DNA of 64,000 nt from Dysidea avara (lineage: Eukaryota > Porifera > Demospongiae > Dictyoceratida > Dysideidae). Shown piece by piece: positions 1 through 64,000 of this stretch (positions within the stretch are counted from its first letter, which is position 1; each line of letters opens with the position of its first letter). The notes below the pieces were generated by a model. The model searched no databases. It was not told the DNA's origin and worked only from the letters and a program-made list of their open reading frames with translations. The translations under genes were made by a program, and so were the position numbers. The stretch lies in the NCBI RefSeq assembly GCF_963678975.1, contig NC_089274.1, forward strand, positions 21,103,133-21,167,132, in the 5' to 3' direction.

Positions 1-1442
1 TAATAATAATAATTGTTGTTACCATGGTTATGTGTTTGTTATACACGTGATGTATTAGACTGTTGCACGTGATCGAACTAATGTCATTTTCGAAGGTTCA
101 TTTTATACGAGGGGTAGCTAACCAGGGGCGGATCTAGGATTTTACAAAAGGGGGGGGGGGCTAACTCAAAGTATTAATGTGATAATGTCTTGGGTAGAGG
201 TGTGCAAAGCACACTTCCCAGCAAAAAAAGCATGCTCGAACTGGGGGCATGCCCCCCAGGAAATTTTTAGAAAATAGATGCTAAAATACTGCAATTTGGA
301 AACATTTCCACATAAAATTCATAATATTTTCTGCCTGTAGATATTTTATATACTGCCTTTAGATTATAGGTATGGCTCTCTGAAGCATTTTGCTAATGGA
401 AAAGTTTGGGTCAACCAAGTACATGATGCACCCCTCTCACAATTGCACAACACTGAATAGGTGCATGTTAAAATAATAATGTTGTATGTGGAAAATTTTG
501 AAATTTGAACAATACATGATTGAATCTGAGAGCATTTTCAATGGAAATTGTGTACCTGAATTAAGTATTGCCATACATATTAACTACACAAGTAGATGAA
601 TGAAGCCCTTTAAACAGACCAATGCACTTCATTGTATATATAGGTGCAGGCAGATTTGGAAAAATTCCATAACAGAACCAACTATATGCTTCGTTCTATT
701 AGAGTAGTTAGCTGACTGCTCTATTAGAGTATCTCGATCTTGTACACCTCCAATGCTGATCCGGGTCCTTGTTGCATAAACTTTAGCATAAATCCACTGA
801 TAATACCTTGGAAAGATGTTTATAAGGTGGTTTTATGAGTATTTGTATTATTCGTGATCATATAATTATGCTAAGACAAAATTTCATTATAATACTCAGC
901 ATATTGATCAAGTAAAGCCTAAAAGTGAAGGGGGGCTTCAGCCCCCAAAGCCCCCCCCTGGATCCGCCCTTGCTAACGTCTTGGACTCTCGTACACTATC
1001 TGAGAAATCCAATTATAAATACATGAAATATTTATTGAAATAATGCAGAATACGTGTTGAAATACTTAAATATTGGGACTCTCGAACACAATTTAGAAGT
1101 TTGCGTGGGCGCTGGCTACCCCTCGATTTTATAGGTGTGTTAATCTTCGATGGCTTCACTCAATACCTGTTCGTGTGTAATGCTGGATATTACCGCGGTG
1201 TTAATGTCTACCAGAAGTTTCACCAGAAATGGTTAGTTATTACTACAATTAGACGTAGTTTATCACGATTTGTTAGTCTGCAGATAGGAGAAGTAAGAAT
1301 AAGAGAGGCCAGTTGCAACGGAGTTGTTTATGGAGGTATAGTCAAGTATTTATAGGGGTGTTTGTTTATCACTGCCACTGCTATCCTCTGCAGTGTATTA
1401 CGGAGTCTACGAAAGTTAGTGTTCTCGAGGAAATGCGAGCAC
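1..1442. other. Non-coding left edge with a hAT-like element
   Basis: No convincing exon was found here. The first bases are a short TAA repeat. Most of the stretch is a non-autonomous DNA transposon (123-972, listed separately). The rest, up to the first anchor exon at 1443, is AT-rich and probably holds the promoter or 5' UTR of the first TSP1/fucosyltransferase-like gene. The anchor exon frame stays open upstream only to a TAG at 1353-1355, so an earlier coding exon could exist but was not seen. Confidence 0.5.
123..972. mobile_element. Non-autonomous hAT-like element with CAGGGGCGGATC ends
   Basis: The left end reads CAGGGGCGGATCTAGG and the right end, reverse-complemented, reads CAAGGGCGGATCCAGG, both followed by G-rich tracts. 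The 5 bp CTAAC stands directly before (118-122) and after (973-977), as a target-site duplication would. There is no transposase frame. CAGGG-type ends with 5-bp duplications suit the hAT5 group; that assignment is from general knowledge. The inside carries two copies of the dispersed CTCTA-N-TAGAG motif (about 693-711 and 714-732). Confidence 0.65.
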
Positions 1443-4400
1443 ATGTTAATGAGATGGATGCTAATGTGTCTAGCGCTCGGTTCGTTCATGTTACTGTACA
1501 ACGAGGTGGACCATAGTCATCCAAGTGGTCAATACACTCTACTGAAAGTGAGAGGCCTGAATATGTGTGGTGGATTAACACTAGACTATTATACAGTTAT
1601 CACATCGTGTTAGTCACAGTGTCAATTGTGGTGCAGATCAGTTATAATTAACATGCTAGTCTAGTCCTGTATACCGTATATAAAAAAATGTTTGAGGTGG
1701 AAAATGTTCATAGATCACCAAACTTTTCCCGCTATGGTGACTGCCTAGCATCACCATGTGCAAACAGCTAGAGTTCTGTCACATAAATATGAATATGAGC
1801 ACAGTAAACAGTAAGCCTTACCCCTCATACAAATGTTTTCCTCCAAATCTTGCTATAGTCATTCATCTACAAAGCTCAACTTTTAGTTATACGGTAAGGT
1901 AAATGGAGGTAACTCCATGAATATTTTGTGTTCACATTCATAACTTATGATCAACCAAACCAAAATTTGGTTACAAGCAACATACATTTATGTATTCTAT
2001 GTATACCACATTATGAGTGCTTCGACATAGCCATTATGGAGATGTGGCACAAAGCATCTGGCTGTGTCAGAAAATACGTATGGGGTAACTAACTTGGTGA
2101 ATTACTGATAAAGTCAACAACACCTCCAATATTGCTGTAATTCAAGAAAATGATCTTAGTTTGACATGCCAGAAAGGCTAATCAGTCCTTAACTAATCTT
2201 GTAGCACTGCCTCGGAGAGTTTTAAGCTTTGAAATTTCAATGTGCGCTACACAACTTCAATCAAACTGAGCTGGTGTGAAAACCAGAGTAGCTAGGAACT
2301 ACCACTTTGATACAGGTAACCACCATACCTTCAACACAAATATTAAACTATTTCGTTAAGCAGTTTAAGAGTTATGGCCCATTAAAAGTTGAAATTCACC
2401 AAGTGTTTCAAGCAAATTGTCATTACACTACTTTAAAAACCAGAGTAGCTAGAAACTACCACTTTGGTACAGGTAATCTCCATAGCCTAGTGTATCTTCA
2501 TCACAAATATTAAGGAGTTACAGCCCATCTAAATGAAGTTACCCCAGTCATGAAGTTACCTCCATTTAACTTACAACATCCCTTACCTTACCCTTTTGTT
2601 AAACAATTAAAAATAAATAAATAAAATTAATCCTTTAGAACATCTGTGCATGTGTAATCACCTGCTGTTGTGGTTGTTTCCTTGAAAAAGAAACTTTCCC
2701 AGTCTCACCTATCAGGGACATGGTACAGCCTCCTGTGGGTTACTAGTCCTACCCCAGGAGGATTTTCCTGTGTTGACTTAAGTAGCACATGGGTGTCCCA
2801 GTGCTAGTTTACTGGGTAGGCTAGCACAGTAGCCGAATGCTTTTGTGTGTATGTATACATATTTTGTATGCATACTTATGTGTGTCTGTGTTTGCTATTG
2901 TTCAGGGCCTATGGGGGCGATGGTTATGTATATTCAAAGTTTTTAATTACTTAGCAACCCCTTGGCTTTGGGGGCCAAGAGAGTGCTGAATGCATGCATA
3001 CACACAGAGTAGAATTACGTGTTGTACAACCTCCAGCCTGTACCACCCATTATGACGTAAGGTTGACCTTCACAATAAGAAGTGCTGATTATGGGTGTAT
3101 GCTAACTACAGCATTTTCATTGTCTGTTTGGTATGCATATAAGTCCTTGGTGAAGCAGCATTAGCTGTGTAAGTGGCATATCTACAAGTGCCCCTATTTT
3201 GGTGAAATTGATATGATTTAATTAATATAAAACTTATGGTGATACCAGAATCAGTTTATTCTCACAGGCAGTAACATCATTAACAGAGCCAATATGAGAC
3301 CAAACATCTACAGCCTAAATGATGAAGTCCAACTTAGTTTTGTTTGGGACCTAATCATTATAATGATGCAGGCCTTGCTAATGAGGCCATAAATCTTTGA
3401 CACTTGTTATGGTCACAATTATTTTAAAGTCACAAGTGTGTTTGGGACTTGTTCATTGCAATGAGGGGTCTTGTTATGATATATAACATCCTCGGGATCT
3501 ACTCGACTTGATCATTCTAATGTGGTCATGAAATACACCTTAACTATGTTTGTGATCTACCATTAATCAGGAATTGCAAAGTTGAAAATGCTTGTGAATT
3601 GTTACGGTGGGATTCTTTGACATGAAAAATATAGTTTAAATAAGGGAAGGCTATAATCAGATTCTCATGTACCTATGTTTGTACTTGCTAGTTAACTCAT
3701 AGTACAAGGCTTGAGTGATCAACAGAGTGATGTCAATATAAACGATATTTTGTTAGCTGAACACTCCTCAGATGTTAGCTGTACTGAGCCTATAATATCA
3801 TCAACTAAATTCTTTGATGCTATATCAATATTATTGTTATGAAAATATTGTGTCATTTTAAATTTTGTTGATATGATCATATAACCAATGACAGAAACTT
3901 GACATGGTAGATCTTAGCTATGTTTGGGACCAACATGACATGGTAGATCTTAGCTATGTTTGGGATCAACATGACATGGTCACTGCAATGAGGTGGTCTC
4001 ATTACTTCATGAAAGTCACAAATAGCTATGACTTAGCTAAGCACTCATTGTCTCTCTTTCTCTCATGTATTGTTTTATTACTGCTTGATCATTTGCAACT
4101 CACTTCTTAACATTATGACCGTTTGGTTTGACTGTTAAAGTTTCAAGTGTATTTTCCACCCTTTTAGAAAGTCCTCACTATCTCCACTTCATACTGTTTC
4201 ATAACTCCACTTGTGTTTAACAAATTGTCTTTTAGGATGACTGGTCAGAGTACAGGATAAAGCTGTCAAGATATAGGTCTGACGAGATAAAAGCAATGAA
4301 AGATTTACGAGTTATTCAGGACCGGCTGGCACAACGCAATTATACAGGAGATGAAGTAAAACTTACGAAATACAAATCACAACTTGAGAAGTGCGATAAA

Positions 4401-6569
4401 GACGTCGAGTCGCTAAGTGGACAGTTACAATCAGTTACCGGACCTAACTTAATTATAGCCAAGAAGAAGCTTGAGATGAGAAAGGTTGACTGCGCTAAAG
4501 TGGAGAAGTCAATTGAGACCACATCACTGTTGTTGAATGGAAAAACTAAACTGCTCCAAACTCAGAAAGATTTAGATGATAAACTCTCAGGAATCAGACA
4601 AAAGATAAAATACTATGAGGTGTGGACTCTTTGTCCATGTATGGTTGTGATGTTTCCTTACTGCAGGGACATTTGAACAACAAGCACATCTTACTGTATG
4701 GAGAATTAGTAAGTCTAACATATCACAGAGGTGGTTGGTCATACCGCTCTATGATATTGTGTAACCAAACATGTACCTGGATTTATTGGCAAAGTTTTAG
4801 AAATACGAGTATCAGCAGTTATTAACAGATGTATTGTCAGATTAATAACTCTATTTGTGTATCCGCAAGAAGTATGAATAATATTACAGTAGCACTTGCT
4901 TCCTAGCTAAAATGTTGGGGTGGCTAAAAGAGGGCTCTGGGACACTTATGACATGTATATACACACATTAGAATATAAATACTTAGTATCAGGACTGAGG
5001 TGTTGAGTAGGTTGATGAGATGTTTTTATAATGTTTGACTAACCTCCTCTCTGCATTTTGTAATGTCTAACTTGTAGTGTGTATTATAGTGCAAGACAAA
5101 GGAGTCATGTCCACCCTATGTGTGGAGCCAGTGGAGTACATGTACAAAGAATTGTGAGGGTGGACGAAGGTTTCGTAAACCAATGTATGCTTTCTTTTGT
5201 CTCACTGATGACATTTGTAAACAAGTGCCCAGTGATTATGAGGACTGTAATACTCATTCCTGTGGCAACATGACAGCTTGGGATTCAAATGGTACAGTGT
5301 TATAATTAATTCTTGATTCAGATCCCATCGCATTTTTTGACAGATCCTCCAATTAATCCACTCAATCCGCCAATATTATTGGGTGAAGGAGAATATCGTT
5401 GTGGCTTGTGGCAAGAAGACTACATCAAGTTACATAAAGGTACAGTCATACTAAGATAAGACTGTAACTTGTACTCCTTCTTGCAGACATGTTGTCTGGC
5501 CATACAGAGGCTCGCTACCTCGTATACTCCACTGGTAAGGGATTTTACCCCATCCCGGGAGGACTGGCTAGCAGGATAAAGGGGATTACCACTGTCTTCT
5601 TTCTGGCCTTGTTAACCAGTAAGTAAGCCATGTTATGGTGATGGTAGATTCGCTGGTGTTATAGAGAGAGCATTTCTTATTGAGTGGATGGATCAAGAAG
5701 GATTTACTGAAATATTAGAACCTAAATACATTGACTGGTCCAAATCAGAATTCCTACACAAGAGATACTACAAGCGTCCCCCAATTAGAGACATTGGCAG
5801 TTGGCGATCATACCATGTTCTAAACCGAACTGACCAATGGTACAGGGAGACAAATTTCAGTGAATTCTTCAACCTTTCTGTTGAGCTGGTCCCTGGACAT
5901 GGATATGACTTCACATATGCTGTATTGCAAAATGAACACTTTGGCCCATTAATATACAAGTATGGCCTTCATACGATCAAGTGTCGTATATGTTGTGTCT
6001 GGGACTTTCTGTTCAAAACATCATATGCTTTTAACAAGGAGATGGAAGGGATTCTAGAAAGTTTCAAGTACCCACAGAACTCCTTAGTGGTGATGCACAT
6101 TAAAGTGCCTTTTGAGAAGAAAATAGCAGATGTGATAGAATACTCTGTTGGACATCTTCTTTGTGCTAACAAAGTAGTTCGTGAGCTACACATGGCTAAT
6201 TTTACTAAGACTATCACGTCAAATCAAAGACTACTCCGGCACATGATCGGACTGAAGAATAAAGATGTCATTGTACCGACATACACAAAGGCAGCAACAC
6301 AAACAGTACATTATCATATAGGACACCTGTCACCTACCCTTGACCCCGCCATTTTGAGAGGTGTCCTTAGAAACACTATGATCGATTTCTTCCTCCTGCT
6401 CAACTCTACAGTGATTATCAGGGAGAAGGGACACCAGCACTGGTTTGCGTCAACAGCAGAAGCAATACGACACCACTACCACCCTGATAGAGTGACATAC
6501 ATGGTGAACAATGAATCTGAAGCACCTCACTGTAATAAAAGAACACCAATAATAGCACCTCTATACTAA
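1443..6569 (+). CDS. Type II membrane protein: coiled coil, TSP1 repeat and fucosyltransferase-like domain (upstream paralog)
   Basis: Exons: 1443-1547, 4236-4619, 5090-5291, 5344-5439, 5487-5618, 5665-6569. Together they encode 607 aa in one frame, with junction phases 0,0,1,1,1. Residues 1-35 hold a short hydrophobic anchor starting MLMRW. Residues 36-163 are a charged coiled coil. Residues 164-230 are a thrombospondin type-1 repeat (WSQWSTCTKNCEGG, cysteine-rich). After a Pro/Asn linker, residues 263-607 resemble GT-B fucosyltransferases: RYLVYSTG, then GGLASRIKGITTVF, then RAFLIEW, and a C-terminal block around FFLLLNSTVIIREKGH. Golgi or cell-surface glycosylation is inferred. The likely GDP-fucose loop reads HIKVP instead of the usual HxRxGD pattern, so activity is uncertain. 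There are many N-x-S/T sites. Start uncertainty: ATG 1443 is the first in-frame Met, but the frame is open upstream to 1356. An ATTAAA poly(A)-like signal lies at 6573-6578. The downstream gene at 7947-28716 is a paralog with the same domain and intron-phase order. Confidence 0.72.
1893..2592. repeat. Probable TIR element with an internal tandem duplication
   Basis: The left segment GGTAAGGTAAATGGAGG (from 1893) recurs inverted near 2550-2592, where the right end includes TCCATTTAACTTAC and ACCTTACC. Inside, a block starting AACCAGAGTAGCTAG appears at about 2280-2327 and again at 2441-2488, with a few changes. It lies in the long first intron of the upstream TSP1/fucosyltransferase-like gene. 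No transposase frame was seen. Confidence 0.4.
3903..3974 (+). repeat. 36-bp tandem duplication
   Basis: A unit beginning ACATGGTAGATCTTAGC occurs twice in immediate succession with one base difference, in an intron. A third partial start (ACATGGTCACTGC) follows. Looser echoes of TTTGGGACC...ATGA occur from about 3340, suggesting an old minisatellite. Confidence 0.7.
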
Positions 6570-6572
6570 TGT

Positions 6573-6578
6573 ATTAAA
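6573..6578 (+). terminator. ATTAAA poly(A) signal variant
   Basis: ATTAAA lies 4 bp after the TAA stop of the upstream TSP1/fucosyltransferase-like gene. It is the only hexamer close to the stop. The next anchor exon begins only 154 bp after that stop, so the 3' UTR must be short or overlap it. Confidence 0.35.
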
Positions 6579-6723
6579 TACTATTTACACCAGAAGCCAT
6601 TTTGTATCTATGTATGACCTCGTATCATACCGAAGTGCTTTACGTGTTGGAAAGGATTTCTTGAACGCTGGGGGCCAGCCTTAGACTAACTGTGGGGTAT
6701 GTTACACATGTTAGGGTCGAGAG

Positions 6724-7569
6724 ATGCGGATAGCTGGTCGCAGGCGTTGCTGTGGGATTTCGTGTAAGCGACTGCCTTTACTAGTCACTCTGCTCGTATT
6801 ACTGACAATGAACTTCTTCTTGTGGTGTAACGTGTTTGGCGCAAAATGCGCCCAGATGGGACCAGTGTCACTAATACTGGTACGCACTATATAACTAGCT
6901 ATTTATACCAGACCCTGCATGTAGTAAACTGGGTTTCTTCCCTATACATAGGGTACAGAACCGGAGCATACAAGCAGAATAATCATGGGGAAAGACATTA
7001 AAAGAAATGGCGATGGCGAAGCTGACCCTAGAAAAAATCACACAAACTTCCATGATCACGTGAGAGAAATACAGCAGCTAGTACAGAGGCAGGCAGTGTT
7101 CAACAGTTCATCCACTATGTTTAATGTGATGAACTATAGTGCTCTAGAAGTGCCGACCATTAGTGTGGCAGACAAGAAGTTCCTCACCAAGAGAATACAG
7201 AACATGTCCGACATGGTGAGAGAGTATGAAATTGATGAGATGATGAAGCTAATTGAAAAGAACGAACACAATCTTAAGAGGGTGAACATATCGATTTTGT
7301 TGTCTAAAGAAAATAACGCTAATTTTGAGAAGAAGGCTGCTGAATGCAAGGCACAGCTTGATGAACTTGTAACTAAAGCCAGTGATATGGGGCTTGAAGA
7401 TGACAGTGAATACCACCTGATGATACACAAATTGCTTGATGACTTGGACAAGATTGATGAGAGGATGAAGAAATATAACATGTTGCTAGAGAAACAGAAA
7501 GGCTTAATTATACGGAAACTAGAACTACAACAAAACTTGACATTTTTTGAAAGTGTCATTCACAGCTGA
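6724..7569 (+). CDS. Orphan membrane-anchor plus coiled-coil cassette of the TSP1/fucosyltransferase-like family
   Basis: Exon 6724-6879 starts MRIAGRRRCCG. It has a basic tail and a membrane segment at about residues 17-35 (LPLLVTLLVLLTMNFF), ending in phase 0 at CTG|GTACGC. Exon 6952-7569 (acceptor ATAG) adds about 205 residues of Lys/Glu-rich coiled coil, similar in position and length to the coiled-coil exon of the upstream gene, then a TGA. Read to that stop, it is a 257-aa type II protein without TSP1 or catalytic domain. The upstream paralog splices at the matching point (KYYE|GTGTGG); here FFE is followed by AGTGTCA. The only GT there, GAAA|GTGTCA after 7552, is phase 1 and joins in frame to the exon at 13143. 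It may therefore be an alternative 5' end of the next gene, a short independent gene, or a decaying paralog. Confidence 0.6.
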
Positions 7570-7946
7570 TTTTAATATAAGACTTCATTTTTTTGTGTAG
7601 TACACCCCTAATACTTCTATGATAAATCCTTACTGTACACGCATACGTCAGTAGATACATAACTGTGCACGTGCTGTGTCACGAGTCACGTGAGGCGTAA
7701 ATAAAGGATTCACAAGAATATGCAGGAACGAAGTCCCGAGAAGAAGACGTACAGGAACTACTTCCTTAATGTTTGTTTGCTTACTAAACCAGCTATGGAT
7801 TCTGCTGTGCCCTGGAACACGTTGAAGAACGGCTTCAGTAGTATGTCTGAAGACTGGCAAGTTGCTCGACTTTTTTCCATGTTTGTATCGACACTGATTA
7901 ACCCATCTATTGGCTGTTATTCGTATCGTTTGTTATTGTCCAAGTC

Positions 7947-10900
7947 ATGGCGAGGTCGCCGTATGCTATTGCTACCAGCCCGGCAGAGAGCAGAGGCTCC
8001 CAGCGACATAAAATCAACTTTTTTACAAGTCTGAGAAGATGGCGCGCTCCAATGTACATATACCTGATCATATTCGGGATGATGAATGTACTCTGGTACT
8101 CAATGTTGTCATGGTGCTTGTCTTCAGGAGGATGCTATGCCACTGCGAACACTGAGAGTGCTGTGATAGAGCGTCATGTACCAGTGAGTGATTTGTAGTT
8201 GCTGTTTAGAGAATTTTCCATGGGGAATAATACAGCATACTGGACATTGTCTCATGAGGCCAGACCCAACTCTGCTGGCACTTATAATCTCTATTTAGTA
8301 AGCACCATATAGAGAGGAGGGTCTGGGCATACAGAGCTAATACAACAAGGTGTGAATGACAAGTGAACAAGTGTGCACTAGTCTTTGTGGCCAATCATCA
8401 GATAAACAGAAGGACTTATCAGTCCCCTTTCCCCACCCAGACACACAAAAAACTGTCCAGTTTATGTCAGACTGTTGGCCCATTAGAGGAGGTAGGAAAT
8501 GCTACTTGCTTAATTGCATATTATCACGTGAGTCAATAAAAGTTATGTACTTTGCTTTGTAAGGGCCTGGATTTACTTCTAAAGATTTACTGAGCCCTAG
8601 TAAAAACTTCTGATTATATTGCAACTATTGAGACTCGTTGTGAAATTGTAATTATGCAATTATAGTAAGTGGTACGTACATATGTCCTACCTCCTCTGAT
8701 TGGCCACCTTGGTCTCCCTTCACAAAAGGAAGAAGAAAAAAATTCTAGCTGCACAAGACCAGCCTGGTAGGTGCTCAAGGGGTTCACAATTACTTGATAT
8801 CTTGTGCAGCTTGCTAGAAATCCAATAAAAATTTTCATGCTTTTTCATTTACAAGCTCCAGTCTTTTTTGTTTAAGGGCCAATTTGTGATGTGACGCATC
8901 TTATATACGTCCTATGACGTTGCAACAAGGTAGAATTCTTATAATGGATTTTCCACATGCTACTCATTAGGTACTAAGCAGTGTATAATTTATTACCACA
9001 AATTGTATGTATTTTTGCTCCTAAATTTTGCTATGAAATGTTTGGGATGTATATAGAAAGTTTTAGAAACTCTTGTGAATTTTTTTTTTTTTGTGATAGA
9101 ATTTTGACAAATTGTTTAGCCAAACCAATTTGTATTTGATGGGGAAAAGCAAGCTTTTAGAGAAATGCTGCTTTTGTGTCAGATTTGCCATATTTTTCTC
9201 CCTCCAAGCTATAAGGCTAGTTGACATAGATAGCTATAGAAAAATACTTTGTTGGTATTACAACTGTGGCAGAGCCACCATAGGAGTTCTGAGAGGTTCG
9301 ACCTTAGGCAGGATGGTGTTGTTAATGGAAAACAACCACTGCACACAAACACCAGCAATGTTCATTGTAAAGAAACCAAGAACGATGTCTATGCAATGCC
9401 ATGCTTCATTCTGTATTACTAAAATGTCTGTAATGCACTGTATTGTAACAAATGAAGGAATACCTTTGCTGTCATGTTTGCTTCCAAGGTTCGTAAACTT
9501 TATATAATACAGAATAATGCAGTGAACTGTTTATCTATCTCGACTATCGTCACAGTTAGTCACAGGTTACCGCAGACTCTTTTGATTAGGACAACAGTGC
9601 AGGTGATTTGTAGTTTTATGGAAAACCAGCCCATAACCCATAGCTGAAGAGCCCAAAGACACATGATTGTAAACTTGTAAAGCTGAAACTAATATTTTGT
9701 TCAGGTATTTGTTATAATGCCAACTAAAATTTCCATCATTAAATACATGCAGTGTCTAGTTTGTATAGAAATGTTGCTCTAACAAGCAAACCAAATGTTG
9801 TGGTCAGAAGGTATCACTGTTGTTAGCTAGGGAACAAAAGTTATTCACAATGTGTAGGAGTGCCAGCATTTTTGATCTGTTACACTTCTCTAGTTTACCA
9901 TGGAATGTACATACTGTTTGCCAAATGAGCAAGTGTTTAGTCCCAGGCAATATTCCTTACTACATAGTTAGTACACTTAATTTTACTGTTCTGCTGAATT
10001 AAACTCTTTGCCAGTCAAACCACATTAATATACTTACAAAACATACATGGTAATCTCTGTAGCACCGGCCTTGTAAACTGTTGAGCATCTTGAGTAATTT
10101 GAGTGGTCTAATAACTAAGTTTGATTGTGGTACTTAGCGCAAACAAGCGCTTGGCTGCATGGTTGGTGAGTCATCGTGTATGCTAGTTTCATCTACAGTT
10201 GATTTTTGTTATTGTTCCTTTGGTTTTCAACAGTGTGTATGGAAAGTCAGTTTTCTTTTTAGCTGATATCTAAGTCTCACACTCCATCTGCTGTCCAGCG
10301 ACATAGCCAAACCGTTAGTAGGTGGATTAGGGATCAAGTAGTGAAACAAGGGAATAGCTAAAAGTAGCAAAACGAAAGGTAATGCACTATATACTAGTAG
10401 ACATTTAATCCCTAATTTAGTCTATTAAATGTCTGCTAGTATAAATAGACATCCTCTCTTGTTTTACTACTTTAGCTATTCCCTTGTTTCACTACTTTTT
10501 TTTTTTTTGATCCGTAAATCGTCATTTTTCCTTCTAATTGTAGCATAATTATCACTACTGAACCCATGAATACTAATAAAAGTCGAGAGAAAGAATGAAT
10601 GATACTACATTAAAAGAAACAATGGTGCCATAAAATTAATTTTGGGTCCAACGTTCACCCCACAATCAATTACTGAAAAGTACAGTGACCATTACACTTC
10701 ATTTTAAGCTGTACGGAGTTGCATGTTCCTTGTCCATAGGATTTGATGCACACCTGAAAACCTTAATATTATGAAATTGATGTGCTACACACATAGTCCC
10801 CGAGTGTGTTATAAAGAGTAGTCTAGTAGAGTACAGTGTGTGTAGTACAGTATATTAAATGTGCTAGCAATTGTGAGATCACTGAAATTGTTGACGTATC

Positions 10901-13900
10901 CTGACTAGTTACTATTTTTTATACAGCTCAAGAACAACCCGTGGTATGTTGATGACCCCACCAATGGTGAGTACTAATATGGTGTACTGTATAGTGTGTT
11001 TAGTAACTTGTAACCAACTGGTGTGTGTCTATGTACATTTACTACTGGATATAATAGTGATGTATGTAGCAGTAGTATTAGTAATGATGCACCGATTATG
11101 ATTGGTTAACATCACTATTGATTGGCTGATAACCTGATTACATAATATGAGACGGAACTAACAAAATCTTGTACCAAAACACGCTTGGATTGGTTATCAG
11201 TGTCAGCCTCATGCAAATTTAAATCTTTTATCAGTGTGTATGTAAATCTTTTATTGTGTGTAAATGTGAGAAAGATTTTTATAACCAGTATAATGTGGAT
11301 ACTTACTCAAGTACTGTATTAAAGCTGGGTTCAAGCTAATGCTGGGTCCTAAATGAAGAAGGCCAGGGGCTGCTAGCTTTCAGCTGGTTCACAAGTGGAT
11401 TATAAGAAAGCATCTATACAGTACTCCCACCTCACATTTCAATCTTTCACATTTGTCAAACTGCTAGCTAATACACATCAGATCCATGATGAAAAATTGT
11501 ATTCCATAGCTGTACCGTCTACTACGTACTTACCAGTAAGCAAAACAAGAGGCAAATCTGGTGGTCTATTAGATAGATATTCAGTTTAAAAATTTTTTTT
11601 TTGTCTACTGAAGTGAAAATGCATAATGCAATTTATAATTATGCAAACCAGTCGGGTTATTACTCAGCAGATTACATGTAAAGACTTATGAAAATTGAAG
11701 CCATACAGTATAGTTACAGCACCCTTAGCTGGCCATAGGTTACACTATAATAAGTAAGATCCATTAATACTAGTATTTCCTGCATTCCTTGATTGCTGCC
11801 GCACACCTGGTGGTGACTATTCAAGCTTCAAAGACCTTCAATTCCTATACTACTGCCAACACCTGGTTGATTTCTCCACAATTTGAAGTTGTCAGCTTCC
11901 ATCCGTAGAAAAGCTGTATACTTTGGGTTAAGAGAAATGTCCCTTGTTAATACAGACAAATTCTTAAATGGACCGTCTTTTGAGATGCTGTACATTGTTT
12001 AACTTGTGTACAAGTATACTTCATTCTTCCTAAGTACAATGATGAAAAGCAGCTGATCTCAAAGTACCCATTAAAAGGAGGTTTCACTATAGTTGATTGA
12101 CAGCAGCTTGTGCGTTGCTGTGGGCTGGAGACCATTTTTCAACTCGCTGTATTCTTTGTTTGTATGTTTTAATGGGAAGGCGATGATAGCCTATTTCTAA
12201 CAAAGAAACACTATCTTTCTCTCTTACTGTAAGCATCTATTAGTAGTGATCGCAATTTGTAGGGTTGTGTTTACACCTGTCAGTTGTAGGTCCTACCTCG
12301 CCTTGATTGGCTTTGGACATTATTTTGATATCGTCTGGCTGTGATGAAAGTGTTAAGAATTGTTGATAGTGTAGTTAAAGGGCTGTGTGTATCCATCAGA
12401 AGCTGCACACCTGTTGTACTGGGCTTCTCTCTATTACTAGATGATATGAGATGTGACATTCCTCGAGTGATTATCTGTAGTTGTGTAGAGTGTGATGTGA
12501 TGTAGTGTTTGAAAGATTGTTAAACAGTGTATTGGTTTGTGAAAAATGATTGTATAAAGTTGACACAGATATTTTTGACCCACTGAGCAAAAATTGACTG
12601 TTTTCACAAAATTCTGGTTGTAATAAAAATGTATTGAAATAAACTGGGTAAAAATATGCATGCTACATAAATAGTTTATACACTTTGTTTCGTGTTCGTA
12701 CAGCAAGTTATGGGCGCTTATTTTACTATGTGGTAGAAATAAAGTTAAATTACTGTTTCTCCTAAACAAGTGGTTACAAATTCACATATTTTTCACATAG
12801 TAATTTTACCATTCAATACTCATAACAGTTTCTGTTATTACTAATAGGAATAGGACAGTGGACAAATATGTCCTTATTAGTGGATTCATGGTTCTAAATG
12901 TATCATGAGAACTTTGATAAATACAGAATTAGCACAGATAAATACAGAATTAAAACATCTGATAAATATTTCACATTTCATTGTGACAACAGGAAGTAGA
13001 ATAAGGTGCTCTGCTACTTGGGTATCCAACTCATCACAGCAGTTGTAAAACATTGTAATTGTATATGGCTTGCAGAGTTTTGTCTTGTGTTTCGATTAAA
13101 CACCACCCTTACAAGTTGTATACTTGTCTTGTGATTTATTAGGCTTGCCAAGGGAAACTAAGTCAGTTGCTACCACAAATGCCACTAGTGCTTCTACTGA
13201 TAGTACCACGGAAACCAATCCAACTACCGCCACCCCTTCATCATCTCCTACCACTGCTACTGATGTTACCATGGAAACCGACAAGCCAACTGAAGTTGTT
13301 GATAGTACAACTAGTGTCAACAGTTCTGTGTCAACAGGAGAGATGGTGAGTTAATGTATTAGTATTGGGTTAGAAGAATTGGATGAAAATTTATAGTCAC
13401 AGTATATTGTGGAAAAAATTACTAATATACACTGTATTTTTTATGGTTGGAAAAACCACTTTATTTGTTTCACGTGATTAAATAATTGACCATTCTATCT
13501 CGATTTTTTTATTTCAAGTTGGTATGTAACCTACATTGTCTACTAGCATCACATTACACTAAAACAACACTAGTATTCTAGGGCGAGAAAAAAAAAGAAG
13601 CTGTTGGGTTAATTATTGCGTGATTATCGTGATACTGTAATATCATTTCATCAAAAATTTGTGTCACAAGCACCGTCTCATTAATATATCTTCACAGTTT
13701 TACAATAATACTGAGTTACTGCAGAGGTTGGTCACATGTCGTATCTATATGATGTGTTGCCTTGTGTGGCTGTAACTAAACAGGGTGCCTTTTTTTGTTT
13801 GTTTGTTTGTTTGTTTGTTTGTTACAGAACCTATTTCTAAGCCAGTCACCTTCAAGCAAAAACTTCTTGGCCATAAAGTAGGTGGCTGCTGAAGACAGGT

Positions 13901-15410
13901 GATTTACTACATAAATTCTTCGCTTGGGAATTTTAAGTGGTCATTATGGAGAAATGGCCATTATTAACAAGTGGCCACTAAGACAGGCTTCACTGTACCA
14001 TTTATAAAGTCTTTACAAGGGTTATGTATTATGTAGCCTCAGGGCAATGAATTACGCTCAAAACTTTCATTTTATTTTACTCTGAATTTCTTCAAAAGGT
14101 TGGTGTTATGCTTGTATTATAAGTTTGACTTTTAAAATTAAGGCAGGCAGGAAAACTATTTTTTAGTTGGTAGGTTGGCTGTTTATTACAACAGAGTTTG
14201 TGCTGACTGACTGACTGATAGGTGACTGCTCTATTAGAGTATTTTGATTATAGCTTGTAGGAATAATACTTTGGTTATCTGAACCCCAATGATCTCATAC
14301 AATGGTAAAGGTGTTATATAAGTAGATAACTAAAGCTGTAAAACTTTGAATGATCATTTATTCTAACAGAGCAGTCATTTCTAGAGTCTATGATACTCTT
14401 CTTTCAAATTTCCAGAATAATTCTTTTACCCTCATCATTGTGCTAATTATTTGGGCACCCCTACTTACTTCTTAGCTAGGAAAGCCATGTTGGGTTGGCT
14501 GAAAGAAAGGGTTCTGGGACATATAAACTTTGTATTGATACTGAGGTACAGGTTGAGTTGAGATCATGAGATGTTTTTCTGAATAGTTGGGTACCAATTC
14601 AAACGATAATCTGGATGTATACAAGGCTTTACTCTGATAGAACATACAGCTGCTACCAAACACTCTAACAGAGCAGACATTTCTATGTTGTGTGTGCTCA
14701 GACTTGCTGTTTGCACTGAAATACTCTAATAGAACAGTCATTCCCATAATCAGTGTATATTGAAGTGGTAATTTGTTACCTTGTTTGTTCATAACAGTGT
14801 ATATACCTGATCATTACTATCCTGTATTATATTGTGAGTGTTAATTGCTGCAGTACTGAGCTTACACACAGAATGAATTTTTGCTTGGAAAGATTCTCTT
14901 TGCACAAAATTGTTGGATGCGTGTTGTTAGCTGCTTGCAAAGTAAACTTTTCATATGCCAACCATTTTCAGTGGGACCAACTAAGTCATCACTAATAAAC
15001 CTTTTGTAATTTTTCCGCAAGTGAAACTTTGTGAAGTATTAAGCTTAAAAAAGTTGGAGCTCTCTAATGCACTATTGATGCCAGACCATTACTAGGAATA
15101 CACACGCACACGCACACACACAGACAGTATTTATTGTGTTAATGTAATATATGTTAAACTACTCTAATAAAGCAGTCGTATTACTCCTACACAGTGCAAG
15201 ACAGTGTGTCCACCGATAGTATGGGGCCAGTGGTCAATATGTAGTAAACACTGTGGGGGAGGTCGTCGGTTCAGACATGCCACCTATCAGTTTGTGTGTA
15301 CTAATTCTGAACTATGTCCACCTAATAAAGTAGAAGAGGAAGCTTGTAACACTAATGAGTGTCTTGTGAAAGATGACTATGGTGAGTGTATATTATTGTG
15401 TTTGTGTTGT

Positions 15411-15470
<60 letters not shown>

Positions 15471-18400
15471 GTAGTGTGCATGTGTGTGTGTGCATTGTGC
15501 TGTAGTGTGTGTGCATTGTGCGTGTGTTTATGTACAGTACAATAATTGTCTCAGCAATCAATCTAGTCACTATGGAAAATATAGACGATTCCCATTACAA
15601 ATGGAGTGAAGCCATTGGCATGTGTTACTGTGAATCGACACCTTGCACTGTCAGCGAAGCTAAATAGGGACAAATAAGTCCATGGTGCATGCAGTGTATG
15701 TATTGTGGTATGCCAATAGGCACCTGTCAGGCTGAACCAACATCTAGTAGTGAGAAGATAATCAGGTCTGTGGCCTTAGCTGTTATTGAGTTACACTCAT
15801 CTGAAAGTCAGTCAGTCAGCAGAAAATTTCACTGAATATATATATTTAAATTTCTTAAGAACTTTTTGGAAGCATTTCGGGTTGTACTGAAGGTGCATGC
15901 AGGCCTTATCAATTTACTGCCAAGGCACCATGAAGGTATTGTGAGGCTGGTTTCTGGTCAATATTTTTTTGTGAAAAGTTGCAAACCTCTGTGATCCTTA
16001 ATATACAAATAGTACTGTATGATAATGGACTGCTTTTTCATTGGTGAGAAACTGTAAAGATGGTAATAACATGATAAATATACTGTTGCCATAAACTATA
16101 TGTATTGTTGGACACATGCTAAGACAAGTGATCGTTTATTCTTCCTAGTAACAACAATAATAACAATAGTACATGACATCACCACTGACCATTATACAGT
16201 GTTGGCACCAGTGTTTACCAGTGTTTAATCAAACTCTGGTATTCCACTATATTCTGTTCCAGTACCTGGGTCCATGTGTATAAGCTCTGCTTAAATATAA
16301 TACATTAGTGTACATATGTACACAGGTATACATCATGACACATTCAGATTAGTTTCATAGACTAATAGAAATTTGTGTGTTAGTGATGCTAGTTACTATG
16401 GTAACTAGTGGTCACAACAAAAAGGTGATATCATAGATACACACACACACATACCAGTGAGGTCTTGTCTTTTAGGCTTGTAGGGTTAGTCAGTGTCCAG
16501 AGCATGTTTTAAGAGTAACCCTTAAACCCAAAAACTGTGTGTGCCTTGTAAGCACTGTAACTTTCAAAGAATCCATCCCATGGCTACGCAATTTATAGCA
16601 TTCTACTTGTGATGTAACAAGGATTAAAATGATACCAAGGGTTTTTTGCTAATGTTAAACAGTGAGGCCAAAACCAGCCGTGTAAGTAACTTTTTGGCAT
16701 AGAAATATGCAAACCCTTTACATACCTTATAAAATGATCCATATCTTGATGGTAGTTGCTCCTATTAACTTGCAATAAGTTCCATTCATTTCACCATAAA
16801 ATTTTCTGTCAGGACATACATGACTCACGTGAGTAAACCCCACAATCAAAAAATTAAAGATGTGGCAAGAATTTTGAAACATGGAGATGCGACTCGCTGT
16901 TGTTCATTGCTTCATAACAAGTAAGCTGCTGTAGTTACAATCTTCTCCAAGTAGCCCAGTGAACAAACTTTAAACAATGTGTTCTTTTAGGCTATAAGAA
17001 TTAAGTTACCCCACCTATCGTCGCCATGCTTGCCCATATTGTGTAAACACGCATTCCCTAAAAGTTCTTTGCGAGTTTAAGGGTTAAATGAGAGCATGTG
17101 GACACTTGGTTGGAACTGCAATGGTTATCATACACTACGATAGTAGTGTATAGTAGGGACCACAAAGGAGTAGGTGTGGCCTACGAAATAATATCACCCA
17201 AAAAACAGCCACAATTTCCCCTAACGACGATCAGGCAATATTGGTTAGGTGAAACTAAGCCCAAACAAGCTTTCAGATCGACCCGAAATGGTTTCACCAA
17301 GTTGCTACAGAATTTTTAAAATAATTTATTTAACAGAATTTTCTACTGACTGAGTAAGTATGTAACTGACTGACTGACTGATGCCTTCAGACAAACGTAA
17401 CTTGATAACGGCTAAGGCTACGGGCTTGATTTTTTCACTGTTTGACGTCGCTTCAGCCCGACAGGTGCCTTTTGGCATACCACAGTATGTACAATGCATT
17501 CTTCATGGACTTACCAGTGTCCTCCTTTGTGTCCCATTCATCTTTGCTGACAGCGAAAAGTGTCGATTTGGCGATAGCACATGATGGCTTCCCTTCGTAA
17601 CAGAAATCGTCCGTATTTGTCATAGTGGCTATTTTGATATCAGAGGTAATTGATATAACTGGGGTGCGCAGCACCATTTCTTTCGGTATGCGTGGATTGC
17701 AGAGGTGCTTTACGAGCAGTTATTGATTCGAAATGCTGTGTAACGGGTTGAACATAGCTGACAACGAAGCGTAATGGATACTTCACTTTTCAGACGATAA
17801 TTGAGGCACACAGTGCCATTTCAGATGCGGTATGCGTGGGTTCACCAGTCATAATTATTATTTACAAAAAAAAAAGTTAACAAACAAGTACACAGAAAAA
17901 TTTGGAATTTTCAACTAGAGTAGGGACCATAGCACATCGATAAAAAGTACTGAAACAAGCTGGAGTAGTGCACGATATCAATTCACAGTAAAACAATATG
18001 AAGTGTTATATCCCTACTGTGCTCAAGATACCATATAATGGAAATGCACAGTAGGGATATAACACTTCTTATAGTTTTACTGTGAATTGATATCGTGCGC
18101 TACTCCAGCTTGTTTCAGTACTTTTTATCGATGTATTATGGTCCCTACTCTAGTTGAAAATTCCAAATTTTTCTGTGTACTTGTTAGTCATAGTCTCAAA
18201 TTCAATCACTGACAATTATAACCGCATTTGCTTTGATTAGTCATTTAATATTAGTGTATTGTAATCATGGCTTTTCAAAATCGATTGTGATACCACTCAA
18301 GTGTGGAAGGTGTGTAGCTTTTAACTAATTAAATGTGGTATTTTGTACTTTTTGAATATCTAACATCACTAACTGACAATATGCCAGCTATTTAATAAAC

Positions 18401-21400
18401 ACAGGCTGGTATATACATCCACACGTTATTACTATGGCGATCATCACAATAGAATATTACAATTATGCAATAGTAATTATATTCAAAGTACTCTCACCCC
18501 ACTCATGTAGAGCAATGGAATGATCTGTTCTTGTCTTGTATTCATTATCCAAGGCCCCCTGAGATGTTTTTTAAGCATACAAAGCACTTTGTTATTCTTG
18601 GTATAGGTCCAGTAGTGTATTGTACAGCCAGTATGTTATTTTCACACATTGCCTTCAAGTTGATACGAAGGATCTCCACTCTAGGCAAGCTTATGCTTAT
18701 AATATTTGTAATGTAATGAACTTTTAGTCTTGTTTCACAAAGGTTCTTCACGGTGTGGACAGACATACACCCACTATTATACAAACTGGACGCATGTTCT
18801 TCAGAAGAAACTGGGCGCATGCTCATAACTAGCCATAAGTCTGAGTACAAGTACAGTAGCTTGAGAACATTTTCTCAGTTACATTTCAAGGCTTAATGGT
18901 TGTATGAACATGGACTATGTAGAGTTAATACAACATTCCCAGTGGATAGTGACACATGTGGGTGATTGTATTGTGCATGACTGAATTATTGGTCACGTTA
19001 TCACTTTAGTATTTCTTATTATATATCTAAACAAACCAATTCACACTGTACTGATAGCTGTTTCCACTTGATGTATCCATTAATGTGTCCTTGTGTTTCC
19101 TGTGTGCTGGAGAACATGACACTTTGTCTGCTTTTGGGTATATAGACAGACAAGTATTTCATTGAAATATTTGTGTGACTTCTTCTTTAATGCCAATTTG
19201 TTGCGATAGACTGAGAATTATGTTATTTGGAACAACAGGCTAGAATCCACTGGTTAAATAATGTTTTTTTATTATGAACAATTGGGAAATGAAGCCTTTT
19301 GGATGTAACACATGATTTTATTCCATGTAGAGAAACACTCGTTCTTCCACATGGCATGGTCTTAGTAGCTCAATAAGTGTGAAATCGCTCCATATGTCAC
19401 TACTGGCGTAACAACCAACTTTGTACGGTTGTAATAAATATATATAAATGATTAACAAAACAATCCCTTAATATTTTATTGTACAAGCGTAGATGATGCT
19501 TTACTATAGAACACCATGTAATGATAGTGTGTAGACTTGTAAACTTTTCATTCCGTTCATCCACCTCCTCCTCCGAGGGAAGATGTGTGCTCGTACACAA
19601 CCATATTTGGTGCCATTAGGTCCGTGTGTTCCATGTTGTCTCTCCCAAAACAAGAGCTACATTGGTCACTGTTGTACTTGTTGTAGGAGGCTGAAGACAT
19701 GTATAGTGATGTATTCGGGAAACTAACCATCTATGAAATTTGGCTACAACTGACATAAGGGAGTCTGTGTTGGAGGGACCTGTTAGAAACAAGTGCTAAA
19801 AATATAACTGTTTATCGTTCTCATCTGACTCACTTAGAACTACAATAATTCATTACATCCTTCACACAGTGCCATTATTGTTGACATTATAGATGTTTGA
19901 TAGTGGTTTGTTTTGATTTGAATATGATTGATGATCAACTTAAAAGTGCAATGATAGTTACTGTACTGGGAACACAACAATGATGCCATAAAATATTAAT
20001 AGGTACTGTTCAAGTGAATTTCACTGGATGAGTTCTAATTTTATGGTATCATGTCTAATGAAGTAACAATTAAGTGAGATGGGGATAGAGTGGAAAGTGG
20101 TTGTATACAACCTGCCACCATGCAATCACTGCCAAGCTCTGTCTTGTGCCATGTAAAAGCACAAGGTGTATGCATAGATAATATCTTTGCCCCTGACCCT
20201 GCCTGGTCTTCAATACTGGGGTGTAGCCCCATCACTAGCAAGTAGTGTTTTACTAGGCCCACCACAAGGAGGTTGGCACCTAGCGTGTGTACACATACAT
20301 ACACACACATGATTGGCTTTACATTGGTACATGACTTAATCTACTAAGTGGTGCTTAATTACATACACCCAATGGTGGCTTATATTATAGTACATTAGTT
20401 ATATCTGGCAGTATGATGTATCCATGACTACCAATAATACAGTGTATCACAAAGACCAGCGATTGTGACTGACACCGGACATTAATATCCGTCATATAAC
20501 AAATCAGTCATATACATCGTGCTATTGGTGTTGACAATACTATCATAGTAATTGTATTATGGCATCACCTTCGTGACCGTTTGATCAGCTGTACTGTTAC
20601 AGTGTGTGATGTTTAAATGTTGTATGCTTTTTAGAAGTGCCTTTTGTGAAGCTAAAAATTTCGTGACTCTCACTAAGTTGTCAGATCCTAATCTCCATAA
20701 GGCACTTATCAATTTTGAAATTACAAAACTATACTGTACTCATTTTTTCATTGGCTTGCATTAGTAGTGACGTTTACATTTTTATGTGTACATCCTAATT
20801 AGATGTTAATTGTAATTTGTAACACTAACATGACTCTGTATGTACAACATTACTAAGAAACTATCTCAATGGGTAAGATTTTTTGTGTATTCAATAAAGT
20901 TTTAATTTGGAGATTTAACTCTGTGTATTAATGGGCTGTGCCTTCTCACAGGCCCCTAGTTAGATAGAGTAATGGGTTTTTTTCACTGCCTTCCCCATCG
21001 ACCAGCATGTAATGGGTTATTGGCTAATTTGTCATAATCTCAGTAGACACTATGCTGTAGAATGTGGTAACAATGGCTGTAGTGTGTTGTGTTGATATGA
21101 AGTGTTTGTGTAACTGCTGCAACTGTTGCTAAACTGCCACTTTTGATGTTATTTAACTACACACAGTACAATTGGCTGTATTGTGGAAACATCAGGAGGC
21201 CTTATACCATTGTGGCTCCTGTAGTGAAGTTGTTTGATATAATATCTGAACATTTGACTATTTTAAAAAATATTTATTTGATGTTGATGATACCAGTTGG
21301 AAAGTGTTTCCTATTGTTTTTGTGAATGATGTGTGCATATTGGTATGTGCTGGTCTACTTTTGTTATGGTAATTTGTTGCTTGGATACACTATATATACA

Positions 21401-24400
21401 CACTCTATCATATTATGTTTCACACACACATTGCCAGTATATATGCAGCATTGCTATTTAAGTTCCACGTTGATCCAACACTGTTATACATGCAAGACAT
21501 GGGCAGTCAGGAATTTTCTGCCATTGTTTGCACCCGGTGTCTGTTTGTGGTGTGCATGCATACATACTCATGTGAAGTACATGGATTTTACTTACATTGG
21601 TACAGTCTATTCGGCAAAAACCAGCTGGTGATCTCAGTTTCTGCACAACAAACACACACTTCACACACACATAATGCTTTCTGTTGTTCAGTAACTATTC
21701 AGTTTGTTATTTGCGGCTTTCCAACTATTAAGTGATAATCGATAGTTTATGACTGATCAAAGGGGTCCGATGAATGGTTCACTTCTCATAACTACCACCA
21801 TATTGAATGGTGAATAACTGATCATTGTAGTGCTAGTGGAGCATATTGCTGGAATGCAATGACATATTCATTGTAGGGGGAGCACTTACTGTTGTATTGG
21901 CCAGCCCATATACGTGCTATTGTGAGCATGCAGATAGTGGGACTCTAATGAATATTGTAATTCCTTTAGTAGATTGTTATTTCTTCAATGATGTATTGAG
22001 GAAAATGTAGAGAGGCCCTTGGTGTGTTGATGTTTCCTTGTGGACTTGTATCATTTTCTTGTGAAGTTTTTCACTTCACTTCATTTTGCATCTGTCAGTG
22101 TGTGTTTGTGTGTGTTGTTGTTTTTGCATTCATGTGTGTGTGTAAACATGCGTGCGTGTGCATGTTGTTGTTTTTGCGTTCGTGTGTGTGTTGTTGTAGT
22201 GTGGTATATGTAATTTGGTGTGCAATGTTTTGTGTGTGTGTGTAGCATGATCTATACATCACACATATATTGTCATGGTTACAGGTCCACTGATCCCCTA
22301 CCCTAATAACCCACTCAACCCGGCAATATACTTGGAGAAGTCACCCAACTCTACCTGTGGTACATGGGTATCCGAGTATGCTAGACTACATGATGGTAAG
22401 TTAACCAACCATCTTGACCATGTTTCATTTGTGTACAAAGTGACTTACCTAATGTATGTGGCTGCTGCTGTAGTGGACACCTGCTTATTAGTAAAGTCAG
22501 TGAATTTTCATGGATAAAGTTGGTGGCCACACATCCTACCTAGTTTATAGTTGTTTAATAGTATTTTCAATCTGCTATAACTCACCAGGAGCCAGGATCT
22601 TCAGTGGTTTTCCAAGTAACTGTCTGCCTCTTCACCATCATAATAGCTGTTGCTAAGGTGGCTGGCCTCTCATTAAATTCATTGGTTGCTATGTTCAGCT
22701 GGTTGATATAAGCATTGTTAGTTTATTGTAGTGAGGTCATTGTTAGTTGAAACTTGTTGGCTATCACATCCTGCATGTGTGTGTGTGTGTTGAGTGTGGG
22801 ATGTACAGTGTGTGTGTGTGTGTTCCCATCGTGATATTGTAGTTGGTGATTTTTAGTTGGTGATTAATTAAGTGAGAAAATTGTTAAACAGGTTACTAAA
22901 TTTAGTGTGTGTGAATGTTCCTCCTCTGTAATATTCTGTATATTACTACGTAAGGTGGACAACATGTAATGCATGTTTGTGTAATATTCATTATATACAT
23001 TTGCACACTATGCGTGCACGCATGAACATGTACGCACGCACGCACACATGCACACGAACACTACACAATTAATATGCATATTTCTTATGTTTAGAAATCC
23101 TATCAGGCAAGAAACCTCCTAGATACTTGATCTACTCAACAGGCAAGCCGGGTAGCTACCCACCAGCGGGAGGGCTGGCAGATAGACTGAGAGGAATCAC
23201 CACACTATTCTACCTTGCTGTAGCCACCGGTAAGTTACTGTTGGCTGGCTATTTGTAGGTGGCATGTATCCTTGTACCCTCGGAATGGTCTGGTGATCTT
23301 GAGCATGAGTTCAGCATGTGACATTTAGTAGAGTATTTTCGAAGCAGAAAATTTTGCAGAAGAGGCAAAATCTGAATTTTGAAGGCTGCATGTTTGAAAT
23401 CTGGATAAACAGAAATTTTTGTGTCACAAATTATGGAAATATGTGATAAATTAGAATAGGTAGTCAACAGATTCTAAACACACAGAAAGTGTTTATGGTA
23501 ACAAAGTAGTAAAGTGCCGCTGCAAAATTTAATGATTCCCAAAAGTATGTCCTGAATTAGAATGGCTACAAGTGTATATAGTTAATAATTCTTCTCAAGG
23601 CTAACATGACACAGAGAGTGTTTATGGTAAAGGTTAACCAGATGTCATGTAGTATGCTTCTGTGCTGCCTCATTCAACCAAATACTTTATGTCCTAAATT
23701 AGTCCTAAATTCCAACAATTTCATCAGGTCTTATAAAAGGCCAATAACACTTAAAAGTGTTTATGGTAAAGGTTGTTCAAAAACAATCAAACTGGATTAA
23801 ATGTTCATTCAATACATAGGGCCTGACCACCATGTACAGCATATAGCCAAGTTTTCTCTGAACATGAAGCCCTTGTTTTGTCATGGTGGTTGCCATCATA
23901 AGATGAGGATGTTATCTTTAACTGTTATATTACATAATACTGGCAATGTGGGGTCCATCTAAAAATCAGTGTTCCAAAATGGTTTATCCAACAATGTCTT
24001 CATTGCAGCCCTACATGTTATTTCTGTGATCTTGCATTTTATTGATGTGTTTATCCTGAGTACCTGAACATGTCTGGGTTACCTACCTTTCCTGTTTTCT
24101 GGGGATTGACAACACAAACTGTAATCGTTGTAACTACGTAGCTAAATTCATTTTATGATTGCTTTTTTTTTCCTGAGCATATCAGCTGTGCTGTCTGCTC
24201 AGTAACAATAATAATAATAATAACTACTCACAAAGAGTATATCCACACCATTTAATGTTTAGTCAAGTAGGAACTGTGCACTTAACTGTGACACCCCTGT
24301 TAACCATGACCAGTCTATTCTGAGGTTTGTTTACTGCCTTCAGTTACAACATGATGTGATATGAGGTCACTAACTTCCTGTAATACTATCTGTGACAACA

Positions 24401-27400
24401 TTTAGGATGTGCTCTATCACATGTCATCTATTATGACACTTTGTGGATGCTACCTATAGTGAAACATGTCTTTATAATAAGATGGCTAACTATCTTTCCA
24501 CCATAGCAGTTAGTCGTCGATTATAATTGTACTAAGTAAACAGATTAAATTGGAATAATCAGTTGCATGTGTGTCCCCATTAATTACTCTTGATGATTCT
24601 CATTATCAACAAGCAGTTTATAGTGGGGCATCTCCTTTGTGCAGTTACAGATAATGGTTGGTTGGTACTGTGGTCTCCCACATGCTAGGAGATAGTTTAT
24701 CTGATTGTATTAAACATTATCACCTAATTGGTGAATTGACCACAGCAAGTAGTGTGTGTATGTGTGAGGCCTTCCTAGCTGAATTGTGAGTTGACAAACA
24801 GTCAGGGATTCTGTTGGCATTCCATTCACTACTGATATTACACCACTTAAGCCAGTCTCCTTCTTGCTGTCCCACACAATGGCTGCTGTTGTTGATGTCA
24901 GCTAGTAGAGGTGGGTGGTGAATTACTCCACATTAGGGATTAGTTTCCTTTGCTGAAGTACAGAGTACTTTGATTAGCTCACAACTTTGATGATGTATGA
25001 GGTCGTATTACCTCATTTTGTAATAGTCAGTTTATCCATTATCAGTTGCGGATCCATCCTATTAGGGAGATAGGAACTGGTGTGATGATAATTCCTGATG
25101 ACCTGTAAAATGATTCCAATAACTATTAGTGTGGTCCTTTCAGTATTTGTAATTTTATTATCGTGCATGTCTGTGTGTACGTGTGTACGTGAATGTTTTG
25201 TGTGTGTACAAGTAGTATGTGTCACAGCGTGTACATAAATAATATCCTGATTTTAAAGGTGTTCTAAACGTCCTATGTACTAGAGGATACTTTGGAACCT
25301 TAACTAATTATATAAGTGTCCTCAAAGTAAACGGCTAAGATACAGTGTACAGTAGTCAGTTTGCCAAGCTACCTTGTTCATAAAATACGCACCCATTTAT
25401 CTCGTAATGGCCATCAGGAACAAATTAGTTCTAATTTCTTTGAAAGACCACCTTCATCAAAAAGATACCTTTGTACCAACCTAATTTCCCATGATGAAAA
25501 CACAATACCTAATATTATAAGGTTTATGTCAACTCCTTTGAGCTAAGGACGTATTCAAATGCCTACACAATGCTATAGCCTTTAAAATATCATAATAGTA
25601 AGATGGTTGTGTATGGTGTATTGTGGCACTGAAAGGAATCACAGGAGGTTTTGTAACCAATACTACTGTAGCCAGTACTGAGTAGTACTAGTAATAGGAT
25701 GACCAGGTGTGGTATACTCCTCTGGGCTATACTATACTAGCTGGCGCTGCTAAGATGACCTGAAACTGAATATCAACAATAACAATAATTATCTGGAGAC
25801 AGAGTTGCTCAAGGTGTATATACTTTTAGTGAATGTGGTCTGAATATTTCTAGAACGATAATTGATAAACCATGTTGTGATGTTAGGTGATATATGAATA
25901 TGTGTAAGCACACAACATGTACACACATGGGATGTGTGTGTACAACAACAGGCTTCAGTGTGTATGATAGCAGGTTTGACAAGTTGAGCAGGTTGATTCA
26001 ACTTGATCATTGTCGTCATATAGTGGGTCTTATATTGAATGGTGCTCCTTGTAAGGAACTGTTACCAGCTCATGCTCTTCCTGTTTGTATCGTTGTGTCC
26101 ATTTTCCTGTTATGAATTCCATCATTAATAATTACCTGTTATTTTTACTGGTACACAAACAGGTTCTAAACATAACACAATCGACAGTACACAAACAAGT
26201 TCTAAAGAGCCGCACAGAGCGCCAGTCTCATGATGATCTAAAGCAGTGTTATGGATACCAGTGTGTGTTGTTTAGCTAACAGTGCTATTGTGAAGCACAC
26301 TTGTTTATAGGATACAGTTTACTATTGCCAGCTTTGTAGTGTTGCTATTGATCAGTGTACTAGCAGTCATGTAGTGTTTCCCTTTTGGGAATGAGCATTG
26401 ATGGTGGAATTTTAATAGTGTGGAGGAATGAATAGGAAACTCTGTACATTGTTAGCCATCCCAATGGGATCTGTTGTAGAGCAGCCTATTGTGAACTACC
26501 TTCTGGTCATAATATAATTACTTGGAACAGTTTAATTTTGTAAATGTTATGTATTATCTTCAAAAGCCTCAATAGACTTGTTATGGAACTTGGTTTATTT
26601 GCTTAAGTATAAAATATGTGTGTATGTATGTCTGTTATATCTGTCTGTCTGTTTGTGTGTATAGTGCAATTTTTTTTTATTCCAGACATTTGGGACCATC
26701 TTAAGTGTTCTTATTGGTGGGGTGCCCTAATTTCAGGTGTCTAAATAATGCAAATGGATCATAAACAGGTATCCTAGTGTCCTTACAAATAAGATCTCAG
26801 GGGTAAACACCAATACAAACGGGACCATAGACAAGTATCCACATTTCTATGTGTCCTTGGGGTTCCATCATTTGGAGTGTGTGTGTGCGTGTATGTGTTA
26901 TGTAGTGTGTATTTGTGTGTGTTCATGCTTACGTGCAGTGTACATATCAAGATAACTCACAAATCAGTCAAAGTACACATGTAGGATACACCGTGTGTGT
27001 GGCTCCGGCCAGGCTTGCTGTGTTGGGGAGTAGACGGTTGATCTTTGATCTCATCACGAAGTAACGTAATCCTGCCGGTTTAGTAGGCTGCTAGTAATCT
27101 TATCTGACACCTATATGGACATTGTACTAAATCAGAAGAAGAACTAGAGTTTATTGAATTAGCAGTAAAGGTTTCCAGTTGAATAGTAAGGCAACCTTGC
27201 TGGAGAACTTGCTTGTAATGCCTTGTAAGAGTTGGTCAGAGAAAGATAAGGAATAATTACTCACTTGTTTACCAGACCAGTAATACCACATCACACATCA
27301 CACTACATCACACATCACACTACATATAGGGCTGAGGTGTTAATACCTGGTGGGTGATCAGTGGTCATCTCTACAACAAACTGTTAATACCATTATATGC

Positions 27401-28716
27401 CCTGTAGGGTGCCTCTGGAATGTTAGCACTCAATTGTGAGTGAGTTCCAATGATAATTCAACCCCCAGCCTACTTGCTGTGTACAAGCAGTTTATGTAGC
27501 TATTAAACTTTATCACCTCCTTCACCAAGTTGTTGTAGGATTGATCCCACGTGTGACCACAGCTTTGCTGTAGTGGCAACTGGTTAAGGGGAGTAGATCA
27601 TGTCAAAACTAACTGCTATGTTTGGTCAAACTACTTCCCTAACTGACCACACAGCAATTCATGGTCAACATGAAATCACTCTTACTACCCAAGAGAGGTG
27701 TTGTGGGCAACGTGATAATAGGCCCAGTGTTGTTTGTTGCTATTTACTTTTGTCATCACATTCTTTACTGTTTATTGTTGTTCGTGTTCTCATCAAAGGT
27801 ATGTTGTGTGTTCCCCCCTGTAGATCGAGCCCTGTTGATAGAGTGGTTGGATCCTGAGGGATTGCATAATTATTTTGTGCCAAAGATTTTTAACTGGGCG
27901 AATATGGACGCCATCAAGGACCTGCCAAGGAATAAGTCACGGATTCATGACATCGGCAGTTGGAAGGCGTGCAGCAAAGAGGGCAAGTCTGGTAGTTGGT
28001 ACATACAAACTGACTTTCATAAACTGTTCACTGAGCCAGTGGAAGTGGTACAAGGTCACAGATACGACTTTACATATGCTCTGATCAGAAATGATTTCCT
28101 AATGGATCGTTATTATGAACTAGGTCTTGATAAAATCAGGTGTTTCTTGTGCTGCACTTATGACATATTGTTCCGGAGAAGTAAAATGTTTGATGAGTGG
28201 TACCAGTCGATGATGCACACACTAGATATTACCAACAAACCATTACTTACAATACAGTTACGCAGTGTCGGGGTGGACACTGATAAGAATGTTGAACAAG
28301 CTAAGAGCTACCTCAAGTGTGCCAAAAAAGCAATTGTTGAAAAGGACCTTGGTGACAACACCACCATTGCTTTAGCCTTCAATTCCAAAGTGACATACCA
28401 TGTCATTTTCAATGCTATGAGAGCAGCAGTGACAAGGATCAACATAGTCAGTGCCATAGAACGTACGACACACCTTCATCTCGGTAACCTCCCCACTGAT
28501 CTTAGTGTTGAAGTGATGCAGGGTATTCAAGAGGTCACTTTCCGTGACCTCTTTCTTTTGACCAATGCTACAGTTATTGTGAGGAACAAGGGACACTTGG
28601 CATCATTTGGAACTGTTGGTGACGCCCTGCGATCATTCTACTCTACACAAAGGACCACTTTCCTAGTGTCTGAGGACTCTTGTAAACTGTACAATAAACC
28701 TGACTTCATTGAGTAA
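7947..28716 (+). CDS. Type II membrane protein: Thr/Ser stalk, TSP1 repeat and fucosyltransferase-like domain (downstream paralog)
   Basis: Exons: 7947-8183, 10927-10966, 13143-13345, 15195-15381, 22285-22395, 23095-23229, 27824-28716. They give 601 aa; phases 0,1,0,1,1,1 all agree. Residues 1-34 are a basic cytosolic tail, 35-57 the anchor (MYIYLIIFGMMNVLW), 93-160 a mucin-like Thr/Ser stalk, and 161-222 a TSP1 repeat (WGQWSICSKHCGGG). The rest is a fucosyltransferase-like GT-B domain with GGLADRLRGITTLF, RALLIEWLD, a possible donor loop IQLRSVG, and a C-terminal block around DLFLLTNATVIVRNKGH then SFG. The stalk replaces the coiled coil of the upstream paralog. Introns are 0.7 to 6.9 kb and repeat-filled. 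Golgi or surface location follows from the type II layout. The exact glycosyltransferase family (GT37-like or another fucosyltransferase clan member) is inferred from motif spacing, not from a search. Confidence 0.72.
8184..10926. other. Intron 1 of the downstream TSP1/fucosyltransferase-like gene
   Basis: I see no exon here. It contains an inverted pair around GAGGAGGTAGG (near 8486 and, inverted, 8688) enclosing about 220 bp, probably a small TIR element. It also holds the fold-back element at 10331-10512. Confidence 0.45.
10331..10512. mobile_element. Fold-back element (MITE)
   Basis: The arms are long inverted copies. The left begins GGATCAAGTAGTGAAACAAG; the right, reverse-complemented, has the same sequence with a longer A run inside GGATCAA...AGTAGTG. 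The two arms meet near 10412. Non-coding; sits in an intron. Confidence 0.65.
10967..13142. other. Intron 2 of the downstream TSP1/fucosyltransferase-like gene
   Basis: AT-rich sequence. No exon with matching phase or similarity to the family was found, and no clear terminal repeats. Confidence 0.4.
13346..15194. other. Intron 3: motif cluster and (GTTT)n tract
   Basis: It holds a (GTTT)n run at 13796-13823 and five of the CTCTA-N-TAGAG-type motifs within about 1 kb: 14222-14247, 14361-14380, 14661-14680, 14720-14743 and 15159-15180. This is the densest cluster in the window. No coding exon was seen. Confidence 0.5.
15415..15470 (+). repeat. (TG)n microsatellite
   Basis: Uninterrupted TG dinucleotides about 30 bp downstream of the TSP1 exon donor. 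It produces meaningless Val/Cys or His/Thr open frames on the two strands. Confidence 0.95.
17097..17870. repeat. Suspected dispersed repeat, CpG-richer than surroundings
   Basis: This block contains ACTGACTGACTGACTG, several CG dinucleotides (ACGTCGCTTC, GTGCGCAGC) and paired echoes of GGTATGCGTGG (about 17684 and 17830) that differ in texture from the AT-rich intron around it. It abuts the fold-back element and shares AGTAGGGACCA with it. No coding capacity was recognised. Assigning it to a repeat family needs a genome search. Confidence 0.35.
17883..18185. mobile_element. Large fold-back element with about 145-bp arms
   Basis: The left arm starts AACAAGTACACAG and includes TTTTCAACTAGAGTAGGG. 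The right arm is its near-perfect inverted copy ending CTGTGTACTTGTT. The arms meet near 18035. One arm of the same family recurs alone at 54418-54508 in the PLP/M6-like gene. Confidence 0.75.
22396..23094. other. Intron 5 of the downstream TSP1/fucosyltransferase-like gene
   Basis: It contains short (TG)n runs (near 22776 and 22810) and a CACG/CACA-rich stretch (23010-23060). No exon was seen. The acceptor TTTAG at 23094 is clean. Confidence 0.5.
23230..27823. other. Intron 6 (4.6 kb) of the downstream TSP1/fucosyltransferase-like gene
   Basis: Mostly unremarkable AT-rich sequence with TG-rich patches (25140-25230, 26875-26930). The block 26670-26870 (GGGACCATC..., CAGGGGTAAACACC, GGGGTTCCATC) resembles the internal parts of the CAGTGGA-type MITEs elsewhere in the window. 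An open frame from 27661 runs into the last exon with a hydrophobic stretch, discussed under findings. Confidence 0.45.
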
Positions 28717-29142
28717 TAATAATTATACTTCTGTTATTATTTGTAAGTATATGATTCCCAGAATGTAATTTTCAGATGTTTTTTATCAAATTTAGTTTTA
28801 CAAGTTACAATTCATACAGTAATATATTCTTACAAGTAAACTAAATTACAACCTCTTACATAACTACAGCTATAATCCCTAAATATAGCTATACGTGCCT
28901 TAAGCTAGCTACCTACAAAAGCTACAATTAGTGGGAGTTGAACTCCTACATAAACTAAACTACTTACAAGTTATAGGCCTATAATAATTACCCTATACAA
29001 AACTAGTAAGGCTACCAAAACTTACAAAGTTAATCCTACCTGTGTAACTTAATTATACTGCCTACTTACAAAACTATATTGCTAAAATTACAAAACTTAA
29101 GTTTAAAAAAATTACATTAAAATAATAGTAGTAGATAATTAG
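28717..29142. other. Convergent intergenic spacer
   Basis: 426 bp between the stop of the downstream TSP1/fucosyltransferase-like gene (+) and that of the SBK-like kinase (-). It is AT-rich and repetitive in ACTTACAA-like words. It must hold both 3' UTRs. I could not pick a canonical AATAAA for either gene. Confidence 0.5.
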
Positions 29143-30180
29143 CTAGCAAGCACTGACAGATAGTAGATGACTTGGTGCATTCCATGGGAACAGTCTCAAT
29201 TGTGCAGCATCAATGTCTGAGTAGGTGAATTCTGGTTCTTCTGAGATGCTGTGTGATTCAACTAGTGAACACAAAATGTCCTCCATGTGACCTGTGGTGT
29301 CTACAGTGTCATCTCCACAAACTGGTAGGATGGAGTGGTTGTACCAGGGTTTGTCCAAGTAGCTGTACACCTCGGTGATCTTGCATCTCTTGCGAGCATC
29401 AACAGCCAACAACTTGCTGAATAGATCAAGCAACTCAGGGGAGAAATGACGCCACAGGTATGGCACATCTCTGACTGCTCCAGTCTGCCACTGCCAAAAC
29501 TCGTAGAAGTTAGGGTCATTCATGGTAGCCTGTTCCCATGGGAAACTTCCAGTCAACATACAGAACAGGAGTACTCCAACTGACCAAACATCGCATGATG
29601 GGCTAACAAAGAATCCAATCTCATCTGAAGCGCTGCAGATCTCAGGTGGTGTGTAGGGGATACTTCCACACACTTTAGACACATGAGTGCCACTGCGGAG
29701 AGTCATTCCAAAGTCTATTAGTTGAACATAGGTGCCGTCCAAATCGCCCAACACAACATTTTCAGGCTTAATGTCGCGGTGAACTAGTTTTCTGTTGTGC
29801 ATGTACTCAAGAGCTTTTGCAACTTGGCCCAGGTAGATCCTCGCGCGCGATTCATGGATCCCAACTTCTGGCTCGATAGCATCAAACAGGTCGCCTCCTG
29901 AAGCAAAGTCCTGCACGAGAACGTAAGATGTCTTCGTCTCGTAGGCAGTATCGTGAGTGGTAATGATGTTGGGATGTTTGGAGATGTGTTTGCTGTACTT
30001 GAACTCTTTCTTGAAGTTAGACCGGGTAGTAGTGGCCTTGTTGATTGCTTTGATGGCCACTTTCTTTCCAGTCATCTTATCCACAGCAATCCACGTGGTC
30101 CCGTATGTTCCTTTCCCAGCTTGACGCAAAAAGGTGAATCTCTCATCCAAACAGGTTTGACAAATGTTGGCGTTTTCCAT
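29143..30180 (-). CDS. SBK: SBK-type serine/threonine protein kinase, intronless
   Basis: A single 345-aa open frame that is almost all kinase domain. Visible motifs: Gly-rich loop GKGTYG (22-27), VAIK with Lys44, HRDIKPEN (HRD at 134-136), DFGM (156-159), PYTPPE in place of APE (188-190), and DVWSVGVLLFCMLTG. The DFGMT and TIPYT/SIPYT-PPE style, and an acidic stretch after the kinase core, match the SBK (SH3-binding domain kinase) group rather than CAMK or TSSK kinases; that placement is from memory of the family. All catalytic residues are present, so it should be active, probably cytosolic. A TATA box lies upstream on the same strand. It is the only intronless gene among intron-rich neighbours, so retroposition or selection for rapid induction are possible. 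Confidence 0.88.
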   Translation of the reverse strand: MENANICQTCLDERFTFLRQAGKGTYGTTWIAVDKMTGKKVAIKAINKATTTRSNFKKEFKYSKHISKHPNIITTHDTAYETKTSYVLVQDFASGGDLFDAIEPEVGIHESRARIYLGQVAKALEYMHNRKLVHRDIKPENVVLGDLDGTYVQLIDFGMTLRSGTHVSKVCGSIPYTPPEICSASDEIGFFVSPSCDVWSVGVLLFCMLTGSFPWEQATMNDPNFYEFWQWQTGAVRDVPYLWRHFSPELLDLFSKLLAVDARKRCKITEVYSYLDKPWYNHSILPVCGDDTVDTTGHMEDILCSLVESHSISEEPEFTYSDIDAAQLRLFPWNAPSHLLSVSAC

Positions 30181-30311
30181 TTTACTGAGTAATAATAAAA
30201 TCGCAATAAAGATCGGTAGAGAATAGCTTGAAGGTAGAGAGCGCTGGAGCCTGCAAAAGCGTATTAGTATGGACAGGCAGCGAAGTATAGCTCAGCTCCC
30301 TTGGATGGTCG

Positions 30312-30320
30312 CTATTTATA
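30312..30320 (-). promoter_or_regulatory. TATA box of the SBK-like kinase
   Basis: On the minus strand this reads TATAAATAG, about 132 bp upstream of the start codon at 30180. That predicts a transcription start near 30285 and a 5' UTR of about 100 nt. It is inferred from consensus and position only. Confidence 0.5.
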
Positions 30321-33300
30321 GCCACAAGCCCGACCTACGCATCTTTAATACGATTGACCGCCAGCTTGTCTGCGTGCGCACGCCGCGAATCACATGATAT
30401 CATAACATAAAATTATTATCATCACTGGATGAAGTGTCAATAACTACCTGTCTCACTAGCTATTATATTCACAGCAACAACTGCCATATTGTCCTCTGAT
30501 TAGAATGACATAAGTTTCAGTGAATAAATCAGTACACCTGATGTCAATTATGATTCCCCAAGTCGACAGAATTAGCTAGGTAACTAGCAGCTATAACAGA
30601 AACTGCAACAAACCAAATGAATTGTTATCTACCTGATGTGAAAAGCCAACAAGCAATTGATCAATTGTAGTCAGTGTGTATAGTACAACTATCAGTCACT
30701 GAACAACATGACCGAACAGGACATAACAAACAACATTGTAAGATGGTATGGTGTGATGTCTTGCCTTGTGGTGGCTTTCACCGACATAATATGCAGCTAG
30801 CTATATGGCCTGTTTCCTACTTAGCTTGATTCCAAACACTACCTCATCAAAACACCTAGCCATGTGGTAACCCCCACTCTAGACATGTGGTACCCCCTCT
30901 ACAGCCACTGAAGTATGGGTGATAGTAAGCACTAAACCCCACAAAGGAAGAGATATTATCATGTCCTTATTAAATGATGGACCAACTCATTTTTGTGTTG
31001 CTGTGAAGCAACCTCACAAAAGAACACATTATCATCATGTCATTGTTAGATGATAGACAAGTCACTTTGTGTTACCATGAAGCAGCCACACAAACTATTA
31101 TTTTGATGTTTCACTGATTAACTGCCTGTCCAGTCCCAGCCAGCAGGTCTGCTGATGCAATATCCAGAGGTGACATGAAATAATTCAGCTGCTAAACTAA
31201 CAATAACTTGGGGCAGACTGGCTTAATATACCACTAGCTAACCCACCAGCCACCAGGGACCATCAAGTCTACTCCACATTACCATAGCAACATGTGTAAG
31301 GCCAGTCTGACAAATAAGCTATCATCAGGACTACCATGAGGGTTTGTGTATTGTGCTCAGGTGGTATTAATTGTGCAGCATAAAATATTTTCTGATGATT
31401 ATGTATTTCCCAGTTATCACAATTTATTGCACACCTATTTTATTACAATACAAGAATTGTTGCAATAATATAACCCACATTACATTAACTAGGTAGTCTA
31501 CCCATTACTGCATGCAATCCTGGATAGATTTATCTATGTATGGTAAATGTCATCCTGTGTACAGTGTTGTGTCATTGAGGCATGCTACCGGTCATGCAGA
31601 CGCACTACACTGGCACCAACAAACATGTTGGATTATCATTGCACACCATCTAAACTTTTAATGGTAACAATAATATTCCCTTAAGAGGTTTAATGTGCTA
31701 CTAATCTGATGATTAGCAGTGGCCAGTAAGGCAGTTAGTACTGATCACATGTGATAACAAATCATTACCACTATACTGTGGGTCACCAAGTGTATACTGT
31801 ATTCATGATCCTTGACTGAGCCAGCTTGACTTACAGATGGCTGCAACCTGAGATGAAGTCAGATAGTATCTAAACACTATAGGATGAGATGGAGCCACTT
31901 AAGGCTGGAATTTGAGTGAAGTCATGTTGCAACAGTGGTCACAATAATAAGAACATCTTAATTTAGATTCAACTTGATTAAGAGTGGATTGTTCAGTTTG
32001 AGAACTGCTGCCACACAAGTTGGACGTTATGAACAACAGGTTATTCACATTAATTGTGTTTCATTCCATACACTAACTATTCCAGAGACATAGTGATACA
32101 CATGCCGAACTACAAAAACAATACCATACAACTACTCCTGGCTACACCACTACCATTAGCTACAAAGACACTAATTTACAAACAGCCTGAACTACAAAGT
32201 CAAGTTGTAATGAAAATGTTGAAGCTAGTTTTCATCGTTCCCTTTGCCACATTAGTAAAGATGAGATAACCAATAAGAAAAGGCTTTCAGATAATATATC
32301 AAGTAAAAAAGTAGTTATCAAAATTAACTTGTTGACTAGTTGTGCTGCTCAGAACCAGGAATTTAAAAATATACCAGGGACAACTTTAAAATTGAAAGCC
32401 ATGCAGTATTTTTCATCCCCAGTATGTGGTCACCTCCTACGGCCTTCACACTTAATCCACAATCTGTTGCCAATAGTGACAGTTTATATAGGAGCAGGTG
32501 GTAGTGTCCAGGGGTAAATGGAAACATGGCCAAACTGAAATGTGGTTACTGACCAAATTGCCCACGTTGAGATATTCATGAGATATGCCTACTAAATGGT
32601 GAACTGGTTGCTGATCTGGTCTACTAAGCTGATTAATATAATTGTTACCATCTATAGCAAGTCATTGACTAACATGGACAAGTTATTAGTACAGCTACAT
32701 ACTATCACTTCACTCTACAATGGCACAAAGTACACATGCTGGTGTGTGGTAGCCCCAACACAACAAACGACCGCCAACACATCCATCCAGATTGTAATTA
32801 CACACACCTCCCTCCCAATGGGTATTCCATAGTCAACAATGTTATGTGGCTCCATAGACACATCCCTACACTACATGTTGCTGCATGGAGGATCAAGTCA
32901 CCACTGGTCTATGATACATAATCACGTGCACATAACATTACATAATCAGTCAAGCGCCGTAATGCGAGATGCTCACTGATCAAGGTTCTAAGATGACTAC
33001 ACGTGGTAAGGAAGATGATTTACATTAGCTCCAGTTACGTGCAGTACCCACACTGGCGTAAAACGATCTGCTTCTTTGATAACTGGGGTGCAAAATTCAT
33101 TTAAACTATAAGTATTTCAACTAACGCGCAGCACACATGAAGTTTGATGAGCGGGAAGATTAGAATAAATGAGGTACCCGTAGTCCCTGTATGTTTGTAA
33201 TTTCTGGCTCAAGTACGTGTTGTCGGCGCTAGTTTAGTTATCACGCGTTAAAGTTTACTGTGCTGTGCAACACATTCACGTACATACACGTGCTGCTTGT

Positions 33301-33370
33301 TGCTGTTTTGGAAACAAGCTATTGTTTATTTGCAATATATTTGCAATAACATTAGCAGACCTTGTACTGT
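30321..33370. other. Intergenic region without recognised genes
   Basis: About 3 kb of AT-rich sequence upstream of the kinase. Short open frames around 32050-32920 have no family resemblance and no convincing splice partners. No transposon ends were seen. Confidence 0.45.
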
Positions 33371-35280
33371 ATGGTGTACCTCGGGTCGACCGTGACATCA
33401 CAAGTTAGTTTACATTATAAAATATTTCCAGTTCAAATTATATTTATCAGATTACATAATTATTGTGTAACTCACAGGCGATATAAACACCATCCATGGC
33501 CCATTAACAGTGTCGGTGCAGGGTGCATGTTGTAACCTATACTTATCACTGTGGAAGCAAAAGTAAATAATGGAGGATTAGACATATGTACACCTTGTTG
33601 ATAGTCAAGTAAACTCAGACCTCTCAACCTGGAAGTAGACCTGGTTGTGAGAAAGCCAGCCACCCATCCTCCATGCAGCTGTGAAGCCTACCATCTTTGC
33701 AATGGGGCTCATGCACATTCATTTGTTTAACAAAAAAGCACAATTAGCTAGCTATGTGGGTGCAATACTGCTGTTTACCACAGTTTATAATATCTCTATG
33801 CTATGGTGTAGCCTAGATGACAAGAACCTACTATCTTTCCTCCATTGTTGAATCACGTAATATCAGTGTTTCAACTCAGTTGATGTACTGGTTTACCAGT
33901 GATTCGTCGAAATTACCTCTCATTTCTTAAGTAGTCAGTACCCAGCAGTGAATTCAGTGTTCAGCACAGATTTTCCGCACAAGTATACCTCATAACAACC
34001 GAAATTAAATAATAAACATTTACTAGTAATAACACCACTGGTAGGATTTCACCTTATTCTTCACCTTCCATGTGTATTGAGTCTTAGATTTCACCTTCAA
34101 ATAATGTTCAATTCGTTGAGTTTGACAGCATATCGACTCGTGACACAGTCAAAAATACGGGAAACTGCCAAAATTTAAGCTCAAAATACAGAGACGCCCC
34201 ACTATTCTAATTAACTGATCATGTGATACCTACTACGAGATGATTGGGGCTGAAATCAAGAAGATTTAGTGTGCCTTAGGAAATTTTATTGAAAATCGTG
34301 AGAAATTGTGAGATCAGCAAGCAGTCGTGATATCAAGGCTGAAATTGTGTGTCTCAAAACCAAATCATGATAGTTGAGAGGTCTGGTAAACTGTTCAGAC
34401 ATTGATAACTCCAGTTGTCCAGCACATGACAGCCAGAACTGGTGGGAAAAGGCAGTTCATCTAGCCACTGGATTCAAAATTAATGCCACAAGGATTGTTG
34501 ATTACACAATTGATTGTTGATTACACAATTTTAACTGTTACATTATATTAGTACAGTGGAGCCTCTCTATTACAGGCATCTTGGGACCCAGAATTTTTGG
34601 TCAAGTTTGGCTTCTTTCCTCTTTCAGAGGTAAAAAATGAATTAACCAGATCTGTTGGAACCAAAACTTTTGTACCTTATTATGGAGGTTTTTCTATTGT
34701 GTCCTTAATTCGGGGAGTTTGTTAAGAGAGGTTCCACTGTAAACTGATTCCCCACCTCCTCCCTAATATAACCTGATTGAACTACTGTCCTCTAAAAACC
34801 TAGAGTAAATCTGTGAGTGTTGTAGCATACTCTTAATTCTATTATTCAAATGAAAATGTGGGCCTCTTTATTGAATAGGGTAAAGACTTAATACATGGCT
34901 TATAATGCAACCTCTTGATCTTAGCTATGAAACACCGTCACTGCTAGTGAGCCATATGTAGCCTAACATAATACAGAAGTCATCAAATAGCTAGTAGCTA
35001 ATTGGCTAGTACAATAAGTGGTAAAGTTAGTAAGTAGCATTTTGAAATCAAATATGATTGTCATTACTTATCAGTAAAATATTAGGGTTAGTTGGTGCAT
35101 ATATGGTTGCCATGAAGTCATATTAGTTATGGGTGTTATGTGTTACTGTGTAATGTGTGTCAGGCACTAGGAGCTGATTATGGACTGTTCACATGGCCGT
35201 GTGCCCCACTGCTGGCACAGTATGTCATCTACCAGAGGAAATACTTGAAGGATAAATCCGTCTTAGAAGTTAGTGATAAT

Positions 35281-35360
<80 letters not shown>

Positions 35361-36665
35361 TAGTTAATTTCATTTATCAGTAACAATGATTTAAATAGAA
35401 AGTAGAATTCATTACACATCCGGGTCCATTTAAATTTTGGGGGCACTGAAACTTTTTTTAAATTTGCAGTCGTGTAGTATCAGTAAACTATGGGTATACA
35501 TAGTTCACCTTGTGTTTCCTTGTTCTATCCATTTCTACAAGACACCTGAAGAAATATACTGACCAAACTTTATAAAGCAGGTCTACATCTTTTAAATGCT
35601 CAAGTTCCAGAGTTCATGATTGAGTGAGTATCTCCAAACATTTTCGAGTTCTTGGTACAGTTAATGTTCTTGAAAAGCAAACTGTAGTGATGTGAACTTT
35701 TCTGACCTTATTAAGCAGGTGGCAGGTTGATGGTTTATTATACAGTGCACCGTATTGCAGTTAGGTCTCACTGTTTATTTTTAAAGCCCAGTGACTGTGT
35801 GGTGCAAGAATGCTTGTCCCATGTACTGCAGGACTTTGTTGTTTGTAGCATTGAAAGTAGTGATATAGCACAATTTATTGTGGTAAAAAATATTGACACA
35901 TTGGATCAGTAGTGATTTACCAATAATAATAATATTAGTTGATATTTGAATTTGCATATTCACAACCAGTTTCGATACATATATTCCATTTCACTTTCGT
36001 AAATATACTAATTAATCTGCTTTACTGATAATGATGTTTCTAAATAATTGGCCAATACACTAATTTCTGATGTTTTGATAGAAAATGTATTCTACTCAAT
36101 GCATTTTTTGTCAACACAAAATCTTGCAATTTTATGATATTAATTATCCAGTATTCTTATAGATTGGGGCAGGTACTGGTGTTCCTGGCTTGACTGCTGC
36201 CAGATGTGGTGCTCATGTGACCCTCAGTGATCACCACGATAACCATCATATACTGGAGTCACTGCGGAGATCATGTGATCAGAATGGATTAAATGATGTG
36301 AAGGTTATTCCCTTAACATGGGGCTGCTTCACACCATCTTTGGTCAGCCTACCGCCTCAAGATGTTGTACTGGCATCAGATTGTCTCTATGATACTAAAG
36401 GTGTGTCTGCCTATCTGTGTGTGGTGTGTGTGTGTATGTATGTGTGTGCTTGTGTTGTGGTGTGTCTGTCTGTCAGTGTCTCACATAACTCAGGTGGGAC
36501 TTTGAATGCTCATATCTTCACCTTGTGAGACATGGTACAGTCTCCTCCTATAAGGTACTAATTTTGTAGATTTGCCAGGACTGACTTGTAGACACCTGAG
36601 TAGTGTGTAGGCAAATCCAGTCAACTGGGTAGTTCACTGTGTATACGCAGCTTTGCTTTTTTACA

Positions 36666-36727
<62 letters not shown>

Positions 36728-39700
36728 ATTTATTATTAAAGGCCACAACCAAGTAAAGTGTGTTATGAAGTTAAACAGTAACCCATTGGTATGTCACCTA
36801 TAGTGTTATATTGTGTAGAGTTTGAAGATGTGATTGTGACATTTGCTTATTTGTTGGAGAAGAATCCTTTGTGTGAGGTGTGGATGACTTACCAAGAGCG
36901 AAGGTGAGCAAGATTCTGTGATAAGAATTACAGTGGACACTTTTCTCTATATGGACCTTGGCAAAAAAAATTAAGGTTTTCTTTTGGTGAGAATGTATAA
37001 CACGGATAGTTTCACTATCATGTGTTACACAAGCCTTTCAAATTGAGTAAAGTGTTGGCAGACCCTTAATAGTTCTAGAGAGAAAAAAACTGTTAAGGTC
37101 ATTATGCACGTAATGTACCCTGTGTACTGTAATGTACGTAGCAGATCGTATAACATCAAATTAACATCAGTGCATAAATAAAACACACAAGGGGACACAT
37201 GATAGTTTATCATGTTTCCTTATACAGGGCAGTGGTAGCCATGTCAATTGGCATAGACTAGACACTGATGTTTTCACCATCCTAATATTCCACACCATTG
37301 CTAAGTGATAGTGTGTGTGTGTGTGATGCATTATGAACAGTGAATGATAAATTGCCTAGTAGCTCATTATGATGTGTGCATATCTGGCCTGTCCCATCTA
37401 CAGGCTACCTAGCAATATAATTATACCCTGTACTACCTTGATTGACTGTTAATGGCGTGAAGGAATTGTTGCTTTTGGTTACCTTGTAACAGTGTTCATA
37501 ATTAAACTCCGTAGGAGGCCGGATGAAAAATGAGGCATGTATACATATATTGCCAAATGTGTATGGTGACTTCTTTTTGTAAACTCTTCAAAATAAAGAC
37601 TCCATTTTTTCCATAATAAGAACAAAGATTTTGGTCTGGCTCCATACACCTTTTACCTGTGAAGAGGAAACCTTGTTATATCAATCCCAAAATTTTGATC
37701 TCAGCAGGTGTCCATTATGATGTTATGTATGAAGACCCAGAATTTATTGGTTAACTTTTTGTCTTCTGATTTGAAGCGGCTAATGATAATAAAGTGCCAA
37801 CACAGCAACACACTCAATAGTTTAAGTATAGACACACTTGACTCTACCTGACCCACTGGTCACCAAGAGGACATATGATGATGTACATTGTTCAAAACAT
37901 AACAGCGATGGAAACATGATATGAAGGGTGATACGCTTATGGGTACTGTGCTAGCAATTGGTACTACTACTAGTACACAAACAAAATATGGCTCGGGTGT
38001 CACTATGACAACTAGACTATAAGTCGTCATTTAGGATACGCCTCGTGTGTTACTTAGAGTAGCAGCAATAACAAGCGGATATGATATTATGTTGTGCAGT
38101 TGTAATGTGTGAGTCTGGCACAATGTAGGCTGGTTAAATGTTGTGAATATTGAGTGTGTGTGTCTGTGCTTCGAATCACCGACAAATTGGTTCCAACAAA
38201 ATCATCAGTGAATTGAAACACAATTAATCAATTACACAACAGACAATACTACACACAGCAGCTGGCTTTTGTTAACGTGGGTGATCAGGTGATCATGAGT
38301 GTGTCAATTCTGGCTACTACAATGGAACCTCTCATAACAAACTTTACAAATTAAGGACATAATGTTAAAACCTCCATAATTGGTCCCAACAAGTTCAGCA
38401 GCAAATCTAGTTCAAAAATTCGTGGTCCCAAAATGTCCGCTATAGAAAGTGTCCACTGTGCTCTCACACGTACAGCTCTCAGGGGTAGGATATGAACAAG
38501 AATTCATAATATATGAACTCTTGATATGACTATAGTTAATACAATAAGTGAGACGTGACATGGACTAGGGAATATTGTGTTTGCAAAAAAAAACAGAGTT
38601 TTTAAAAAAAAAATTGTTATTATATAATCTATTTCCTTTATATAGCTGAAAGTATTCATGAGTGTGTTGAGTAGGTGACTATTTTGCCAACACGGTGAAT
38701 ATACTTGTACTTTTAAAAAGTGTGTAGTATTTAATTGTATAATTACTCCTTGATATCAGCTAGAGGATGTTTACTTGTACTTGACTAAAGCGTTTGCACT
38801 TAAGTTTAAGTAGGTATATACTTTCAATTGTGCTTGACCACAAGCCCAACATTTGTAATGGTGGGACTCAGACTACATATTTTTAGCTCCCTTGTTAATA
38901 AAAAGGACACCTCGATAATGAGGACGCTTGTCCATGGTCCTGGTTTGAAATTAGAATACTGGTGATTTTCTGGTCCAGTTGGGATGAAGAGCGTTTTCAA
39001 TATAGGGAGGAGGTGTGAGAGGAAGACTTTTTAATGCCGTGAAACCTCTTTTGGGGTCTAGGGGTATGCACCCAAGAAATAGCAACGCAAATATGTGAAG
39101 GCATTTTACCCAATTTTAAGGGTACCATAGTGTAATACTTTCTAACATGTTCACACTAGTAAGACTTTTCTAGTAGGGAACAAAAGAAATTTTGGACGAG
39201 CAGGGTACAAGTTGAACACATACTATAATCATCCTTTTGCCTTCTCCTAGAAAATAAACCCTGGTGGTCTGGACACCTTGATAATCTGAACATCCCAAGG
39301 CAGTCTCAATATGCTCACTGTGATGGGCTGTTACATTAGCTCTCCATGTTGATGGTATCAAGAGTTCATAATATTCTTTATGGAGCCATATCTAATATTA
39401 TGGACTCTTGGGTGGCATGTAGTATGGCTAGAGATGTTATCTGTGGAGTAAATCTGGTGGTTGTGTGGAGATCAGTTTGTGGATAAACCTGTTGAAGTAT
39501 GATGCTAAGATGTCTAGCTTTGTACCATCAACATTCCATAAAGGTCTAATTTGCCAGTCATTTCTAACAGTCATCTCTTAAAACAAGTCTCTGTAGTGGT
39601 TCACTTATTGTTATGGATTACCAGTTATGGAGAGATCAGTGCAGTTTATAGAGCAGACAAGTTAGAAGGGAGTGGATGCTGTATGGGTGATATAAAATTT

Positions 39701-40277
39701 AATCCATCTGTGGTGACCACTGGTCCTTCCATAAATGAAGGTACAGAGTTAGCCTACTAGACACTGTTAACAACCCATGATGGCTACACAGTTACTCCAT
39801 CACACTGTGTCACACACAATTGTTGATGCTATATACACGATTCTGTGTACTTAAGTAGGATGCATTGGTGCATATACTCTATGTGGGTGAAAGTTCGTAA
39901 TATTAATTTCATTTTTCTACGTACATCCTCATCTTGTGTACAAAATCTCCGTAATAAGAGCAAAAATTTTGGAGTCTAACAGTCTCCATACATTTTACCC
40001 AGACATAAGGCTAAGTACATATCTAAAATATAGGGACCAGGTATTATCTGAATGAAAGAGCATGTGCTCTACTTTCAGTTACTCTTCTTTGTTTCCCTCT
40101 AGTTCTGGCAGGTCATTACATCACTTATTATCTCGCTGGGAACTTACCCTAACCACAATCCCGACCGACCACCTGACTGGAATAAGTCTAGACATTGACG
40201 GCATTGGCAGCAATGTTGCCATTAGCAACCAGACTATCCACCTGTGGAAGATCACCAGAACTACGGATGAACAGTAA
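33371..40277 (+). CDS. METTL23: METTL23-like protein (arginine) methyltransferase
   Basis: Confident exons: 35164-35268, 36163-36400, 36819-36903, 40103-40277 (phases 0,1,2). A tentative first exon at 33371-33403 (ATG, 11 codons, donor CAA|GTTAGT, phase 0) completes a 211-aa frame. The protein is a class I SAM methyltransferase: YGLFTWPCAPLLAQY, then motif I VLEIGAGTGVPGLTAARCG split by an intron after VLE, TLSD, and PPQDVVLASDCLYD, followed by FEDVIVTF and WMTYQERR. This order and spacing match METTL23, which in mammals acts on histone H3 arginine and in the nucleus. The C-terminal exon is variable but of normal length. Intron 1, if real, contains a 770-bp hAT-like element and a 186-bp MITE; intron 2 starts with a (CA)n tract. 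Its stop is 51 bp from the stop of the opposing formin gene. Confidence 0.85.
33616..34385. mobile_element. Non-autonomous hAT-like element with target duplication
   Basis: It begins CAGACCTCTCAAC and ends in the exact inverted copy GTTGAGAGGTCTG. GTAAACT lies directly before (33609-33615) and after (34386-34392). 7-8 bp duplications and CAG ends suit hAT. 770 bp, no transposase frame. Confidence 0.75.
34554..34739. mobile_element. TA-flanked MITE with CAGTGGA ends
   Basis: A 186-bp element with terminal repeats CAGTGGAGCCTCTCTAT and, inverted, CAGTGGAACCTCTCTTA, flanked on both sides by TA. The TA duplication fits Tc1/mariner-type mobilisation. Related copies lie at 38320-38458 and 41976-42152. 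Confidence 0.75.
35282..35354 (+). repeat. (CA)n microsatellite
   Basis: About 36 perfect CA units starting 13 bp after the METTL23 exon donor at 35268. It is the longest simple repeat in the window. Confidence 0.97.
36667..36724 (+). repeat. (TG)n microsatellite
   Basis: Perfect TG run in METTL23 intron 3, about 95 bp before the next exon at 36819. Upstream, 36400-36480 is looser TG-rich sequence. Confidence 0.95.
36904..40102. other. METTL23 last intron, 3.2 kb
   Basis: No exon was found between the Tyr-Gln-Glu-Arg exon and the last exon. It contains a degraded CAGTGGA-type MITE at 38320-38458 and fragments with the same inner words (GGTCC, GGACAC) at 38890-39010. The rest is AT-rich. Confidence 0.5.
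38320..38458. mobile_element. Degraded copy of the CAGTGGA-type MITE
   Basis: It starts CAATGGAACCTCTCATAAC after a TA and ends GTGTCCACTG. The inside (TTAAGGACATAATG, TGGTCCCAA) matches the 34554-34739 copy read in the opposite direction. The right TA is lost. Confidence 0.6.
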
Positions 40278-40328
40278 TTATTGTATTTGTATAATTACAG
40301 TGAAATACAATTGCTATATTTGTAAATA

Positions 40329-43300
40329 TTAAGTTGCTTCAGAAGCATCATGTATGGTATTCATTTGTTGATAATACTCATCATCCCCAGGTGAGGTGGT
40401 GCCCCCTGATGTGGAAACAACGGTCTGTTGTCTCTTTTGTGATGATACTTTACTAGTACTACGTTGTTCCTTGTGACAATCCTCAAAAGCTGTATAGCTA
40501 CCCATCTGATCTAGCTGTATTACTATTTCCTTTGCCTCTTCGACTGGCTGTTCTGTGCGACTTTGTTGTTTTTGTTGTAGTTCTGTCAGCTTTTGAGACT
40601 GTCTGGCTTCTCGTAGTTTTGCAGCATCTCTCTTCCGTGACTCCAAGGTTGCTCTGCGCACCAATTCTTTTTCTTCTTGTTCTTTCAGTTTTTCAGAAAT
40701 GCTCTGATATTGTTGTTTGAGATGCTTGAATATAACAGTAGGTGGCACCGAAGGCTTTTCATTGGTAGCATCTTTTTGCTGATCATTTTGTTTTTTAACA
40801 CTTGGTTCCTCCTCAACATGGTTGCTGAGTGTTTGAGGTGTAGCAGACACCTCTTGTTCTTTTGGTGGTGCAGGAGTTGACACTACTTCAGGTTTTGGGG
40901 TGTCCTTTTCGAGTCTCTTTCTGTTTTCTTCTTTTTGTTTTTCCATTTCAATTTCTTCTTGTGCAGTGATTTTAGTCTCTTTAGAAGCACCTTCATCACC
41001 TAGTTGTTGTGGTTCCCAGTTCTTTTCTTTCCTCTTCACCTTCTCTCTGCTAGGAGCTGGTGGTGACGGGGGTGGAGTGACATTTTGTTCTTTTGTCTCT
41101 GACTCCATCATCTCTAATTGTTGTTCAATAACCAACTGTGACACAATGCTTGTCTCTATGTCTTCAACGTCGCCTTTGGTTGCCCGCAGAAGTGATGGGT
41201 GTGTCAGCATTCTTGAAAAGCGGACGTTTTCACTGCTCACTTTCTATAAGGACAAGATAATAACAATTTTTGGCAAAAACAATGATGCCATTTTTGTGGA
41301 ACTAGTCTGGACAGTGTTTTGACCATCATTAATACTCCAGAAGCCTGCTACTTCAAAGCTACTATGGTAACAAACAACTCTTTTAAAGGCTAGTATGATA
41401 GGAACTATAGTCACTTAATATATTCATCTGTCTATCAAAGTGTCCTATAAATGGTAACACTAAATTTAACCTGAAGTGGTATATTCTCTAATAGAACATA
41501 CACACAAGGTACTTGTTACTGTAAATCCAATTTTCTAAGCAAACAGCAACAAAGATGTACATACTGCATACAAATACGTTTCTAACACAAATATCACTGG
41601 TAAATTCCTTAGCTTTTGTTATTTTATTTAATAGATTGTGTGGGCTGACAACAAATGATTTAGCAAGCACAAATTTTACTATCTGGGGAATGCCAAAGCA
41701 TTAGCATCCTGCAAGTGTAGAAAATAAAACTTACTAGCCTGTGATAATGCTACATATGCTGCAGGCACATGGTACTTCTCACCTTCCATTCATTGATGAA
41801 CTGTGTGAACTGACTAAAGAACTCCGCTGGTTCAATGGTTTTGGAGCTCTCGTTGAACATGATGCACACTTCACGATATGCATCATTCATTTTCTTGTGT
41901 TCTTCTGAAATTTGCTGCACTTTAGCCTTAGCGTGACTGCAGAAGCTGTGACACCTGTAGTCAAGGATGCTAGAACAGTGGAACCTCTGAATAGTGGACT
42001 TGTGGTCACTTTTGGGAGAAAAGTTGTTTAATAGTACCTATATCTTTCATAACAATGGTCCCATTTGTATTAGTGTGTGTACACACATTGAAATCAGGAT
42101 ATCTCTCTAACAAGGATGCTAGTATTGTCCCAACATGTCTGGGGTTCAACTGTACAGACTAGTGTACAGTACTAGACATTATTGGTGGCAACTTTGGCAA
42201 GCAAATTCATTGTAGTCAGACATATAATTTCTACAGGGATTATTATTTCCTACTCAAATTTCATAAACTGCTGACTAATTATTCTAGCACTGCCAAAATA
42301 AAACCTCTTGTATGATTTCCTTTATTTGGAGTGTCTTTAACAAGAGGTCTTGTACATGTAGTACAATACACAATTGCCCCCAAAGGATATGAATAATACA
42401 AAATTATTTTGTTGTTGGGAGTTCTCAGCCATCACCGTCTCAAATCCCTTCTTGATGTAAGTGACATCTTCCATTAGCGTCTGTGCAGAGACTAGAGGGT
42501 AAGAAAATGTTAGGGTAGCAGCCATAATAGAAGGTAGTCGTTCACCTGTTGTGGCTCCCTCCAAGTGGAGGTCATCGTAGAAAGTGGAGATGTGGGGAAA
42601 CGCCGTCTCAACAACATAGACGATGTAGTGAAGTAGGGTCATCTTACGATCAGTTGACTTTGTGTCTGATAGCTAATGAGAGATGTAAATAGCTTGGTCA
42701 GTTTCATCAGGAGCTCTGTTGGTCTCATGCAATTCAATAAACCCTCCCACTGCTGCAGCATTGATTTACTCAGAGAGCAGTCACCTTTTTAAGGATAGTT
42801 GTTTAACATATATACTGTGTTGTGTTAGGATTGAACATTACACCCTTTAACTATCAACTGTACCTAATACCTGAGTTGTGTGTTAAAATAGAGCAACTTG
42901 TGAGAGTGTATATAAAATTTGGAGGTCAACAGCAACTGCTGAAATAATACAAATCTAGTAACTATAAGCTTTGGTATTGTTAAATTTCTATTGTGTGACA
43001 AAATTGTCACTTACTTTGGTCAGTGATTCCAACTTGAATCCACTAACTATTCCACGACGACTACTGTTCATGTAGTTACCAAAGGCAAGAATGATCTGAA
43101 GATGATGATGATAGTATTAACATGTTAACAACACTGGTCTAACCTCAAACACTCTCTTCAATCTTGTACTACGAAATATTGACAATGATGCTGTCAACAC
43201 CTTATTAATTTGCTATTGTAATGATGACATCATATGATGTAATAGTGGATCACATGACCCACCGGCTGTGTTGTAGCAACCAGCTCATCAAATTGACCAA

Positions 43301-46300
43301 TATAAGCCATGATGGTTAACCTGTCTTGGTAACGATCTACTTTAGCAAGCTATCAACACACAGATCAGTAACACGCTGGGTTAGTATAGTTAGAGGTACC
43401 TGGAATAGAAATTGCTCTGCTTCTCCAAAGCTGCTAAACTGATGAGCTTGTTCTGCCAAACTAGTCAACTGTACAGATAAGCTGATATGATCATGTACAA
43501 TGTGTGGTATATACAAGAGGAAACTGACTACTAGCCTATCAAAAGGGACTCCTTGATAATCAGTTCTATAAGAAAACTTAGCAGATGTCCAGTGCTTGCT
43601 GAGATTGGATTGATTTTAAAATGCCTTGACAGTGTCAATACATTAATACTAGTAAGAGTATCAAATGGTGTGTAATCAGTGATGTAAAGTAACACAGATA
43701 TTTCAGTAGTCATTTAGCACATGTGGCAACGGGTTTGTTACTTGGGTGATGTTAGGTCCTTTCTATCCCTTTTGTGTACAATAACTTTTGAATAGTTATT
43801 GTACACGAAAGAGATAGAAAGGACCTAACACCTCACTCAAGAAAACAATAGCACATACGGGTGTGTTCCAGTGGTCATATACTATTATTTATTATGTTTG
43901 GTAACTAATACTAGTAACATCTAGTGGTGGATCTAGGTGAGTTTCTGTGGTTTCGACAGAAACCCCTTTTAACTTTAGTTCAGTGGCAATCTTTATTATT
44001 GCTGTATTGACAATTTATCAATTTACTATATGCATGCAATTACATTTAATTATAACATCCATTATAGCCATTAAAAATTAACCCTCAGCAACATTTCACC
44101 TCCCACTATGTTAATAACAAATCGAGATACTCTAATAGAGCAGTCAAGAAACTACTCAAATACAACAATCACAACTACAGCTTAATCCCCTAGGTTACAA
44201 GATCTGAGGTATTGTGATTGCTCTAAAAGAGCCTAAAATCCAATCTCAGTGGTTATAAAATCTCAAATTTTCTTGGGGCAGGTCTGAACATTTTATCAAC
44301 TTGAAAGATATTTAGTCAGAGAGTATAGTGGAAACTTCATAAAATGGACATTTCGTGGCCAGTCAAATTTTACTGGTATATAAAGTCTAAGATGCCATAA
44401 GAAATATCAGGGTCTTTTAATCAGAGGTCAGGCTCTTTTATCAGTTGTTCATATGACCACAGTAATGTTTACCTCATCCTTGCTGGCAATCCCCAGATCT
44501 CCTCTTAGCAACAGCTCACACAATTCCCCTGGTAACCCGACTAGGTCAGTGTTTTCGATGAACTTAGCAACCTTAGTGGGTGTGTGGCCTATCCGTCTCT
44601 TAGCGATGGTTAAATTCTGTGCTCGTTCCTTCTTCAATATTGTGATGACATCATTGACAGGAGCAATGGTCTTGTCTATGATAATGATTACAGTATGTTA
44701 CCATCTAACTTGAAAAACTTTTCTTAGTTTGAAAAAGCCACCCACAAATCTATATGTGCCAGTTAGATACTTGCTATGCTCTCGTTGCCAACTATATAAC
44801 TCTATTCCTTGTTTCTAACCTTATAAATGTGTCTACTAACAAGCTACTACCCAAAGTGAAAACCTAATGATTTACTAGATTGTAATATGCTGTACTTAAT
44901 CGCTTGTGTTGTTGTGTGAGTGACTCACTTTTCTTCTTTGACTTCTTCGACTTTGACTTGTTCCTCTTGAGCTTGAACAACTCCTCAAACTCACTAAAGT
45001 CCAATCTCTCAATCAGTTTCTCATATTTCATGTCCTACACAACATCATCTACCATAACTATACTCAATGCACACTACCCTCACCTTGAAGATGGTGTGGC
45101 CTGTATCAGTCTTGATAGGATCCCAGTTCAACATGGGTAGTGGAGCGTTTGGAATGATTGGCTTATTGAAATCTATGCTGGGTGGAGGTGGGGCTTCTCC
45201 AGGAGGGGGAGGGACTCCTGCAGGTGGAGGAGGTGGGGGAGGGGCCTCAGGTACTGGAGGAGGGGGTGGGGCAGGAGGAGGGGGTGGAGCTGGTAGACTA
45301 GTAATATCAATAGAGGAAGGTATGGAAGTGGAGTCCAGTACTAGTTTAGGTACATCAATCTCCCCAGCCTGCTCCTCTGGTAGTCCTGACTTGACAACCT
45401 CTAACCTCTTCTGCATCGTTTCATAATGGTCCTTGATGATGACATTCTCATCCTAGGTGGAGGAGGAAGGTAGAAGAGACATCACACAGTATTGTATTTA
45501 GGCTTTGAATGGTATAAAAGTATGTATTTTTGCTGAAATCATTTGCTAAACCTTTTCAAAAGTATCTACATTCGTCATAGTCTTCTCCCGTCAAACTCTC
45601 TGTTATATGGTAGCACTAAACCTCATGTACATGCATTAATACAGTTCTCCTGTCTCTACAAAGGAGCCAGCCTTGGTAATTGACTTAACAATCCAAGACA
45701 TAAGTGTGAGACAATCTAGTCTCATATTTTATATACATTCATTATGCAGTACACAGAACTACCAGCACAATAGCTTCCAATGTATCCACTACAATACACA
45801 CACTCTACACCATATTAATATGCCTAACTCACCACTAGTCGTTTCATGGCGTCTTGTAGTTCACTACTAGTTGCTTGATATTGTCTATTACTCTCCAGCA
45901 ACTATGACAACATGTGACTACTTGTACTGTATCATGTGCGACAGTCACCTTCTTATTTTCTGACTCTAACTCCTCCCGTTCTTTTTCTACTTGCTGTAGA
46001 TTATAACACCAATACAGTAATAATAATGCTTTTGATCTACCAATTTCAGCATTTGGACCTATACATTTTCAATGGGGGAATTGGTAGTCATGAGAGAGAC
46101 AAATTCTTTCTGCTGAAACTAAAATAAAATCTGTTTTGATATGTTTTCATTTACGGACCCCTCTATGTACATTTGACTGCTCTATTAGAGTATATTGATC
46201 TTGTAAAGATTTTTTGTGGGTATAGTGGAATCAACACAACTTTCATGTTAGCTGCATACTAAAATTATTCCCTAACCTTCTCCCTACACTCCTGACTTTC

Positions 46301-49000
46301 AAGTATGCATAGCCCACAAATTACTAAATCATATTACTAGCACTGTTAGGTCTATGTGTGGTGTATGTAAGACAACAAACAAGTAAATGAACAACACAGA
46401 CTATTATCTGACCAGTAAACGTTCCACTGTTTCTCTTAACTCTTCTAGTTTTTGTTGTTGTTGAGTTGTCACATCAATCAGCTGCAAGAGCATTGTTATA
46501 TCACAGTGACTATTAATAACAGGTTATACCTGTTTGTTATGGTCAGCTATTGACTGTTTCTCAATAATGGTCTCTTTGAGGGAGATGTTGGTGTCATGTA
46601 GCTACATGATGACCAGTAACCATGGTAACATTATTCATTCCTTACCTCTTCAGTAAGACTGGACACTCTCCCTCTTGTCGTTAAGAGGTCATCAAGGAGT
46701 TGTTGTACATTTACATAGTTTGTGTCCCATTCTTGTAACTCATGTAAGATTCTCTCATCTCTTCTCCCATGAAGTGACTATGTTTAATGCCATATCATTA
46801 TTGTTGAGTGTAAATATAAATTATTTCATGAGAAAATAATTCAGCAGTCCATAAGTATGCATATATAAAACACACTAGTCTCCTTGACCCATTATAACTC
46901 AGCTACGATACACAACACAGCTTTAAGTAGCTAGTATTTGTGGCTTCATGCTCATTTTAGTCTCAGCAAAGTACTGGTAAAGGATTTAGGTATGTAGTAA
47001 GTTTAATTTTAAAAATTATAGCTATGTTTTCATCTGTGCAGTTTACACAATTTGAAGAGCACGCCATACACACATTACCTGCTCAACCAATTCTGGATCA
47101 AACCCTGCTCTCAAGATCTCTTGTTGATGGTAGACCTTCTCATTAGGTTCAGATGTGGTCTGGACTAGTGCATTGAGGAAGCTCAGTATACAGGACTGTG
47201 TAGTGATCATAGTACACAGGTGTGAGTACACAGTGTAGCAGTACTACCTGAAGGAATGGGTTTACTGGATCTTCAGTTAGTAATTGTATTAGAGACTGGT
47301 AATGTGTCAACTCCCCACTGAGTGTCTTGAAATATTCAAACGCTTTTAACACTCTCTTCCTGCCAATTGGAGCTAACATCATCGCAATCATCAGCTATAA
47401 TGGAAGGAAAGCTACAATAGTTGAACCACTATATTGCTCAGACACCTTGGATCATGATGTTTATTAGAGGTTTAGTAAGTGTGTGTATGGACCATGGTCA
47501 GGGTATAAATGTGCGTACACTAATTACAATTGGGAGTGTATTTTCCTCCAGAGTGTCCTTTGGTACAATTCTAGATACTGACCTTTATTGCAAGGGACTG
47601 TAGTCTTGGCTGGTCAAATTGCAAGCATGATACTATGATGTAAACACTTGGGTCATAAAACAACACCGCCTTGAAGCCTTCCTGTGGGATAGAACATAAT
47701 TGAGATGAGAGTAGCTGATTAATGGACCTACCCCATGAGCCATCAATGCCTTAATACATAACAAACACGTGTTGATCTCACTCTGTAAAGGAATGGTATA
47801 ATGATAATAGTCATCCGCTAATCATTGTAGTAGTTACCAGTCCTCGGTCCAGTAGGGAGTACTTCTGGTGGTTCTTCCTGCTTACTCCTTCAGGGTGTTG
47901 TACCAGGTCCTTGAGGAGGTTGATGAGTGCTATATGGCCATGATTGGGGGTGCCGACAAATGAGGATATCCAACTAGTGGACCAGTTCTATAACATCACT
48001 AAGTGGTATCAACACTTACTCTTCCTCCTTGTTTGTCCTCAGGTCCATCTCCAGATCAGACAACACCTTGTTCAGAGGGTGAAGGTGTTGTAGCGATTTC
48101 TTCTTCACCTTCTTCTCCTTCAGCTCTGGCTGAGCATGGCGGACAAGTTGCTCAATGTAGTAGATGCACATAATCCCAACTTGTGTCTCTGCCTGCAGTA
48201 AGAGAAGTATTAGTGAGTTATTAGATAAGCTCAGTAGGTGTTACATAACTACATGGCCAGTGCAGTGTACAATACTGGAAAATGACTATCCTCACGTTGG
48301 TAAGGAAGTAAGGAATACATTCTCACAATGAAATGTCAACCATGCATCCAAGTATTGTTTTACGTTGTACTGTATATAAAGCCGCACCATCGATCAATCG
48401 TAAGTGAAATAGCCAAGATGCATTGTTACAGGAAGTCAAAAACAAGAGTTCATATATATAATAGTATAAACTCTTGCCAAAAGTTACCATAAAAGGTATG
48501 TTGCTTACTTATAATTTAACTCACAGTAAGGAAACTCAGCACACAGACAAGAAACAAGTTACATATCTGACTTACCTGTGCAAGGATTAATTGCCATTTC
48601 TTCTCCTTGCTTTTCCCGTGCCACTCAGCAGCCTGTTTGCTGGTCATATTTTGGCTTTTCTACAAGACCAGTACATCCATGTAGCAGTCTAGTCAGGCTG
48701 GTAACTCACCACAACTTGCTCGAATAAAGCGTTCATCACTTCATCGCTAGGTTGACCTGCCATGTCGTCATGATCCTGCTCTTGCCGCTTCTTCTTAGCA
48801 GATGGTGAGCTGGTGGCGAGAGTTGCTGCAGCCAACGAGTCTTGTCGCTTCTTCTTGGCAGATGGTGAGCTGGTGGGGAGAGTTGCAGCGGCCAACGAGT
48901 CTTGTCGCTTCTTCTTGACAGATGGCGAGCTGGTGGCGAGATTTGCTGCAGCCAGCGAGTCTGTAGCTAACGTATTACTCCTCTTTCCCGCCCCAGACAT
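40329..49000 (-). CDS. FMNL: Diaphanous-related formin, FMNL type
   Basis: 25 exons, from the start: 49000-48710, 48659-48576, 48192-48020, 47973-47838, 47782-47732, 47681-47583, 47394-47248, 47195-47079, 46777-46646, 46601-46530, 46481-46413, 45993-45949, 45901-45833, 45452-45084, 45034-44929, 44675-44473, 43468-43400, 43349-43263, 43200-43144, 43095-43015, 42672-42546, 42491-42400, 42270-42254, 41945-41783, 41243-40329; 1256 aa. Order: three 20-aa basic repeats (residues 20-80), GTPase-binding/FH3 region (about 85-366; [16 protein letters not shown]), coiled coil (367-495), proline-rich FH1 within 541-590, FH2 (about 605-950; hallmark [10 protein letters not shown] then GFKLESL and [10 protein letters not shown]), and a DAD-like [10 protein letters not shown] (976-985). 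FH2 and DAD resemble FMNL more than DIAPH or DAAM. It nucleates actin filaments under Rho-family control. Odd points are the N-terminal repeats, no N-terminal Met-Gly for myristoylation, and a charged tail of about 270 residues after the DAD. The 17-nt exon is tentative. Confidence 0.9.
41976..42152. mobile_element. CAGTGGA-type MITE in a formin intron
   Basis: It starts CAGTGGAACCTCTGAATAG and ends GGGGTTCAACTG before TA. Third clear copy of the family, about 177 bp, between the 17-nt exon and the next formin exon. Confidence 0.6.
43745..43835. repeat. Near-perfect hairpin
   Basis: GGTGATGTTAGGTCCTTTCT and following bases pair with an inverted copy ending AGAAAGGACCTAACACC around a 7-nt loop (about 43790). 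Arms are about 40 bp. It lies in a formin intron. A small fold-back MITE is the likeliest origin; a structured RNA is possible. Confidence 0.65.
48779..48958 (-). repeat. 60-bp in-frame tandem repeat in formin exon 1
   Basis: Three copies of a 20-residue unit ([20 protein letters not shown] and variants). The DNA copies are nearly identical, with the KKKR part best conserved. This suggests recent amplification. The basic ends look like nuclear-localisation or acidic-lipid-binding patches. Confidence 0.9.
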
Positions 49001-49511
49001 GTTATTTCAGGGCCTGTGACGTATACACATAAGTAAATCTACACATAAGTGACTAGCGAGCCCAACCCACCCTGACCTGCTACACTTACGATTTCACCCG
49101 GCATGCCAGCTCGAGACCTTCAGCGTATGGCAGTGACTTGTAGCTTATACAGGTCGTTATATATTAGCTAATAACTCGCACATACTCGAAGAACATGCCC
49201 CTACAACCCCTGCAAAATAATTACATAAATACGCCCTAAGTGTTCGAATTAGCCGAACAAAGTTTTAATGTTGTAAGGTCACGTGCTCGTTCTTTCTCAC
49301 GTTGGAGCAGGGAGTATCCACGAGGTATCCTTCTTGATCTTGTACTTGTGTAGTGTTGTGTTCGATGGTAGTATGTGTAGCAGTAAATATAGTCTTGTCT
49401 TTTGATAATGGTTAAGTTTGGTCATGTTAATGTCGCATGTATGGTAAATAATGATGGTTTATTTCTCCACCCTATGTTATTAAATGATCAGTGAACGACT
49501 AAGATAACACT
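49001..49511. promoter_or_regulatory. Head-to-head promoter region of formin and RPL38
   Basis: The two start codons face away from each other across 511 bp. No TATA box was evident. Pyrimidine tracts TTCTTTCTCAC (about 49290-49300) and TTTCTCCACCCT (about 49462-49473) could be the 5'TOP start of the ribosomal protein mRNA; which one, if either, cannot be decided here. Confidence 0.45.
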
Positions 49512-49937
49512 ATGGTAAGTGTGTGTGTGTGTATGCCTTCTGTTGTGTGTGTCCACAACGTTACTGGCTTATTCGTTAGCTACTCATGGCCTAATCCGTT
49601 TATTCTAATTATAGCCCAAGAAGATTGCAGAAATAAAGGACTTCTTGCACACGGCGAGGAGAAAAGATGCGAAATGTAAGTGCTACTGTACTAGTTCATG
49701 GCACACTAACTGATCTGTTGTGTAGCTGTAAAGATCATGAGAACACGAGACAAGGTCAAGTTTAAGGTACGGTGCTCCAAGTACCTCTACACTCTCGTTG
49801 TGACCGAGTTCGAAAAAGCTGATAAGTTGAGACAATCACTACCACCAGGTAACCATAGCACTCTAGTTTCCATTCCTTACTGGTCTTTATTGACAGGTTT
49901 ACAACTTAAGGAACTTGGCAAGCAAAAGAAAAGTTGA
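49512..49937 (+). CDS. RPL38: Large-subunit ribosomal protein eL38
   Basis: Four coding exons: 49512-49514 (the ATG alone), 49615-49675, 49726-49848, 49897-49937. They make 75 aa. The protein begins [20 protein letters not shown], continues [16 protein letters not shown], and has QSLPPG near the end; this matches eL38 along its full length with a few extra C-terminal lysines. Introns are 100, 50 and 48 bp. An initiator codon isolated by an intron is a common layout for ribosomal protein genes. It is a structural protein of the 60S ribosome, in the cytoplasm. Confidence 0.97.
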
Positions 49938-50223
49938 CGCTTTTGTACCATACAATTTTAAATAACATAGAAGAGCTCAATGAATATAGTGGTCCAGTGG
50001 TAGTACCATAAACATCTGGGAGGTACCCTGCTCTGGAAAGGTGCTGTGTTTGCAGCTTTTATATGTGGGTTTGTTATTTGGTTATCTCTGGTTGTATACG
50101 ATCACTGGACTGTACTATTGGACTCAGGTTTGTTTTTCTGTCTTAAGCACATATGGTGGTAGTCATTGCTACATTATGCAGGTAGATCTGTCTACTTTGC
50201 ACTGCCTGTGCATTTTAGCACAA

Positions 50224-50623
50224 TAAGCCTTTTCCATAATGACGTTAGAATAAAAAATGGTGACCTCTATTTGGGGGACTCTAATGTTTTCAAGTACAGG
50301 TGATATTGAGTAACAAATGAAGATAGATCATTTGTGTGATTCAGGAAGAAGATATCGAGCTGAAACTAACAGGTATGGGTATAACACAGCAGAATAAAAT
50401 AGTTTACGTGGGTTTTGAAAATTTTGGCTGGTTTCGAAGGTTGAGTAGAAATAACATTCCTTTATATACGTTGTAACCATACCTGGTAACTTCGCTTCAA
50501 TATCACCCTTTATTAACAACGAAATGGTTCATGAAAAACTTGCTGTCATAGGATGTAGTACTCAAAAATATAAGAGTACCCCAAATAGAAAACCAATGTG
50601 ACGTCATTATGGAAAAGGCTTAT
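50224..50623. mobile_element. 400-bp MITE with AAGCCTTTTCCATAATGACGT ends
   Basis: The left end ATAAGCCTTTTCCATAATG returns inverted at the right end (CATTATGGAAAAGGCTTAT). Similarity extends inward about 50 bp (CTATTTGGGG). TA next to each end fits a Tc1/mariner-like duplication. No coding frame. Confidence 0.7.
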
Positions 50624-51846
50624 GAGCAGGTAGCTATCATTTTCCAATCAATCTTGAAAGAGACAGCTGTTAACTACACCAATGTGTTAAATTGAGAAAA
50701 TACTCATCTGTTTTGCCAAGAGTTATTAACTCTTGGTTTTACAGTCTAACATTTCTTTCATGGCATGATTTCCAGAAAGCCATGCATGACTACTAATCTT
50801 ATCAAGGAGTATATATCATACAGTACATGTTTAGCTATATAATGCATCCTAATACAAGTATGTTTTCTGAGTCAGCGAAATTAAGTGACTGTCCTGCTAT
50901 TCCATCCATTGGTAGGTGTTACATACACCCTGTATAGCTGCAGTTGGGCAAATGCTGACATTATGGCATGGCTACACTGCTTTCTGTTGTGTATGTGGGG
51001 TGGTCAAACTACATAAGATTAGCATATTCTATATAACAAACAATAGTCAGTTGACCAATATTTGGTGGGAAAAGGGAAAAAAATGAGTCCACTAGTCCAG
51101 TCCAGTGATTGTATACAACCGTTATCTCTGGCTTCCTTGCTTGTTCCTTGACTGGCAACTCCAGCTGAAATCTGAACCCCAGCTATGTTTCCAGGAGTAC
51201 TTATCTCTTCATTGGAAAGCTCCAGATAGTGGCAAGGTGTCTTTCAAAGAAATTAGAAATACATATCATTTGTGGACGTTATCAAGTATTTGGGTTCCAT
51301 GGTTGTTATTGATAGTACAGTTAGTGTCAACAGGTGTCCATGCAGTCACTGTCTCTTGTTCTGCTCTTTGAAGATGTTGTGCTTGTTAACTATCAAATGG
51401 TGTTCTGTGTAGGATGGTCTGTTCTATGGTTCACATCACAGTAGAGATGTTATCACACATGGTGTGCATCACCCAATCATTCTCTGGACTAGCACTGTCA
51501 CTCTTCAAACACCATTAGGCCTAGGAATGGATATGATTCCTACAGTTGCCCCATTACTAGGCTGCATAGCAAGTCTGTACTTACATGGGCCAGGCTTGCA
51601 CAAGGAGAAGTGGATTGGGTATGAAAATGAAGTTCCACTTGTGTAAACATTCTTGTACGCTCTTTTCTGTATATCTTTAAAAACCAGTGGGGAGTTGCCA
51701 TAAAAGCCCAAGTTAGATATTGATGATTACTATCAATTTTACACATAAAAAGGCAAAGCCTGTAGAAGGTGTCCTAGTGATGTCTAAATATTTCATGGAA
51801 ATCAAAGTTGCACGTGACATGCGCTTATTCATGGTCAAAGCGGCGC

Positions 51847-51877
51847 CACGTGCCGTTTGAAGTAGCAGCATATAAAA
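51847..51877 (+). promoter_or_regulatory. E-box and TATA box of the PLP/M6-like gene
   Basis: CACGTG at 51847-51852 and TATAAAA at 51871-51877, 61 bp before the ATG at 51938. A start near 51903 would leave a 5' UTR of about 35 nt. Confidence 0.5.
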
Positions 51878-51937
51878 CGAGCAAGACGCTAGTGTAAACG
51901 TATACGAGATCATTTAAACAAGTAAGCATACCTTAAG

Positions 51938-54900
51938 ATGGGTGAGCTGTATTAATGGTTGATGGGTGCTGGTTTATCGCTCTGCTGCAGGTTACTGGTG
52001 TAGAGGCTGTTGTACAGGGTTCTGGGGTAGCGTACCATACGCCACGCTACTAGCAATCACTGTGACCGTACTAGGACTAATCGGGCATGTTGCGTCTGTG
52101 TTACACGGGACGATCACGATAAGCCGTGTATACCCCTTCGAGAATGTGTGAGTGCACAGTTTAAGTAGCTATATAGTACGTGCTATATGTAGCTATATAT
52201 TGTACATGTGTAGCTGCCAGCGTGAATGCATTGACTGTATATGACCATTGTTAGCTAGTGTGGACTTGTATTGATGTTAGCTATTCCTTAACAACATGTT
52301 GTAGTTGATGGGTAGCTATAGCTAATCCTTGATCAGGACTGTCCTCAGGGGTGTAAAGGATTTATGTTTATAGTGAGAGGTGTCTTGATACTAGGACTGT
52401 AAATGTACTGTACACAAATGGGACCATGAACAAGTACAGTGTCCTGGCAGTCAAGGTGTCCCTATTGTATGTCCTGATCTCAGGGATTTAAAATGTGTAC
52501 ACTGTGTAATGTACAATTGGACAGGTGTTGTGATTGATGGGAAAGCCAAGGATCTAGCTGTAATTCATTGTTATAGCCAGGTGTCCTGCACTTGTCACAT
52601 TTCCCTTTTGTTTAGTTGTACATGTTGTTCTAGTTACCAAGTGCTATTCATTGTTCTAATTAATACTGGTATGAAATTATTAGTATTTTATAATCACAGT
52701 AATTATATAGTGATTAGTGGTATGTGCTCCTACTGCTATAACAGGGATAACCTGTTCATCCCGTTTGTTGGTGCCCTGTCTGGTTTGACCACATTGCCGA
52801 TGGTGATGTCATTTATCCTGGCGCTACTCAGTACAGGGTACTCTCGTAATATCATCTACTTCTATCATTTCGAAAAGTGTATCGGAGCAACGTTTACTAT
52901 TTTGGTGAGTATTAGCTAGTGGGTCATAAAACTTTGTTAGTTTCTCATCTACCAATATGCAAACTTCATAGTAGGACAAAAAATTTGAGACAAATTAAAT
53001 GAATTTTTTTTTTAACTGCTCTAGCTAAATTGACTCAGACGATTAAGTCTGCTCACCATTGGTATAGATTTTTCAGGTTTAGGTTTGACTGAAAAGATTT
53101 GAATTCCTGCTTTAATAGGCATGGCCTTCTCATAGCTCTCTTGTAGGATAGGAAATGTTGTCACATTCATTTTCCAGTGGTTGAGAAATATTGTTGATGT
53201 GGTACAAGCACATAAACAACAATGCCAGGGTTGAGAAACTATATAGATAATTTAATTTATGTGGTCCTTTACTAGCAAATGTCAACAAATATAATTCATC
53301 CATTGTAGACCATCACTATGACGTTTGTGTTCACCCTAATATGGCTGTTGTATGGATTTCTGTTGACGGCAGTTGTCATGGTAGCCATTGGGCTCCAAAT
53401 TGCTTGTGATGAACTAGAAGCCATAGCAGGACCACAAGGATTGGATGATCCTAACTTGTGCCTACCCCTAGCTACTGGACTGAGTGAGTTGTACATGAGG
53501 GCCCTACCATATAACAGGTTACCTTCAAAGGAGTTTAATTTTTGAATTATTCAAAGAACACAGCTTCTACGAAAATTTATCTCTTTGAATATAAAGCTGT
53601 GCATGCCTAGTGCTAGGTCAGACAAATTCTGTCTACTAACAGAAACTCTCATACCTAGCCAACAACTTTACTTTCTTTAATTATGCTGCAACCGGCACCC
53701 ATGCCCCTGGCAAATCAATTGCGAAGATAACACTGATTGGTAACACTGATTGGCAAAACCAACTTTCCTCTCCATATTTCTTTATAAATACAACAACCCT
53801 TAATGACTGTCTCAATTCCATTGTATTATACCACTACACATTTACTTAATTTAACGCATGCACTTACAAAATTGTTTTAGTGGCGCTACACACATTCAAA
53901 AATTTAACCTTTGAAAGTTATTTTAGCAGCTGCTCTTCAAAATTTCTCCTTTGAAATTAACTCGTTATACAGTACCTGTAAATTAGCCTTCATATTTGTA
54001 GGGCAAAAGACCGCCAGCTTAATTACACATTGTGATTTGTAGCTGTTCTTACTTGCAGCACAGTTACAAAAATATAGAAGGGTCATCCTTAACTTTCAGT
54101 TTTTATGCAAAGAGTACTCTCCGTCCCCCAACCTCAGCATACTGTTTGGCTGAAAACAATGGATACATACAGTTATTCTAGAAAACAGCCTCTCACAAAT
54201 ACAGGAGTTAGGACAAGAAAAATACACTTAGTCAGAGCCCTCATGAGAACTCCATGGAGCTATTTGTGCACTTAGTATAATATTATAGCTGCCAAAATGT
54301 AAAATTGCAGATCAACTATTCTTGTATGGCAGTCTTAGTCTGTACGTATGGTTTTTTAGTTTGGTGTTAACCAAGGAAAGGATGGGAATGCCAATAGAGT
54401 GGAATGAAATCATTAATATCGTGCATTACTCCAGCTTGTTTCAGTACTTTTTATCGATGTGCTATGGTCCCTACTCTAGTTGAAAATTCCAATTTTTTGT
54501 GTACTTGTAACTAGTGTTGGCGATATACTGGTAATACTGTTTATCGTGATAAATTAACACAACTGGTTATCATACTGTGACAGCCTTTGATAACCAATAT
54601 ATCGAAGTACTGGTATATCGATGAATACCAGTATAGGATTGCTTTTAACCCAGCCTTTAGTGTTTAATTGCCCAATTTGTTGATGGTATAGAAGACACAC
54701 CCTAAACAAAAACTTGATGTTGTCACGTTACAACAATGCCTACTTGTACTGAACTATATATTTGGGATGCATACTGCTTCATATTAGGCCCAAAAATGAT
54801 GCAATAGTTACAGTAACAAGCTAACTATATAATTGATGTATTCCTGTTACTAATACCTTGTATTCAAATTTCAATACCGCCAAGCACTTAACCACTTGTA

Positions 54901-55986
54901 ACATTTAAAAATTCAGACTTTTGATTTCACAATAATTTTTAAAAAGGCCCAATTATCTACACATGAAAATTGAAATTTCTTTTTAGTAGTAGGTATGTTA
55001 GTAGCATAGCTTTTGACAGAGAAACTGTTACAATGAAAAATTCTGTGCCTCAAAGTGATAAGGTTTCCTCTGCCACTAATCTTTCTGCTAATGGTTCATC
55101 TTGTACAGCAAATCAAATTCAACACTAATGATATTACTAGAGTGTACATTCTGTTGACAGTGTCCTGTTACAACACATTCTGTTCCAACATGTAGTACAC
55201 TAATGAGATGAACAAGCTGTACTAGTTCATACACTTGCACTAATACTAGTTGCTGGACAGCAAGTAGACCTTCTGTCAGCCACCCTAATGCAACACACCA
55301 ATCACCAGATGCCATTTCTGGTTGTGTGATTACACATCTTGTGACCTACTTGGCTCCCTCTGTTCATCAATTTAAACAGTGAAACCTTTCTTAGCAAAAA
55401 AAAAAAAAGAAGGATTTTGGCATCAATATGTCTATCACCTCTACCTCTTCTTGATCCCAGTGTGTCCACTGTATAGTAGTCATATTATTGTTTGCTACAG
55501 ATGGTACTGGCATTGTTGGTGAGGATGTGTGTGGGGACAGTGGACTACAGGACTTGTGTGATGATGTAAGTGACCACACCTCCTGTATATATTATGACAT
55601 CCTCCCCCTAGGGCAAACTAGCTGGAGATGGATTTGCCACCTCATTAGGATTTATAGTAGTTGTGGTGACAGGACAGGTATGTTGTTTAAACAGTGTTAG
55701 AAATAATAGTAGTTTTTTGTTGGTTAATTATTATCTTAACCACTGAAAACATGCAGCAATTGCAAATTTGTTTGGTTAGAAAATGCAGTTTTTTTTTAAC
55801 ACAGGTGTTACATGTACTAGACTTGTAGCAGATTATTATTACTCATTACAGCTGCTGGTATTGATGATCCAGGCTGGTAATTGTGTGTACACTAAGCTGG
55901 CTGACAAAAGATCTTATCATGCTGAAGAAGTAATGGACATTGAATTGAAGTATACCAACCAGGCTTATGACATAACTGACGTATAA
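51938..55986 (+). CDS. PLP/DM20/M6-like proteolipid, four-span membrane protein
   Basis: Exons: 51938-51941, 51991-52147, 52745-52904, 53309-53483, 55501-55565, 55612-55677, 55852-55986 (phases 1,2,0,1,0,0); 253 aa. It starts MGYWCRGCCTGFWGSVPYAT, matching the Met-Gly, CxxC and PYAS/PFAS start of vertebrate PLP and M6, where these cysteines are palmitoylated. Four hydrophobic segments follow: LLAITVTVLGLIGHV, the GALSGLTTLPMVMSFILALL exon, the MTFVFTLIWLLYGFLLTAVV exon, and GFIVVVVTGQLLVLMI. The large loop before the last span has four cysteines (ACDE, NLCL, DVCG, DLCD), as in the family's second extracellular loop. The acidic C-terminus is cytosolic. Length is normal for the family. A split ATGG first exon is, as I recall, shared with vertebrate PLP genes. 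The role is membrane organisation; no enzyme activity is expected. Overall identity is low, so orthology is less sure than family membership. Confidence 0.75.
54418..54508. mobile_element. Single arm of the 17883-type fold-back element
   Basis: GCATTACTCCAGCTTGTTTC through TGTGTACTTG matches the right arm at about 18098-18183 almost base for base. The other arm is missing. It lies in an intron of the PLP/M6-like gene. Confidence 0.75.
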
Positions 55987-56018
55987 CAAAATATAAAAAC
56001 TCTTTACAATAATTATAT

Positions 56019-56024
56019 AATAAA
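56019..56024 (+). terminator. AATAAA poly(A) signal of the PLP/M6-like gene
   Basis: Canonical hexamer 33 bp after the TAA stop. Cleavage 10-30 nt later would place the 3' end at about 56035-56055, overlapping the stop codon of DXO on the other strand. Confidence 0.7.
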
Positions 56025-56047
56025 CTAGTTCATGTATTAAGTGTTGT

Positions 56048-59000
56048 TTAACAATCAGGTGGGGTCTCTTTGTTAAGATACCAGTCTGGGAGTATTGTGT
56101 GTTCATCTGTGATGTCTGTTAACTTCTCTGCAGTGATTTGATTTAACGGAGGGGTGAACTGAATGAGGTAGATGACCCTGTATGGTGGATCACATGAGCT
56201 GCAGTATATGACCAGCCACACCCACCTGGAGTTATCCTGCAACACGACGCTGGTCTTGAGCCATGTTAGGAACTTGTCGAAGAAGTTAAGACAAATGGCA
56301 GGATCCCAGAGACCTTGCTGCATCTGTGAGGGACACAACGTGCTACCTGAAATTGTGAAAGAAGTGACTTCTTCATTAATTGAAAATGCACATTAGATTT
56401 CAGTTGTTAAAACTCCTCTGGGAACCATCTAGTACTCATGCTGAAAATACCATATCTATTAAGGTTGCTAGTACTTTACGGTAACATTTTACTATGACTT
56501 TAGGTACTCTAATAGAACATTCAAATACCTTAATTGAGCATTCACTATTTGGCATTGTGACTGGTGGCTCCAGATATGGAACCATTTACTATTATATATG
56601 AAGAGAACTACCGTCTGGATAAAAAAAAGTTCAGCTCCATCACAAGTCACCCTGTGAACAAGTCAGCCTTTTAGAACGTTTACTTAACTACATGATATTA
56701 TATAGTTGCAAAATAGTTCAAATAGACACATAGTCATATTTGAGGAACTAATTTTTTTCACTGCTAAATTCACTCTGTCAAATCATGCTATACAAGCTTC
56801 ACTGTATACTAAACTATTTAGTAATCACCATACACTAAGGTTTTTGTTAAATACAAAGTAAAACAACAAAACCGTAAAAACAGCTTAAATAAGCAGTCAA
56901 TTACAAAGAAAGTTGCTACAGGTAAGCATAGAATTATTCTAAACAGTGTCCTAACTGTTTTCTCAGTATGGAAAATTTATCATCACACTAGCACCTATAA
57001 ATTTGTATTTTACTAGTTGACAATACCACAGCTCCAAAAAAACTTCATGCTCTTCAGGTATACATAGCCACATCACAGTATTAACACAACCACAAGTTCT
57101 GTGGTTACAGAGTTTGCAAACCACCGTAATTTCATTGTAATAAATTTCGTATGCAAAAATTATAGAAAAACATTTTTTTCTATTTTTTTGCAAAACACAA
57201 ACAATTTCAGCGTACCTGGTTTACAAATAAAGATTACAGTAACAAGAAATAGTATAATTAAGAGGAGTAGAGAGGATCAAAGTAGTAGAACTCAATCAGA
57301 AAACATTTCAAACAACATAGGCTTATTGGTACACAAACCCATGGTCAATAGGCAGTACAGCACACAGTATTGAAGTACAGAAAGCCAATGGGCAAATAGA
57401 ACACAACAATTATAAATGTACTTTGCAGTTATAAACTGTACACTGTGAAGAAAACTGTACACTGTGAAGAAATTGAGGCAAATAGGTTTGAATCTTTGTG
57501 CAAAGGATAGCAGCAATATGGCTTTCTTGAAAGCTACTGTGTAGTAGTATGTAATAGCCATGCTTTTTAAACAATAAATAATGTACCTACGCAACACCTA
57601 ACTCACATCCACCTCTCGTGGTATTTCAATAGTCTTGAAGTGTTCCAGACTAGTAACATTTCCATCATCGTCACGGAAACCACATACAATCTTAGGAACA
57701 CCAACAAGAAATGATTGTGCCCACCACTTGAGTAGTTTAAACCTATAACACCATTTAGCACGCTTTAATTGTAACATTGTTTATAACAACTTTTGAATAG
57801 TATTATCAATAGCCTATAGATTATTTAGCCTTCCTTTTGATTCTCATTAATTACTATTGTATAGAGAATACACGAAAACATGTAGTGCTGTTGTATAATA
57901 CTTATGTATGTGTTATTGGTAAATTTCCTCCCTCAAAATTCGCAGGTTGATCAAATGGCATTGTTTAAATAGTAATGTATCCTGAAGAAGCAAAAAAAAA
58001 TCCCCCCTCAAAATTTTGGATGGATATTCCCCCTCAAAAAAAAACCACTATACAGTATCCATGGTATCAGGCAATGATAAAAGTACTCAGAAAAGTGTGA
58101 ACAAAGATCATTCATCACTCAAATACTCTAATAGAACATACAATCAAACTGAACTTTCAGATGTATTGTAACCCTGATTACTGAAAAGAGAAGTGAACCA
58201 TATAGTTGGGTACTGCATTGGTTGAGAAGCAAGTTATGCTTTCTCTGCTTAGATCGGCCATAATGTGTCAGCATGGATTCACGTTCCACCTACCATGCTC
58301 CCATCACCAATGATGCTACTGACCTGGCCTGCTCTGGGAGCTTGTAATAATTCACTGTATTATAATTTTCAGATCAAATATGCATTCATGTGTTAACTAG
58401 TCGATAAAAAAAAAATATTTCAAATCAATGAGGGTACATGCTAGTAAGGGTCTACTGTACAAGTACAAGAACCATTGATTAAGGTAAAGTAGGTGTACAC
58501 AAGAGTTCGTGATATTAAAATATACAGCCAGGAACATCACTGAGTCAAATAACACCTCTAGCCTTCACAGAATAAAGGCTTGACCTAAGCAACAACCAAC
58601 AGTTCTCTGTAACCAGTAGTAGCCAGTAGAAGTGCTATTTGATCTTGACTCAGTGATGTCTTATCTTGAAACTTTTTAATTTTATGAACTCTTGGTATTA
58701 GCCAGGTTAGGGGTGTTGATAAAGTTTATTGAATTAGACATACAAGGTTCAACTAAGAGTGTACTCACTTTTTAAAAGAATACTTGTTTCTGTCTGTGAA
58801 TATAAAGCGACTTGTCTTTAACTCAATGTAGTTACGAGGGGATTGCTCCTTGCTGCCCTATGGAAAGAGGAGGAGCTCATATGCTGCTATACCACATGAT
58901 GCCATCTCACATGATCACAACAGTCAACCTCTGCTCCCATGACAATAGAGTGAGTATTAATACGTGTCCTAGCAACTGTGACAAACTCTAGATTAGGGTT

Positions 59001-60190
59001 CACCGGATCACCTGATCCACTGCTACTATCTCTGATGGTTGCTGGGGCAGCTAGTGATGTAATACAACATAATGTCATTGCTTTTGCATGCAAGAAAAAG
59101 AAAAGCAGCATTAGCAAAAAAGGCTGTTTTCAGCTGTCAACTGCTACATAAGCAGGAGTAACGAGAGTAAAGTTTCTTGGTCAAGAAACAAGTTGCATCT
59201 ACTGGACATTAAACCTGGGACTTCATATAGCTAACCACTGAGAGATCTACTGACAGTACTACAAACATACTTGAAGTTGTCATGTAATCCTCAAACTTGT
59301 GACCCCAGTAAGTCATCAGCTTGTCTCGCTGTGTCTCGTTGAGGTATCTCAGTCGCTCCTGCTCTGTCTGGAGCTGTTTGAGGTAAATTGTCCCATTATA
59401 TTTGGTGGCTACAAACGCCCAGGCCTCATTACGATTGAAAGGAGTGATCATAATCTTTGTGAGTAGTCCTCTCCATGTGATGAAGTCTGTGAGGATGTTG
59501 TCTGGCCTAGGGAGAATATGCACAAGTATTTGAGCACTACTTCCAATTCTTGATGAGAGCTACACATGCCATGTACATTATAAATCCAACTACTTGTTTA
59601 CTTTCCAAAGCCTAACGCTGGAGGAAAGGTAGGATTTTCTTGTCTTCCCAACCATACAAAATTACATGCTTGTAACTGATTCTGCACACCAGCTAGTAAC
59701 TCATACTTTCTACTGTAGCAACAGCAACAACCACACTACATGCACACCCACTAGCTACATACCGTTCAGACTTGTGCTGCTGAGCAGGAAGGTGATTGGT
59801 AGCTCCTTTACCGTTATTAGGTGTAGTTGCAGTTTGTGGTCGGAAACACTGCGAGTTGTGGGTTATCCATTCTAGCAGTAGTTTAACCCCTTCTGCACGA
59901 CTGTCCTTCTTTCCAACATAACTATCGAACCCCGCTGAGAGCGGCAAATTGAGCTTCTTTGGTGCACTATAGAATTTTAGCTGGCTCTTACTCCTCAACA
60001 TTTTACGATCACTATTTACGGAGAAGTGGCCAATCTCCACGGGTTGCCTATAGCTAGGAAACGGCTGGTTAAAATCCTCCAGTCTTTCCAAGGAGAAATA
60101 GAACATTTGAGAGGCGGCGCCTTCATCGCGCTTGTGACTACTACTAGGTAGCTCATCCACCTTCAATCGCTTCGCGGCTGGAACATCCAT
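56048..60190 (-). CDS. DXO: DXO/Dom3Z/Rai1-family decapping exoribonuclease
   Basis: Six exons: 60190-59763, 59506-59271, 59050-58911, 58857-58769, 57742-57607, 56323-56048 (phases 2,1,0,2,0); 434 aa, slightly longer than the human enzyme. Visible family motifs: FSLERLEDF and LNLPLSAGFDSYV near the N-terminus, TWRGLLTKIMITP, GHKFEDYM, GAEVDC (Glu262, Asp264), YIELKTS (Glu280, Lys282) and WWAQSFLVGVPKIVCGFRD (Gln307). The metal-binding and catalytic residues are all present, so it should remove incomplete or NAD caps from RNA and degrade 5' to 3'. An N-terminal AAKRLKVD patch looks like a nuclear localisation signal. A GTG precedes the chosen ATG in frame and was not used. Confidence 0.95.
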
Positions 60191-61892
60191 CACGATACCA
60201 TCTCTGAACCCACAGGATTCGATTGTGGTTATAAGTTACAGTTAAACGAAAGGTCAGGAAGAAACACGGATGATTGTAGGATTGATATAAAATGTGAGTA
60301 TGTTATTTATCTTTTAAAAAATACTGTTTCGTTTATATGAAACTGACTTGTGTTAGGGGAAGCCCCTTAGTGAGGATTAGTATAACATGTATGCACCTAT
60401 CAATGCTCCTACCCCCAGTACGGGATTTGTCAACTTAAGAGTGGTAAAGTATTCACCCACTTCATGATCAGTTGCATCTTGAAGTCCCTTATTTACATGG
60501 TGGAAATTAGGCATTAAAAGTGCCCCTCTAATCCCCCCTGTTTATCACTACTGAGAGTTACAACAAATGATATGTGCATTGCTACTCAAATGATACTGCG
60601 TGAGTCATGCATGTACATAGATCTTTAACCAATGATACCATGACATTGACAACCCTGAAATGCCACAGTGCTGTTGTGCAGCCAAGTACATAGTGTGATA
60701 TGTTGAAATGATCACTGTGTGTAGATGGTAGAGTAAGCTTAAGCATGTTATTTTAATTTATTAATGGCTGATCCTAATGCAAACATACATACTGAAGTTC
60801 TGATCCTTTCCCAGAAAATTGTCTAAACTCACAGGGGCATAGGGAGGGGGTTCAGCCCCCCGTAAAATTTAGACTTCAGAGTTTACAGCAGGACCCTATA
60901 AACACACCATTTAGTGTAGCAGGACAAAATGAGTGAGTGATAGTGTATGGCACAGCACAACAATTTGTAAATCTTGCATTCATCTCTCAGGGAAGGATTT
61001 ACAGAGGTAACATGAGCCCTCTTGAAAAGATCGATATACTCTAATAGAACAGTCAGGTATATACTCTAATAGAGCATGCTTCATTAGTGGAGTTTTTCAA
61101 ACATTCTAACATTAAATGCAAAACTGAGCATGACCTTATACTGCTATAGCTTTGGTGTGCAGTGTTTAAAGATATAGAACTCCAGTAGTTTATCATTTGG
61201 GCATGTAAAATGAATCCATGCGATACATATTTGTGGTTATAATGTTTTGATTGTAAGTCATTTCATTTCTATCAGTGGATTCATGGTTCCTATACCAGTG
61301 GGATAACCATCACTTGTAGATGTCTATATGTGTCTCTATGTGTTATGCTGTCTGTTCCACTATGCATATGTAGTACTAGCTTCATCCCAGGGGCACTCGT
61401 AAGCTATTTTTTGCATAAAATATAGCAATTTGCTGAGGTTTGATTCATTAAAATATTGAAATTCTCTCAGTGGCTGGGGGCTGTGCCCCCCAAACCCCTG
61501 CTTGCTTCTGGTAACTCAATATTGTTGTTGGAACCCCCCTTCAAAAAACCTTGACTACACCCCTGACTCAATAGTTACATTTTTTGCCTTTCTGTGGCTT
61601 TTCTATTAGAGTAAACCTGATTGCTCTATATAGAGTGTCTCGTTCTTAAAGCAATCTGCTTGTAAACTTCATGTTAGTTTCTGTAACTGTGCTGTTGCAG
61701 TCATGCATGTACATGCTGCCAATCTTGATTGACTGGTTATGATCATGCTGCTGTATGTCTACATAAGTACAAATTTCTACGGAACCTAAACAAACCACTC
61801 CTCCCCTATGTCCCTGAACCTGACATCTGATTTCTTTATAAATTGTTTTATGTGTTCTTATGCTAAATGTTGAGTTAGTGTGATTGCATAGG
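60191..61892. other. Intergenic region between DXO and the RapZ-C/WWE/Nudix gene
   Basis: Head-to-head spacer of 1.7 kb. The first few hundred bases must hold the DXO promoter. A 734-bp hAT-like element fills 60832-61565. No coding exon was seen. Confidence 0.5.
60832..61565. mobile_element. Non-autonomous hAT-like element with CAGGGG ends
   Basis: It begins CAGGGGCATAGGGAGGGGG and ends ACTACACCCCTG; ACTCA stands before (60827-60831) and after (61566-61570). G-rich and C-rich subterminal tracts resemble the 123-972 element, also with a 5-bp duplication. The inside carries two TACTCTAATAGA motif copies (61035-61080). Confidence 0.6.
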
Positions 61893-63710
61893 ATGGAGGC
61901 AGAGAAGGTTCAAATAAGATTTATTTCTGCTCGTGCTCCAACCAAACCATCAACAGTGGCAACAGTTAGTGATGATGATGATAAGATAGTTGTAGACCTG
62001 AGGGAGCATCATGATCTTATTAAACCTTCTGAGCATGACACGTGGGCTAATACCATGATAACACCTCTTAGGGACAGGTGGGTGTGTCATGATGTGTCCT
62101 GTTACTATGGTGCTGATTGCTAGGATAATGATAACATGGGTGTTCAGGACAGCTGCTGCTGGGAGACACCTCACTGACCTGGTATCCAAGGTGGACAAGT
62201 TGCTAAGTGACAAGGAGAGGCAACAACTCGAGGTGTTAGTATACTGTGACACTGGTAAACACCTCAGTGTAGTGTTTGTGGAGAAACTTGTTGATTATTA
62301 CACTCATGAGAGCGACCATCGATGTAACCTTATGGTTACTAGGAAACACAAGGATGCATTTGCTGGCGAGTGGGGCAAGAACAAGCGATTTGTGTGGCAA
62401 CATTATTGCAAAACTAGTACTGATGAGAGAAATGATATGAACATCTCTCACTCATTCTCAACTTGGAAGGTGTTTACAAGTGATGAAATCGAGGAAGCTT
62501 TTCAGAAAGACCCTTACGCTAAGGAGGTCACTATTGGTGACTATGTCTGTAACTTTGAAACTGGATTTGTTCTCCGCCAGAAGACAAAACATTGTTTTAG
62601 GCTTCGTTGTACAATGATTCCTAGTGAAGATAAGTTTCTGACATACACACAGTTAACTCCACAGTTATTCAAATCAGCTGCTCGTGGTTACAATGCAGCT
62701 GGCATACTACCAGTGTGTGTTGACCCTCTTTCCAATGGTGTGGTGTGCTTGTTAGGGGAGATGACATATGACACTTTCACCTGGTGTGATTTTGGGGGAC
62801 TGAGAAGTCGACTGAAATTATGGTATGTCTAAATGATGTGGGTAGCTGAGACATGCACAAGTACAGTTATATTTGCAAAGGGTTAATTTTTTAGTGACTT
62901 AATTAATCAGATTTCACACAATTTTAATCTGTATCAAGGTACAGTGGATGTGCGAGGACCAGCTCAGGTTACTGTGAATAAATCACCTGTGTTAACTAGT
63001 TGTAAATATTCACACAAGCAAACTTTGACTAACTGTTGAAGCATTTCACAAGTAATTATCTGGCTTCCCACTTTCGATAGGAGCAATAAGAATACGAGTG
63101 TAATTTTAGCCCAAGCTGTGAAAAACGCCAAAGTTTATTTTATGTGAATGTTTCCAAAACTATGATACATATCTTAATTGTTATGTCAATGATTTACAAA
63201 ACTGATTGTTTCATTGTCTATTTGATTACAAATACCAGCATCTCATAGTTAACACTCAAGAGTGTGGTTATTTTTTCAATACACATTACAGGGAGGATCA
63301 CTCACGTACAGCTGCCAGAGAATGTTACGAAGAGACACTTGGAGTTCTTGGTACCTGTGATGAGTTGTATGCTATGGCTGGTCATGATGATGTATTTAAG
63401 GTAATTGTGTTTGAACTTACGTGTGTGTATGTGAATGTTCTCTGTAGGTATACAATACAGGCACAAATTATGTAGCTCACTTTGTGCCGATGCCATTCAA
63501 AGACTACCCTTCATTGTTCAACAAGGAGCGTAGTGATCATTTGGAGATGTGTCAGTTAAGGTGTGCGAGTCTCCATAGTCATGTCAGCAGTGATGTCATA
63601 ATAACCATAGGTGGGTGCAGCTAGCAGACTTGAGGTCAGCAACTAAACAAGCTCGTCGACAAGTGTCTTGTGTTGAAGTGAGAGTGAACACTGTGCCAAC
63701 TGGACCTGAT
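61893..63710 (+). CDS. RapZ-C-like, WWE and Nudix three-domain protein (3' part beyond the window)
   Basis: Exons: 61893-62077, 62148-62822, 63292-63400, 63448-63560, 63611-63710 (phases 2,2,0,2,0); 394 codons so far, still open. Residues about 5-112 resemble the C-terminal domain of bacterial RapZ: DLREHHDLIKP, NTMITPLRDR, and VLVYCDTGKHLSVVFVEKL in place of the GGxHRSV loop. Residues about 141-215 look like a WWE domain: FVWQHY, WKVFTSDEIEEAF, YVCNFETGFVLRQ, ending RLRC. Residues about 240 onward are Nudix-like: YNAAGILPV, WCDFGG, then EDHSRTAARECYEETLG. WWE domains bind ADP-ribose units and Nudix enzymes can cleave them, so a role in ADP-ribose or nucleotide metabolism is inferred. Exon 2 could start at 62124 in the same frame; 62148 gives the tighter fit. 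Nothing after 63710 was recognised as an exon. Confidence 0.68.
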
Positions 63711-64000
63711 GTAAGTGATAGTGTGGCGAGATGATAAACTGGTACGGATGACCTGAGTCTGGTATAAAATAACAGGCAAGACTACTCATTAAGGTCACCT
63801 TGGTAAAATTAAGGACGTTGAGTGAGAATGTAGTGCTGCAAATACAATCGTTTGTTTTTAACACCGAGACCGCTATAACGGTGTTTATCTGTTACTAAAG
63901 GATTTGACTATTTATGGGTTTGTATACTATTGAAGGTGTGAAGGGTAGTAAGCATTTAAAAACTGGTGTGAATGGTTCCCGTACACAGGGCTTAAAACAT

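Follow-up and report, generated by a model that had tools for sequence, protein, structure and literature searches.

Do two neighboring genes of the sponge Dysidea avara encode proteins in which a thrombospondin type-1 (TSP1) repeat is joined to a fucosyltransferase-like domain, and is that domain still an enzyme? The genes, here called A and B, lie in a window of 64,000 nt from contig NC_089274.1, and all coordinates are those of the window. Fucosyltransferase and TSP1, normally enzyme and substrate, would here be united in a single protein, whose TSP1 is missing the known acceptor site. Such a fusion makes it testable whether an accessory domain targets a glycosyltransferase, or whether the glycosyltransferase turns into a binding protein. 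A sequence-only reading had called the arrangement undescribed. That has held so far, in that a coarse search of the open-access literature found no description of a TSP1–fucosyltransferase-like fusion.

Gene models and kinship of A and B

Both models were rebuilt base by base. Gene A (1443–6569, + strand) encodes 607 aa, and gene B (7947–28716, + strand) encodes 601 aa. In each, the exons (all +) splice in frame, every intron is GT-AG, and the frame closes in register. The TSP1 repeat occupies one exon (A exon 3, 5090–5291; B exon 4, 15195–15381). It is followed by an exon with an NPLNP linker and the start of the fucosyltransferase-like domain (A exon 4, 5344–5439; B exon 5, 22285–22395), by an exon with a glycine-loop block (A exon 5, 5487–5618, GGLASR..ITTVFFLALLTK; B exon 6, 23095–23229, GGLADR..ITTLFYLAVATD) and by a last exon with the remainder of the domain (A exon 6, 5665–6569; B exon 7, 27824–28716). 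Intron phases are identical in the two genes: 0 to 1 for the TSP1 exon, 1 to 1 for the linker and glycine-loop exons, and 1 to the stop for the last exon.

BLAST aligns A and B at 37% identity across 436 aa (E 7e-99), a stretch that covers TSP1 and reaches nearly to the C terminus. With A as query the alignment begins at TSP1; with B as query it gains ∼73 residues on the upstream side, at a lower overall identity of 32%. NG86 estimates of dN/dS are 0.61/2.18 for the TSP1 exon and 0.63/3.22 for linker plus domain, with dS near saturation and not computable for the domain by itself. In a tree, A has the longer branch (1.21 versus 0.70 for B). No further copy was found within 30 kb upstream (best E 1.8).

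Could the fusion be an artefact of the gene models, with TSP1 exons and transferase-like exons in different transcripts? In gene B, a 6.9-kb intron does separate the TSP1 exon from the linker exon. In gene A, however, the corresponding intron spans 52 bp and the two after it 47 and 46 bp, so that separate transcripts would have hardly any room. Moreover, exon order and phases are identical between two copies with differences at 63% of the aligned positions. We regard an artefact as extremely improbable.

The 5′ exons were called from frame and splice consensus alone. Exon 1 of A (1443–1547; frame and donor site) would supply a short cytosolic end and a hydrophobic anchor, and the relatives described below give it no support. 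This anchor is short, its most hydrophobic 15-residue stretch by computed hydrophobicity being residues 5–19, and it could be a signal peptide instead. Exon 2 (4236–4619), an open frame of phase 0 to 0 with both splice sites, encodes a charged stalk of 128 aa that appears coiled-coil-like by eye. In gene B, exon 1 (7947–8183) encodes a basic N-terminal tail followed by what looks like a type II signal anchor (hydrophobic residues 36–58), exon 2 (10927–10966) is a short stem exon placed by frame and splice sites only and is the least certain of all, and exon 3 (13143–13345) encodes a Ser/Thr-rich stem. The stalks are thus unlike. The claim that the two models share their whole architecture stands for TSP1, the NPLNP linker, the C-terminal domain and the junction phases; anchor and stalk have a common layout, and any homology between them is putative. 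A single-exon, coiled-coil-like gene at 6985–7569 was considered as a relative of the A stalk and rejected, since its score was reached by 403 of 2000 shuffles, and by 721 of 2000 that preserved the hydrophobic pattern.

Family of the C-terminal domain

Searched alone against Pfam, the C-terminal domain of A and B gave no match that names it. XG_FTase (PF03254, GT37) scored best on a fragment of A from the glycine-loop exon, with 14.0 bits (E 0.019; cut-off 23.4). The equivalent fragment of B listed no Pfam family at all, and nowhere in the host genome did XG_FTase exceed the Pfam cut-off. Neither protein was among the matches to FUT8_N_cat (PF19745, GT23). A CSD_RNase_II match in A (E 0.0013 to 0.011, under the cut-off) was dismissed because the paralogue B does not have it. 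Against the PDB, a profile of A and B over the whole domain found no fucosyltransferase at E ≤ 10, and its epoxide hydrolase matches were at chance level. The glycine-loop exon of A placed AtFUT1 chains at the top of the PDB list (E 0.2); no fucosyltransferase was retrieved with just the third-motif block. An AlphaFold run on the final exon of B together with that of A, two sequences only, gave a pLDDT of 33, too low to use.

Relatives form a large family in the host genome (550.8 Mb), and 27 of them, all single-frame ORFs, were compared. By hhalign, A and B match these 27 with E 2.5e-19 over 301 columns (reversed-family control, 0.36), and the domains of the family loci (L008–L018, L031–L060) are homologous to those of A and B. 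One relative, P0003, passes the FUT8_N_cat cut-off (30.2 versus 27.6 bits); a genome search with P0003 recovered neither A nor B at E ≤ 0.01. Several of the relatives have, as judged by eye, a hydrophobic N terminus, either anchor or signal peptide. In the 27 ORFs the domain lies in one open frame, whereas in A and B it is spread over exons together with TSP1. A six-frame check found no TSP1 at the relatives' loci; among the family loci examined, only A and B have it. No relatives were found in prokaryote and viral contigs, a weak test because each scan used only two short peptide patterns.

Combining A and B with six relatives gave a profile that matched FUT8 (E 1.8e-6) and AtFUT1 (E 2.8e-4) in the PDB, and 12 of its 14 matches at E ≤ 10 were fucosyltransferases. 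Without A and B the same profile was weaker (FUT8, 3.9e-5; AtFUT1, 0.052). In the FUT8 alignment, the HxR of the family falls on HVR. Because of the match to the relatives' profile and the matches of the joint profile, the C-terminal domain of A and B is, as judged from profiles, a member of the GT-B fucosyltransferase clan, on its FUT8/GT37 side. The predicted GT-B fucosyltransferase-like domain is thereby borne out, and profile searches against solved structures place it inside the clan rather than outside. Of the families suggested for comparison (GT23, GT37, GT65 and GT68), the nearest solved structures are FUT8 (GT23) and AtFUT1 (GT37), and POFUT2 (GT68) gave no match.

Donor site, TSP1 repeats and possible roles

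Twenty-four columns are conserved in at least 26 of the 27 relatives. The relatives carry the full residue set, whereas 13 are left in A and 12 in B. The catalytic Arg column (Arg in 27/27 relatives) lies in the last exon and holds Lys453 in A and Arg451 in B. Both proteins have Asn for an Asp found in 27/27 relatives, Ala for the second Gly of the glycine-loop GxG (also 27/27), and no first Ser of the SSF/STM motif. In B, Arg451 sits in IQLR, and the protein differs from the relatives at Gln449 and Asn491. Because several sugar-donor-site residues are altered, at least one of the two proteins has probably ceased to be an ordinary enzyme. The replacement of residues invariant in all 27 relatives makes the label 'transferase' doubtful, most of all for A, which is probably a pseudoenzyme. 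The catalytic status of B is uncertain. Active AtFUT1 also has Gln-x-Arg (IQVR, resembling IQLR of B) and shows Ser-Leu at the Ser-Asp position of the relatives, so the changes in B need not end activity; if B is a transferase at all, it is one whose donor site has changed.

An alternative is that A and B are both active Golgi GDP-fucose transferases, in which TSP1 is an accessory domain that lets a FUT8-like core dock on its acceptors, glycoproteins or matrix. Membership in the clan fits this, as do the catalytic Arg retained in B, the plausible type II anchor of B, and dN below a near-saturated dS in the shared region. Against it stand the Gly, Asp and Ser replacements common to both proteins and the Lys for Arg in A, a column in which AtFUT1 chain 5kx6 also has Lys. 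On balance, we find it unlikely that both are active.

What might the TSP1 repeats do? That of B passes Pfam PF00090 (27.6 bits, cut-off 21.6, E 3.4e-6), and that of A scores 11.6 bits, under the cut-off. The A repeat is identified as TSP1 because it is similar to that of B (29/66 aligned residues identical). Each has eight cysteines, with WSQW in A and WGQW in B. The CxxS/TC site for O-fucosylation has no match anywhere in either protein; its equivalents are CTKNC in A and CSKHC in B, with Asn or His in place of the Ser/Thr that the motif needs, according to PMC10191134. A chain that combines TSP1 with a fucosyltransferase-clan domain would suit a TSP1-specific O-fucosyltransferase, a membrane-bound analogue of POFUT2 perhaps acting on its own repeats. 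Yet those repeats have Asn/His at the required position, O-FucT (PF10250) gave no match to A or B at E ≤ 10 (HMMER filters discard most weak matches), and no POFUT2 chain was among the 14 PDB matches. This reading is very improbable. The repeats would most likely serve as binding modules for protein or glycosaminoglycan partners, not as fucose acceptors.

The explanation we favor, and consider reasonably probable when all its parts are judged jointly, is that the tandem paralogues A and B make up a divergent branch with TSP1 within an expanded fucosyltransferase family of FUT8/GT37 type, with a donor site partly lost and A non-catalytic. Both would be membrane proteins of the secretory pathway, in which a stalk carries one TSP1 repeat followed by the GT-B domain. 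The domain would have lost part of its donor site, and A would bind without catalyzing, as a pseudoenzyme, lectin or regulatory partner; A and B may pair. More tentatively, they could represent, in an animal lineage, a branch of the fucosyltransferase clan in which an anchored GT-B domain that has lost catalysis in part or altogether is combined with TSP1 in a receptor- or lectin-like pair, with B possibly active and A its pseudoenzyme partner. Such a pair would have come out of a large and uncatalogued FUT8/GT37-like family. Two roles had been offered earlier. A Golgi enzyme using TSP1 for docking is only partly upheld, given the missing CxxS/TC site and the replaced donor residues; a non-catalytic role, be it that of an enzyme-derived surface lectin or some other, now appears at least as likely.

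Comparison with known fucosyltransferases

FUT8 (alpha-1,6-fucosyltransferase, GT23) is a type II Golgi protein, and it is its donor-binding half that matches the family profile. Of the His-x-Arg of FUT8, A retains His and B retains Arg; the Asp of ATD and the second Gly of GxG are missing in both. The review PMC7014118 gives FUT8, too, an accessory domain and an N-terminal coiled coil. The accessory SH3 of FUT8 is at the C terminus, whereas in A and B TSP1 lies ahead of the catalytic-type domain.

POFUT2 is an ER enzyme not known to carry a TSP1 of its own, and neither Pfam nor the PDB profile search found a sequence match between it and A or B. POFUT2 is assigned to the same structural clan (PMC7014118), and TSP1 repeats are described as its substrate (PMC10191134).

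AtFUT1 and AtFUT4 (GT37) are xyloglucan/arabinogalactan fucosyltransferases and, according to PMC7900004, predicted type II Golgi proteins. Unlike A and B, the chains compared have no TSP1. Their block GLGNR..LASVFLYALLTDRVLLVD matches GGLA(S/D)R..ITTxFxLAxxTxRAxLIE of A and B, and this glycine-loop block is the only direct match (0.00039). The C-terminal halves have no similarity above chance (shuffles, profile), so the link between A/B and AtFUT1 runs through the relatives. Spacings from loop to Arg and from Arg to third motif are 185 and 99 in AtFUT1, and 165 and 94 in B. GT37 is described as plant-specific in PMC7900004, and PMC10481521 reports XG_FTase domains in fungi. The family to which we assign A and B is large in one animal genome, is barely recognized by Pfam, and has features in common with the FUT8 family as well as with the FUT1 family of plants.

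Gene models and shared architecture

Rebuilt models on the forward strand give gene A six exons (1443-1547, 4236-4619, 5090-5291, 5344-5439, 5487-5618 and 5665-6569; 607 aa) and gene B seven (7947-8183, 10927-10966, 13143-13345, 15195-15381, 22285-22395, 23095-23229 and 27824-28716; 601 aa). All introns are GT-AG. BLAST aligns the two proteins from the TSP1 repeat onward at 37% identity over 436 aa. In the TSP1 exon and in the linker plus domain (taken jointly, dS for the domain alone not being computable), dN lies well below an NG86 dS that is close to saturation. The stalks differ in type, charged and coiled-coil-like in A and Ser/Thr-rich in B; the A/B alignment entered ∼73 of their residues in one of two BLAST directions, at reduced identity. 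The sequence-only reading had proposed a common architecture with matching intron phases. This held for the TSP1 repeat, linker and domain, with the same phase at each shared junction. It did not extend to the stalks, which are alike in layout but may not be homologous, or to the anchors, which share position only.

Between the two genes lies a single-exon ORF (6985-7569, forward strand) encoding a coiled-coil-like protein of 194 aa, which showed no relation to A's stalk in a shuffle test. A long inverted repeat at about 17880-18185, noted by eye within the large intron of gene B, looks like a small palindromic transposon. Gene B is adjoined by a single-exon protein kinase gene (29143-30180, reverse strand; Pkinase E 8.2e-54). 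Further along the reverse strand (56048-60235), three ORFs match consecutive stretches of the RAI1-like nuclease family and are probably exons of a single gene.

Clan membership of the C-terminal domain

Pfam returned no match naming the domain for the whole A and B proteins or the isolated domain. For its N-terminal fragment, the sole match was XG_FTase in A (E 0.019, under cut-off), with none in B. Searched against PDB, the fragment of A found AtFUT1 chains first (E 0.2), then an LRRTM chain (0.27); an A+B profile of the N-terminal block also placed AtFUT1 first (0.11), with AtFUT4 at 1.2, after unrelated chains. The C-terminal half gave eight local and global scores against AtFUT1/AtFUT4 within -0.7 to 1.1 SD of 1000 shuffles, and 0.52 by hhalign. 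For the last exon AlphaFold gave no usable model (pLDDT 33).

Relatives were sought in the host genome (550.8 Mb, 108 contigs). With the last exons of A and B as queries and best candidates scored only, A and B stood alone among the matches listed, at E ≤ 0.001 and at E ≤ 10. XG_FTase gave 11 sub-threshold places, eight of them within open frames of 350-457 aa; nine loci were examined (L011 and L016 left out). Pfam listed XG_FTase in each of the seven proteins checked from these loci (E 1.6e-4 to 0.011, each under cut-off). Among the seven, one had O-FucT at 6.5e-5, under cut-off, and P0003 alone exceeded the FUT8 cut-off (30.2 bits versus 27.6). An eighth protein checked, L027, is an O-FucT distinct from these. 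Gene A matches P0003 over residues 250-527 (BLAST E 9e-10, database size set to 1e6). Searched exon by exon, P0003 found 39 places at E ≤ 0.01; the 34 of these at E ≤ 1.6e-5 include P0003 itself once and two pieces of one gene. A and B were missing from the 39. FUT8/GT37-like ORFs of this kind form a large family with local clusters on contigs C13 (11.8-12.5 Mb), C1 (7.4-24.5 Mb) and C5 (6.5-27.0 Mb) (loci L031-L060), those compared having one open frame of about 350-505 aa each. Elsewhere in the genome, O-FucT (PF10250) pieces above cut-off occur on C1, C5, C9, C13 and C15 (L019-L030).

Profile comparison connects A and B to this family and the family to known enzymes. Aligned pairwise by hhalign rather than by database search, A+B matched 27 relatives at E 2.5e-19 (probability 99.2, 301 columns; reversed-family control 0.36). 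Eight relatives matched AtFUT1+AtFUT4 at 2.1e-7 over 262 columns (hhalign, without reversed control); for all 27 the match, at 8.8e-6, was confined to the N-terminal 37 columns (reversed control 0.12). A profile of six relatives found FUT8 (3.9e-5) and AtFUT1 (0.052) in PDB, and of its 13 matches at E ≤ 10, 11 were fucosyltransferases. Adding A and B improved both, to 1.8e-6 and 2.8e-4, with 12 of 14 matches being fucosyltransferases. In the best alignment the strongest FUT8 piece had an independent E of 5.2e-4 and the glycine-loop piece 53, so the whole-sequence value leans on both. This check against solved structures bears out the earlier assignment: on sequence profiles, we regard the domain as an established member of the GT-B fucosyltransferase clan, with FUT8 and GT37 nearest.

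In the tree, A and B group as one fully supported clade separate from the rest of the family. Its stem is long (1.85 changes per site), and of the two individual branches A's is the longer (1.21 versus 0.70). They also formed one clade in an 11-row tree. The two remaining groups join with support of 80/53. Because long branches meet here, as the program warned, the exact placement of the A+B clade is unsure.

Donor-site residues

At least 26 of the 27 relatives agree in 24 columns, of which A retains 13 and B 12. All 27 have the Arg of HxR; B keeps it as Arg451, and A has Lys453 in its place. An AtFUT1 chain (PDB 5kx6) also has Lys at the equivalent position (366 by count). The family's HxR aligns on HVR of FUT8, whose Arg we take to be R365. 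According to a review, R365 is the putative catalytic residue of FUT8 (PMC7014118). A retains the His of HxR (26/27); B has Gln there, like AtFUT1. Both proteins replace two residues found in all relatives, the second Gly of the glycine loop (by Ala) and the Asp of a later strand (by Asn, versus Leu in AtFUT1 when the relatives are aligned with AtFUT1/AtFUT4). Both also lack the invariant Asp of HxD, where the A/B alignment is less sure, and the invariant third-motif Ser. The column after that Ser (Ser in 14 relatives, Thr in 13) holds Ser in B and Trp in A. Two conserved Cys and one Asn are missing from both as well. Retained columns (Tyr, His, Gly, two Arg, Pro, Trp, Phe and two Cys) are likely structural. 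Judged from these replacements, A is probably inactive; B could be active with an altered site.

TSP1 repeats and proposed function

Each TSP1 repeat has eight Cys and a WxxW. Pfam recognizes that of B (E 3.4e-6) and matches that of A weakly (E 0.33, under cut-off). In both genes the TSP1 exon runs from phase 0 to phase 1, in contrast to the symmetrical 1-1 usual for exon-shuffled modules. A profile of both repeats, scanned in six frames, found TSP1 nowhere beyond A and B in 60 loci, 41 of which are XG_FTase and P0003 search entries (repeats included), each with ∼1.5 kb per side; as a positive control, the gene A copy was recovered in L002 and L006. Among these loci, TSP1 thus seems restricted to A and B.

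The O-fucose motif of TSP1 appears as Cys-x-x-Ser/Thr-Cys in a review (PMC10191134). At its position B has CSKHC and A has CTKNC, and the motif is absent from both whole proteins. Judged by sequence, the repeats are therefore neither canonical POFUT2 substrates nor obvious substrates of their own domain.

Given their anchors, sequons (eight in A, six in B) and conserved cysteines, we infer that A and B are anchored in secretory membranes, their TSP1 repeat and GT-B domain facing the lumen or the exterior. TSP1 would probably bind a ligand, protein or glycosaminoglycan, and bring the GT domain to its partner. B might then transfer sugar or act by binding alone; A would most likely bind only, or help B. 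Literature searches on TSP1-fucosyltransferase fusions, sponge fucosyltransferases and animal GT37, in open-access sources with few subscription journals, gave nothing apparently relevant. Within the open-access sources searched, the fusion thus appears undescribed, as proposed. The nearest known layout is that of FUT8, which has a coiled coil and an SH3 domain.
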